From contig JAJEKV010000312.1 in the NCBI GenBank assembly GCA_021234155.1, positions 208,501 through 272,500 on the forward strand: a DNA stretch of 64,000 nt, given 5' to 3'. Numbering within the stretch: the first letter of the stretch is position 1; every line of letters begins with the position of its first letter. Positions 1-64,000 of this stretch are shown piece by piece. Source of the stretch: Isoetes taiwanensis (taxonomy: Eukaryota > Streptophyta > Lycopodiopsida > Isoetales > Isoetaceae). The notes beneath the pieces are model-generated. The model was not told the DNA's origin, did no database searches, and saw only the letters and a program-made list of their open reading frames with translations. The position numbers and the translations under genes were made by a program.

Positions 1-1031
<1,031 letters not shown>

Positions 1032-1194
1032 CTAGAACAAAGGAAAGCGGTGGCCATGAATTAAAATTGGCACGAGGATTGTCTAGAAATACATTTTCTG
1101 AGAATAAATTCAATGAGGCGTCAAGTTAAATAAATGCGAAGCGAGAATATTTAGGATTGAAGAACATCACGACCAAAATAAAAGCGGATATGGG

Positions 1195-1643
1195 AAACTG
1201 GATATCACGAAGTCCGGCAATCGGCCATAGATGGAGGAGTTCTTGGGCAAGAGCCCGAGGAAATGGGGAAGAGGGCAAACTCCGGCGTCACGGATCGAAG
1301 CCCCAAATAAAGGGGTCAATTTGGGGGCTTAACGTGGGCCGTCCAGATTTGAGATGGACGGCCGAGATTTAAATGTCTACACACACTCTGCATCAAGGGG
1401 CTTATTTGGGGCTTTTGTTGTGGGCCGTTCATCTAAGAGATGGGCCGGTAGAGATCATCTGTACCAAAATTTTGGTACGCCAACAAGAGGGGTGCTTGGG
1501 GAGTTACGAGGTGGCACCGTCTGGACCGTCCATCTCAAAAGATGGACGGCCGAGATCAATCTCTACCAACATTTGTGGCATCAATCTCTACACCATTTGT
1601 GGCACTGCCAACATTTGTGGCACTCAATATAATTGTATATATA
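1195..1643 (+). repeat. subterminal region and terminus of TATATA-TIR element (right-type end)
   Basis: This 0.45-kb block ends in ATATAATTGTATATATA at 1627-1643. It is matched in inverted orientation by 52,287-52,716, including GGGGAAGAGGGCAAACTC, CCCCAAATAAAGGGG, a stretch with ACACACACTCTGCATCAAGG, and the self-complementary CCGTCCATCTCAAAAGATGG. The NAD-malic enzyme fragment lies about 170 bp inside this end. Short open frames here are shared with the inverted copy only because the DNA is shared; they do not look like genes. The element's other end lies outside the window. Confidence 0.75.
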
Positions 1644-1679
1644 AACAAGTGAGTGTACTATGAGGGAGTATACAAATTC

Positions 1680-2870
1680 TGAGCCATCCAAACTTAAGAT
1701 TCTCTTAAGATTTCCCTAGATTCTCAAAGATTATCCCAAACTTTCTCTAGATTCCTCAAGATTCTATTTAGATTCTCTTAGATTTCTTTAGGTTCTATCA
1801 AGATTTTCCTAGAAAACACACTTAGTGTGAAAGATTCCCTTAGATTCTTAGGATTCTACAAAGATTCCTCTAGATTTCAAACGTTATCACAAGGATTCTC
1901 TAAATTCTCCAGAATTCTATGTAGATTCTCCTAGATTTTGTTAGATTCTATAGAGATTTCCCTAGACTCTTGAAGATTCCATCAAGATTTCCCTAGAATC
2001 TCAAAGATTTTATGAAGATGCGCTTAGATTCTGCTACATTTTGAGCCATTCAATGAAGATTCTATAAAGATTCACTTAGATTCTTGAAGATTCAGGAAAA
2101 AGTATCCTAGATTCTCAAAGATTTAAGGAAGATTACTTTAGATTCTCTTAGTCCCATAGATTACTTAAGATTCTCTTAAGATTCCCCTAGATTCTCAAAG
2201 ATTATCCCAAATTTTCTCTAGACTTCCCAAGGTTCTATATACATTCTCTTAGATTCACTTAGATTCTATCAAGATTCCCCTACTAAACACACTTAATATG
2301 AAAGATTCCCTAAGATTCCACAAAGCTTCCCCTAGATTCTTAAGATTCTATAAAGATTCCGCTAGATTTTCAAACTTATCACAAGATACCTCTAGAGTCT
2401 CCAAATTTCTATGTGGATTCTCCTAAATTTTGTTAGATTCTACGTAGATTCCCTTAAATTCTATGTAGATTCCCTTAGATTCTACAGATTTTCAAGGATT
2501 CTCAAAGATTTTATGAAGATGCACTTAGATTCTACTAGATTCTCTACGATTCTCTTGAGATTCCCATAAATTCCCTCATTTTGTTGAGGTTCCCCTAGCC
2601 TCCTAAACATCATCTCCAGATTCCTCTAAATTCCCCGTGTCTCTATGTAGATTCTCCTAGATCCCCTTAGATTCTATGAAGATTCCCCTACATTCTCAAA
2701 GGTTTTATAAAGATTCCCATATTATCTCAAAGATTTCCCTTGTGATTCTCATAGATTCTCAAAGATTCTCTTGAGCTTCCTCTACATTCTCTAAAATCCT
2801 AGGAAGATTCCCTTAGATTCTCTTAAATTCCCATAGATTCTGTAAAATTCTAAGTTTCCAAAAAGAAACT
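1680..2870 (+). repeat. degenerate AGATTCTC/TTAGATTC array
   Basis: About 1.2 kb is built from imperfect, irregularly spaced copies of AGATTCTCNNAGATT and CCTAGATTCT-like words with no fixed period. A similar array in reverse orientation occupies 62,745-63,462. Both arrays abut the same conserved block (2878-3043 and 62,565-62,735), so array and block form one repeat unit. Nothing codes here. Confidence 0.8.
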
Positions 2871-2877
2871 TAGTATT

Positions 2878-3043
2878 CGATCAGATTAGCTCCAACTGCG
2901 ACGGAATGATGCCAAAGTACCACTCATTGGAAAGCTCTCGATGAGAGGAATTCGATGGTATGGGTCCCACCTTCATCCGACCCCTCTACTGCAAGTTATC
3001 GGCCTTTGAAGCTGATTATAAAAAAGAAGCTTCCTAGAAAGTC
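2878..3043 (+). repeat. conserved 165-bp repeat block, copy 1
   Basis: The block contains TTAGCTCCAACTGCGA, GAAAGCTCTCGATGAGAG and CATCCGACCCCTCTACTGCA. It recurs in the same orientation at 47,874-48,030 and inverted at 62,565-62,735. It has no open reading frame of note. It is probably a piece of a dispersed repeat; the family is unknown to me. Confidence 0.8.
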
Positions 3044-3404
3044 CACCCATTAATGCTGGTGCCACCTCATTACCTTTTTATTAAATAAGGGTGCCACCTC
3101 ACCTCTTTTAATAAAGAAATTGCAATTTAATAAAGAATTTAATGGTTAGGATTTTTCCTCCCCCTTTTGATCCAACGGTTAAGATTGACTGCACCAAAAA
3201 GCACCTTTTAAGGGACCTTCCTTGCATCTTCCCTTTAAAAAATCAAGGGCCAAGATTTCACACGTGCCCGATCAACGGTTCATGGATGGGGTGCATGGCC
3301 CATGCATGGCCCATGCATGCCCCCCCATCAAATCCAAGGGCCATTTAAGTGCCACCTCAAAAATTAGACGGATAGGATTAATCTCTACCCACATTCATCC
3401 AAGC
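3044..3404 (+). repeat. mosaic repeat module with GTGCCACCTCA words
   Basis: The first part (to about 3200) continues the similarity to the inverted copy at 62,440-62,560, with GTGCCACCTCACCTC and AACGGTTAAGAT. The second part (3238-3400) matches the direct copies at 9662-9822, 29,339-29,503 and 52,065-52,228: AATCAAGGGCCAAGATTTC, GTGCCCGATC, repeated CCATGCATG palindromes and ATCAAATCCAAGGGCCATT. Here the two modules are joined; elsewhere they are separate. Confidence 0.7.
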
Positions 3405-6400
3405 TTAAACATATCTGTGCCTAAAGTTCAGTGTCAAGAATTAAGTTAGAAGAAATCAATAATAGTGGAAGTTGGATCAATCAATTGTTCTGTCACACAA
3501 ATGGGAGTATGCATCTAGACTAAAGTTGTGAAATTTTGAGTTAAGTCCCTTGCCTGATAGCTATTTGATGATCATCTCCAAATAGGAACTAATATGTTGC
3601 ATTGCACATTCAACTCCTAATTCCCTTGTAAAACACTTTCGTCCTTTGCTTTGTTAGAAGATTCTCTAGCAAATCGGTTGTACTATAAAATTATCTGAAA
3701 TCGCGGGTAGTTTGTGATTGAGATTTTTTATGAATATTTTGGCATAAAGGTTTTAAGTTAATGTGAAAGTTATGATCGTGGTTCAACTTTGGTTAAACTT
3801 CATTATGAAGTTGAGTTGTTAATGTTTTAGTAGGTTTGATCCACCACGATTGTCTTATGCCGTCATGGTAATTGTAAATCATGGTAAACTTGAATAATTT
3901 AATATGAAGAAAACTAAGACCAATCATTTTACTCAAATTGTTAGCCATTGAGAATTTGAGCAAGAAGTTGTTAATTGGTTGAGGAGTGCTTATTTGACTT
4001 GAACTTATACTTAGAACCTCACGTTAAAAGACCACAAGGAAGAGAAAAAATGTGTTGCACGATCAAATTTACAAAGCAGGCAAATTAAATGAATCCAGAC
4101 TATTGCAAAACCCCAACATCACAAAGAAGACATCACCAATAACACTACAACTTCTTCATGTTGGTAGGTTAAACGTGCGATACAAATTACACATAGTGAT
4201 TACCAACAAAAAAACTTGTGTGTATACCAATATTTGTAGCCCCGAGTCCAAGAAAATTTAGCATTTTCATCTCCCTTAAACCTGCCCCCTATTTGTCAAA
4301 AAGTCACAAAAAACAATGGTTAGAACATATTGCCATAGTTATAGAATCAATGTTACTGGCCCATGGACATTGTAAATATAGGGATTCTAATGCGTAAGAC
4401 ATTTTGCCGTGCGACATGCATGCAAAAAATAAATAGATGAGATGTTTGATTGTCACCTCATTAGTGCTAGATATTCACCTTAAAGAGTATATATGAATGA
4501 AGCCAATGCAAATACAAAGAAAAACACAATTAAGGGATAACTTATGACACATTCCTTTTATGTGGTGCACGTTTAGGAAGTTGGCTTTTAATTTGGATTT
4601 TGGTGCTTAGGTTAAAGGTGAGCTGCTTCAGAGATGGAATTCCTTCAGCTACTTTCTAGTCTAGCTTATATTTTCATGTTAAAATAAAGTATATGGCAGT
4701 CTCAAACCTTAGCCAACGTACATGTACATATAAAACAACACTATATTTCATAATTGGGTTGATCATGATTTCAAAGGTAATGACCAAGAACCAAGATCAC
4801 ACCTTAGCCATAAAATGACCACAAATTAACAGAAATTGTTTGGCCGCAGATTACCATTTAACAAATAGGTCTTGGGATATGGTTTAAAGGTCAATGAGAG
4901 ATTTTTGCCTCTCAGATTAAAGGGATTAAAATAAAAAAGAAAAAAGAAAAAATGAATGTCTAGTCTATAATGAACCTCATAAATTTTCACTGCAAATGAA
5001 GTTCACACACCTTAATTTAAATTATGAAACCTCACTTATTTGCATTTGATCTAGATGGTATACAAATAATGTTTATTTCCAAACCATGCAAATGCACTAA
5101 AAGGCACTAAAAGCTAAAAATATTTTAAATGCAAACTGCACTAAAGCCAAACCATTTTAGATTATAAGTTGAATGCAAGACAGGACAAGTTGTCCAACTT
5201 CACAGGCACACTTTATCAAAGATTAACTGGGCTTGCATAATTTTCATAAGCACAGCAAGATTATGAAAACTATGCAACCTCCCTTCACATTCACAAAGAC
5301 ATCAAAGGGCATTTCCACTTGGAAAATTACATGTTTTCGGTGCTTGGGCAGGTTACGTTGGTAACAAATAAGTAAAAGATATCGAATTCACACATGAGAG
5401 TTGAGTGTTCAAGACATTGCAGATCTTATTGCCCAAAATAGTTCTTCTTTCCTTTTTTTTTTCAAGTGCCAAATGTTTTAAACCAAACAGCTAGAACTCT
5501 CAGCAAAAGCAGAATGAATTTCATTTGTGACGTTTTCACCCTCTCAAACTACAAATAGAAACCAAACATAAAAGCTCAAACCTGTTTATGGACATAATTT
5601 ATACGAGTACCTCTAAGTTGAGGTCGTGTCATTTGCCAAATTTTAGCATTAGTGGCTTTAAAGGGCAATTTAAAGTGACTTAATGAGTTTATTTAAGATT
5701 GTAACTTTCGAATTTCCCCCGACTTAAACTCCTTAAACTCCTGAAAATCAACCTGGAAAACGTCATCACCAAAAGGCAACATGAAACAAGAGCCATAAAA
5801 TAGAACCGTGCAGAAAACTTAACACGCATACATTTCTCATAAGCGAGCAGCGCACATCATACATATAAATCTCAAAAATTTGTCTTTGCTGTATGAACCC
5901 CTAGCTAGAAATATTCGACATTAGGTGTGAAGATTAGAGTTATTTGTTTCCTATAGCAATGACTATAATGAAAGCGCACTTAAGCTACCAAGAAAAATGC
6001 ATTCCTTTATTATAAAGAGAGATGAGTTTATTCAGGCTATTTTGATAGCTAGTAGCTAGAAGTCATGCATGCTTACTTTGGTCTCAATCTGCTGGGTCTA
6101 GTCAAGATTTCTACTGAAAGAATGGATATAGTGGATCGGCCAATCTAGTTGTTTTACGGGGAAAGAAGATGGACACAAACTTGTTCTTTGGAATCGGTGG
6201 GACCTCTGTGTCTTTTTGTTTACCTTTTTCCCTCGCCCGCATATCACGACAAGCGAAAAGCAGTTACAATCCGGAGGAGATGGTGGATGACGAGGACACG
6301 CCCAAATTTCATATAAGTCATTAACAAGAGCTAAGCGAATATCCGGAAAAAGGAATTCTAGATGGTTATTAACATTTATCTTTTAAGAATAAAAAAAATT

Positions 6401-9400
6401 GGTCGTGTTTTGGCAATCATATTTTATGATTGCATTAGCGAAAAAGACATGTTTCTACTTGAAATACACTTCCAGCGTTTTTAGCGGTTTGTACAAAGCT
6501 CTTAACGGATGCAAGAAGCATATGAGTTATAAGATGTAACAATTATACCACTTGTGGGTTCGCATGTGTGGGTCTTACGAAACTCCATTTAGCATATGAG
6601 AGGGCACCCAAAAAGGGGCCAAGCGGCGGTTTGTTGACATCTTTGAAAAATGCAGTGTGTCGAGGGGATACATGGAATAAAGCGGATGGCAACACTAACA
6701 AAAAGGGTGGAGACAAAGGCGCTTGATGGAATTAGTGATTGATCCCTTTCTTGGAAAGGAGAGTAAATTCATAATAAATGTTAAAAGCAGCTTGAATGGG
6801 AATGATCAAGGACCTCACGAACATTGGATCCAAAACATTATGAAGTTCAATCATTTAAAAACTCTGCTGATCCTCTCAATCTGGTAATAAAAAATCACCT
6901 CCCAAACTTTCTTTTTGGTGATGAATGCGTTATGCAAGTGCATTCTGCTGGTACGAAAAAGCTTCCATCTTTTAGTTTGTTGTACACACTTGGTAAGCAT
7001 TAAGCACCTGAATTAAGTTAGACCAGAACTATGAGACATTGAACTGTTAGCACAAATGCAACTATCTGGAAGGAAGGCATATGCTACGACATCAAACATA
7101 TGGACAGCACATTAATGACAAAGTTATAAGAGTTGACAGTATGCTAGGTGAAGTAGAAGCCCAACATCCGGGTGTTCTCATTCATCATCTGGTTTGTCAC
7201 CCAGTAATTTGGCTAGAAGATGTGGAAGATCCTCAACTCTACCTCTAGCAATAAAAAGCATTGGTTTGTCCATCTACCTCCCATGCAGCCTAGAATAAAG
7301 AGCATTGGTTTATCCATCGATACAAGCGATTAACGGATAGGGGCATACAGCGCCACATATTTGCTTATGATGGAGCAAGCGCACTGTGAAACCAACAATA
7401 TTGATTATCGAGAAATGGGTTTACTAGAAAGAACGAGACATAATATTTAAAAACCATGGGCGCATGCCAAAGCGATCCATAAGATCTGAATATGGCTATG
7501 AATGACATCAAACAGAAATTTGTTGTGCACACACAAACTTAAAAGACAAACTCTTCTTTGTTCTTTAAATGCCCGAGAAAATACAAATCGGTTGTGCACG
7601 TCATCGCCCTTTTGAATGACCTCCGACATCAAGTTGAGGTTTCAACCTCTCAGACGTCTCGAGATTTTAACATCTTTGCAGAACATCCAACACGGGGGCG
7701 AGCATGAAAATATGATGTAATGGAGAAAAAGAGAGGGATGAGAACACGCAAATAAACAACCTCTCAAATCAGAAATAGAAATGGGAGTCATTCATCTTGG
7801 CATTTATAACAGAAGCATGCATTGAGCAACATTTTGCATAAACAATATACAACATGAACTTATACCTAGTGCAAAATAAAGACATGGCTTCCAAAGAACA
7901 CAGGTCCCCTATTGTGCACTCCCCTATTGTGCGGGCAAAGGACCCTAGATTTACCCAACAACGGCAAAGAAGTTATCTTGAAGTTAAAAGAATTTATGAA
8001 GGTGCAAACTTTGCAAATCTAGCAGATTATGGCTTGATTTACATGGAAACAATAGGATTTAGTGAATTTTCCAAATACAATTTAACATATAGCATACGCT
8101 ACCCTTTCTTGCATTCATGTACATCAAAATGATGACAACAATGATAGATGTTTAAGGCTTCCACAATGTAAACTTGTGTTACATATGAAACCATATACGC
8201 TTCTACATCCACCTACACTTTAAAACTTACGTCCTCTTCACAAGCTTCACAAGGTCTCTATAACTCATGAAGAAAACTGGCGGGGAAACTTTGTTTGTAG
8301 GCTATTATGACCATCGACAACTGTAACAGACTGCAACATAAATTCACCTAGGTAAATAGAAAATACCTGTAATGTCATCTGTGTAGTTCGCTCATCAGCT
8401 TTTGCTCGTTTCTCTTTGCATTTCGGTTCCGGAACAACGGAAAACAACTTCATGTGGCGAAGAAGGTACGAAATCTAGCAAAAAGACCGACTGTTTTCGA
8501 AGCATAGATACCTATACTTTAAAATCCGTAGCAGATACCCAAAAAATTCTTTGTTCCATCAGATCAATCATTAGACGATGAGTGTTTCAAGTAGACAGAA
8601 GCGAATGCTAGATTCACGTCCTCCACAAGTTCACTGAGAAGGGGATCCGATGATACTTAAGCCGGCAGATATTCAAACCTTCAAGCCTCTGATGTGGGCG
8701 ATTTGGGCAGTTTGGCTCCAAATCCATACGATCCAAAATCTTTAAGCCGATCAAAATTTTCGAGCTGACACCGCTTGGTACCTGGCAACCAGCTAAAAAA
8801 AGAACTCAAAAGGAACCGGCTGGGCCAAAAAAGATTGAAGAATATGGAGGGGAAGTACAGAGCATACGATTCAGAGAATAAGAACCGCACAATTCTGGCG
8901 ATACAAAGCTCAAGCAAGTTGCTTCCTTGTTCACGAACAAAATTTCATCTCGGCACTTCTAAAACCTGATCAAAAGCGAGAAAAAAACCTTGTCCTGGAG
9001 CATCGGCCCCAGTGACCAAGCTCCTGGCCATGCGAATAATGAAAGTCCACCATAGCCTAACAAATCCAAACAAATCCCTGACGCACCTTCGGTTACCGGA
9101 GTTCTTGATGTTGTTGAAGCACGCATCGAATTCCTATAACCAGCTCTCTTTTTGCACTCAAGAACCTTGAGGAGCTCGAATCCCTGGCTGGATCGCAGAC
9201 GAAGAAGCTGCCTTCAATAAATGAATATTGGCTTATATCCATTAATGGTCTTTGACATGGTTTTGACACGTCTAGAGGTAAACGATGCAAATTTTAGGAG
9301 GAGAGAAGATTTTTTTTTTTTTCCTGCCATCTCGTGGTGAGGAGTCAGATACGTGGCCTGAAGTGGTGCCACCTCTGCAACTACATTAATTTCAGTGAGT

Positions 9401-9470
9401 TATTAATTAATAATGGTCATATCAAACAATGCCCCAAGATCACAAATTTTTGTTGAAGGAAAATGCCCTA
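3405..9470. other. long AT-rich stretch without a recognisable gene
   Basis: I see no convincing coding region, tRNA or structured element on either strand. Open frames are short (under about 95 codons) and match nothing I know. One minor item is a minus-strand frame ending at 7178 that reads VEDLPHLLAKLLGDKPDDE before a stop; it resembles an acidic protein C-terminus, but I cannot assign it. This is probably old decayed repeat or intergenic DNA. Confidence 0.4.
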
Positions 9471-9477
9471 ATTTCAA

Positions 9478-9857
9478 GGATGGACGGTCTACATAAAATG
9501 CCCCAATTGAATCCCTAGATCTAACGGGCCACATCAAAAGCCCCAAATAAAGGGGGTTGCTTGGGGTTGATTGAAGTGTCACCGTCTGGACCGTCCATCT
9601 CAGAGATGGACGGCCGAGATCAAACTTTACTAGCAACTTCCTTGCACCTTCCTTAAGCTTAGAATCAAGGGCCACGATTTCTCACGTGCCCGATCGACGG
9701 CCCAGGGATGGGGTGCATGCCCCATCTATGCCCCATGCATGCCCCCCCATCAAATCCAACGGCCATTGTGGCGACACCTCAATAAATCGACGGCCAGGAA
9801 TAATCTCTACAAACTTTCACCCCCCCATAGGACCCATAATATAATTGTATATATATA
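9478..9857 (+). repeat. subterminal region and terminus of TATATA-TIR element, third right-end copy
   Basis: The block matches the right ends of the duplicated segments at 29,160-29,534 and 51,885-52,259: GGATGGACGGTCTACATAAA, CCCCAAATAAAGGGGG, the self-complementary CCGTCCATCTCAGAGATGG, ATCGACGGCCCAGGGATGG, and CCCCCCATAGGACCCATAAT before the terminal ATATAATTGTATATATATA (9839-9857). It is followed directly by a TA microsatellite. No matching left end was seen between 1.7 and 9.4 kb, so this may be a truncated or solo end. Confidence 0.75.
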
Positions 9858-10901
<1,044 letters not shown>

Positions 10902-10933
10902 CACTACAAGAGGAAGGGGGTATTAGAGTCAGT
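10902..10933 (+). repeat. CACTA left terminal inverted repeat
   Basis: Thirty-two bases starting CACTACAAGAGG and ending TAGAGTCAGT. They are perfectly complementary to 22,538-22,569 and continue imperfectly into the subterminal repeats (TTTAGCGTCAG against ATTAGAGTCAG). Confidence 0.92.
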
Positions 10934-11765
10934 TTTAGCGTCAGAAGGATATTTTTGGTGTTTTTTGAGGTGAAAACAATGTTCTGTAGTTATTAGCAGC
11001 ACTTATAGTTAGATATTTTTCTGTTGCTAATTCTGACGCTATATCTGTCTCTATGGATGACGTTATATCATTTTAACCAATCTAACGCTATAGCTGACGT
11101 TATAGCTGAGGTAGGAGCTGATGCACTATGAGTCAAAGGTGTTAACATTAGGTTCAAACATACATGTCATCTGACTCTAATTTTGACGCTATATCTGACT
11201 CTAAAGATGATGCTATATAACTTTAACAATCTAATGCTATAACTGACGTTATAACTGACGTAACAACTGATGCACTATGAGCCAAAGGTGTTGGCATTAG
11301 GTTCAAGCATACACGCCATCATCGACTCTAGTTCGACCTTACAATTGACGCTTTATGCTTGACTTTATCTTTGAACTCTACGCCGACGCTATGTCTGACA
11401 CTATCATTAGTTCCAATTCTGACTCTACCAGTGACTCTAGTTCTGACCTTACAATTGACGCTATGCTTGACTTTATGTTGACCTCTACTTCTAACGCTAT
11501 GTCTGACACTATCATTAGTTCCAATTCTGACTCTACCAGTGACCCTATGTCTGATGCTACTATTGACTCTATTTCTAACCCTATGTCTGATGCTACTATT
11601 GACTCATTCAGTAGTATGAACTCTACTACTCATGCTAACATGTGATCTAACTCTTGTTTGTACATTATGTCTAGAGTTGATGTTATCATTGACACTATGT
11701 CTAACTTTATACCATTGACTCATATAGTATGCACTCTATTTATAGCCATGCACTTCAGTGAGGGA
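10934..11765. repeat. CACTA left subterminal repeat array
   Basis: Dozens of imperfect copies of the words TGACTCTA, TGACGCTA and TCTGAC are spaced at roughly 12 bases. The first few are in the GAGTCA/GCGTCA orientation and the rest in the complementary orientation. In CACTA elements such subterminal motifs bind the TNPA-type protein. The 96-codon frame at 11,355-11,645, rich in S, D and T, is a by-product of the repeat. Confidence 0.85.
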
Positions 11766-12012
11766 ATTTGCAAGGCACTCCCTATATTTCAGAGGACAGG
11801 CAATAAAATTTTCTGCTTTTCATGTGAAAAAAAAAATTAAAATTGAACTTTTCATTTGACAAGTAAAAATCAAGAATGCAAATTTTAGACAAAAATAAGC
11901 AAACTATTGTATAATCAACAAAAAATGATGTTTCAATAAAAGACAATAAACTTTTAGTGATCCATTGCATAATATAATCAAAGTAGCCAAAATTCAACAG
12001 ATTATGTTTCAA

Positions 12013-13139
12013 TCAAAAGTAAGAGGTCCTGCACGTCTCTCTCTCTCCTAACCAATGAGAAAGGCACCTTTGCCAATCAATAGTCTCCACAGTTTCATTT
12101 GAAAGACATATTGCCATGCTTGTATCCAAAGTTTCAATGTTCATGCGTGATCTCAGATCTGTCTTTATACGGTTTTGACAAGAAAAACCCCTTTCACATA
12201 TAGCTGTACTTCCAGGAATAACCATGGATATTTGCCATAATTTCATTAATGCAGGATAGCTATTCCACCAAGAATCACCTGCACATGCTTCGTCTCTACA
12301 AATACTCCAAGAAGCATACATGCCTTTGTGCTTTCCGACTCTATACAATATTCCAACAAAATCATCCTTCTCACTCAAACACCTTTCTGCATCTACCTTT
12401 GAACCAAATATCTTGAGTAATTGCGCAAGCCATTCATCTGTTTCTTTATCCCTATCCTTGTATGCAGGTACATAAGATGCTGGACTAAAGAACTTCAAGG
12501 CATTAAAAAGATCATTCACATCAGCAAACCTTTTTTTCAGTGCATCTATAATCTCCTTCACGAATGTTCTTGCCATACGGATACAATGTGGAAGAGAACC
12601 TTCATCTTGTGGCACATCATTCAAATCCAAAGCAACATCAGCTACATTAACCTTTCCAGGACATGGCACATACCTTAGTGCATGATTATAGGAAGTGCCT
12701 TGCCCATCTGTAAATGATAAAACTCCATTAGTTGTTGCCTTTAGAAATTTAGACAAGTTTGTGACCTCCTCATAAAATTTAGTTTCGTGCAACTTTAACT
12801 GATGTAAGATCGCAGGCATCTCACTCCATGAATTTGTAATACACTCTTACGATCCTCTTCATAGAGGTCAAGAAGAGTATCTAGCTCAGCATGTCTCTTA
12901 CTAGACCTCCCCAACCAAGAATAAATCTTGTTGGCAACTTTATCAACAAAAGTGAAGATAGAGGCACCAGATTCAAATGTATCTTTTATAGCAAGGGCTT
13001 CCTTATGAGCAATGCAATGAACTCCTCTTATATGCGGATTTTTAGATTGAAAGCGTGTAACAACACCAGTTCGGCATCCTGTCATAGAAGATGCTCCATC
13101 CGTAGCAATAGCAATCAAGTTACTTTCATCTAAATCCAT
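12013..13139 (-). pseudogene. hAT-superfamily transposase-like (DUF4371 / hAT dimerisation) remnant
   Basis: Two overlapping minus-strand frames form one protein of the ZNF862/DUF4371 hAT type. The N-terminal piece (13,139-12,795) has IAIATDGASSMTGCRTGVV and GVHCIAHKEALAIKD, typical of the RNase-H-like core. The second (12,819-12,013) continues from MPAILHQL through WWNSYPALMKLWQISMVIPG to ICERGFSCQNRIKTDLRSRM, the C-terminal hAT dimerisation region, ending shortly after WQRCLSHWLGE. In relatives the first piece runs on through a short RWLSRG-like segment before MPAIL; here it goes from GVR straight to the second frame, so a small out-of-frame deletion at about 12,810-12,820 joins them. The BED finger and the front of DUF4371 are missing upstream of 13,139. 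It cannot make a full transposase. Confidence 0.85.
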
Positions 13140-13567
13140 ATTATATCCTTTTCTGATTTTCCCTTTAATATTTTTTAATGCTTAATTGTTAATTGGCTGG
13201 CTTTTCTTTTTCTTTCTTTTATTATTGGGTGGTTTGGTTTATTACTAGGTAGGCACTTAATATAAAATATAAAAGATATATTAAAAAAAAAAATCACATA
13301 TAATAATAAAAAATGACAAGCAAATATTGTAATGGTGCCTTTCATATGACAGGCACTAATTGTAGGCGCATGTCCTCGTGACGAGCAAACTTCATAACCT
13401 GACTTTTCATTTGCAATGTATATTTTCAAATTGCAAATTTTGACAGGCCAAAGTGCTCAAGACAGGCACTTTACTATTCATTTTAAGCCTTTTGAATAAT
13501 ATCATATGCAAAGATACCAAAAGAGACACTTGCCATCTGCTCAAATAACCATTTGTCTATACACTCT
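13140..13567. other. AT-rich gap between hAT remnant and TRIM
   Basis: No gene is recognised. The stretch contains A/T homopolymers and TATAAAATATAAAAGATATA-like sequence. An 84-codon minus-strand frame (13,175-13,429) has no recognisable domain. Confidence 0.4.
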
Positions 13568-13712
13568 TGTAACGGACCCATGGGAGACCGCTCGAGTAGA
13601 TCTTGGTGTCGTGTTCCCGAGACACCGACATAAATGGGTAGAAGCGACTACTTAAAAACATCTAGACGGTTTTGCCCAGTTGGTTAAGGGCATGTCGGTT
13701 AGGAACGTTATA
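13568..13712 (+). repeat. TRIM 5' LTR
   Basis: 145 bp, beginning TGTAACGG and ending CGTTATA, directly followed by the primer-binding site. Its last third contains TTGCCCAGTTGGTTAAGGGC, a good match to a tRNA A box. A B-box-like GAGTTCGAGTC lies about 50 bp further on in the internal region. Confidence 0.88.
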
Positions 13713-13840
13713 TTTGGTATCAGAGTAGGGCTCGAGTTCGAGTCTCCATAAGGGCAAGTACGACCCGGAATACCATTGGATGGTAGGTCATGACTTGGTA
13801 TGTGATGTTCGAGGACGAGCATAGTTCTAGTGGGAGAGAC

Positions 13841-13985
13841 TGTAACGGACCCATGGGAGACATCTCGAGTAGATCTTGGTGTCGGTTTCCCGAGACACCG
13901 GCATAAATGGGTAGAAGCGACTACCCATAAATGTCTAGATGGTTTTGCCCAGTTGGTTAAGGGCATGTCGGTTAGGAACGTTATA
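13841..13985 (+). repeat. TRIM 3' LTR
   Basis: 145 bp, aligned end to end with the 5' LTR, preceded by the polypurine tract. It contains the same A-box-like segment but has no B box after it. Confidence 0.88.
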
Positions 13986-14229
13986 AATCTTAATATAACT
14001 ACTCTTTCTCTAGATTTTTCACTTTCTCAAAAGTCCTCATTTCATACATACCTATGTGGCTAGAACAAGATTGCCAAGGCTACGAATATACAATGAAGTG
14101 TGCATTATCATATTTGTCTCATATGATTTAAAAGTTCACCAATACATATTATTAGCAATTGTATCAAGAGGATCTCAACACAATATTCCTCAACGACAAT
14201 GACATATACTTAAAAAAAAAATCATTGAA

Positions 14230-14574
14230 CTAGTCTTTAGTAATGTCATATAGCAAATCCTGCTCAACTTCTTCTATTTCATCATCATCCAATTGCAAAA
14301 GGAGCCGCGATACATATCTCTCTGTCCCATTTTCTGTGTCGTTCTCCTCATCAAAGTAGTCATCAAGTATACTATGTTCTGGGCTATGCATTGGAGACCA
14401 GCATTGCAGAAGCATAAGGACAAGTCTAGTAGAGCAGAGAATGGAAATACATGTTTTGTTAGCATAGAAATGAGAGAACTCCTTGAAGACCTCTGATCGG
14501 ATTTTTGTCACAGGAGCTTCAAACATCTGAGGAGCAGATTTTATAGAGGAACAGAAGCAAAACCAAAAATACAC
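14230..14574 (-). CDS. unrecognised 114-codon frame with acidic C-terminus
   Basis: A minus-strand frame starting at 14,574 and ending TKD-stop at 14,230. The first part is hydrophobic and irregular. The last 45 residues are strongly acidic (ILDDYFDEENDTENGTE, then LQLDDDEIEEVEQDLLYD). I know no family that fits. It lies between the TRIM and the RRM fragment and could be a captured exon or a remnant of a transposon accessory gene. There is no supporting start context or neighbour, so it may be chance. Confidence 0.2.
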   Translation of the reverse strand: MYFWFCFCSSIKSAPQMFEAPVTKIRSEVFKEFSHFYANKTCISILCSTRLVLMLLQCWSPMHSPEHSILDDYFDEENDTENGTERYVSRLLLQLDDDEIEEVEQDLLYDITKD

Positions 14575-14814
14575 AAATCTACATTTTGGGAATATCCTGA
14601 ACTTTCATGCTCAAATCAAAAATCAAGTTGTTCTTCACCTATAAGTTTAAGTAAACAATATTCCTATACACTTACTCATAGTTCTTTTTGCACAAAGCAA
14701 GGATTGACTAGCATGCAACCTATGTATCAAGAAGAAAGTAGTACTGACAGAATGCCCTACGAATGCAGGTGTCCTAGACAACAATGAGAAATGTCAAAAA
14801 GAAAAATATCACAA

Positions 14815-15180
14815 TGAATAGAACATATTCACACCTTCTAGTCGCCCTAAAAAGTTCTATATGTCAAGAACCAATGTTCCGTCGATGCCGCTCCATGGCA
14901 CGATGTGCCTCTTCAGGTGACACAAATTCCACAAATGCTTCTCCTGTTGGCCGTTTAGCTTTAATAATAAGATGAATTCCATTTGAAATAATATTATATC
15001 CTTCAAAAAACTCTATTATATCCCTCTGCCCCGCATTATATGGAAGACCACGCATTTTGATACAAACATGCTCCTGCCAAGTTAGATATTCCTGCCACAC
15101 AGCTTACATTGCATCTAGATTCATTCCTGCAAACCCTTGAACTCCAAATGCTCCCATCGTCCCAGGAATCTAAAACATGC
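14815..15180 (-). pseudogene. hnRNP H/F-type (quasi-RRM) RNA-binding protein fragment
   Basis: The minus frame 15,100-14,864 reads HVCIKMRGLPYNAGQRDIIE, then FFEGYNI, then GEAFVEFVSPEEAHRAM and RHRRNIGS. This is a near-complete quasi-RRM of the plant hnRNP H/F or ESRP-like kind: RNP2-like KMRGLP, RNP1-like GEAFVEF. A TGA at 14,864-14,866 interrupts it, after which the same frame continues xHIELFRATRR, the usual end of this domain (RYIELFR). CGA-to-TGA is the simplest cause, as expected from decay of a methylated CpG. Upstream, MGAFGVQGFAGMNLDAM is followed by a GTAAGC-like donor, with only about 34 bp to the next AG, so the intron looks shortened. It is one of two apparent host-gene fragments inside the CACTA element. 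Confidence 0.8.
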
Positions 15181-15289
15181 CCATGAGCACCAGCACTCAG
15201 CAATCTCTTTCTCCACTGACCACGTCAGCCAACTCTTGTTCCCAACCTACAACATGTTTGATAAATATTGAGAATGCTACCTGATCAAA

Positions 15290-16290
15290 GAGACTGAATT
15301 GTGATAGACCCATGCCTGCATAGCACATTCTCTGTTGGACTGTACTCATCATCTCGCCTTTGGCACTTCGAGAAAGTTCAGTTTCGACAAAGAATGAGGG
15401 TTTCTAGAGCAACCTTTCAATGGGTTTGTGATATTTTGCACCCTGTCCTATTGAAACGAGATACCAATATGCGTATGGCAATATAAGTGCCAAAAAAGGT
15501 TGCCATTGCATTGACGCCTAGCTATTAGATCTACATTGGACTATGTAGCAGAACTTTATGGAGTTGGCACTACAATGGTGCATAGATGTGTTTTGGAATT
15601 TAGTCGAGCTATCAAGCTAAAAATGAGAGAATTGCACTGTAGATTACATTGGCCAAATGAAAAGCAGTGCAAAGAGTTCGCTATTGCATATGAGGCAAAA
15701 CAAGGCATTCCAAATGTAATTGGGGCAGTAGATGGCAGTCATATTCCTATCACAGCTCCAGTTGACCATGGTGCAGACTATTACAATAGGAAAGGGTTCC
15801 ATTCTATACTTCTGCACAGGCCATTGTGGATTCAAGATGCTTGATATGGGACTATGATATTGGGTGGGTTGGAAGCATGCATGATTGGGCTTTAATGCAA
15901 AGAACAGCAGCTTATGCTAAATTTGAGTCTGGTGAAATGAAGAACTATTGTTTGCTTGGGGATGCTGGATACACTCCTAGGCTTTGGTTATTGACACCAT
16001 TTATCAACAAAGGTACCGGATTTAAGGATCATGAAAAACATTGGAATTTCATCCAATCAAGTACTAGAATGTCTGTGGAGCGGGCCTTTGGGATACTGAA
16101 AGCATGATTCTGCATACTATTGAAGAAGACAGAGACACATCTAAAGCATAATGCATAACGAGGCTTGTTTGGTAATGCATAATTTATGCATTATACATAA
16201 CGAGGCATTTGATGAGGATTGGGTCACTGAGGCAGCCGCAGAGTTAGAAGCAAATGATAGCAAATTTCTAATACACTTATATGTATTTTC
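15290..16290 (+). pseudogene. PIF/Harbinger transposase (DDE_Tnp_4) pseudogene
   Basis: Frames in order give RMRVSRATFQWVCDILHPVL (15,391 on), YVAELYGVGTTMVHRCVLEF, then VIGAVDGSHIPI with the first catalytic Asp at about 15,730. Next come CLIWDYDIGWVGSMHDW, LLGDAGYTPRLWLLTPF and STRMSVERAFGILK with the catalytic Glu near 16,079, and finally MHNLCIIHNEAFDEDW. The order and motifs are those of plant PIF transposases. Damage: a TAA at about 15,484-15,486, a two-base shift near 15,513, a CA duplication near 15,815 that shifts the frame after SILL, and a TGA (16,105-16,107) best explained as a decayed CGA. No terminal inverted repeats were identified for this copy. It lies within the CACTA element. 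Confidence 0.9.
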
Positions 16291-16600
16291 AATTATTTGA
16301 TAGCAAATTCAACGTTATCCATTAAGTTTGCACAATTCTTTTGGTATTGCGAGAGGGCCTTTCAGCATGGTTGGGATTATGATTTCTGGCATGTATTGTA
16401 TGCAAAACTGTATATTTGTGCATGTTTGAGGAGCTTAATTTCATTTAGAGGGGTCATGTTTCCTTTTTAAGGTTCTTTTTTGGTCGGTGAGAATGCCTAG
16501 CAATCTTTGGGCATTTTTTTCTAATAACATGCAATTTCAACCTAAAAAAGTATCTTTCAATTAGTACATTAAAATTCTTTCAAACTCCAAGTTATTGTGT
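16291..16600. other. no gene seen downstream of the Harbinger remnant
   Basis: AT-rich sequence with short frames only. It may include the 3' part of the Harbinger element, but I could not place a terminal repeat. Confidence 0.35.
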
Positions 16601-17235
16601 GCTTCAGTTCTAGATACATCCAGTAGCAAATACAATCTTTTCTTTCATGTTCTTATCGATTATAGAAACTTAAGACAATGTTTATAACTTCAAGGCATGT
16701 TGATACTTTTTAAAGTTTGTTGTATGGATTTCTAACAACGTTTTGACGATATATTGATGATTTTACGGATTGTTATGATTATTTTTAATTTACTTGCTAA
16801 GTTTATTGCATTAGCACAATTGCAGCCTTGAGTGGCCACCCTGATCTCTTATGGGGGTTGCTCCTCAGTCTTGGTGATAGTACCCCGACGAGTTTGACAT
16901 TTCATAAGTTAGATGTCGAATTGGCAATTGACATGACTTACCATATAGATCGTCCCAGTGGGCATCCTACCATGTGGCATGGATAACCATTACAATGTGG
17001 CATGGATAGCCATTGAGATGGTTATATGGCGACCAATAGCAAATACAATCTTTGTCTTTCATGTTGTCTTAATATTTTAAGTCGATTATAGGAATTTAAG
17101 ACAATGTTTTTAACTTCAAGGCACATTGATATATACTTTTCAAAGTTTGTTGTATAAATTCCTAAGGATTGTTGTGATTGTTTTTAATTCGTTTCCTAAG
17201 TTTGTTGCATTGGCACAATTGTAGCCTTGAATTGT
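16600..17235. repeat. imperfect direct repeat, two copies of about 200 bp
   Basis: 16,620-16,835 and 17,035-17,230 share GCAAATACAATCTTT, TCGATTATAG, AAGACAATGTTT, ACTTCAAGGCA, AAAGTTTGTTGTAT and GGCACAATTG in the same order. The second copy is diverged by small gaps. The spacer contains GATCGTCCCAGTGGGCATCC. No coding content is recognised. Confidence 0.6.
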
Positions 17236-20200
17236 ACCCAAGGATCAACGATTCAAATAACAACTCCAGAGGAGTATAGCTGGTAGGAAAAATCATCTCA
17301 AGCATGCACAAAGTCTTTACAATTTCAACTTCTCTGTGCACGTGATGTTGTCTGGCTCATCCACGTCCATTTCATTCGTGATAGAAAAATAATTTTGTAT
17401 TGTATCAAACAATCCAGATTCAGGGCAGAACTCGCTTTCGGAAGAAAAAACTTCTACATGATCGTCCTCATCATCCGAGGACTGCCCCTCATCGTCTGTG
17501 GGCTGCCAAACATAAACATTTCTATATTAGTGGTTGTTTCAATGTTAGTTGTTGTTTTATCTAATAGAAGAAGAATAGAAAATTTTTTATGGTCCATGGA
17601 GAGTGAAGAAATGCTAGGTGGCAAGAGATAAGTTGATATATCAATTAAGGAAGGTTAGGTTGCAAGCGGATGCGTTATTCATTAACTAAGAGGCAAGGGC
17701 GAGGTGTTATAAAAAATAATAATGTGGTAAACCTAGAAATCATTTCCAAAGCTAACAACTCTTTACAAAAATGTAAATATGCATCGTTTCATCACATGGT
17801 AATGGGGTTTTGAATTAAGGCATGGGTCCTTAACTTATCATAAATTATGTTGATGCTAGAATCCTAAGAGTGGAAAAACTTAAGCACATTTAACATATGC
17901 ATAAAAGGAAGTAATCATTCAATAATATTTGGGGACAAAAGGAGAGTTATTAAGATTATTGTGAGCAAACCTTGGAGAAGGTTGCATGGGAACTTAGATA
18001 TAGGAAAAGAAAAGAAATCCATTTAGTTTATAGGAGTAGAGAATAGAATATGTTTTTATCGTCCACGGAGACCAAACTGGCCTATGAGAGGGAGTCCATA
18101 GAAGTATACATATCCTATCCATTAAAGTTGGATGGGTCTCTAGGGTTTTGTAATGGATGGTAAAAAATTTGAGTCTTGGCAAATCACATGATGAAACCAC
18201 AATAATTGAAGGGGCAAATGACTATATGTGACATAGGTGTTGCCCTAGGAATGCACGAGCCTGACCTTAAAGTAAGACTAGGGATGTGTACTTCAAGCAG
18301 GGCATGGAAGTAAGTTTTAGTGCATTTGTGATTAATGCACACTTCAAAATGGGTTTAAGGTGAAATATACTTCAAGCAGGGCTTGAAGGTGAATGCTCAC
18401 TCCAAGTTGGATCCAAATGTTGAATGAACGCCTATAGGTTAGGCTTCAAGGTGAATTCCATAAGCAAGGCTTGAGAACAAAAATGCATTCTATGCGTGAC
18501 TTGAAATGTGGATAGATCATTAGCAATCATGATTATTTTAGGTGCATTGTAGAATGCAAAGATTTCATCCTCTAGGAGGATGTTTGAAAAAAAAAAGAAA
18601 AAAGGAAAATTGCTATTGAGGCTAAGAATGGGCAAATTACTTGGGGTGTCTATGATTACGAATTTATTCTACCGGTTTCACTCTAGATTCTCCATGACTT
18701 CACATATTAGTTATTGAGGTTTCTAAAGCTTCTAACATTCAAATGCCTTTTAAAGCTCTATGGAATTGTAGTATTTTCCCTTGCAAATAAAGACACTATA
18801 ATAATGTCAATATATAGTGCTTTGTAGTGCACCTCATACATCTAGTATACGTTTGCCTTTGGCCTCCTTTTTTATTTTGGGTATTTGGACTTTTGCATAC
18901 TTAGCTCATCAACCATGAGACACTATAAAAAAATAATAACATTCTACTAATATTTGCCAAGATGCAAGAGGTTCCCTTCACACAAAGCTTTTGTCAAATA
19001 GACACGCATGGAATTGTTTTGTTATAACATGCCATCGAACCAAATAGTGTATCTAGGTTTTAATTCCTTGACTTCCATCCAGGGTTGGAAATTGAAGGGC
19101 TGCCCTGACTTTTTTTTGAAGGTCACTCTAAAAAGTGGACTTTCAAATTGCAAGGCATAATATAAATTAGACTTTCATGTGCATTGTTAGTGTAAAAGTA
19201 ACAATGCGCGGATTGGGTTGGATTGGGTTGGATTGGAACTTGAAATGTGGATAGATCATTAGCAATCGGGATCATTTTAGCCCAAACATCATAATGGAAT
19301 GCAAAGATTTCATCATCTCATCCGGGCTTGAAAAAAAAAAAAAAGGAAAATTGCTAGTGAGGCTAAGCATCATCTCATCATCTCATCATAATCGGGCAGC
19401 AGATCAGAGAAAGAAAAGGGCTTCAATTCAATCTCAATTTCGTACTTCAATTCAAGAATCAAATTTTTTAGAAGAGGAAAAATTTTCGTTGGCAATATTA
19501 ATTAATTGCCTACCATTCCATGATTTAAGCCATAATATAATAATGATCCCTGATTTGATTCCATAACGTAATGCCAATTTTGCCAAGCCAATGCCAAAAA
19601 TATAAAATTCTTTTATTCTCTAATTTTTTTATTTCTGTCCTTTATTTTTATATATTATGTATGGGAATTGATAAATATATATTTTAATAATAAAATTTAA
19701 AATAGGGGTATTAAGTGCATGGCTATGCTAAAAGTAGACTTTTTGTTGCATGGCAAAAAATTTTTTGACTTTCATTTTGCAAGGCTACATAAAATGTGGA
19801 CTTGTTTTTGAAGGTCTATTTTTTTCTAGACTTTATTTTGCATGGTAAAAAGGGTCTAGGTTTTAATTCCTTGACCTTCAATTTCTATTTTTTTTTTTCC
19901 TTATCTAAGCTTTGCGAATTTAGTTTTTTTCTTATCTAAGCTTTTTCAAATTGCTTTATGGTCCCTCCTTTCCTTTCAATAAGGTTTTTCAAATTGCTTT
20001 ATGGTCCCTCCTTTCCTTTCGACCTCCCATGGGCGGGAACAGAGTAAGATTGGAAGGATAGGGCAAACGGAAAGGCCTGGCGGCATGCCAGACATGACCC
20101 GCACGATCAAAAATCTTGCTCCAGAGGTACCTCAGGTAAGTCTTCTATTTCTTACTCTTTTCAAGTTTCGATGGGGAGAAAGGGGCAGACAGAATCAATG

Positions 20201-20800
20201 CGTTTGTTTTTGTGTCTAATAACTTAATATTTTATGAAGCAAGTGCCCATTCCAGTTGCATGCATCGCACGGTTACATGATGAAAAGCTCCAAGAACTCC
20301 GTAGCTATAAACTGGTATTTCAATGCGAATCTCATTTTCTTAGATGCCAAAGATGTCAGTTGAGAATTTCGCAAATGTAGGGTTTCAAGAGTTTAAAATT
20401 AGATTACTATGTTCACAATAGGTTTGGAAATAACAAGTTTCATCATCAAGCAAAAGATTGACAACTATATACGAGAATTGTGTCTAGTGGAGTCTTATTG
20501 TGTGGGGTGTTTTAGCAATGCTTTTGACTTCTGAAATCGTAAAGTCTTTTTCGTGTAGCAGGTAACAGTTTTGGAACACATGGAGTCAAAATTTTAATGC
20601 AGTGAAGGACCTCAGTGATGCTATATTAATAAGTTAAGTTCTGAAAATGAGTTTATATGTGCAGAACAGTTTTTTGTTTTCAAGCATTAAATGGGATCTG
20701 CTCTCAATGAAATTAAATTAAATTTTTAAATTACAGGCTAAATGTAGAACACCTCTTTTCCTCATTGAATTTTGCTCATTGTCTGTTGTAACATGATATT
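17236..20800. other. no firm gene; contains a 135-bp direct repeat
   Basis: Two copies (18,497-18,629 and 19,230-19,368) share ACTTGAAATGTGGATAGATC, GAATGCAAAGATTTCATC, an A-rich run and GGAAAATTGCTA. Between them are repeated phrases such as AAGGTGAATGC and AAGCAGGGC. Two exon-like pieces near the end (about 20,030-20,132, ending at CAG/GTAAGTC, and 20,237-20,320 with frame VPIPVACIARLHDEKLQELR) may belong to a captured gene, but I do not recognise them. Confidence 0.35.
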
Positions 20801-20814
20801 TAAAAAGGTTTTGT

Positions 20815-21765
20815 GATTCATGTTGGATTCTGGAAGGATTCTACTCCTATCAAATTGAGCTTATCAGACAGAGTAATCATTAGAGACGCGCCTACAATTG
20901 TGCAGCAACTTCTGAGTAATATTTTGCTTGAATCCTTTCTATATTTCGTCTCAAATGGTCAGAATAAATCATCCTACTACTTAAACTGTCTTCTAATATT
21001 TCTCTTTGCCTCTGGTTTAGGAAGGCAAAACGCGACGTGCCAAGGAACGCTTGATAACTGAATGGTGAAACCACCATAAATCCTTACTGTTACATTTTAA
21101 AGTTGGACGTTGCTTTCTCTTTTTTGTTTCATGCAAATGATGATGGATTTTTTATGAAATACTCAGCTGATTTTTTGTTGGAACTGCAGTCGGTCAAAAG
21201 ATTACCTGCCAATAGCTGGGTTTCAGGATTTTAACAAGGTTGCTGCAAAGTTGATTTTATGAAGTAATAGGTATGTATTCTTGTGCGTCTAAAGGCAAAC
21301 ATTGCTAGATTATAGATCATGCAGAGATTCTAGATTATTTTAAAATATTCCAGTTGGAACATCTTTATTTTTGCAATATGGTCAAGTGATTTGTCTTATC
21401 ATGGACATCTTTGCAGGTTTATAGAATATTTAGTCTTCTGGCTATGGTATCATGGTCACTGAAGGGAGCATCTAACACATCTTCTATCGCTGACGAGCTG
21501 CTGATCTTTGTTCCAAAGAAGGTAAAAAGTAGCTTCTGGATTTTTTTTTTTTTTATCAACACATTATGCAGCTTCTATCTTGTTGGAAAAGAGATCCTGC
21601 GCAAACATTGTTTGTTGCATGCGCAAACATTGTTTGTTGCATGCTATAGCATAATATGGACCTGTCCAAAACTGTTCACTTCGTTTACCAAAGAATAGGT
21701 GGCATTTCATGGCTGGAGTCAACATTGTTAACTATCCCCAAACTTAGTCCTTACGGAGCAACATA
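20815..21765 (+). pseudogene. probable aspartate aminotransferase fragment
   Basis: Three short blocks are in the order expected for plant aspartate aminotransferase (glutamate-oxaloacetate transaminase). VGFWKDSTPIKLSL (about 20,821) resembles the VAFNKDTNPKKLNLGV segment. EGKTRRAKERLITEW (about 21,021) corresponds to EEGKP...VRKAEQ. SRSKDYLPIAGFQDFNKVAA then KLIL (about 21,189-21,262) corresponds to KEYLPITGLAEFNKLSAKLILG and is the strongest match; it ends in TGA. A weaker piece, AGVNIVNYPQT at about 21,708, could be the later AGL...YRYYDP segment. The lysine that binds pyridoxal phosphate lies further on and is not present. If right, this is a second host-gene fragment in the CACTA element. 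Only the YLPIAG block is close to decisive. Confidence 0.5.
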
Positions 21766-22084
21766 TAGTATGTCACATTCAAATGGTGTTCTACCTCAGT
21801 CGCCTATGCATACCAAGAGCCTTGGAACTATGCATACCAAGAGCCTTATACGTTGAAACGTCAGGTAACAATAATTCATAAACTTTTAGCCAAATATGAA
21901 ATCGTCTCACATGTATATTATTCCATTTCAGATTGTTCGAGAGAATTACTAAAGAAGGCTAATAAAAAATATAGATAAAAAATACAAATAGTGTATTATA
22001 TTATACTTAGTATATAAATATGCATAGGCAAAATGGTAATATCAGGGTTCAAATCCCTGGCCCATATGGGCTATTTGATATACA

Positions 22085-22537
22085 TGACGCTTGGGTTGAC
22101 TCTAATTTTGACGTTAGCAACGTCTCTATTATAAATTCAAATGCTAAAACTGATTCTAATTCTGACTCTAATGTTGATGCAATTCTAACTCTAATTCTGA
22201 AGCAAATTTTGAGTTTTATTCTGACTCTAATTCTGGCGCTCATTCTGACTCTAAACTGCGTCTAATTTTGACGCATATTCTTACTCTAATCTGTCTCTAA
22301 TTCTGGCGCACGTTCTGACTCTTATTCTGACGCACATTCTGACTCTAATTTCGACGCACATTTTGACTCTAATTTTGACGCATATTCTGACTTTACCTCT
22401 GACACTAAATTCTGACGCTACTTTTGACGTTTAAACGACAGAGTGTAGAGTCAGTTGTAGCGTCAGCCATAATGTCAGTTTAAGGGCTTTTTCTCATTTT
22501 TATCATTTTAAATTTATAACTAAGCTCTGACTCTAAT
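22085..22537. repeat. CACTA right subterminal repeat array
   Basis: Tandem-like copies of TGACTCTAATT and TGACGCACATTC, mostly in one orientation, with a short inverted patch at about 22,437-22,485 (AGAGTCAGTTGTAGCGTCAG). They match the motif of the left array. Confidence 0.85.
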
Positions 22538-22569
22538 ACTGACTCTAATACCCCCTTCCTCTTGTAGTG
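22538..22569 (-). repeat. CACTA right terminal inverted repeat
   Basis: Read on the minus strand it starts CACTACAAGAGGAAGGGGGT and is identical over 32 bases to the left end. Confidence 0.92.
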
Positions 22570-22950
22570 AGAGTTTAGGATATAATTGCATTAAGACGAT
22601 GGTAGTTTATCTATTTATTAGACTTTGGCTTTGTCGACCTGTGTAAATGTAATGGGTAGTTAACACGAATGTACTTAAAGCGAGATTAAATAGATATGTG
22701 AAGATCTTGCAAATGTTTACACGTTTATAAATATGGTCAAAGATCCAAGTAAACGGTGGGCATAATATTAGACTATACTTGGGCTAATGGCCTTGCAAGG
22801 TTTAATAGCCAAATCTTTTTACCATGCTTAAGAAGGTCTAAAGTTGAGTGTCAAAATTAAGTTAGCAGAAGTCATCCTTTAGAGCTAGTAAATTGGTTAA
22901 AACCATTGTGTCGCATAGTTAAAAACCTCATTGAATGAATTGTTGCTCAC
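22570..22950. other. flank between CACTA end and WD40 fragment
   Basis: AT-rich sequence. No gene or repeat is recognised. Confidence 0.35.
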
Positions 22951-22952
22951 AC

Positions 22953-23427
<475 letters not shown>

Positions 23428-23429
23428 TA

Positions 23430-25529
23430 AGAGATACAACATGACTAGAAAAAACATCGTATTAAATGTACAATGATCAATAAATCATCTCACTAAATTG
23501 ATATGGCTTTCATAAAATACATAAGGCACAAAATGAAAACATAAAATAAGAACCAGTAGAAACATGCACAACCACTTTCATGTCAATCTCCAGTACATTT
23601 ATGAAATGGACATGTAAACGCCTTGTCTCCAGTGGAAAAACCATTTGAAAGACATACAAAAATTGGCATTTAAAAGACAAATAGCAAACATCATAATGTG
23701 CACTACAAATCCACAAAGCTAGAGATGTCCATGACATTGATTGTCAATTTCAATTATATACGTTAAAAAATCTATTCTATTCTATTCATATGTCTAAGCA
23801 TCAGCATGTGCTACATGCCCATTCACTCAAAAATTTGAAGGTCCAAGAAACGAGCTCCACGATATGAAGCAAGACTGTTCAGCAGAAACTAGCATAGAAA
23901 ACACGAACACATTCTCGTTGGAAATCAGAAGCCATAAGTCCTGACAAAAATTGCAAACTTGACCTGCTGCACATACTAAGACGGAAACAAAATAGAAGAT
24001 GTACACTGGCGTTTGGAAACGTTTTGTGAAATGATTCTACTCCAATTAAGAAAAAGTTCATCTAAGCTTGAAATTTCACTGGCAACCTCTTGTAGATACA
24101 TCAACTCCAAATACAACCTTTGATCAGCATCATAGCACTTGCAAGCATAAGTTTGAAGAACACATTCAGTAGCTATTTCTGAAGCATTTAAAATGTACCT
24201 CCCTTTATTAATGAGATATATGTGCTAAGGAAATACAATTGATTATCTACCAGGATACAAAAAATCGCACTTTAGAATCTACTCAAGCGCATCAAATAAG
24301 CATGAGTGCCAAACTTTCTTTGCCTCCATTTCTAGTGGGAACAACAGTCAGATAAACAATAAGCGATTGGGCCCATTTCTAATGATACACGCACATTGCA
24401 CATTATATATAGAATGTGCATACTCATCTAGAACATTATCAATAGCGAATCTAATTTTCTTTCACCTATAGATTGTGGCAGATCTCCGCAATGCAAGCAA
24501 ATCCTACAATAGTCCAAATAAAATGCACAGGATGTCTTGAGATGTTGCTGATGTCTTGCTATAATGGAACAATAGCTCAAAGAAAATCCTGCACAGGTCA
24601 TCCACAACATGTTATTGGAGTATAAAGCAGGGTTTTTGAAATGAAAAATGACAGGGAACTAGTTATGCCATTCCGGAACAAAAACACCTTTGGATGTTGC
24701 ACCTCACCCTAGTTTATCCAACATGGAAGGACTCAGTTGAAGACAAAGCACTAGGTTGCATTTAAAATGGACCTAGCAAAACAAATGTAAACAGCTCCCT
24801 TGATAATGTTCATACCTTTAATATAATGCCTGACTCTGCATTCTATGGCAAAATATAGGGAAGGGCCAACTTACTCCCTTCCCATCACGGAAGCATCAGT
24901 AGAAGAAATCTGGACGTGGGTGTCAGACTGCAATCTTCATAGCTTTAGTGATAGCTCGCATGCTTATGAAAGCATAAACCAAGTCTGGAAATGGCCAATT
25001 TAACAACTTTCAAGTTACACACATGTTAGATCAAAAGAAGCTTTCTTACCAAGTGCACCTTGATGTAAATCGGGAATTTTCCTTCTGAACGCATAAAATC
25101 TGGTTACGGACAAACAAAGAACATGGAGTCATTTAAAATCCAGAGCAAGATCCTAAACTAAAGAAACTAAAGGCTGGATTTGATGAATACCATAGAACAG
25201 AATAACTAAGCAAATGATAATGATCCAATCGTACAAATAAAATCTCAAAACTATGAAGAAATGGCAGATGCCGTTGTTTGCAACATAGGCACGATGAAAT
25301 ATACACCAGAGCTAGTTATAACAGCTCTTGAAGGCCCAACAAGCCATATTCCCAAGGACATATTTGTTTGCCATGTTCCTTGAGAAGAGCATGTGCTTGT
25401 TGTAATGCGGGTTATTTTAAGATGATGTTATGATATCTAGAAGCAAAGCATTCAACTGGCCGTAACAAAATTTGTTGCAGCTGTAAAAAACCAAGCTCAA
25501 GAGTGCATACCTGGTGGTTTGACTCATTC
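23430..25529. other. 2.1 kb without a recognisable gene
   Basis: AT-rich sequence with only short frames (up to 75 codons) that match nothing known to me. I looked for further WD40 exons on the minus strand and did not find any. Confidence 0.4.
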
Positions 25530-25662
25530 ATGCTAAGCATTTGAAAAATGTATGCCAAGCAACATTTGTGGACTGACCAATGATCTTCCAATACATGTTC
25601 TTGCACAGACAATAGAGCTTTCATTTAGGAGTCATAGCCATAACTCAACTGTAAAACTGTGG
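25530..25662. repeat. diverged unit of a roughly 180-bp tandem repeat
   Basis: Words such as TTGTGGACTGACCAATGATC, ATGTTCTTGCACAGA, AATAGAGCTTTCATTT and GGAGTCATAGCCAT parallel the next units at 25,663-25,930. Comparable units occur at 48,303-48,480 and 48,484-48,660. The left boundary of the 3.9-kb duplication falls inside this tandem repeat in both places. Confidence 0.6.
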
Positions 25663-26073
25663 CCTTTCCGCCGGATGTTCCTGTGCAGAAAATAGAGCTT
25701 TCATTTTGGAGTTATGGCCATATTTCTACCCGACTGTAAAACTTTGGCAGCAAATACATTGCCTGATTTGGCACTGTTTTGGCCCATTTCCATTTCTGCT
25801 AGGAATTTGGAAAATGGACGCCTAGCGTCAATTGTGGACCTTCCAGTGACCTTTCCAACGGATGTTCTTGTGCATAAAACAGAGCTTCAATTTGGGAGTC
25901 ATAGCCACGTTTCTAGAAATCTGACTGACATCCATACCGTTCAAGAAATCTACAGCAGCAGCAGCTTTTTACAAATCAAAAAACTAAGATTTATCATGAC
26001 ATTTCCTCATTGGCACTTTCGTTAAGGTTGCAATTATGGATCTAACTGAGTGATTGCAGTAGTTCCATAGTTG

Positions 26074-26570
26074 TCACAGGACAAATAGAGACCACAATAG
26101 CCAGCTTATTTCTTCCCAAAAGGAATGAGTTTTAACATTTGTTTTTAGTGAATCACAGAGCAATTGCTGATGAACATTGGAAAAGGCAGTAAGTAAATAC
26201 TTAAGGCACTTACTTTGCACTGGATTTGGCATCATCAAGTTTTGGAAAGTATCCGCTTTCTGTTTCAATGTGGCATAGATCTCTTCACTTCTTGGATGGC
26301 TTCTATCTTTCACAAAGAACTCATGCACGTTGTTATCAATCTCGATCCATGCCATTGCAGTTTTTCCATGCACCTGCACACTGCCTAAGCTCATCTATTC
26401 GCACAGCATTTGACCACATACATGCCTCAGAATAGATGCCTAACATAAGCATATAGGCGGAGCCATCACATCGAGATAGCTGAACAATTCTTACATAGCA
26501 GTGTCTTCCCATCTATTAGACCACTGTCGCATTTGCCATTATGTATTGCCTGCTCTGGTGCAGCCATCCT
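26074..26570 (-). pseudogene. PPR protein E/E+ domain fragment (copy A)
   Basis: The minus strand reads MGRHCYVRIVQLS, then DGSAYMLMLGIYSEACMWSN then AVRIDELR (about 26,540-26,410). After a one-base frame change it reads KTAMAWIEIDNNVHEFFVKD then RSHPRSEEIYATLKQKAD (26,375-26,230). These are the E and E+ motifs at the C-terminus of PLS-class pentatricopeptide repeat proteins, which act in organelle RNA editing (compare WSNAVRIR, SWIEVxxxVHxFxxxDxSHP). No PPR repeats precede it, no DYW deaminase follows, and stops lie upstream of MGRH. The frame runs on 106 codons from 26,394 into unrelated sequence. Copy B carries the same defects, so it was already broken before duplication. Confidence 0.85.
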
Positions 26571-26824
26571 TAAGCTTCTTTCATAAATTTCTCACGTGTG
26601 AATGCCCCATCAAGAACCATAAAGGACACATTTTTTGCATCCCATAACAAGTGTTTGAGCTCTTCTTGTAGACCAGCTTCACGCTGGGACTTATGTTCTG
26701 CATCTAATGATAAGCAAGAATCTCAAGCAAGCATTCATCTATCATACAGTAGCTTTTCTAAAATGGCAACAGCATTTTGCTATAACCATGTGCATATCCT
26801 TGCAAGACCAAAATGTTAGGAACC

Positions 26825-27340
26825 TCAAAGAATCATAACTCTCTCTATGCTCTTCAAATCACAAAAAACTGAAAAAGAGTTGCAGGCTATCACATGCCTT
26901 GCAGAGAGCAGAGCGCTGGAAGAACCAGCATCTATGTTGTTCTTTCCCATTGCATTTCTGTAAAACCAAAGTCCCTGTGAGCATTTAATAAATCTGAAAC
27001 AAAAATTTGCTATCCAACCAAGATTCTGGCCAACAATCGGTAGCTCTGCCATAGCCAAAAGGTACAGAGTGAAAATCAGCATGCCAAGAAGGTGGACATT
27101 TAACAAGATTTTGCGGGAACCAACTTTCCCGAAGCAAATCCGTCCCAGGCACCATAGCTCCGACAGAGAAAACTGGATTTGCACTTCCAAAATACAAACA
27201 TGGCGCATCCATAGCTGCCCCTGTTTTCGTAGACAGTTTGGGCAGAGAATATGGAGACGTTCAATGGGACAGTTCTTTCGATGAAGCCGCTGGCAACAGA
27301 CATTAGACCAGACAGCCAAATCAGCACATAAGTCGGCCAA
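26825..27340 (-). CDS. unrecognised frames in duplicated segment (copy A)
   Basis: A 171-codon minus-strand frame with no motif I know. Another minus frame (27,327-26,985) is continuous over 113 codons in copy B (50,055-49,714) but is broken here by one extra T near 27,224. Neither has recognisable domains. I list them because they are the longest frames in this part of the duplication; they are more likely chance than genes. Confidence 0.15.
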   Translation of the reverse strand: MADLCADLAVWSNVCCQRLHRKNCPIERLHILCPNCLRKQGQLWMRHVCILEVQIQFSLSELWCLGRICFGKVGSRKILLNVHLLGMLIFTLYLLAMAELPIVGQNLGWIANFCFRFIKCSQGLWFYRNAMGKNNIDAGSSSALLSARHVIACNSFSVFCDLKSIERVMIL

Positions 27341-28274
27341 AGCAGAGACCCAAGCCTACAACGCCATCAAATTCAAGATGATGCACCTCAATGTTTGAAT
27401 CTCTTACCCAGATCATGAACCGGCCATATCTTTCCTGATTTGAGCATAGGCCATCCAAATTCGGAAGCACCCTATTTCGACAAATATCTGCCTAATTTTT
27501 GTACCAATCTGCAAAAGACGTTTGAGGAATTTGCATCTTGGCGAACACTGGAACAAAATGGAACACCAGAACAGTGGCAGACACAATTGGCTGGGTCGCG
27601 TTACATTTGTTCACACCGTCAAACTAGGATTGATACCTTATATGAGAAAGAAAGCCAAAATGAACAGGCAATTCTAATGAACAACGAAATACCAAAACAA
27701 TGGCAGGCAACACTGTGCAAAATCCCAACGCTAAATAAAAAATGGAGTCATTTTAAAAGAGAAGTGACAACTGTGTCATCATTCTAGATGCTAACCTGCT
27801 AGGAGGCATAACGCAATGGCAGATCCAGTGCCTTCTTTTTCAAGATTTGAAGCTGGGAGCAAAATCCTGAAAAAGGCCTCCGGAAACACAGAAAGCAATA
27901 AGCACAAAACCCCAAAATTGGCAATGGATACCATATCTAAATCGCTGCTGCGTGGGACATTTGTCACTTCATAGAAACAGCCATTCTTAAAACGCAGGAT
28001 AACTTGACCTGTGTCTGCCTCAAATAATAGAGCAACTCCGGCAGAGCCACTGTTAACTACGAACCTCATTTATTCTTTGAAAAAGCTTCAAGCCTGCAAA
28101 GCATTCAGAGAAGCCGCCATAGTCAGCTCAGAATGCATCGAAGGAAAACACATGCAAACGTAAGTTCGAGCTCTGCATTAAAGCTCCAGACATGTCCAGA
28201 TAAAAATGGGCGCAACTCCCACTGTCTTTTGATCTCTCCTCTTTATATGTAGAAAATAGAAAATGGCAGAAATT

Positions 28275-28748
28275 TCAATAAGTTTCGGGAAGGTTTTGGC
28301 AATGCCGGAATTCACTGGCACTGATAACGAACAAAAAAATCCTTTCCAATACGAAGAATGCTTTACTCCTGCCATAGCAAAGATGATGCCACCGGGAAAG
28401 AATCGCGCTTCTGCTAATAATTGACTGTTGAGAGAACCATAATGGAGCAGAACCCTGAATTGAATACCACGAAGCCTGCAAAATCAGTCTTGCCTTTGTA
28501 ACAGAGGTTGCCAACAGAAAAAGAGAATCGCCTCCAGCTTCTTGAATGGGTTGCCAACTCAAGTCTGGGCCTCTGCCCAGATAAACACAAGGATGATGCC
28601 GCCACCCTGCCCGCAAACTAGCAAAGTAAAGAAAATACATATAACCGTCCATATCGCAAATGCATTCCGCTAGTGCCCTAAGCAGTCTGGCCGACCCAAG
28701 CTTAGAAGCAGATATAGACCCGTCGTCTAAGAATGGATGTCTGCTCAT
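28275..28748 (-). CDS. unrecognised 157-codon frame (copy A)
   Basis: It starts MSRHPFLDDGSISASKLG. The copy-B version (51,473-50,850) reads 207 codons because one-base length differences near 28,335 and 28,205 change the frame. There are no known domains, and the composition is Ser/Leu-rich. It lies just downstream, on the minus strand, of the 5'-UTR-like AGGGTT region and could be the start of a captured gene. Confidence 0.2.
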   Translation of the reverse strand: MSRHPFLDDGSISASKLGSARLLRALAECICDMDGYMYFLYFASLRAGWRHHPCVYLGRGPDLSWQPIQEAGGDSLFLLATSVTKARLILQASWYSIQGSAPLWFSQQSIISRSAILSRWHHLCYGRSKAFFVLERIFLFVISASEFRHCQNLPETY

Positions 28749-29536
28749 AGAGTTTTAGAGCCCTCACCTATGAAGACAATCGCCAGAACAATCGCTCCAT
28801 TGCCGATTCAATAAGAAAAGGATGAGAAAACCTAAACAATACAACACCAAGCTTTGCCAACTGATGGCTTTCACCGGAGCAAAGCTGCAAAGAAACCATC
28901 GGCTAAGGAATTCGGAAGAACTATAAGAACCCTAATCGTAGAAAAACAAAGGGGAGGTAACGAGGATCTGTAAAGGATAATCATAATCGGAAGGCTTTCG
29001 GCCTTCCCTTTACTACAAAGAGGTCGCCATAGCTAGCTACGATGTTACAGAACAAACGGGACTGAAAACTTGCCACCTAACCATGTAATTAATGATGCTT
29101 AATTGCTGCCAGTGCCACCTCACCCCGTATTAAATGTAATACAATTTCCTTGCCAAAGGATGGACGGTCTACATAAAATGCCCCAATTCAATCCCTAGAT
29201 CTAGCGGGCCACGTCAAAAGCCCCAAATAAAGGGGGGCTGCAGGGGTTGATTGAAGTGTCGCCGCGGACCGGCCCATCTCGAGATGGATGGGCCAAGATC
29301 AATCTTTACCAACAATTTCCTTGCACCTTCTTAAGCTTAAAATCAAGGGCCACGATTTCTCACGTGCCCGATCGACGGCCCAGGGATGGGGTGCATGCCC
29401 CATGCATGCACCATATATGCCCCCCATCAAATCCAAGGGCCATTGTCGCGACACCTCAGAAAATCGACGGCCAGGATGAATCTCTACATACATTCACCCC
29501 CCCATAGGACCCATAATATAATTGTATATATATAAC

Positions 29537-29790
29537 AGAAGGTGGGATCTTCACCTTAAAAATATTGAGGGAAAGTGCAAAGAAAATATAGTTTAATATG
29601 GTTGGTGAGGTGGCACAAATATATTGAGGTGGCATATAGATTATAAATGCACCATAATGGAGTGGGGTGTGCATAATAATGCCATTGTCGATGTGGCATT
29701 CCATAAGAAAAGGTAATAAATGTAGTGTTTTGGGGCATGCACGATGCCTCTACACCAAGTGGGGAGAGGCCATAATCTAGCCCTTGAATT
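29537..29790 (+). repeat. mosaic repeat module M2, copy 1
   Basis: About 250 bp with GGATCTTCACC, AAATATTGAGGGAAA, TTGGTGAGGTGGCAC, ATAAATGCACCAT, GATGTGGCATT, AATAAATGTAGTGTT and GGGGCATGCAC. The same order is found inverted at 44,105-44,350. It starts directly after the copy-A terminus. Confidence 0.8.
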
Positions 29791-31260
29791 ACTTAGGGAA
29801 TATTGATCGTTGGATGGAAGACCCTTGATTAAAAAGACGGTCAATTAAAAAGGTGCCAATGAGTTGGCATTGGACATTTATTTGCTTCAGGTATTTTAAT
29901 GACGTGGCGTTGGCTCATGGTGTTTCCAGAAAGCTCGACTCGCTAGAATCGTCTCGTCACACGGCAAGCAAAAGACCGTGGCTAAGCTGGCTATCGCTGG
30001 GAGATTTGTCTCTTCCCTCTTTGATCAGAGCTGTCGCTTACAGACGTTTTTTCACTTAGGCCTATTGTGAGGACGAGTTGCAATGCCGTTCGGTATTTTT
30101 CTACTTCAAAAATCTAGGCCACAGACTGTTGAATCCGGCATGTCTGATTTTTTCTGATGGCCTAACCACACCTGAATCTTATCTAAGATAGGTTTTTTCA
30201 CAATAATCCTTTCAAGTTGGGAAACATACCACGGCTTATATCCGTCGCTTGAAAAATTCATCATATCCTGAAGCATTTCTTTTTCTTGAGAACTGCAACA
30301 TCCTTTCCTCATTCATTCGGCAATGGAATGACTCTTCCGGTGATTATCTCCATATCTAAAGGCTGGCTAGGCCTCTCTAGTTCTCTTCCCGCTTTTCCCA
30401 GGTAGCCAATGATTTCAATTTGGTCTGTAAGTCATTTTTTTATCCAATGATGCTTCTTCATTTGCAGGTGCAATTATGTCGAGTTGCTGAAGCAGCTCCA
30501 GATTTGAGATGGGAAAGGTTAGAAGCACATATCTGGGGCCGATCTGCTCCTCTATCAGGCCATTGGTTATGGCAGCCCACAGATTGGTAGATGCGGCTTT
30601 AAACAAGGGTTTCACAACTGTGGCGCCCAAACAAATGCTGCCATATAAGTCACAATTCTTTGATCTGCGGGAGGTATTGGGTAGCCTCTTGTGATTAAAT
30701 GTTTGGATTAAATTTCACTTTGTTTTGCATTTTTCCCTATTCTTCTGTCCGCTTGGGCATTTTTGGGGCCTTTTGCTAGCTATGGCAGTCCTTTAATGCA
30801 GCTACTCTGAGCTTAGCTCGGCTATTTAGACTCTGCAATATTGATAGCTTGCCGTCACTGCCAATCATGTCCTCATTTGTTCTATTGTATTATCCTTTAG
30901 ATCAACACTGCACATTTACAGGTGACGGTGGAAGCTTCTCTAAAGCCCAGGGCTTTGCCAGCTAATGGGGTTGTTGTGCCGCTCTTCTAGATCCTTTTTT
31001 GCATTGGTTACTTCATCATTGCTCTTAGGCATTTCATTTCCAACATGCGCCAGACTGACCTACATGATTTACTATAGTAAGGTTTATATTGCGAGCATTT
31101 TCATTCATTTTCCATTGCGTTTTCCATTCATTTTCATAGTTGTTTCTCTCAGGATTACCTTGCAGGACTGTATATGTAAATGTTGTGAGACAGAGTTGCT
31201 TGGGGCACTATTCAAAAAAGGGGGCTTATCAACGAGATATAAGCTCGGCAATACTTTGAG
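29791..31260. other. no firm gene; exon-like block at about 30,470-30,670
   Basis: A plus-strand block bounded by TTTGCAG (30,470) and GGGAG/GTATTG (about 30,675) has the frame MGKVRSTYLGPICSSIRPLV and onward without stops. On the minus strand a 71-codon frame covers the same DNA. A 68-codon minus frame at 30,312-30,106 reads FSSDGYKPWYVSQLERIIVK. I recognise none of them. They could be captured exons, but I have no family to test against. Confidence 0.25.
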
Positions 31261-31261
31261 G

Positions 31262-31339
31262 TGCATGGCAGCAAAGACATTGCCCCCTTGATGCAAGGCA
31301 GTAAATTTGCAAGGCAATCTGAACATTGCCCCCTCAAAT
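31262..31339. repeat. short mosaic module with GACATTGCCCCCTTGATG
   Basis: AGACATTGCCCCCTTGATG and GGCAGTAAATTTG recur inverted at about 44,388-44,440. Related words (GGGGGCA, AGACATTGCC, GGTAAATTTGCATGGCAGC) occur at 48,170-48,310. TGCAAGGCAATCTGAACAT is repeated three times around here. Confidence 0.55.
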
Positions 31340-31805
31340 GCAAGGCAATCTGAACATCAGTCTCCAAATTTACTGATCCATTCACCACGTGTTCAAGACT
31401 TTAATCGTAAGGGTATCTTGCAACATTCATTCAAATCATTTCTCTAAGTCTATTGATCCATTCTCCACAATATTTAGGTAGAGTAATATGATTATTATTT
31501 ATAGTAAGTAGATGCCAATACAATATAATTTGAGCCATAATGTGGTCATGAGATAGTGAATTGTTGCCAAATGTAAGGGCATGTGATATAGCAAACCTTA
31601 AGAACCAATTTTGTGATTGCAACAGCCAAATGTGTAAGGGCATGTGATATCACAAACCTCAAGAAGCAATTTTGTGATTGCAACAAAACAAAACTATGCT
31701 CTCCTTACCATAACTTGCTATGTGAAGGCAATATAGATTAGACCATGGGTGCACCATAAGAAACTCAAATAGGAGAAAGTTAAAGAGGGCACTTGTATTA
31801 GTCAA
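31340..31805. repeat. 466-bp direct repeat, copy 1
   Basis: It begins TGCAAGGCAATCTGAACATC and ends TATTAGTCA. It is almost identical to 31,853-32,318 (period 513), for example CACGTG against CACGTC. It contains a smaller internal repeat (GTAAGGGCATGTGATAT, TTTTGTGATTGCAACA twice). The 70-codon minus-strand frame is duplicated with it and has no known homologue. Confidence 0.92.
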
Positions 31806-31852
31806 TTTGCTGTAAATTTGCTGTAAATTTGATTACCCCTTTGCCCGTTTTT

Positions 31853-32318
31853 GCAAGGCAATCTGAACATCAGTCTCCAAATTTACTGATCCATTCACCA
31901 CGTCTTCAAGACTTTAATCGTAAGGGTATCTTGCAACATTCATTCAAATCATTTCTCTAAGTCTATTGATCCATTCTCCACAATATTTAGGTAGAGTAAT
32001 ATGATTATTATTTATAGTAAGTAGATGCCAATACAATATAATTTGAGCCATAATGTGGTCATGAGATAGTGAATTGTTGCCAAATGTAAGGGCATGTGAT
32101 ATAGCAAACCTTAAGAACCAATTTTGTGATTGCAACAGCCAAATGTGTAAGGGCATGTGATATCACAAACCTCAAGAAGCAATTTTGTGATTGCAACAAA
32201 ACAAAACTATGCTCTCCTTACCATAACTTGCTATGTGAAGGCAATATAGATTAGACCATGGGTGCACCATAAGAAACTCAAATAGGAGAAAGTTAAAGAG
32301 GGCACTTGTATTAGTCAA
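31853..32318. repeat. 466-bp direct repeat, copy 2
   Basis: Second copy, separated from the first by 47 bp that contain ATTTGCTGTAA twice. The repeats start TG and end CA, but the spacer is too short and lacks a primer-binding site, so a retrotransposon interpretation is weak. Confidence 0.92.
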
Positions 32319-32384
32319 CATAATAAACATATAAGTGGGAGATAGTAGATTATAGGTAGAATGCTCTTTTGTTGTTTAATGTGG

Positions 32385-32681
32385 TTACCAAGCTGCCGCT
32401 TTGGGTTTGAATGGGTTTGAATAGTTGCGTGCTCCTTGTGCTAAAAGGTTTGGATCATTTAATGCATCTAAGGCGCCAGCACTAAGCATCCCAAGACCAC
32501 CTGCAAGACCCCCAGCAAGCCCCCCTGCAAGTCCTCCAAGAGCACTAGTAAGCCCATCAAGGTCGCCCAATCGTAAACCTGCACTGGTTGCAAATGCTAG
32601 CTCTGATGATGATAGCCTGTTCGATAAGCAAACTGCCATGAAAATGCACAAAATATCATGTAAGATAAATATAACACACAT
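32385..32681 (-). CDS. unrecognised frame with Gly-Gly-Leu-Ala repeat
   Basis: A 98-codon minus frame. After a hydrophobic start it reads GLTSALGGLAGGLAGGLAGG then LGMLSAGALDALNDPNLLAQ. The GGLA repeat is encoded by a short imperfect DNA repeat. The family is unknown; repeat-driven low complexity is a sufficient explanation. An upstream intron is possible, since a CAG-like acceptor precedes the start. Confidence 0.2.
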   Translation of the reverse strand: MCVIFILHDILCIFMAVCLSNRLSSSELAFATSAGLRLGDLDGLTSALGGLAGGLAGGLAGGLGMLSAGALDALNDPNLLAQGARNYSNPFKPKAAAW

Positions 32682-32689
32682 CTAAGCCC

Positions 32690-33370
32690 ATCATAGTATG
32701 AAATTTACAACTGTCACTTAGTTAACAAAATAAGGCCCTTGAGCATGTTCGAGTAATATCATATAGTTCACAAGAATGTCATCAGTGACACCACTAGTGT
32801 ATTTTAATCCGGATTTCTGGAAAGAAACAAAATATTGTTCAGTCACCAATAAATTAATGACTGGCAAATGCTCCGCATAAGTTCAATATTATGAAACATG
32901 CAAATTTCCTCCCATTCACAATTATGTAGCTAATGCACCATACATATAAACATCCGCTCATTAACCCCCTTCAAAATCTAGATCGTTTCAACAAAGAAAG
33001 CTCCGAAAATTTACCCCATATCTCATGAGGTCCGAACGAGCCGCATAGAGATCTGATTCTCTCCATCCCTGTCCACGCATAGCGCACGCCTGTCCTTGTG
33101 CCTGTATAGGCTGTCTGCATCATTGGGATCTCCTCTACAGTCATAAGGACACATTTTCAGCTTGTGCAGACTGCACCATGCCCCCCCCCAGATATTGAGA
33201 GAATCGCCAGAGCAGTCGCTCTATTGCCGTTACAATGAAGCCCTAATAGTCAAATCCTGGAAAGATAAATTAGCTCAGATAACTAAAAACAATTAACAGC
33301 ATTTAGATCTCCAGATTCTAAAAGACTGCCTGGTTATCACTATTCTGGCAAAAACTAGAAACGTACCAGC
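32690..33370. other. no gene seen
   Basis: AT-rich sequence. GAATCGCCAGAGCAGTCGCT at about 33,200 resembles GACAATCGCCAGAACAATCG at about 28,775 in the duplicated segment, hinting at a further, strongly diverged relative of that segment. Confidence 0.35.
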
Positions 33371-33384
33371 CACGAAATGATCAC

Positions 33385-33600
33385 CAGTGTTGGGGAAACT
33401 TTGTAGGTCCCATCGGAAAATTGCCTATGGTTATTTTGATCAATCGGATATCTTGTGTTTAGGGCCGGAAATTTCTATTGTCTTAATAGAAAACCTTAAG
33501 AAAACTTGTCGGAAAAATTCCTACGATGCACTAACGAATCGGAAAATTTGCAATTTCAACCGGTTGGTTTATAGTGTTCCCCGGACTTTGCCCAACACTG
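33385..33600. mobile_element. hAT-type MITE, 216 bp, with 8-bp target duplication
   Basis: It starts CAGTGTTGGGGAAACTTTG and ends with the complement of CAGTGTTGGGCAAAGTCCG. It is flanked on both sides by ATGATCAC (33,377-33,384 and 33,601-33,608). Eight-base target duplications and CAGTG-type termini are hallmarks of the hAT superfamily. There is no coding capacity; an 86-codon frame crosses it by chance. The intact duplication suggests a fairly recent insertion. Confidence 0.9.
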
Positions 33601-33609
33601 ATGATCACT

Positions 33610-34850
33610 GGATTTCTGGAATAAAAAGCAAGGACTGCCGCCTGTAATGATGATGCCTAAACCCAGAGGTCAAAAATCGATGGATTTATGCCTTTTAGAG
33701 CGGAAAACTGAGGATGAAGATATGAGCTATTGGCCGGGGACCACAGACTCAAAACCGGGGCCATGGCGCTTAACTAGACATGCCCCTTGCTGCTACAACA
33801 GCTTAACTAGTCGTGCCGCCTAACTCACAATTATAGCCACAGATCGTTAAAAAAAACAGTCTTTTTCTGCAAGTTGCGAACCCTCTTTAAAATGCGAAGC
33901 AACTCCCATTACATACTCCGACTGTGCTACGATAACACATAACTGTGGTTCTTCAAAAACAACACAGGGTCGTCGTTCTTCTGTAAATTGATCCATCCAA
34001 CCTAGGTTAGCCATCGTTCCATATATTCTGCAAAGCATCCACAAAACAAAGCATTTAAATCCAAACGAAAAAATGCAAACGACTAATAAAAGTAGAGTAG
34101 ACAATGCGATTCAAACAAAGTAAAGGAAAATTTAAAGTAAAGAAAATAGCTAGACAATGCGATCGGACAAAAAACTCAAAGTGTTCTATCTTTGGCGAGA
34201 ACCATATTTTCCCGCAACAAAATACACAAAGAAATTGAAGGACATAATTCAACTCAAGGTTTGCTCAAAACCGATTGTGCAAGAGCTTACAACGAAGCGA
34301 GAGCACCAACTTAGAATACCAACACATGCTTTGAAGCAAAAGTATCTCCAAGAAGAAATCGGCGCAACAGAGGAGAGACGGCCAGCGTTTCAAGATATAG
34401 AAATAGAATGCCAAGATTTTTTTTGGGGGGAAACATGGCGAAAACTTTTTGGATTACGAGCACCTTATACTGCACTTAACCTTAGCATTAAAATCTTCGC
34501 TACTTTCTTATCAAGATAAGAGTAGACTTTTCTACACATATATAATTCTTTCTCCTAAGATTCGATGCTTTTGTGCTTTTCCTATTAAAGTGACACGTAT
34601 CGATATTTTCCGGTTCTTTTTCCTGGGTACAAGGGGTTTTTTTGGATGTGGATGGATTTTCCGGTGGAGTTTCTAGCTTCTAGGGGCGATTTAATGTCTG
34701 CTTTTTTTTGCGTTCTTGGGAATCTTTGTGACCAGCTTCAAAATTGCTTGCGGGACATAGCTTTGACTGGTTTTGGAATTCTGGAGCACAAATGTCGGAA
34801 ATTCCTTCATCTGCGCCATCGTCCTCCACCGGCAATACTAGTTTTTTCCC
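33610..34850. other. no firm gene
   Basis: Frames of 84-120 codons occur (for example 34,157-34,519 and 34,646-34,900 on plus), but none resembles a known family. The last of these runs into the RING-H2 fragment and could hold its membrane anchor, which I cannot confirm. Confidence 0.3.
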
Positions 34851-34944
34851 TTTTTACGTATAATTGTGGGAGCTCGGGATCTTTGCACTTTCCTCGTTAA
34901 TTGCCGCATGAGAAGGAGGAGGAGGAGCATCGAGTGCTTTTTCC

Positions 34945-35125
34945 CGGGGAATGGGGCTGGACAAATCGGTGTTGGATTTGCTGCAAGATCGAAGTGAAAG
35001 ACGAAGAATTGGGTCTGGAATGTGCGGTTTGTTTGGCGAATTTTGAGCGAGGAACAGGCGAGGATTTCGCCAAATTGCAGCCATAGCTTCCACACTCGGT
35101 GTAGAATCCCTTTCTTTTTGCCCTC
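34945..35125 (+). pseudogene. RING-H2 finger (ATL-like E3 ubiquitin ligase) fragment
   Basis: Three frames together give an ATL-like core: GLDKSVLDLL (about 34,955), then IEVKDEELGLECAVCLANFE (34,990 on), then PNCSHSFHTRC (35,070-35,102). The first zinc pair is CAVC (35,021-35,032) and the central residues are C-S-H-S-F-H-T-R-C. The final CPxC pair and the WL segment of the RING are missing. Two frame changes separate the parts. The second looks like loss of a few bases between repeated CCAAATTGC-like words, leaving AKLQP-stop. ATL proteins transfer ubiquitin from E2 to substrates at membranes; this copy could not fold a complete RING. Confidence 0.65.
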
Positions 35126-35371
35126 TTTTTTCTTGCAAGAATTTCTTTCTTTGCTCTGCTTTTTCTTTCTCAAATCCCCTGTTCTAATCCCCGCTTTTTA
35201 TGATATTTTGAGACGGATTTGTGCTTTGCGCGATCAAATATAAAGAATGAATATGAAAAATGTTCGAGGAAGTCGCACCCGTGTCGAGATTCATTGAATC
35301 AAATAAAATTTCACTTGAGAATCATCGAAAGCTTTTTGATCCGGCAATTTTTATCCGAGGAGCGAGACTCT

Positions 35372-35552
35372 GGATTTCAAATTTTTCTCTTCCTTCTAAC
35401 CCATCGAGAAGGGCATAGATTCTTCTGCGAAATTTGGTTTTAAATTCTTCTCGGACCTTCTCGGATTTCAAATTTTTCTCTTCCTTCTAACCCATCGGAA
35501 GGGCATAGATTCTTCTGCGAAATTTGGTTTTAAATTCTTCTCGGACCTTTCT
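35372..35552. repeat. 91-bp tandem duplication
   Basis: GGATTTCAAATTTTTCTCTT through TTCTTCTCGGACC occurs twice head to tail with one single-base gap (CATCGAGAAGG against CATCGGAAGG). It is noncoding. Confidence 0.92.
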
Positions 35553-36998
35553 CGATCGAACTAGATAAGTGAAAAAATATTTGCCCACTTCAAAACGATG
35601 CATAATATTTAGCGATATAGAAAAATTGCATCTAATCGAACAATTGATTTGTGCCCTTCTTCCTTTTCTGTTATTTGCATGTATAGTCTGTGGTGATTAT
35701 TAATCCCAAACAAATGTCGAAAGAACTATTTACGGGTGATTATTAAATCCCAAATGCCCAACATTTGTTTTACGCAAGCAATAGAAATCTATGATCCACA
35801 GAACAATTTCTTCATTGTAATTTGTTCTTGCGAGAATGATAGAATCCGTTCAAATCAAATTTCTTGAGCATTTATAGAGAATATCCAAACAATGATTACT
35901 TGTGAAATCTGTACTTGCAAAATTTTATGGTTTCGGTTCAAATTCACGAAGCATTTATGAGGATGGGATGAGGATATCCAAACAAAATCGATGGTGGCTA
36001 TGATTCTAGATAAAATGCAAGAGATACTACCGCTAACCATCGATTTAGTTGTGTACCTGCAAATGAATCATACCAAATCGAGTTCATACCGAATCGGTGA
36101 ATCATACCGAATCATACCAAATTATGATGACAACAAATTATGATGACAAGTGTTAGTAACCGGTTGGAAATATTAGAGTATAAATATGTCTCTACACTGC
36201 GGGTTGTGAAGTCGAGAAGTGAATCCATGTGCTTCCTATAAGAAAGCGTAATCGGCCTTTTTCTTCTCTCGGCCGCCGGGTAAAGCTTGGCTTCTATTTA
36301 CTTATGCTTTTATATTTGCTTTTGTCCCTCGTGTGCTAAGTGCCCATGCCTTGAATCGGTCTTTTAATGCGCTCTTAACGCTGCCGCTAAAGACTAGATT
36401 TGCGCCCTCCTTAAGTTACTTGAGATATCCGTGCCTTTCTGTCAACTCCAAATTCTTCAATGAAAACCGTGATCAACAAGTGTGTTTTGAGTAAACAATG
36501 GGCCTGCGCCACGAGGAAGCTTCAGAGCTTTTTGCTCGGACAAAATACCTTGCTATTAGATCGATTAAGATTCCCCGGCCCGGCTGGCTTTTTGATCATG
36601 TTCGTCTACGCCATACGCCCTTTTTTGTTGTGCTAATCTAGCAAACAAATCTCATACAATACTAAATCATTCTTGGGCACATTTTTACGTCCATTTTTTT
36701 CGGCATCAGCCTTGATTCTTACGTTCAATAGTAATGTCGGTCACGGGCACCTCGACCGCCATAGCTAGACTGTCATTCAATGGGGTGGAGCTTCAAATAG
36801 ATCTCCTCCCGGAAACCCTAACCCAAATGTCCGGTTCGGGAGTCAAGGAGGGCCTTTTTTCTCATTTTTTCCTAAGTTTGTACAAATCGACATTTTAAAG
36901 GCGCTTTTAGAATGTGGGACGTTGGCTAACGTGTGTTTCTTGGCAAGGCATCTATGATCCTATAATGGTTGAGAAAAATAAGAAAAAGCCTAAGATGC
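35553..36998. other. no gene seen
   Basis: AT-rich, with short repeats such as GAATCATACC and AAATTATGATGACAA at 36,060-36,150. A plus frame at about 36,770-36,890 reads LSFNGVELQIDLLPETLTQM, which could be a captured exon but is not recognised. Confidence 0.3.
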
Positions 36999-37201
36999 TT
37001 AGCGATATATACGATAACGATTTCTAATATACGATTTAAGCGTGAACCTTAGTGTAGATTTATGAAAACATTAGTACGTATATCGAAATAACAAAAGCTT
37101 AGATTAAGGTTAGCGTATATACACACGATACGATTTCTAATATACGAATTAACTGCGAACCTTAGTGTAGATTTAGGAAAACATTAGTATGTATATCGAA
37201 A
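36999..37201. repeat. tandem duplication, about 111-bp period
   Basis: Two copies share TTAGCGATATA, ACGATTTCTAATATACGA, GAACCTTAGTGTAGATTTA and AAAACATTAGTA. It lies about 560 bp upstream of the Helitron protein start and could be part of the element's 5' region. Confidence 0.85.
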
Positions 37202-37760
37202 ACTCTATTCATTCTGGATTATGAGGTAGAAACCTGATGGTTTCGACTTCAAGACCATAAGGGAATTTGAGCAGATAAACATATACATGTTATGGCATAC
37301 CTTCAACTTTCACAGAAAAGCCTAGGTTGGGTTCTTGACACACCTTTCCACGACCTCTTTTCACAAAAAAAAGCATAGGTCCGAAGCATATTGAGGCCGA
37401 TGCTATCTCCTCCTCTCGCATTCTTGACATTTATCTCTGAGTCAAATCATGTCCCATGTCCATTAAGGGGTTCCTAAAATGAGGATATTGCTCTAAAAAT
37501 GCAAGAAAAATGTTAACATTTTATCTAAAAATGAATAATGTGCAACCCAAAAAAAAAAGGGGACTCCTTCACTTTACAAAATGTTTAAATATTTATGTTG
37601 TGGATCGACCAGTTGACATGTTCCAATTGCATAAATGCAGAGTTTAAGTTCATTCTTGAAAATTTATATTGTGAAGTGGGAAAAGATCAACAGAGCAAGC
37701 GAAAAAACAAGTAAGTCAGTTATCCTTGTTATATATAATCAAGTAATATTGCTAGATCAT

Positions 37761-38138
37761 ATGCCTCGTAGACAGTGGGTTGCGAGCTTGACTAAGGATG
37801 ATAGAGAGAAGCTTCAAGAACGACATAGACGAGGTGAAAGAATGCGCTATGCAAATCAGACTGAAGAGGATAAAGAAAGGTTGCGGGAAAGAAAAAGGGA
37901 GCGCTATAGGCAACTTAGATCTACACAAATAGAGGAGAGAAGGTCTACTTCTATTGGCGTGGACACACAAATGAGTGAGAGAATAATAGACCTTCCAAGA
38001 GAACATCGAAGCAGCAATTTAGCTAACCTTTTCGCGATAAATCCTGTTAATATGGATACTCGTGTATCCCAAACATATTCCACAAAGGCATTTAACACTA
38101 GACAAAAATATGGGGTCATGCAGCCATTCATATATTGA
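37761..38138 (+). CDS. Helitron protein N-terminal basic region (separate frame)
   Basis: I chose the ATG at 37,761 because it gives MPRRQWVASLTKDDREKLQE, the usual style of Helitron N-termini, followed by an arginine-rich coiled segment (RERKRERYRQLR). An upstream in-frame ATG exists at 37,635 but adds unrelated residues. The frame ends at 38,138, 77 bp after the main frame opens at 38,062, so a one- or two-base change in the overlap, or a small intron, separates it from the RepHel body. Confidence 0.6.
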   Translation: MPRRQWVASLTKDDREKLQERHRRGERMRYANQTEEDKERLRERKRERYRQLRSTQIEERRSTSIGVDTQMSERIIDLPREHRSSNLANLFAINPVNMDTRVSQTYSTKAFNTRQKYGVMQPFIY

Positions 38139-41100
38139 CCATGACCAGTCAATGACAGGATTAGAAACCACTCCCACATCCATGGTAATATCTACAGCCC
38201 CAACTCTTCTAGAGTCTAATGGATCAATTGCAATAGAGGAGCAAAACCCAAACCCTATTGAGGTCAATACTATATGTATAGGCATAGATATGTCTGGCAT
38301 GCCTATGGCAAGTTCATCTCAAAAACAAATAGATCTAAACTTAAACGAGAATCCTAGAAATAGAAGGCATGAGAGACTAATAAATCTTGCACGGAAGCGT
38401 CGAGGTAGAGATACGATTGAGGGGTCAGTTATAGATGGTGTATCATCTCAAGTTGAAAGCTTGTGCTCCAGTGACTTGCATGCAACACCTATGATCACCC
38501 CGACAAATTCCGGTCATGTGGATTTTCCTACATTTCAAACGACTTCAATGTCCACAGCAACTGTAGACATGAGTTCGATTGTTACTAATTCTAATAAGCT
38601 AACAGGTTCTTTGAATTCATCCAGCCAAACCCAAATTAATAGTTCCATACATTGGCAAGCTCAAGCGCAACACATGAATTTGGCGATGCGTCATACGTAC
38701 GTGATGTGCTCATGGAATAAAAGGTGCACATATTGCCAAATCCCGTTGCTCAATGTTGAGAAGAATGGGTTTTGTTGCAATAAGGGAAAGTGGTTACTAC
38801 CACCACTACCCCCTTTGCCCACAAGATTGAACGACTTATACAACATGCAAGAGTTTGCTCAACTAGCGAGAAGAATGAACAATTTATTTTGCTTCAGCGT
38901 TCTTGGAGTGAGTGGAGGATTCGTAAATTTGAATTTTCCTTCATCGGTGACTATTACTGGACGAACATATCATCGCCTACGGCCCACCTCAGAATCAGGG
39001 CATCCAATACATTGGTATATATATGATGAATCTGAACGATATACACATGCTCGAGATCAAAGAGTGCCATTTCAATGGGTTGCTATTGTTAGTTCAATTC
39101 TTAATCAAGTAAATCCATTTATCCAAAATCTCCGAACCATGGGAAGCATGCATCTACAATCAGCATACATCACAATTCAAGGAGCGATTGCAAGTAATGA
39201 AATTGCAGCCATCGCAGATGTCAATAATACAGCTGAGATTTCACCTCGAATTGCTGGTTTTTGGGTTCGTAATGAAGGGGAACCAACCTTCATGAACATT
39301 CTCGATCCTATGTATGAGCCGCTCCAATATCCTTTGTTTTTTCCCCATGGTACTATTGGCTGGGGACTTGGAAATGAACATGGTTTCACACAATTGCAGT
39401 GGTATAGGTGTAGATTGCTGCACGAGGAACGCTTTCTTCAATTAGGTCGTCTATGCGGAGAATATTTGGTTGACATGTATTCTAGGGTTGAAGATGCTCG
39501 ATTAAACTACTTTAGAACGTCGACGTTTCGAAATAGAAGAGTGCAGTATGATGAGGACTATTCTGAACGAGAGAATGACGATCGGAATGACATCATCTTA
39601 CCATCATCCTTCTTGGGGTGTCAGAGGTGGTGCTCTGTGCAAGTCGCAGACGCGCTGGTGCTATCTAGATCAAAAGGTCGTCCAACACTATTCATTACTA
39701 TGACTACAAATACAGATTGGCCAGAAATAAGAGCCAGACTCAGACCTGGACAAAATGCATCAGATGTTCCTATGATTGTTATCCGATGCTTTCATGGACG
39801 ATTGCAACGATTGAAGGAACTTCTTCATAAATTTTTCCAATGCATATCATATATAATAACAGTCATAGAATTTCAAAAACGTGGATTGCCACATGCCCAT
39901 CTCGTCTTGCGTACTGAACCTGACATACCGATCGAATGCATTGATGACATCATCTCTGCTGAATTGCCTACTGATCAAGTCCTCTGTGGACAAGTCCAAA
40001 AATTTATGATCCACAGACATACAGAAAGGTGTTCTCCAAATGGCAATTCCTGTTGTTACAATTTCCCTAAGGACATTAACCCAACAACGTATCTTGATTC
40101 GAAGGGTTATGTACAATACAGGAGGAGGAGTATAGACGATGTATGGGTGGTTCCCTATAATGCTTTCCTCCTGCACGAGTTGGATTGTCACATTATGGTA
40201 GACATTGCATCAACAGTTCATGTGTTCTCTTATCTTTATGGTTATATCTACAAGGGATTTGACAATGCTAATTTTCGAGTATCCCAGGATAGGCATTCAA
40301 CTTCTATACCATCATCATTAGGTAATGAACATCAAATAGGCACGGAATCCTCGTCGAAAAACAATGATCAACGAGAAAATACTACTAGCCAACTATCAGG
40401 TTCCGCACCATCTGAACAAACTACTAGGAGACCTCCTAGGGATGAAATACAGGATTACTTGAGGGCGCGTTATCTATCAGCAACAGAAGCGGCGTGGAGA
40501 ACAATGTCGTATGATATAACAAATAAGTCTCCTGCTGTCAAATGCCTACCCCTACATCTGCCACATTCAAACACGAGGTCGTTATTAGATCGATATTTCT
40601 TACGACCTCTGAATCTCGAGTTTGATGCCTTTACATATATTCAGTATTATGAACAGTACTCGTTAACTACATATAATCCAGCATTGGCTATCGAATATGG
40701 AACTCATTTGGAACAAGAGCAGGAGGGGTTCACGAGGAACATAGTGAAGAGGAGGGTAAGGCAACCAATTGTATGTAGGATACGTTTGTTATTGCCTCGA
40801 GTAGGAGAAGCGTTCTACTTGAGACAAATCCTGCTACATCGCCCTGTGAGGACATGGGATGAGCTAAAGGTCGTCAATGAACAACAATATGAAACTTACC
40901 AGCAAGCTGCAGAGGCAGGAGGGTTACTCGCAGCACATAATGAGGCAGTATTAGTCATGGAAGAAGCTGTTTCTCTATCACTGAGTCCCACACAACTGCG
41001 ATTTCTTTTTGCCATGTTACTTCTTGATCAAGGTCCAGCAATAGAGCTATGGAGTAAGTTCAAAATACCAATGAGTATTGACCTGCTAGACGAATATTCA

Positions 41101-42432
41101 AATGACGAGACAATTGCCTTCAATGAATCCCTTCATTTAATCAACAGCATTCTAACACAACATAGTACCAACATCATGGCATTTGGTCTCCAACTACAAC
41201 CTCGTGTTGGAAGAAATGTCATGTATGAATTACAAAAATTTCCTGACCATGGGCAGTACTTAGATAAGGTGACGCAAATGACAAGCATAATGAATAATGA
41301 CCAACAAAAGATTTACGGCTTCATTCGAGAATGGTTAGAATCCCCAGAAAGCAACCAACCTTTATTCATCGATGGAAAGGCCGGCAGGGGCAAAACATTC
41401 CTGTTGAATTGCATATGTCTGTCTATACGCGGCAACCAAGGTATAGTACTTCCATGCGGTACGACAGCATTGGCAGGTCTCCAATACCCAGGAGGACGAA
41501 CGACCCACTCTCTGTTCCAAATCCCTGTGGAAGAAAATAATGCAGCGCTTCACTCAATGATAGAACATGATTCTGGAGCAGCAGAATTGCTCATTGCAAC
41601 TAAGGTCATTATCTGGGATGAATTCCCAATGGCAAATAAAGCTGTCATAGAAAGTGCCCATCATTTATTGCAAAGACTATGTAAGAATAGTCTTCCCTTT
41701 GGAGGCAAACACTTTATCGGTGCTGGAGATTTTAGACAAGTCGCGCCTGTTGTCAAGGGAGGAGGAAGAAATGCAGCATATAACGCATCCATAAAATCCT
41801 CTCCACTATGGCAAACTTTTCGTGTGTTCAGATTAGAACAACCGGTACGCAATGCTCGTGACCCTGAACTAATGCATTTTGTCGATCGCATCGGAGAGAA
41901 TTGGGAGGAGTCCACTGTCTCACTAGATATCTTCAACATAACTACTAATGTAGAAGATAGCGTAGAATTCCTTTATCCATCCAACGTACTTCGAGATTCA
42001 GATTCATGCAAGAAACGCAACCTTTTGTCGACGATCAATAAGAGCGTTGATAGTTTTAATGATCGCATTCTTAATAGAGTTCCTAGTTATGATAAATCTT
42101 ATTATAGTCATGATCATATCACCGAACAAGATGAAATTATACATGACCACCCTTACGCAACATCAGATTTCCTTAATAACTTCACACATTCCGGAATACC
42201 TAACCACGAACTAAAGCTTAAGGTAGGTGCAATATGTCATATTATGAAACGGCTAGACATGGAAAAAAGGTCTAGTGAAAATGCGAGAGTTATGATCGTA
42301 TCAATGCACGCCTTGAAGTTTGTAATGGTAAAAGTATTAGATGAAAGGAGTCAAGAAGATGCATGTAATTATCCGATCTCTAGAACTCGACTTCTTTTAT
42401 CAACCGGAGAATCGGCCTTGGACCATTCATAG
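38062..42432 (+). CDS. Helitron RepHel protein (HUH replication initiator plus helicase)
   Basis: 1456 codons. Residues about 216-245 form a Cys-rich finger (CSWNKRCTYCQIP, then CCNKGK), followed by the PPLPPLP segment typical of plant Helitrons. The Rep domain has GRPTLFITMTTNTDWPEI, EFQKRGLPHAHLVL near residue 610 (HUH motif H-A-H) and YLYGYIYKG, with Tyr724 and Tyr728 in the catalytic two-tyrosine positions; the usual Lys between them is Gly. Rep nicks and ligates single strands during rolling-circle transposition. The Pif1-like SF1 helicase follows: Walker A GKAGRGKT at 1105-1112, Walker B VIIWDEFPM with Asp1186-Glu1187, and GDFRQVAPVV at 1222. The frame ends early at 42,432. The last motifs continue in the +1 frame, and one extra C near 42,389 explains the shift. 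Confidence 0.95.
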   Translation: MYPKHIPQRHLTLDKNMGSCSHSYIDHDQSMTGLETTPTSMVISTAPTLLESNGSIAIEEQNPNPIEVNTICIGIDMSGMPMASSSQKQIDLNLNENPRNRRHERLINLARKRRGRDTIEGSVIDGVSSQVESLCSSDLHATPMITPTNSGHVDFPTFQTTSMSTATVDMSSIVTNSNKLTGSLNSSSQTQINSSIHWQAQAQHMNLAMRHTYVMCSWNKRCTYCQIPLLNVEKNGFCCNKGKWLLPPLPPLPTRLNDLYNMQEFAQLARRMNNLFCFSVLGVSGGFVNLNFPSSVTITGRTYHRLRPTSESGHPIHWYIYDESERYTHARDQRVPFQWVAIVSSILNQVNPFIQNLRTMGSMHLQSAYITIQGAIASNEIAAIADVNNTAEISPRIAGFWVRNEGEPTFMNILDPMYEPLQYPLFFPHGTIGWGLGNEHGFTQLQWYRCRLLHEERFLQLGRLCGEYLVDMYSRVEDARLNYFRTSTFRNRRVQYDEDYSERENDDRNDIILPSSFLGCQRWCSVQVADALVLSRSKGRPTLFITMTTNTDWPEIRARLRPGQNASDVPMIVIRCFHGRLQRLKELLHKFFQCISYIITVIEFQKRGLPHAHLVLRTEPDIPIECIDDIISAELPTDQVLCGQVQKFMIHRHTERCSPNGNSCCYNFPKDINPTTYLDSKGYVQYRRRSIDDVWVVPYNAFLLHELDCHIMVDIASTVHVFSYLYGYIYKGFDNANFRVSQDRHSTSIPSSLGNEHQIGTESSSKNNDQRENTTSQLSGSAPSEQTTRRPPRDEIQDYLRARYLSATEAAWRTMSYDITNKSPAVKCLPLHLPHSNTRSLLDRYFLRPLNLEFDAFTYIQYYEQYSLTTYNPALAIEYGTHLEQEQEGFTRNIVKRRVRQPIVCRIRLLLPRVGEAFYLRQILLHRPVRTWDELKVVNEQQYETYQQAAEAGGLLAAHNEAVLVMEEAVSLSLSPTQLRFLFAMLLLDQGPAIELWSKFKIPMSIDLLDEYSNDETIAFNESLHLINSILTQHSTNIMAFGLQLQPRVGRNVMYELQKFPDHGQYLDKVTQMTSIMNNDQQKIYGFIREWLESPESNQPLFIDGKAGRGKTFLLNCICLSIRGNQGIVLPCGTTALAGLQYPGGRTTHSLFQIPVEENNAALHSMIEHDSGAAELLIATKVIIWDEFPMANKAVIESAHHLLQRLCKNSLPFGGKHFIGAGDFRQVAPVVKGGGRNAAYNASIKSSPLWQTFRVFRLEQPVRNARDPELMHFVDRIGENWEESTVSLDIFNITTNVEDSVEFLYPSNVLRDSDSCKKRNLLSTINKSVDSFNDRILNRVPSYDKSYYSHDHITEQDEIIHDHPYATSDFLNNFTHSGIPNHELKLKVGAICHIMKRLDMEKRSSENARVMIVSMHALKFVMVKVLDERSQEDACNYPISRTRLLLSTGESALDHS

Positions 42433-42712
42433 ACGTCAATTACCCCTTCGACTATCATATGCAACCACTTTCAATAGCTGCCAAGGATTGACGTTGGATC
42501 GTGTTGTTATTGACCTACGTACCGAGGTATTCGCACATGGCCGCTTATACGCAGCTTACTCAAGATGCGAAGCGAGAGAAGATGCTCTCATCCTACTCTC
42601 ACCGAGAATATTACGAGGTGCACCAAAAATATTGTCTACAAGGAGTTATTGTGCTGATGAAGTACGTTTTCCTCAATCTTTTTTCTGTACAGGTCATGCA
42701 AGAAAACGATAA
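42341..42712 (+). CDS. Helitron helicase C-terminal motifs, out of frame
   Basis: From about 42,390 this frame reads FYQPENRPWTIHRRQLPLRL, SYATTFNSCQGLTLDRVVID, and HGRLYAAYSRCEARED. These are SF1 helicase motifs V and VI (usually KSQGQTLxxV and LYVALSR). It follows directly from the main frame after a one-base shift. Without it the main protein lacks the arginine finger, so this copy is probably not active as read. Confidence 0.85.
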   Translation: MKGVKKMHVIIRSLELDFFYQPENRPWTIHRRQLPLRLSYATTFNSCQGLTLDRVVIDLRTEVFAHGRLYAAYSRCEAREDALILLSPRILRGAPKILSTRSYCADEVRFPQSFFCTGHARKR

Positions 42713-42954
42713 AGAACTAGACTCCCAATAAGGTGCGTCCTCTCCATCTTTCACAGTTATCACAAGCATGCTTTCTTCAACTTTCATTACACGGGTTACA
42801 TACTGAAAAAAAAAACAATTGGACTTCAAATAAGGTACATCCCTCCACCTTTAACAGGGTACTATTATCGCCCATATGATATTGATCCCTTTGTTTAATT
42901 ACCATGAGATTCCCCTCATTTGTGTCTTATCAAAATGAAAAAATAAAATCCATC

Positions 42955-43285
42955 CATCGCGGTGATGGTTTAGTGGTAAATCCATTGGTTATGGGATGCC
43001 CCCAGCCAGGATCAAAACCCATTGACTAGCATCGGATGGAAAAAAGAGGAAGAAAAAAAAAAAATAACCATCGCGCTTGTGGCCTAGTGGTTAGGCTATT
43101 GGTTATGGGAAAACCCCACCCAGGCTCAAAACCCACTGACTACCAACGGATGGTGGAAAAAAAATGAAAAAATCATCGCGGTGATGGTCTAGTGGTTAAG
43201 CCATTGGTTATGGGCAACCCCCACCCAGGCTCAAAACCCACTGACTACAACCGGATGGTGACCAAAAATAGTTAAATAAAAAAAA
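42955..43285 (+). repeat. three tandem tRNA-like units with A-rich tails (SINE-like)
   Basis: Units start at 42,955, 43,069 and 43,174 and each opens CATCGCG. Each has an A-box-like TGGTCTAGTGGTTA (unit 3), TGGCCTAGTGGTTA (unit 2) or TGGTTTAGTGGTAA (unit 1). Then come ATTGGTTATGGG and a B-box-like CAGGCTCAAAACC (CAGGATCAAAACC in unit 1), and an A-rich run of 8-30 bases. Box spacing fits RNA polymerase III internal promoters. They are not functional tRNAs: no acceptor stem closes and the loops do not fold. This looks like a short tRNA-derived SINE duplicated in tandem, or a tRNA-like array at the Helitron's 3' flank. Confidence 0.65.
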
Positions 43286-43299
43286 TGCAAAATATGACA

Positions 43300-43550
43300 C
43301 AATAACAAAGTGGGAATCCCATGGTGATTAAAAACAGCTTTCATGTATCATATGGGCACATGAACACAAGGAAATAACATGGGTTCAAATCCCATATGTT
43401 CGTGAATAAGAGAAATGTTCGCGACAAATAAGCGAATCATATATAGCGGCAAGCACGGTAGTAGCCTTCTTTATTGTTTGATCTGCGACCGCCTGCTGAT
43501 TCTTCTTCGATATTCCTTTTTTTCGGTAAACCCTTAGTCAGTTTCTCCTG
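43300..43550. other. spacer with tRNA T-arm-like sequence
   Basis: ACATGGGTTCAAATCCCATA (about 43,379) resembles a T arm with B box. AGAGAAATGTTCGCG at about 43,410 recurs at 43,766 next to the GC palindrome. Confidence 0.4.
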
Positions 43551-43946
43551 ATGCGGCCTTACATCTGTGCTCCTGATATCCCCAACTGGCTAATCTACAT
43601 GGATGCTCTCTGCTCTCAAAAATACTTTGCATCCACTCTTGAATATAGTTCTGAACTATATGACCATATCATTGTGTCTTTATTATCGAAACATCAAGTC
43701 TCATACTTACAAATTCATCCATTCCAAATTTACATAAATCTACCCTGCAAGAGTGAGTTGACGAAGAGAAATGTTCGCGGCGGCCTTGGCCGCCGCGATA
43801 AATTTCTTGTATTAATAAACGACGGCACAAATGACATCTTTGCCCTTTTTAGAATTTTCCTTGCAACTTACTTCCCCTTAATTAATGAACTTTCCCTTGG
43901 TAACACTTTTCGATGCGTGGTATTTATCAACCACCGTCATGTTTGA
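43551..43946 (+). CDS. unrecognised 131-codon frame
   Basis: It starts MRPYICAPDIPNWLIYMDAL. The frame crosses the GC palindrome at 43,775-43,798 and ends inside the left arm of the inverted repeat at 43,916. There are no domains I know. Since it spans two structural repeats it is probably fortuitous. Confidence 0.15.
   Translation: MRPYICAPDIPNWLIYMDALCSQKYFASTLEYSSELYDHIIVSLLSKHQVSYLQIHPFQIYINLPCKSELTKRNVRGGLGRRDKFLVLINDGTNDIFALFRIFLATYFPLINELSLGNTFRCVVFINHRHV
43775..43798. repeat. perfect GC palindrome (11-bp stem, 2-base spacer)
   Basis: TCGCGGCGGCC, TT, GGCCGCCGCGA. The stem can be extended imperfectly by AAGAGAAATG/AAATTTCTT on the two sides. It is by far the most GC-rich spot of the region. 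A hairpin of this kind ends Helitrons, but here the bases 10 nt downstream are CTTG, not CTRR. Confidence 0.9.
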
Positions 43947-44089
43947 ACAAAAAAAAATACACGAGGTTTTTGTGGACTTAATCAATTTTTTAGTGAGTGT
44001 CATGTTAAAACCACATTGAGAGAAAAAATACACGGAGTTCTTTTCAGTTCATGCTGGTTCAAACATGACGGTGGTTGATAAATACCACG
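43916..44089. repeat. 33-bp perfect inverted repeat enclosing about 108 bp
   Basis: Arms 43,916-43,948 and 44,057-44,089 (CGTGGTATTTATCAACCACC and onward) are exact reverse complements. The spacer holds two further A-rich related segments (AAAAATACACGAGG and AAAAAATACACGGAG). It has the shape of a foldback/MITE of 174 bp. The flanking bases GATG(C) and ATTG show no clear target duplication. Confidence 0.85.
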
Positions 44090-44104
44090 ATTGTTTTCGA
44101 TGCA

Positions 44105-44350
44105 CCATCGATGGTTAAATGTGGGCCACCTCACCTCCCCACTTCGTCTAGAGGCATGGACCATGGTGCATGCCCCAACACCACATTTATTACTTTCTCT
44201 TTTGCAATGCCACATCAACAAACCTCATTAATGGTGCATTTATAATATATATGCCACCTCAAGATATTTGCGCCACCTCACCAATCATATTAAACTATAT
44301 TTTCTTTGTTGTTTCCCTCAATATTTTTAACGGTGAAGATCGCACCTTCT
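44105..44350 (-). repeat. mosaic repeat module M2, copy 2 (inverted)
   Basis: Reverse complement of 29,537-29,790, with the same order of words (GGGGCATGCACCAT, AATAAATGTGGTGTT, GTGAGGTGGCGC, AAATATTGAGGGAAA, GATCTTCACC). Beyond it, 44,365-44,440 carries the GGGGGCAATGTC module also seen at 31,262. Confidence 0.8.
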
Positions 44351-44440
44351 TTTTATGATCTGATGGTTTGAGGATGGGGTGCATGCCCATCCTCAAATTT
44401 ACTGCCTCATCAAGGGGGCAATGTCTTGGCTTATCAAGGG

Positions 44441-44940
44441 GTGCATGTCTTTTATAATGGCATTAAGTAATTGGCAAATCCATGATCATCCTTACCTCAT
44501 AAGACTCGTTCTTCAAGGAAAAAATCCTTACCTCATAAGAACTCATAAGTCTTTGCCTATCATTTTGAGGTGCGAGTAATGAAGTTTACATCTAGCTTCT
44601 GTATCATCGTGTGATCTCTCCATTGCTAAATTTTGGAAATGCCTATTTTAATAAGTTTTTTGAATGCCAGTAATTAGCTTAGGATTTGGATATCCATGAG
44701 TTCCATAAACATCTAATTTGATCTTCAACTATAGCATCTATTTCAAATGCGAGATTTCACGTCAGTTGTTGATATCCTAACGTTTTGGGAAGAACAGATA
44801 AGCTTGCTTAAGTAAGACAAATGCTTCTGACCGGATGGATGTCAGCTTGAATGTTTAATTATTTCCCTTTATCCATATTATTAGATATGAATTATCTCTC
44901 CGTATCCATATTATTTGATATGAAATTTATGTTAAAATTG
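44441..44940. other. no gene seen upstream of the methyltransferase exons
   Basis: AT-rich sequence. I looked here for the earlier exons of the methyltransferase (SAM-binding motifs) and did not find them. Confidence 0.4.
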
Positions 44941-44948
44941 AGGACAGG

Positions 44949-45303
44949 TCTGCTAAACGCAAGTGTGGTGCAGGATAATGTCTCCATTGTTAATCATTGG
45001 CGTGTAAATGGAACGCACTATGCTCGAACAAGGTGTGTATTGTAACTTAAAAATGGTCTGCATTTTCTCAAGATTAACCTTACTTGGCGCTGAATTTTTA
45101 GTGGAGAGTGGCTGAAAAACATGGACTCCAATATTAAAACCATCCGGGCAATTTTTGCAAAGGTTTATGGAGATGACCAATCGACCAAATGGGTTGCTTA
45201 TTGGCGGACATTTTTCATTGCAGTTACGGAACTTTTCCAATATAATAATGGAGAAGAATGGATGATATCACACTATCTTTTCAAGAAGAAGTCGTTGGCA
45301 TAG
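44949..45303 (+). pseudogene. coclaurine N-methyltransferase-like C-terminal fragment (two exons)
   Basis: Exon 1 (about 44,949-45,032) reads VVQDNVSIVNHWRVNGTHYA then RT and ends AG/GTGTGT. Exon 2 starts after TTTTTAG at 45,102; the join gives THYARTSGEWLKNM in frame. Exon 2 continues DSNIKTIRAIFAKVYGDD, then KWVAYWRTFFIAVTELFQYN, then NGEEWMISHYLFKKK, and stops at 45,303. This is the conserved C-terminus of (S)-coclaurine N-methyltransferase-like proteins (SAM-dependent, CFA-synthase fold; typical ending AYWRTFFIAVAELFGYNNGEEWM). Splice sites and frame are intact, but the SAM-binding half is missing upstream. It is either a captured gene end or a truncated gene. Confidence 0.85.
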
Positions 45304-47870
45304 TATTGTCAATTGGGACAATCTTCCATCTCATGGTCGCTATCAGTCCAAGATCTTGTGGGATGCTGCAAAAATCAAGATGCAAACAAAATGAAAAAGA
45401 AAGAAAAGTTGTCATGCTAAACATGTATGGTCAAAAGAAAAAAAGTGTGTGTTAGGTAGATTTGAACTTAGTCTTCCACGACACCAAGTTGGTTACGGAT
45501 TAAGAAAAACGGAATAAATTCCTTTCTTTTTGGGCAAACTTCTTTTTCCGAGCTACTGCATTTCTTCATTTGCAGGTTGAAGCAAAAACCATGCCTGATA
45601 TTCACACAATGAGGTACCCTTCCATACCGATATGTAAAGTGTTCTATTGCTTATATTATGTTCGCAATTTTTAGTCGTCAACCACTCTACAATTCATGGC
45701 TTGCTACTATGTAGATGGCGCTCCTCCTGCCAGAAATTTTAGAACAAATGTAAAAATATTATCTCGTCTCTAACGATTCTATCTTTCCACTATTCATACA
45801 AATGAAACATAATTGTTTGTGGCTGAGTTGGAGCTTTTCATATGCATATATATTTCCCTTGCTACTATGTAGATGGCGCTCATCCTGCCAGAAATTTTAG
45901 AACAAAGGTAAAAGGTTAAAGATAGAAATGGCAAAGGTTACAGTCAGAAATGGTAATCGACTCGACGGTTATAGCTGCATAGGTGCAACCGGTCTTCAAC
46001 TTTTGATTCTTATCTCTTGGATTTGCATTTTTTCAATTTTGGACGGGCTTACATTCTTATAGCTCTGTGTTCATATTGGGACAATAGAGGAATGCAGTGA
46101 AACTTAATGTTAGATAATATTCATTTTCTCTCATATTTATTCTCAAGCTTTTATACATTGATATAGTTTGCTAGTTCATGAAAGCGTATTTTTATAACAT
46201 AAGGTTTACATGGTTTAAGGGCTGTATTGTATCAAAAAGAGTATGAAAATAGGGCAATAAGGAATATTTAAAACCCCTGTTTTTAGGGAAGTCGACCACC
46301 ACCACCGAGTTCCAAGCGAACTTATTTTAGAAAGTGAAGGGAGGGTTGATAACGGGTATGTTATCAGCCCTGAAGAAAGGGGCAAAAAAAAAGTCGGCTG
46401 CATCATCGGTCCGCCTCCATGGTTTGATGCAAGGCCTAACGATGCTATGGCGACGAGCAGCCTATGGGCGTCTTGAAGGCAGAGGGCGGCTAGGGTAGAT
46501 ATGGTTAGGGCGATTGCGGCTGGAAGTTCTCTGCTGCAGTAACAGAGCTAGTTAGGGTTCTTATCCTTCGGGAGGCAAAGAGGGGAGGTTGCATTGGCGA
46601 TCGAATCGACCTGGCTGGCGGGATGCCAAGGCCGAGTTTTCGCGTTTATGCGTATCAGAGGGTTGAAGAAATTAGCTAGGTTTCTAGCAGTTTTGGCCTC
46701 AGAGGAAGGAGGCGTGGAGCTTTTCAGAGCAAGTCAGGCGTATCCTGAGCTTCAGGGTAAGCTTGGCATTTTCAATCATTTGTGTTGTTGGTTCTCTGAT
46801 AGGCTCATATCTGATGATACCTTAATGCAGGCCGATTACTCTATCCTGGCAATTAAATCTTAAGTAGGGGCGTAAGGTTAATTTCTCAGTTTCATTACAG
46901 AAAGCCAGAATGTTTTGTATGTGTGAAGCAGCCTTTGAAAATGGAAGAAGGGGGTTCAAATCCCCCGGTTTGTTTGTCCATTCTCTTTGCAGGTGCTGAA
47001 GAAGCCTCGGCATTCACGGCTGGCAAACTCTTGGTAGTTTCGGTTCCTCATTGAAAGGGGTTGGAATGTGAACACATGTAGCAACTTACAGGAAAGTGTT
47101 CTTGGCAACTTATTGTAATGTGCTAATATTCGAGGGAAGCATGAATGTTTGTATTGGTTCATTTGCAAACCATATCTTCTGAAAAGTTTACAGGAGCTAT
47201 CTTCATTGGGATATGCAATTTGCTCTTTGCAAGTGATCAGGAAGCTCGAACTGCTGGGATGTGCCGCCAGTCTTGCAGGGAAGCTTTTGGGACAAGCCTC
47301 ATTGAAGCCTTTTTTAGAAGCTTCATCCGCTCCTGGTTTAGTGCAGCCTGTAGTGGAAACTGCTATGTTGAGGTCAAAATGACATGCAAATTCTTGCCAA
47401 TGGATGTCAACGGGCCCTTGAAAATAGAGCCACATCAGCGTTTGACCCCATTGCGCAATGACGTGTACGCATGGGATCGCACTAGAGGGCATATCCCGCA
47501 GAATATTCCCCTATCTAATGGCTGGGAATTCACTAGAGCGCCCATCATTCGTTGCTTTGTCTATTGCTAATAATTAAGGTGTATAAGGTGTAGTTTGATC
47601 TTCATATTTAGAAGAATTCCAGTAATTCTTCAAAAGAGCAATGTTAATGAGTGTCAAATTGTCTATGCATTTAAGGACAATTAACATATTTTTATCATAG
47701 AATGCATAAAAGCTCCAATTCATAACTGTCAGATGGAAAAAGGTTGGTTATGATTAAATAGATGATTATATAGATCATTAAGCTCGAATATTGAGGAAGA
47801 TTAGGCGCAACATATTGAAGAAGAAGAATATGTGGCTTAGGAGCTGAGATGGTTGGGAATTGAACATGAG
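45304..47870. other. 2.6 kb without a recognised gene; short direct repeat; unassigned frames
   Basis: TTGCTACTATGTAGATGGCG and CCTGCCAGAAATTTTAGAAC occur twice (about 45,700 and 45,860). Frames at 46,594-46,863 (plus; GLKKLARFLAVLASEEGGVE and ELQG at a GTAAGC donor), 47,145-47,570 (plus) and 47,492-46,956 (minus, 178 codons) have no known match. AGTTAGGGTTCTTATCC at about 46,550 resembles plant 5'-UTR sequence, so a captured promoter and first exon starting at 46,594 is possible but unproven. GGGGGTTCAAATCCCCC at 46,950 resembles a lone T arm. Confidence 0.3.
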
Positions 47871-47873
47871 AAA

Positions 47874-48030
47874 GATCACATTAGCTCCAACTGCGAGGGA
47901 ACGATGCCAAAGCACCACTCATTGGGAAGTTCTCGACGAGAGGAATCCAATGGTGTGGGTATCACCTTCATCCGACCCCTCTACTGCAAGTTATCGGCCT
48001 TTGAAGCTGATTATAAAAAAGAAGCTTCCA
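47874..48030 (+). repeat. conserved 165-bp repeat block, copy 2
   Basis: Same block as 2878-3043, same orientation (TTAGCTCCAACTGCGAGGG, CATCCGACCCCTCTACTGCA, TTATAAAAAAGAAGCTTCC). It stops 17 bp before the left terminus at 48,047, so the element appears inserted into or joined to it. Confidence 0.8.
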
Positions 48031-48071
48031 CAAATGTTTCTGAAAGTATATATATACAATTATATAAGCAC

Positions 48072-48173
48072 CCCCCTTGTTCCAGCACTTTGAGGTGTCA
48101 CCGTGTGAGCCGTCCAGATCTGAGATCAATGGTCCAGGCGGCGACACCTCAAAGTATTGGAACATCAAGGGGG
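48072..48173. repeat. foldback (102 bp) with GAGGTGTC/GACACCTC arms
   Basis: Arms starting CCCCCTTGTTCCAGCACTTT and its inexact complement (ending GGAACATCAAGGGGG), with CTTTGAGGTGTCACCG against CGGCGACACCTCAAAG. A second copy is at 62,296-62,390. Transcribed, it would form a long hairpin. Confidence 0.85.
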
Positions 48174-48302
48174 CAGCTTATCTTTGGCAGTCTGAAACAT
48201 CAGGGGGCAATAAAGTTTGGCTTGCATTGCCTCAAATTCCTCAAATTTACACCAAAGTCCTCAAATTTACAGCAAAAACGGTAAATTTGCATGGCAGCAA
48301 AG

Positions 48303-48660
48303 ACATTGCCTGATTTGGCACTGTTTTGGCCCATTTCTGCTAGGAATTTGGAAAATGGACGCCTAGCGTCAATTGTGGACCTTCCAGTGACCTTTCCGCC
48401 GGATGTTCCTGTGCAGAAAATAGAGCTTTCATTTTGGAGTTATGGCCATATTTCTACCCGACTGTAAAACTTTGGCAGCAAATACATTGCCTGATTTGGC
48501 ACTGTTTTGGCCCATTTCCATTTCTGCTAGGAATTTGGAAAATGGACGCCTAGCGTCAATTGTGGACCTTCCAGTGACCTTTCCAACGGATGTTCTTGTG
48601 CATAAAACAGAGCTTCAATTTGGGAGTCATAGCCACGTTTCTAGAAATCTGACTGACATC
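48303..48660. repeat. tandem repeat, about 183-bp period, two units
   Basis: ATTGCCTGATTTGGCACTGT through GACCTTCCAGTGACCTTTCC occurs at 48,305 and 48,485. The first copy lacks a 6-base ATTTCC. The duplication's left boundary (48,391) is inside it. Confidence 0.9.
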
Positions 48661-48801
48661 CATACCGTTCAAGAAATCTACAGCAGCAGCAGCTTTTTAC
48701 AAATCAAAAAACTAAGATTTATCATGACATTTCCTCATTGGCACTTTCGTTAAGGTTGCAATTATGGATCTAACTGAGTGATTGCAGTAGTTCCATAGTT
48801 G

Positions 48802-49298
48802 TCACAGGACAAATAGAGACCACAATAGCCAGCTTATTTCTTCCCAAAAGGAATGAGTTTTAACATTTGTTTTTAGTGAATCACAGAGCAATTGCTGATG
48901 AACATTGGAAAAGGCAGTAAGTAAATACTTAAGGCACTTACTTTGCACTGGATTTGGCATCATCAAGTTTTGGAAAGTATCCGCTTTCTGTTTCAATGTG
49001 GCATAGATCTCTTCACTTCTTGGATGGCTTCTATCTTTCACAAAGAACTCATGCACGTTGTTATCAATCTCGATCCATGCCATTGCAGTTTTTCCATGCA
49101 CCTGCACACTGCCTAAGCTCATCTATTCGCACAGCATTTGACCACATACATGCCTCAGAATAGATGCCTAACATAAGCATATAGGCGGAGCCATCACATC
49201 GAGATAGCTGAACAATTCTTACATAGCAGTGTCTTCCCATCTATTAGACCACTGTCGCATTTGCCATTATGTATTGCCTGCTCTGGTGCAGCCATCCT
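48802..49298 (-). pseudogene. PPR protein E/E+ domain fragment (copy B)
   Basis: Identical in content to the copy at 26,074-26,570: DGSAYMLMLGIYSEACMWSN, frame change, then MAWIEIDNNVHEFFVKD and RSHPRSEEIYATLKQKAD. It has the same frameshift and the same missing PPR and DYW regions, which shows the damage predates the segment duplication. Confidence 0.85.
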
Positions 49299-50849
49299 TA
49301 AGCTTCTTTCATAAATTTCTCACGTGTGAATGCCCCATCAAGAACCATAAAGGACACATTTTTTGCATCCCATTAACAAGTGTTTGAGCTCTTCTTGTAG
49401 ACCAGCTTCACGCTGGGACTTATGTTCTGCATCTAATGATAAGCAAGAATCTCAAGCAAGCATTCATCTATCATACAGTAGCTTTTCTAAAATGGCAACA
49501 GCATTTTGCTATAACCATGTGCATATCCTTGCAAGACCAAAATGTTAGGAACCTCAAAGAATCATAACTCTCTCTATGCTCTTCAAATCACAAAAAACTG
49601 AAAAAGAGTTGCAGGCTATCACATGCCTTGCAGAGAGCAGAGCGCTGGAAGAACCAGCATCTATGTTGTTCTTTCCCATTGCATTTCTGTAAAACCAAAG
49701 TCCCTGTGAGCATTTAATAAATCTGAAACAAAAATTTGCTATCCAACCAAGATTCTGGCCAACAATCGGTAGCTCTGCCATAGCCAAAAGGTACAGAGTG
49801 AAAATCAGCATGCCAAGAAGGTGGACATTTAACAAGATTTTGCGGGAACCAACTTTCCCGAAGCAAATCCGTCCCAGGCACCATAGCTCCGACAGAGAAA
49901 ACTGGATTTGCACTTCCAAAATACAAACATGGCGCATCCATAGCTGCCCCTGTTTCGTAGACAGTTTGGGCAGAGAATATGGAGACGTTCAATGGGACAG
50001 TTCTTTCGATGAAGCCGCTGGCAACAGACATTAGACCAGACAGCCAAATCAGCACATAAGTCGGCCAAAGCAGAGACCCAAGCCTACAGCGCCATCAAAT
50101 TCAAGATGATGCACCTCAATGTTTGAATCTCTTACCCAGATCATGAACCGGCCATATCTTTCCTGATTTGAGCATAGGCCATCCAAATTCGGAAGCACCC
50201 TATTTCGACAAATATCTGCCTAATTTTTGTACCAATCTGCAAAGACGTTTGAGGAATTTGCATCTTGGCAGACACTGGAACAAAATGGAACACCAGAACA
50301 GTGGCAGACACAATTGGCTGGGTCGCGTTACATTTGTTCACACCGTCAAACTAGGATTGATACCTTATATGAGAAAGAAAGCCAAAATGAACAGGCAATT
50401 CTAATGAACAACGAAATACCAAAACAATGGCAGGCAACACTGTGCAAAATCCCAACGCTAAATAAAAAATGGAGTCATTTTAAAAGAGAAGTGACAACTG
50501 TGTCATCATTCTAGATGCTAACCTGCTAGGAGGCATAACGCAATGGCAGATCCAGTGCCTTCTTTTTCAAGATTTGAAGCTGGGAGCAAAATCCTGAAAA
50601 AGGCCTCCGGAAACACAGAAAGCAATAAGCACAAAACCCCAAAATTGGCAATGGATACCATATCTAAATCGCTGCTGCGTGGGACATTTGTCACTTCATA
50701 GAAACAGCCATTCTTAAAACGCAGGATAACTTGACCTGTGTCTGCCTCAAATAATAGAGCAACTCCGGCAGAGCCACTGTTAACTACGAACCTCATTTAT
50801 TCTTTGAAAAAGCTTCAAGCCTGCAAAGCATTCAGAGAAGCCGCCATAG

Positions 50850-51473
50850 TCAGCTCAGAATGCATCGAAGGAAAACACATGCAAACGTAAGTTCGAGCTC
50901 TGCATTAAAGCTCCAGACATGTCCAGATAAAATGGGCGCAACTCCCACTGTCTTTTGATCTCTCCTCTTTATATGTAGAAAATAGAAAATGGCAGAAATT
51001 TCAATAAGTTTCGGGAAGGTTTTGGCAATGCCGGAATTCACTGGCACTGATAACGAACAAAAAATCCTTTCCAATACGAAGAATGCTTTACTCCTGCCAT
51101 AGCAAAGATGATGCCACCGGGAAAGAATCGCGCTTCTGCTAATAATTGACTGTTGAGAGAACCATAATGGAGCAGAACCCTGAATTGAATACCACGAAGC
51201 CTGCAAAATCAGTCTTGCCTTTGTAACAGAGGTTGCCAACAGAAAAAGAGAATCGCCTCCAGCTTCTTGAATGGGTTGCCAACTCAAGTCTGGGCCTCTG
51301 CCCAGATAAACACAAGGATGATGCCGCCACCCTGCCCGCAAACTAGCAAAGTAAAGAAAATACATATAACCGTCCATATCGCAAATGCATTCCGCTAGTG
51401 CCCTAAGCAGTCTGGCCGACCCAAGCTTAGAAGCAGATATAGACCCGTCGTCTAAGAATGGATGTCTGCTCAT
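50850..51473 (-). CDS. unrecognised 207-codon frame (copy B)
   Basis: The longest open frame of the duplicated segment. Copy A breaks it through single-base length differences in A runs (near 28,335 and 28,205). It starts MSRHPFLDDGSISASKLG and has no known domain. Openness in one copy but not in its near-identical partner argues against selection on a protein. Confidence 0.2.
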   Translation of the reverse strand: MSRHPFLDDGSISASKLGSARLLRALAECICDMDGYMYFLYFASLRAGWRHHPCVYLGRGPDLSWQPIQEAGGDSLFLLATSVTKARLILQASWYSIQGSAPLWFSQQSIISRSAILSRWHHLCYGRSKAFFVLERIFCSLSVPVNSGIAKTFPKLIEISAIFYFLHIKRRDQKTVGVAPILSGHVWSFNAELELTFACVFLRCILS

Positions 51474-52286
51474 AGAGTTTTAGAGCCCTCACCTATGAAG
51501 ACAATCGCCAGAACAATCGCTCCATTGCCGATTCAATAAGAAAAGGATGAGAAAACCTAAACAATACAACACCAAGCTTTGCCAACTGATGGCTTTCACC
51601 GGAGCAAAGCTGCAAAGAAACCATCGGCTAAGGAATTCGGAAGAACTATAAGAACCCTAATCGTAGAAAAACAAAGGGGAGGTAACGAGGATCTGTAAAG
51701 GATAATCATAATCGGAAGGCTTTCGGCCTTCCCTTTACTTGCAAGAGGTCGCCATAGCTAGCTACGATGTTACAGAAGAAACGGGACTGAAAACTTGCCA
51801 CCTAACCATGTAATTAATGATGCTTAATTGCTGCCAGTGCCACCTCACCCCGTATTAAATGTAATACAATTTCCTTGCCAAGGATGGACGGTCTACATAA
51901 AATGCCCCAATTCAATCCCTAGATCTAACGGGCCACATCAAAAGCCCCAAATAAAGGGGGCTGCTTGGGGTTGATTGAAGTGTCACCGTCTGGACCGTCC
52001 ATCTCAGAGATGGACGGCCAAGATCAATCTTTACCAACAATTTCCTTGCACCTTCTTAAGCTTAAAATCAAGGGCCACGATTTCTCACGTGCCCGATCGA
52101 CGGCCCAGGGATGGGGTGCATGCCCCATGCATGCACCATATATGCCCCCCATCAAATCCAAGGGCCATTGTCGCGACACCTCAGAAAATCGACGGCCAGG
52201 ATGAATCTCTACATACATTCACCCCCCCATAGGACCCATAATATAATTGTATATATATAACAGATATATATATATATATATATCCT

Positions 52287-52716
52287 TATATATATACAAT
52301 TATATTGAGTGTCACAAATGTTGGCAGTGCCACAAATTGTGTAGAGATTGATGCCATAAAATGTTGGTAGAGATTGATCTCGGCCGTCCACTTTTGAGAT
52401 GGACGGTCCAGACGGTGCCACCTCATAACTTCCCAAGCCCCCCTCTTGTTGGTGTACCAAAATATTGGTACAGATTGATCTCGGCCGTCCATCTCTTAGA
52501 TGAACGGCCCACAACAAAAGCCCCAAATAAGCCCCTTGATGCAGAGTGTGTGTAGACATTTAAATCTCTACCGTCCATCTCAAACGGACGGGCCCACGCG
52601 TTAAGCCCCCAAATTGACCCTTTATTTGGGGCTTCGATCTGTGACGTTCGAGTTTGCCCTCTTCCCCATTTGCGAAGAACTCCTCCATCTATGGCCGACA
52701 TTGGGACCCGCGTGAT
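52287..52716 (-). repeat. left terminus and subterminal region of TATATA-TIR element (inverted copy of 1195-1643)
   Basis: It begins TATATATATACAATTATAT (52,287-52,305) and reads, as reverse complement, like 1643-1195, including CCCCAAATAAGCCCCTTGAT and GAAGAACTCCTCCATCTATG. Similarity stops at about 52,716. AGXT2 exons start about 110 bp further on. Confidence 0.8.
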
Positions 52717-52799
52717 ATCAGTGCACGCCGGATCGTTTACGCACTTATCTTTCTCTACTTCCGGCCTGCGCTTTTCCTATGTCTCGACCACCGGATCCA

Positions 52800-53660
52800 T
52801 TCTAGTGCCCCTCCTGGTTTTCGTTCAAAAGTAGTTGAAGCGGTGATCAAGCGGACTCAAATTTTGCAAAGACACAACTACAATATATCTTCATCATGCT
52901 ATTGTCGATTATCGCGAAGCTCTCACACAACGAATTCCCTTAAACTTGAAGTTTTCTTTTCTATGCTTATGATCTTCCCTATGAAGTGGTGATATACACC
53001 AATGTTATTGCCGTTTCAACATTTATTTCCCGTGTGGTATATTTTGTGAATTAGGGATCGAGGCAAATGATATGGCAATGTTGATGGCAAGATTGTACGG
53101 GATCTTATGATATAATTGCTTTGAGGAACGCATATCATGGTATGAGTCCTTCTACAATGGGTCCGGACGGCCCACGGTAGACATGGAAATATAATGTTCC
53201 TCAGGTGCAAATCCAGGCTCATTTATTCTAAAGAAAAATATGTTCATACTAGTTTTTGTAATCGCCCATCTGCTCGTACCTCAGGGATTTGGAGTGCATC
53301 ATGTGTTAAACCCTGATCCATACAGAGGCATTTTTGGATCAGAAGGAAAGCTTTATGCAAAAGACATTGCTAATCTAATTTATCCGATTGGTCGCATCAT
53401 TTCCATCATGAAGACATTTATGCAAAAGCTTTATGCAAAAGACATTGATAATCTAATTTATCCGATTGGTCGCATCATTTCCGCTTATGAGCTCTAGCGA
53501 TTGTTGTTCGGCTGTGACAGAGATAGGGAAGCTCTAATGCAAGGACGTTGGCCGAAGCTTTGTCATAAAATCATATTCTAATTTAGAGATTGCCGTTCTA
53601 CTTTTATTGCAGAATTTGGCGGACACGGAGTTCAAAATTCGCCCCGCTTATTGGAGCTCT
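52800..53660 (+). pseudogene. alanine:glyoxylate aminotransferase 2 (AGXT2-like) fragment, decayed
   Basis: Blocks in family order: VVEAVIKRTQILQ (52,831), then in another frame YLHHAIVDYREALTQRIPLN (52,880 on), VYFVN-stop-GS (53,036), EANDMAMLMARLYG (53,065), YDIIALRNAYHGMSPSTMG (53,110 on), [27 protein letters not shown] (53,288 on), [10 protein letters not shown], and a weaker STFIAEFGGHGV (53,598). These are the middle of AGXT2, a class-III PLP aminotransferase of plant mitochondria (glyoxylate/pyrimidine catabolism). The PLP-lysine region is missing. Defects: a TAG in VYFVN-x-GSE, several frameshifts and an internal 78-bp tandem duplication. It sits directly inside the repeat end at 52,287-52,716. 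Confidence 0.88.
53348..53481. repeat. 78-bp tandem duplication within AGXT2 fragment
   Basis: AAGCTTTATGCAAAAGACAT through CGCATCATTTCC occurs at 53,348 and 53,426. The frame stays open across it ([18 protein letters not shown], then [18 protein letters not shown]). Confidence 0.93.
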
Positions 53661-54241
53661 AGAAAGATAGGTCTTTTCGGCCTTGGGTAATGTTGAGCTA
53701 AGCTATGAAATCTAGTGCTTATTTGATTCACGGGTATTTATGAGCCCAAACTAAGGAAGATGCCTATGAATTTTGAGACAAGTTCAGAATCTTTTGCTAC
53801 AAGAAATAGCATATGGATCAACCGCAAGCAAGCTCAGGGCATTTTTTATTTGCAAATCCGACTTGCCATTTGCCCGCCAGTCACTAGGTTTGTATGCTTC
53901 ATTATTTTCGAAGCTATTGGAGTAACACTTGATTTCGTTTCTACTTTGCACGCTATCTACGCCTGTATTGTCCGATAGAAGTGGGCAAGCATTTGGATTT
54001 CAAAAACCAGAGGTAAGGTTGTTGTAGCATTGTAAACCAGCAAAAGTCTTTGTTTCCCCATCTCCCCAAATGGTGTGCATTCATGTGATTAACGATATGC
54101 CCAATTCTTATGTAATATAATATTTCATGATGAGAGATCGCCTTATATGGAGACATTGTTAGGTGAGTTATAGCAATCATTTATTATTTGACCATTGCTA
54201 TACTCTCTTCTCGATACAAATCATGGCCATCTTTCTTGCAG
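53661..54241. other. spacer between AGXT2 and PARP fragments
   Basis: No recognised coding sequence. A 72-codon plus frame at 53,760 has no match. Confidence 0.35.
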
Positions 54242-54574
54242 TTTAAACGTATTATGGAGCTGATGAGGTGGGTAAGTCGAGCCAGAAAGCGAGGATCAAA
54301 AAAAAAGCCGGATCGGCGTCTTGTGGAACTGCTGAAAATGTTGTTTGATATTGGGACATACAGGTGACGTAGCTTCTTACCACATCCCTCCTTAATCATT
54401 ACGTGTCTAGCATTCTAGTGCTTCTGATATTTTTCATCGTATACATATCATTTGCTTTGGTGTTTTAACACTTCTGTCTTTGACAATTGTTCTTCAGAGC
54501 TGCAATGATGGAGTTTAAGATTAACGTGTCAGAGATTCCATTGGGGAAGCTAAGCAAGGAAACTATTGAACAAG
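54242..54574 (+). pseudogene. poly(ADP-ribose) polymerase regulatory-domain fragment (two exons)
   Basis: Exon 1 (54,242-54,363, after TTCTTGCAG) reads FKRIMELMRWVSRARKRGSK then KKPDRRLVELLKMLFDIGTY. Exon 2 (54,498-54,574, after TTCTTCAG, ending CAAG/GTAATA) reads [20 protein letters not shown] then ETIEQG. The join completes TYRAAMMEF in frame. This is the start of the PARP helical regulatory domain (compare LIKLIFDV..MKxTMxEFEID..KMPLGKLSKxQI), which controls access to the catalytic domain. The WGR upstream and the ADP-ribosyl transferase domain downstream are absent. Splice sites and frame are intact, so this is an excised piece and not a decayed one. Confidence 0.88.
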
Positions 54575-57500
54575 GTAATATAGTGGCCTTTGTTGCAGGT
54601 TTCATCTTTTGGTTTTACCACTGCTGTAGCAGAAATTTCCAAGCAAAATGTATGTCCCTCCTGCGATGCAGTCTATACAACCATCAAACATAAGCAAACC
54701 CTTTGCACATGAATAGACCAACGAGAAATATTCTTATACATGTTCAGGTCGATGGAAGACATAAATCCATGCATTGTGGTAATAGTAAAGCTGGCTGTAC
54801 TTTAATATGCAAGAACAAGTAGGTGCAACTTTAATAGGGTCAACAGTTGTCATGTGACAAACTTGAAATTAGTTACTTTTATATCTTGCTACCTAGATAA
54901 CAGTCAGGCCAGGATCCCAGCTATAACAATACGAACTACATAGTTTGTTCTTGCTGGAATAAGAAAACTATGAAATCAGAAAGTCGTGGATTGGTTGCCA
55001 TTGAGTTGTGCAACAAGAAAACTTTGAGATGTAGATTTAGATCTGAACGAGCAGTAACTTAAGCACACAGATCTCCATGCCATAGCAGGCCCTAAAGATT
55101 TAGTTGGTTTAATAGCTGTAGTACAAGCTTTACATTGCCAAACGGAACCTGTGCTGTGGCTTGTGAAGGTGTGTTGAGATCTGAAGTTGATGAGTTGTTC
55201 ATTTGTATTTTGAGGGCATACAGGGAGACGTTGCTTGAATGTGGCAGTCTGTGTGTCTTTGTATTGGCGGTGATGGCAAAACTCTGCCAGACTATGATGC
55301 ATAGGGAAATCTGAACCCATCTTTGATTATCTCTTTCCATCAGCAAGTACTAGCAGATTATATGTGGTAAAGCTTTTATCTTGATTTTCAAGTTTTTTAT
55401 TTTGAAGTGACAATGATTGTTCTGATTCAGAAGTTATCTGTCCACAGATTTTGAGCAACTCTGCAACATATAGAGATTGTTAGTAAGTCCCCTATACTCT
55501 GTTGTTGTTCCATGTTCTATTAAAACTGCTTCCCTCATGCTTAAATTCGAAGCTGCAACTGTCACACTTTATATGATGAATATGGTAATAACAACATGGA
55601 GTGATTCGATAATGAGTTATGACATCGCCACTATTTCATTCCCAGGGATACCTTCATGACTGAGATGTTGAAGATGTTATCACGATGAAAACCATGTGCT
55701 GGGAAGTATATGAGTACTAAAGAAAAAAAGCCAGGAACATGGACATTGGCTTCTGATCAATTATAAGCATGTAAACTTTGATTATTGTCATAAATGAATG
55801 GAAGCTGCTGCTGTACATTTAAATGTTACACCCTTTTAAGTTCTAACCTGCTTTTCAATATTGCATCGAAAGGCTTTGCAATGAGGATTTGCAATGGTCT
55901 TCTTAGTGGTTGAATGTAAACCGAAGTTATCTGCCGCAGAGTCTATTAAATTAAATGCATGTATTAAAGCTCCCTGTTGCTCCCAAGTGAGATGCATGGG
56001 ACAAGAACATAGCCCGGCAAAAGTGCAAAATGCAAGAAGCGGTGAATGTTAAAAAGGACGTAAGGGAGAGAAGGAGAAATTTCTTTACAACTTTGCTTCC
56101 TCCGAGGCGGAACTCCACTGCAGTGGGCTTAGAAAGATCATTGCCAACCCGATTTCAAAAGAACATCTTGAGCCTTATCGCGATAAGGTATTTAGCAATG
56201 CTCTCGAAAAAATGTCGCGGTCACTACCGATTTCCATGTAGAAAACCTCCGAGAGAAAACAATGTTGGTGGATTTGGATTTATCAAAGATATAGACAAGC
56301 TAAATGTGCAATTTCGTTTGTTATCATAAGTATTAGTGCCTTCACCATGTTGTGTCGTGATTGTTTTGCTGCAGATCTCCATTTTGGTCGTACAAGCTAT
56401 TATTCAAAGAGTTTAAGCACTTTGCTGCTTGAAATGCTTAAAAAGGGTAAGAATAATATAAAAATCTTACTTTTCCAAATGAAGATGCAATTGTTGTTGT
56501 TGCCAGCCCCATGTCAGAATAATTGCCACCTAAGTGAAGGCCAAAGCGGGAGTTTAAAAGCAAGAGCAATGCTAAAAGTGCCACTAAAGCCTAAAAGCAA
56601 GGACTCAGATTGGTTGTCAATTGGAACTGAAAAGACGTTCCTTTAGGAGATGAACCCTTCTATTTTTCTTACAGAAATTAAAACTCGGGTTATGGCGGCC
56701 GATAAGCTATCCTAAGGGACCCTGGTGCTTCTCGTTTTTGTTTAAAACATTGCACTCTTGCAGGGGATCCGGATTTGATATCTATATCAAGGACATCGCT
56801 TCTGGTATACACAGCTTTGCCAAATTTGGTCATGCTGATAGAGAAAATGGCAAGCCCAAGATTGTTGTGCTACCGGCAAAACAGGGGCCTGGTCTGCAAA
56901 GACATTTAGGCGCATCCCCAAATCTTTTCCGACCAAATGTTTCCGCCAGGCTTTCTTGTTTGGGCGTGGCATTCAGCCCGATGGTCATATGCTCGGGGTA
57001 AGTTGCAAATAGAAAGGCCTGCATCCTTGTTTTACATCTTAGGGAATAAATGCTCCGAGCTTAAATTTTCTTAGTAGCTGGCTTGGCAAGGTCAGTGTAT
57101 TTGTTGAGGCAACCAAGTTTCTTGAACACAGTGAGATTTGTAATAGAAGGTTTTTGTGGTATATATGAGTACTCTGTCACAGGAGGCAAGTTCCTCTTTA
57201 GTTTTAAAATGTCTTCTGGCAAGGTTCAAATGGAAAATGAGTGGAACTCTCTCGTCTAAAGACATGCAATTTTCTCTTTGTTGAAAGGGATCTCATTATT
57301 TTAAACAGGATTCTTAAGCCAGATTTTATAGATTGGCTGTAATAAGGACTAGTAAAGAGTCAGCTTCAGAAATTTCACCTTTTTATGCTTGACAATCCTG
57401 AACTATTGTCCTGTCTTTTTGTTTCCGTTTATAATCTAGCTTTTATTAATGTAGATATGTTTATGCCTACCGTAAATATGGATGTGTATTATGTTTTCAG

Positions 57501-59240
57501 ACAATTAAATAATGGTGAGCATGACTTCTGCTACAATTTACGCACTGGATCTTGGGTTGCTAGTGCAAATGATGGTAGGTTGTGCGCATTTGGTAAGATT
57601 ACAAAGCTGGCTGTAAATTTGTCTTATTAAAACTCTTGCTCTATAAAATTATTTCCGGCCTTAAAATGCTTCTGTCCCCAAGTATTTTCTCACGTTGAAG
57701 ATGGCAGATGTTTGTCTTCAAAATTGTGTTGTCAATCCAAATATTTAAAGAAATGTTAAGATCATAGGTTATCTTACAAGGTGGCAGCATTTGTGCATTT
57801 CATGTGATACTGTTATTGCAGCGCATTTGGTAATTGCCGCAGACTTGCATCATAAAGCAAGTTCCATAATCTCTATTATGTTGACTGCTTTGTTATATGC
57901 ACTGCTATGCCGGAATGATGGAATGCACATGGTAAGTTAGGTTAAACCATCCAGGTCCATTAGTCTGCCATGTTGCCTATGTAGTTGTATATTGATGGGT
58001 TATTGTATTGGCATGTTTGAGTTGAAGGTCTTGAATAATTTTGATCCCGTCCATTCACCTAAAAGTTCCATGTTTGTGCTGAAGAGCAGCAAAGAAGTAG
58101 GATTGTTACACGAACAACTCCCTTTGCAGTTACAACTCCCTTAAATGCTTAGCCTTAGTATTTTTCGGCTAATAAACTGCGCTCGGCTTGGCAGTTGATG
58201 GGCAATGCATTGACAGAGGTTTGCTCCAATCTGTTTTTGCAGTCCGGCTTGGATACAAGTTTATTTACAACAGGTGCGATCAATCTCTTGGATTTCTACA
58301 CCCAGCTATATAAATCTTCCTGTATTTCTATTGCTCTTCTCAATCTTGCTATGTCCATTTCTGGTACCTCTAATTTTAAGGTTTTTTCCTTACTTTACAA
58401 AACTGTTGCTTTGTTGCAAATGGAATGTTGACAAAAGAAAATGCCTGATAACCCGTCCCTTTTTTCGTTTAATTATTATATATGTTTTCAACGTAGCATT
58501 GCTACCATCACTGCGATTTCCTAGCATATCCCATGGACATGCATTTTTAATTTCAGATGTGACTAACCGAGCTTAATATTGTCCACGGAACTTTAAAATT
58601 TTGAAAAATGCTAAGGCTTCTCATGGCCGTGTTTTGCTAGTCTATTATCGTTAGTTGTTTCCATTGCTCCCATGTGTCGGTTCGAACTTGGTGCTTTCAG
58701 CGATGGTGGACCGACGAGCTTTGGCTTCATTTATGTCCTCCGGGTTAACAGGGGATGGGCTTGTGCTAGAAGGTGTATTTGCTTTTAATTAGGGATGGAT
58801 GTGGCATATGAGTTTAATGTCTAAAAAATCAAAAAATATATCGTGCTTATCCTATTCTCGCCTATCTACGGCATTCAATCCATTTTCTGCTTCTCTAGCA
58901 AAGGTGGAGCAGGAGACCGGCGCCATGTAGCTTATCAAAGAGAATCGACATCTTATCATCTTAAGTCGCTTTGGTTTGGTCGGCCTCGTAAGTCTTCTGT
59001 AGGTTTCATGGTCGTTTTGCTTCAGATCCGATCGGGCTCGAGTTAACCTCGCCATGGCCGGCTGTTGATTGGCTTCCAGACCTTGGTGCAGAGTATGGCT
59101 GGCTTAGTTAAGTTCTTCTCTCATTTTTTGTTCTATTATGCTGTTGTACTTAAGTTGTTTTGTACATTTTGTGCCCCCGTGCTCATTTTCACTCGTGTCT
59201 TATAGCAAGGGTGCATTACTGATTTTTCGTCACTGTTACA
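54575..59240. other. 4.7 kb with no firm gene; exon-like block at 56,764-56,998
   Basis: The block 56,764-56,998 is bounded by CTTGCAG and GGG/GTAAGT and is open throughout (GSGFDIYIKDIASGIHSFAK then FGHADRENGKPKIVVLPAKQ); another frame of it contains AFLFGRGIQPDGHMLG. It could be a captured exon, but the family is unknown. Other frames (56,030-56,329; 57,385-57,630; 58,195-58,431) are unassigned. Confidence 0.3.
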
Positions 59241-59245
59241 ATGCA

Positions 59246-59562
59246 GTCAAGTATGAAGCTAAGTTGAAGGAGGGTTGAAGCGTTGGGAGTTCCAAATTGA
59301 CGAAGGTATATTTCTGATTGCAGTTTCTTGAGCAAATATTGGAATCCAGGCTGGCGTATGATTATAATCCTAATGCATGTTATTGTTACAGAGCAAAGTC
59401 ATTTTAGGTTTTGAGAAGGCAGTTGCATCTTTGACGAAAGGTGAAACTGCAACCATTTGGATTGCTCCCGATTATGGCTTTGGTGAAGTTTCTACCCCAA
59501 GGGACCTTTCAGTAGTGCCGCCAAACTCCAAGTTAATTTATAAGGTAGAAGTAACTCTGAAG
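59246..59562 (+). pseudogene. FKBP-type peptidyl-prolyl isomerase domain fragment (two exons)
   Basis: Exon 1 (59,246-59,305) gives VKYEAKLKEG and, after a frame change, KRWEFQIDE before a GTATAT donor. Exon 2 (from 59,392, after TTACAG) gives VILGFEKAVASLTKGETATI, then IAPDYGFGE and DLSVVPPNSKLIYKVEV, with a GTGAGT donor near 59,563. This is an FKBP domain of the multi-domain ROF1/FKBP62 kind (compare EEQVIEGLDRAV..MKKGE, AVVPPNSTVYYEVEL). An extra A after GAGCAA at the exon 2 start breaks the frame (EQ-VILGF), and exon 1 lacks the TVF segment. The partner FKBP and TPR domains are absent. Confidence 0.85.
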
Positions 59563-59867
59563 AGTGAGTTTCTTTGTATTTTGCATTTTGGTGGCCATTG
59601 CAAGAGTGTGGCTTTGCGGCAAGAGCAGTTAAATGTGCTGCATACTATTTCAGGCCTGATATTAACACGGATTTTTGAAGAACAGAACGCAATCGATAGG
59701 GTCGTGGAAAACCTAGGCCTTATTTCCATGTATTTTTCCAAAAAGTTGCGTTGGTTCAAAATTGTTTTGTAGAATGTTTCTCTTTATCATATCTTTATAT
59801 CCATGTTCATTACTGTTTGTGAAGCCTCATATATCTTATGGACTTTGTATACGTATTCACAAGTGCA

Positions 59868-60115
59868 CTTTCTGCCATAGTATCGATTGAAACCGTGGGA
59901 AAACCGAAAAAAGATGCGGCTTATGAAGGTCTATTCTCTTGGATTGAACAAATGCCGAGGATATGCTACAATTAACACATTGCATGGAACCAAGTTGTAG
60001 CGAGGATGTTATCAAATATAGAATGTAAATCGCCAAGCCGCCACACTTTGCATGCAGAATCGGCTAGCTTTCAAAGACGCATGTACAAATCTATCTCCGG
60101 TGAGAAATGACATGC
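59868..60115. repeat. diverged direct repeat, copy 1
   Basis: Shares order and wording with 63,745-64,000: CTGCCATAGTATC/CTGCCATGGTATC, ATGAAGGTCTATT/ATGAAAGTCTATT, GGATTGAAC, GCATGGAACCAAGTTGT, TGTACAAATCTAT, GAGAAATGAC/GAGAAACGAC. The spacing of about 3.88 kb encloses 60.1-63.7 kb. Confidence 0.65.
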
Positions 60116-62265
60116 CAAAGATGTAGCCTTGCCTTTTGCATTTAGGCAAAGGAGGTTGTGGTTATTTGTTTCAGATTTCTAGCTTTTATCTTCATAAGAG
60201 AGCTTGACATAAAGCTTCAAGAGATTGGAACTGGGACTAGAAAATGTCCAAATCTGTTTTTTTTAGAGTTGTATTGTGCTTCTTTGGAAAGGCCCCTTAT
60301 CCGAATTTCATAGTATTTCAATGTTACATGGCGGGTACGGTTCCGTGGACCTGATCCCCGCATTCAATATTCATGTCACCATAAATTATGGGGTGATGCA
60401 ATTTTTGGTCAATTGCTACTTTTGTCTCTTTATTTTGCTACCCATTTTTGCATACCATGAATGAGATGAACTATTGCCATCCGGATATGGCGTAGTCGGA
60501 AGGTATGAACCAACATAAAAAATAGCTCATGTCGATCTCTTGGAAGGTCATTCATGATAATGCTTGATCCAGCTTTGGTGCAACCGGACCTTTGCTATGA
60601 TTCTCGCTTATTTCTAGGATTATCGCTAGTATCTATGATGTCACACAGGTCTCTTTTCCACTTCTCTAAATCCTTTCCTTCTTAAATCTATTAATCAAGT
60701 CTCTCGCTTTTGCAAGCGCCGTTTGTTGATAGTTTATTTATTTTTATGGGCAATAGCTAACGATTTTGCATTTCGGGCCGCATTTTCAACACTTATCCAT
60801 TTGGTCGTAGTGGCGATGGAGCCACCGGGTCCGGGCGATTACCTCCATAGCCAAAAGTCGGGCTAGGTTTTGTACCATTGTAGGTTGCTCGGATGATCAT
60901 GAAAGTGATGGCACTATCCTTTCCATGTGGTCGAGGTTTTAATAGGAACTCAAGAACATTTTACTATCACTTTCCATAATAAATAGGGTATCTGAAGTTG
61001 TGTTAAATAATCTTTTCGCATCCAATAGTTATTGTACATGTTAAGCACCACACCTAATGTTGCTTTTCATAAAGTTGGTCATGGCAATGTGCCTCTGCAA
61101 ATAAAAGCAAATGTGGCTGATGTTGTCTCTTTGAAAATTACTGAGAAGACATCGAGAAGAAACATAATAGCAATCCATGCAATTTGTTGATTGATGTTGC
61201 ATAGGTGACATCCATGGTTTGTACACGCTAAATGTGGTAATCGTTAAAATTGCAAATAATAAGTTCCTTACATTCCATGATTATTTATGGTCGAAATTCG
61301 ATCGTAGAATTCAATCGTATGTCTGCAATAGTCCTTTGTGTCAGTATGAGATTAAAATCAACTTAAGGTTGTCCTATTAGGAAAGAATTAGTAGTACTTG
61401 GGTCCTAGATTCTACAGATGTCTTTGGACGTGATCGCATTAGTATTTGTCAATAAAAGGCTAATGAGCCAGAAAACATACCAGCCCTATGCAAAAACAAG
61501 CCAAGACTTATGTGGCTCTTCTCAACACATGCATTTCCTATTCTTTTGTGGTACTTATTTCAATGATTGCAAGTTTAGGTTGTTCATATCGCAAGATTAT
61601 ATGGGCCTATGAGTAAGCTTGTCCAAATGAAATGCCTTCGCCAAAAAGGCTGGTCACGTCTTACTTTTTATGCAAGAATATTTCTTCCACTTATTAGGCA
61701 ATTGCTCTCTAAGTTTCAAATTTTGATGCTTGCACCAGAGTCTTGACGCCCTCGTACAGTTTGATTGCAAAGACATTGCTGGGTATCTTTTAATTTCGAT
61801 ATTGACTTTGATGGACGATGTGTGAACATGCATTCAATAACTTCTGCATGTAGCAGGCAACATATTTTGATTTGAACATATGCTATTATTAAAGCTACTG
61901 AGGCAACATTGATTTGAACATATGGTATTATTAAAGAGATACAATTTGCCTGAGTGTTGTTGCAAACTTCACGGATTCAATTGTAAATATGGGTTGAAAT
62001 TCACAAGTTATACTCTTTTGAGTTGTTTTTGAAATCCATATTTAAAGCACCATAACTTGAAGATTCCAACTCCGTTTTAGATGATTCTACCGCCTTGGAC
62101 ATATCTCACTATTATTTCTATTTGTGAAAATCGCCATTATGTTTGATCAGTCACAAAGAAGTTATTATCATTTTAGTCAAACTCAACATTTCTAAGGGTA
62201 TTTTGGTAATTTTGGCAAGATATAGGGGCATTTTGTAAATTTTCTATTGTTTTATCCCACAAAAA
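60116..62265. other. no gene seen
   Basis: AT-rich with short frames only. AACATATG(C/G)TATTATTAAAG occurs twice (about 61,876 and 61,915). No domain is recognised on either strand. Confidence 0.4.
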
Positions 62266-62268
62266 CTT

Positions 62269-62560
62269 TATATATACACAATTATATAAGCACCCACCAT
62301 GTTCTAGTACTTTGAGGTGTCGCCGTGTGAGTCATCCAGATCTGAAATCGACGGTCCATGCGACGACACCTCAAAGTATTGGAACATGGTGAGATGGCAG
62401 CAATATTTGGTGTAGCAGATCTTAACCGTTAGATAAAAAAGTGAGCATAAATCCTAGCCATTAACTTTCTAATATTAAATTTTTTTTTTTTTTAAAGGAG
62501 GTGAGGTGGCACCCTCATAATAAAAAAAGTAGTGAGGTGTCAAGGCATTTATGAGTGGAC
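62269..62560 (+). repeat. TATATA-TIR left terminus with foldback and GTGGCACC module
   Basis: It begins TATATATACACAATTATAT (62,269-62,287; two bases differ from the other ends) then AAGCACCCACC, like 48,066-48,076. The foldback 62,296-62,390 has arms ACCATGTTCTAGTACTTTGA and its complement with about three mismatches in 30. From 62,440 on it is the inverse of 3050-3200 (GAGGTGGCACC, ATTTATGAGTGGACATTCTA). Confidence 0.75.
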
Positions 62561-62564
62561 ATTC

Positions 62565-62735
62565 TAGGAAGCTTCCCTTTGCTTAATCGCCTTCAAAGGC
62601 ACATAGCTTGCAGTAGAGGGGTCGGATGAAGGTGAAGCCCACGCCGTTGGATTGCTCTCATCGAGAGCTTTCCGATGAGTGGTGCTTTGGCATTATTTTT
62701 TCGCAGTTGGAGCCAACATGATCGAATACTAAGAA
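62565..62735 (-). repeat. conserved 165-bp repeat block, copy 3 (inverted)
   Basis: Reverse complement of 2878-3043: TGCAGTAGAGGGGTCGGATG, TCATCGAGAGCTTTCCGATG and TCGCAGTTGGAGCC. Confidence 0.85.
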
Positions 62736-62744
62736 AGAGAATCT

Positions 62745-63462
62745 AGGAGAATCGTTATAGGATCTTAGAGAATCCAAAGGAATATCATGAGAATCTTAGA
62801 GAATTTATGGGAATCTCAAGAGAGCATCTTTGAGAATGTAAGGGAATCTTGATAAAATCTTTAAGATCCTAGAGGAAACTTGAAGGAATGTTGGGATCAA
62901 GGGGAATCTTTATAGAATCTATGGGAACTAGAGGATCACAAGAGAATCTAGAGGAATCTCAAGCGATTCTTTGAAAATCTAGGGGAATATTCCTAAAATC
63001 TTTGAGAATTTAAAGTAATCTTGATGGAATCTTGGAGAATCTAGGAGAATCTAGGAGAATCTTCATAGAATCTTGGAGAATCTAGAGGAATCTTGGGGTA
63101 TTCTTTTGGAATCCAAGGGAATATAAAGGAATCTTCAGAAAATCTTTAAGAATCTATGAGAATCTAGATGGAATCTTGGAGAATGTAGGAGAATCTTAAT
63201 AAAATATATGGGAATCTATGTAGAATCTTAAGAATCTAGGTAATCTTTGTAGAACTTTAAGAATTTTAAAGAATCTTTGAAAATCTAGGAGAAACTAAGA
63301 GAATCTTAAGAGAATCTTTGAGAATATAGGAGAATCTTTCTGAAATTTTTGAGAATCTAGGGAAATCTTGATGGAATCTTAGAGAGTCTAAGAGAATCTT
63401 CATAGAATCTTGGGAAATCTAGGGGAATATTCATAGAATCTTGGAGAACCTAGAGGAATCAT
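62745..63462 (-). repeat. degenerate GAATCTTGGAGAATCTAG array (inverse of 1680-2870)
   Basis: About 0.7 kb of irregular GAATCT(T/A), GGAGAATCTAGG and similar words. It is the reverse complement in style of the array at the left end of the window and is attached to the same block. Confidence 0.8.
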
Positions 63463-63744
63463 GCTTTGTTGTGTGACTTGCTATGTACATTTGCAAAAGA
63501 TGACTACTTTCTATTGTTCACATCTAGAATCTGCAGAATGTCACCAAGTTGCATGCCAACCTGTAGAGAGTGAATCATCCTGTTTGGATCACTTGTAGAG
63601 AGTGACTCATCCTGTGTGATGTGCACTGCATGGCATGTGATGAGGCATTGGATTTGAGAATTTATTTGCAGTGATGCACTGTTTAATTCCAAGGGCAATG
63701 TGACCTTGACCTCATTTGAATAAACTTCCAATACCTTTCGAATG
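63463..63744. other. no gene seen
   Basis: Contains a short direct repeat (TGTAGAGAGTGAATCATCCTG and a close variant 45 bp later). The 75-codon minus frame here is unassigned. Confidence 0.35.
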
Positions 63745-64000
63745 CTAGCGCACTTCCTGCCATGGTATCAAACTGAGATCTGTGGAAAGCAATGAAAAAA
63801 ATGATGGTTATGAAAGTCTATTATTTTAGATTGAACTCAAACTGAGCATATGCTGCAATTAGTATAGTGCATGGAACCAAGTTGTCTTTGCAAGGCAAGC
63901 TCCCGTACTTTTATGCATGCAATTTTTTGTAGTTTACAACATGTGCATGTACAAACCTATATCGACCAAAGGAGCGACTAGCGAGAAACGACCGAATGGA
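63745..64000. repeat. diverged direct repeat, copy 2 (runs to window end)
   Basis: Counterpart of 59,868-60,115. It may continue beyond the window. Confidence 0.65.

Follow-up and report, generated by a model that had tools for sequence, protein, structure and literature searches.

Large elements with asymmetric ends and captured host-gene segments, located mainly head-to-tail at (TA)n in Isoetes taiwanensis

Introduction

A stretch of 64,000 nucleotides of the Isoetes taiwanensis genome (hereafter the window) contains two inverted copies of one sequence of about 430 bp, here called E, each next to a fragment of a different host gene. This raises the question whether the copies are the paired inverted ends of one type of gene-capturing transposon, bearing the signature of Pack-MULEs or Pack-CACTAs as the original prediction had it, or whether they belong to elements of another build. 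From our analyses we conclude that the two copies are the ends of two separate elements. These elements probably belong to a group of large, non-autonomous DNA elements with a common terminal motif and asymmetric ends, whose interiors are mosaics of gene segments and which form polar stacks at (TA)n.

Results

Pairwise alignment of the E copies at 1201-1643 (plus strand) and 52719-52289 (minus strand), which lie 51 kb apart, confirmed that they are reverse complements, with 88.9% identity over 451 columns, and a motif scan found both closed by ATATAATTGTATATATA. The first copy, placed at 1199-1636 on the plus strand by genome matches and group comparison, terminates in AATTGT and belongs to element A (C11:201148-210143, plus strand), which was recognized by its pair of 5' end and E and lies mostly to the left of the window. 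A filler of 44-47 bp (1151-1197, plus strand), which recurs at C907 and C1093, connects E to an NAD-malic enzyme segment with exons and introns. This segment begins 229 bp left of the window, covers positions 1-1150 on the minus strand, antisense to element A, and aligns at 89.4% identity to an intact donor gene (L029:3365-4791, on C1018); a query translated by eye matched the Pfam family malic (E 1.9e-13), consistent with the group comparison. Next to the second E copy (52296-52719, minus strand) lies an AGXT2-like class-III aminotransferase segment with introns (52818-53380, plus strand), antisense to its own element and 88.7% identical to the intact donor L032:2879-3441 (C1048). Its Pfam match, Aminotran_3 (E 6.4e-8), was scored on the matching copy in C974, not on the window copy. 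The captured lengths are 1,427 bp for the malic enzyme and up to 611 bp for AGXT2, with introns kept and about 86-93% identity to the donors. The retained introns and the intact donor genes bear out the predicted capture at the DNA level.

The element groups carrying the malic-enzyme (NAD) and AGXT2 segments have their 5' and 3' parts in common and differ in the middle, and the expectation of same ends around different host-gene cargo, within elements of one family, was thus upheld. Of 12 near-complete copies of the NAD body, 4 continue into a different 3' part, and elements with related ends bear pieces of Orn/Lys/Arg-decarboxylase or sulfate-permease genes. In the AGXT2 element, a piece of a PARP regulatory domain (54484-54690, plus strand) was recognized by Pfam (PARP_reg, E 9.8e-7), together with a weak PDB match (E 0.013). 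A piece of an FKBP-type isomerase (59377-59769, plus strand; Pfam FKBP_C, E 1.2e-9) may belong to the same element, although its region is missing from the relative in C1025; matches to C1025 suggest that the AGXT2 element extends rightward past 63 kb. Element interiors are thus mosaics that include intron-bearing gene segments with identified donors. Pfam or PDB matches gave an identity to seven cargo genes, of which six (malic enzyme, AGXT2, Orn/Lys/Arg decarboxylase, RBBP4, PARP and FKBP) run antisense to their element as drawn and one, sulfate permease, runs sense; this difference is not significant, and the direction of RBBP4 and FKBP hinges on provisional element borders. A WD40-like piece in C974 and an unnamed open reading frame of the NAD element were also seen, neither with a firm identity.

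A genome search for inverted pairs of E within 20 kb returned none among 40 scored copies of 975 candidates, a set from which two short rows (84 and 104 bp) were left out; one of these, with 78% identity, lies on the other strand and adjoins an E copy at C1047. E pairs instead with a different sequence, a 5' end of which 14 of 40 matches have a listed E as partner; in every one of these 14 pairs the two ends share a strand, at a spacing of 8.1-9.6 kb. E is the 3' end of 8-10 kb elements, and their opposite 5' end is a different sequence. The sole likeness between the opposite termini is 6 bp (ACAAGT and ACAATT), and neither the pair scan of the 40 scored E copies nor the comparison of ends found a long terminal inverted repeat (TIR) at the element ends. 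Although one end adjoining different host genes would suit a Pack-MULE or Pack-CACTA type of transposon with the 430-bp sequence as its TIR, we consider such a transposon highly improbable, because the partner of E is an unlike sequence in the same orientation and none of the 40 scored E copies was inverted-paired within 20 kb; each copy in the window terminates a separate element on the 3' side. That E is a simple repeat lying by chance beside unrelated pseudogenes would agree with the lack of pairing among E copies, but it is hardly credible given the set distance and orientation at which E meets one 5' end, and it is contradicted by units of about 9 kb with identical cargo that recur at unlinked genome sites. 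The other 26 of the 40 matches of the partner 5' end have no listed E partner, and we count these against the preferred reading of large non-autonomous elements.

The wider element group has the 5' terminal motif ACAAGTNNNNGTACTAT and the 3' terminal motif TATAATTGT, the latter followed by (AT)4 and often by a short tail such as AAGG, AACAG or AAGAG. Exact 5' ends with the terminal motif number 2,076 genome-wide (control, 1). The ends of a pair are asymmetric, with ACAAGT at the 5' end and AATTGT-(AT)4-tail at the 3' end, and the flanks of the elements are (TA)n-rich or occupied by other elements, a setting that masks target duplications, including the 10-bp one of MULEs. Within the window, element A is joined directly, head-to-tail, to element X through the 8-nt spacer ATATATAA (1637-1644). 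Element X (1645-9848, plus strand) has the 5' end ACAAGTGAGTGTACTATGAGG, a minisatellite of about 31 bp and a 3' end of AATTGT followed by an AATAG tail, its extent being inferred from these two end motifs. A long (TA)n (9862-10003) leads to the next 5' end at 10004, which opens stretch Y (10004-29525, plus strand); this stretch is bounded by motifs, closes at 29525 with an AACAG tail and is possibly more than a single element. It contains hAT and DDE fragments, found in a profile search, and an RBBP4/MSI1-like gene piece (23087-23320, minus strand; PDB phmmer, E 1.5e-11). Element F (48387-52250, plus strand, left end provisional), with AATTGT and an AACAG tail at its 3' end, is 99.3% identical to 25659-29539 over 3,886 columns. 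It meets the AGXT2 element tail-to-tail in the sequence (AT)4-AACAG-(AT)n-CCTT-(AT)4 (52251-52295).

Genome-wide, pattern searches for members abutting at (TA)n found 259 head-to-tail, 67 head-to-head and 36 tail-to-tail junctions (controls, 0), counts to be read with the unequal strictness of the three patterns and the blindness of the tail-to-tail pattern to direct (AT)4 fusions. A 3' end fused directly through (AT)4 was found 135 times, and the 100 cases listed were without exception head-to-tail. Among the 50 head-to-head matches listed, 11 have exactly (AT)4 and three contain a 3'-end-like insert; since head-to-head (AT)4 junctions exist, the polarity is strong, not absolute. Among consecutive 5' ends separated by 4-15 kb, 23 of 28 share a strand, an excess absent at spacings below 1 kb (2/8) and of 15-40 kb (8/18). 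The elements differ across nine of ten neighbouring junction pairs, and rolling-circle self-concatemers were rejected for these nine; in the C963b/c pair either side matches at 97%, and in the C911 pair a match of 173 bp at 90.8% is confined to the 3' side. The elements are thus located at (TA)n and beside each other, mainly head-to-tail and usually next to an unlike element. Stacking of this kind was absent from the original prediction. Entry of a newcomer into the 3' (AT)n of a resident, with downstream displacement of the tail, was unsupported in the two readable cases (element X and C1072).

No transposase was identified for the elements, either in the profile search of the window or among the best 150 scored matches each for MULE, hAT and Helitron enzymes. 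At a distance of up to 20 kb from 217 listed ends, where 0.79 matches were expected in each case, we found none of 150 scored MULE matches (of 1020 candidates), none of 150 for hAT (of 1150) and one of 150 for Helitrons (of 1813); these best matches show no excess near ends that would point to a link with any of the three. The elements might still be MULEs of the SaTar type, which are non-autonomous, target TA microsatellites and form stacks in which no element is nested, here with unusual length and asymmetric or eroded TIRs. The (TA)n flanks, the stacks of unlike elements and the MULE transposases present in the genome are in line with this, whereas the absence of a long TIR and of scored MULE matches near ends is not, and we hold it to be a real possibility of less than even weight. 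Helitrons begin with TC and end in CTRR with a near-terminal GC-rich hairpin. Helitron-like rolling-circle elements likewise have asymmetric ends, several captured gene pieces and possible tandem arrays, and the stepwise multi-gene capture and exchanged 3' parts recall those of maize; the genome moreover has many Helitron proteins, and the profile search found one long helicase open reading frame in the window. Their terminal signature was, however, not seen at the ends by inspection, stack neighbours are mostly different elements, and the single match near ends is close to expectation, so a Helitron-like nature seems unlikely. The target consensus of hAT elements is 8 bp, nTnnnnAn. The (AT)4 between ends is compatible with it, direct junctions are spaced by 8 bp and stretch Y holds a hAT fragment; against a hAT-type origin, which we judge very unlikely, stand the lack of scored hAT matches near ends and the termini ACAAGT and ACAATT, which we take to be unlike hAT ends.

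Discussion

The elements share traits with several systems described before, and come closest to the microsatellite-targeted SaTar and TAFT elements, from which they differ in lacking long TIRs. The SaTar elements known from guayule and rice, of about 0.4-1.9 kb, with TIRs and classed as MULEs, are likewise flanked by (TA)n microsatellites and form end-to-end stacks of unlike elements, which at the loci described do not interrupt one another; the elements here differ in their 5-10 kb size, lack of a long TIR, host-gene cargo and head-to-tail bias, and the words orientation, head-to-tail, polarity, capture and gene fragment do not occur in that paper (PMC5907723). TA microsatellites also serve as target for MuTAnT of Medicago and TAFT of maize; MuTAnT copies bear TIRs, measure 200-300 bp for the most part and have a mudrA-like autonomous partner, of a kind not found here (PMC4486113). 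Pack-TYPE transposons are similarly non-autonomous and carry host-gene DNA from several loci per element, and captured host-gene DNA is present here, with intron-bearing donors for malic enzyme and AGXT2; they are defined by TIRs, which were not found here (PMC8903248). Maize Helitrons resemble our elements in that their ends are asymmetric and may be exchanged or multiple and that they have captured several gene fragments step by step; they differ in terminal signatures, in siting relative to (TA)n and in the stacks of different elements seen here (PMC3288121). Oyster Helentron-associated elements share an internal tandem-repeat array and asymmetric ends; they have T-rich sites, subterminal inverted repeats and a 3' palindrome, and comparable gene cargo is not mentioned in the available part of the text (PMC7492417).

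If the elements are indeed large, non-autonomous and polar in their stacking, an enzyme supplied in trans may insert newcomers at the (AT)n adjoining a resident's end. Most often the 3' end of the newcomer would be joined to the 5' end of the resident, or the events would have occurred in the opposite order, and repeated joining would extend the stacks in a preferred direction; cargo would be acquired stepwise, and 3' parts may be swapped between elements. It is conceivable, though improbable, that the stacks are cassette arrays, in which excised circles with joined ends (AATTGT-(AT)4-ACAAGT) recombine in a set orientation at the (AT)4 core and so integrate next to a resident element. Were this so, different gene-carrying cassettes would be added with a preferred polarity, like integron cassettes, in a eukaryote.

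Transposon stacking at microsatellites is already known for short TIR elements. The stacked units described here are distinct in being large and asymmetric and in bearing copied host-gene segments, and where their ends are joined, the head-to-tail bias is strong and the spacing is fixed at (AT)4. If (TA)n were simply targeted, no polarity would be expected, and the bias therefore makes the joining mechanism testable. The stacks place pieces of unrelated genes next to each other and may be a source of new gene combinations; gene-carrying polar stacks thus bear on gene shuffling in genomes.

Ends and interiors of the elements

As predicted, the window holds two inverted copies of a sequence of about 430 bp (E): 1201-1643 and 52719-52289 are reverse complements with 88.9% identity over 451 columns, lie 51 kb apart and both terminate in ATATAATTGTATATATA. 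The gene fragments described beside them were recovered as well. The first copy adjoins a malic-enzyme fragment with a Pfam malic match (the query was translated by eye and agrees with the element comparison), and the second adjoins an AGXT2-like aminotransferase fragment, with the window segment 88.7% identical to the donor gene and the aminotransferase Pfam domain scored on the copy on contig C974, not on the window copy. A filler of 44-47 bp (1151-1197) precedes the first copy; it is present too at C907 and C1093 (L037, L038) and, according to matches of the NAD-interior search, at C234 and C190.

Flank comparison revealed a malic-enzyme (NAD) interior common to the window's contig C11, C1072 and C1039, an AGXT2 interior common to C974 and C1058, and about 2.6 kb at the end opposite E common to all five. 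In 250-column blocks, the NAD and AGXT2 groups are 86-100% identical in the 5' region and 92-98% in the last blocks, with an unrelated middle (about 43-67%), which bears out the view that the same ends surround different host-gene interiors. Near the 5' ends of several elements lies a degenerate minisatellite whose repeat unit is about 31 bp long (1696-2850, 62736-63460 and L031:723-1851).

The inverted pairing of E anticipated by the original prediction was not found: among the best 40 of 975 candidates scored with the first copy as query, no inverted pair occurred within 20 kb. Two further short matches were excluded, one being an opposite-strand piece (80 bp, 78%) next to an E copy on C1047. 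The 40 copies form 12 pairs within 20 kb, all of them same-strand, and a single C1025 cluster accounts for 10. There, C1025:15412779-15432521 (L019, L021) carries five same-strand E copies in two groups, each with spacings of about 1.9 kb, an arrangement that resembles a tandem array of a truncated AGXT2 unit. A 450-bp 5'-end query gave 278 candidates, of which the best 40 were scored and seven short matches excluded; 14 of the 40 had a listed E at 8.1-9.6 kb, on the same strand in every case, and 26 paired with no listed E. One of these 26, on C1007 (L031), terminates about 9.05 kb further on in sequence 93% like the final 250 bp of E. E is therefore one element end and not a terminal inverted repeat (TIR), a reading ruled out by the lack of inverted pairs within 20 kb among the 40 scored copies and by the same-strand pairing with a different 5' sequence.

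Capture of host-gene DNA

Capture at the DNA level, as originally proposed, is upheld by the introns retained from a malic-enzyme donor and by an AGXT2-like donor. The former, L029 on C1018, is a multi-exon gene (malic domain E 6.3e-17) with exons flanking the captured piece on both sides, and its match in the NAD-interior search was limited to the malic-enzyme part. The elements hold L029:3365-4791 including introns, with sharp borders (C1039 92.3%, C1072 89.2%, C11 89.4%). The latter, L032 on C1048, has the same sense; the elements hold up to L032:2831-3441, at 85.7-92.6% in copies covering most of the piece. The donor search covered these two interiors.

Among the best 40 of 46 candidates for the 3.6-kb NAD-interior query, 12 were near-full, and eight of these continue through the filler toward E. 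The other four (C1064, C963, C509 and C1045) stop at the malic-enzyme border; when fetched, they followed the gene for about 25 bp more and then entered other sequence, so the same NAD body occurs with different 3' parts. The interiors of both element types are mosaics, since search matches break at query positions 831, 1463, 2166 and 2863 (NAD) and 1479, about 2086 and 2640-2711 (AGXT2). Further gene pieces comprise Orn/Lys/Arg decarboxylase in L031 (E 1.9e-26 and 3.4e-12), PARP and FKBP to the right of the window's AGXT2 piece, an RBBP4-like piece within 10004-29525 (a stretch that opens with a 5' end, closes with a 3' end and may comprise more than one element) and sulfate permease in a C1057 array element (E 7.2e-13 and 4.7e-17).

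Junctions between stacked elements

The 5' motif TATACAAGTNNNNGTACTAT has 2,076 exact matches genome-wide (reversed-pattern control, 1). In the first 100 listed, which stand in contig order and are not a random sample, 19 lie on C11 (353,588 bp), and consecutive 5' ends are same-strand in 2/8 cases at <1 kb, 4/6 at 1-4 kb, 23/28 at 4-15 kb and 8/18 at 15-40 kb.

Junctions with at most 30 nt between ends numbered 259 head-to-tail, 36 tail-to-tail and 67 head-to-head, with 0 in all controls. The head-to-tail count compares with about 98 expected under random orientation from the other two classes, an approximate figure because the junction patterns are unequal in strictness and the tail-to-tail pattern is blind to direct (AT)4 fusions. 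Only (AT)n separates the ends in 38 of 100 listed head-to-tail junctions, exactly (AT)4 in 35 of these; others carry 3' tails, including AAGAG (11), AAGG (10) and AACAG (7), and 14 of the 100 have two or more tail-like units. Short 3' tails occur genome-wide (AAGG, AAGAG, AACAG, AATAG, GAGTG and others), sometimes in tandem, e.g. AAGGATAAGGATAAGG. A search for AATTGT-(AT)4-ACAAKT gave 135 matches (control 0), and the 100 listed were all head-to-tail and none tail-to-tail. (AT)4 is also the commonest head-to-head spacing (11 of 50 listed, three of the 50 having a 3'-end-like insert). Judged by these listed counts, direct fusions thus join 3' to 5' often and 5' to 5' sometimes, with no 3' to 3' case observed.

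Self-concatemers do not make up most of the stacks, since neighbouring elements differ in 9 of 10 pairs around 19 direct junctions in nine runs. In one neighbouring junction pair both sides match at 97% identity; among the differing pairs, one has 173 bp in common at 90.8%, confined to the 3' side.

Other features of the window

The segments 25659-29539 and 48387-52264, in the same orientation and 22.7 kb apart, are 99.3% identical over 3,886 columns; they are either the product of a very recent duplication or a pair of young copies of a single element. Between them, 29545-44350 is bounded by inverted repeats (79%) some 220-240 bp long and contains a long Helitron helicase ORF (38062-42432; Helitron_like_N and PIF1). 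Fragments of a hAT dimerisation domain (12016-12819, reverse strand) and of a Harbinger-type DDE_Tnp_4 (15826-16104, forward strand) are also present. Three tandem copies of about 105 bp each (42937-43285) appear tRNA-like by eye, and ARAGORN found no tRNA genes in the window.

Known systems and mechanism

Among the published systems compared, SaTar elements (PMC5907723) are the closest, and their authors propose circular intermediates as speculation; the terms orientation, head-to-tail, polarity, capture and gene fragment occur nowhere in that paper. Other sources describe MuTAnT, with TIRs and a mudrA-like partner (PMC4486113), Pack-TYPE transposons, with TIRs as part of the definition (PMC8903248), stepwise capture by maize Helitrons (PMC3288121) and, as a compared system, oyster Helentron elements (PMC7492417); the word microsatellite is absent from the part consulted of a gene-capture review (PMC13317346). 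Our partial literature coverage, which does not imply absence in print, yielded nothing on TA-repeat transposable elements with head-to-tail arrangement and gene fragments.

Element ends would be joined by a trans-acting enzyme that favours one polarity; the searches for such an enzyme yielded none. Against an expectation of 0.79 for each kind of protein, the number lying no further than 20 kb from any of the 217 ends listed was as follows: no MULE proteins (best 150 of 1020), no hAT proteins (best 150 of 1150) and one Helitron protein (best 150 of 1813). Six whole array elements contained 63 ORFs of at least 75 aa; the 20 run against Pfam included no transposase, with sulfate permease found twice and one zinc knuckle below the cut-off.

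The elements have asymmetric ends, captured DNA from two identified donors, and are joined at (TA)n junctions with a head-to-tail bias. The stacks are a real system of microsatellite-stacked, gene-carrying transposons with asymmetric ends, in which the features that most merit follow-up are the head-to-tail bias and the constant (AT)4 spacing at direct fusions.
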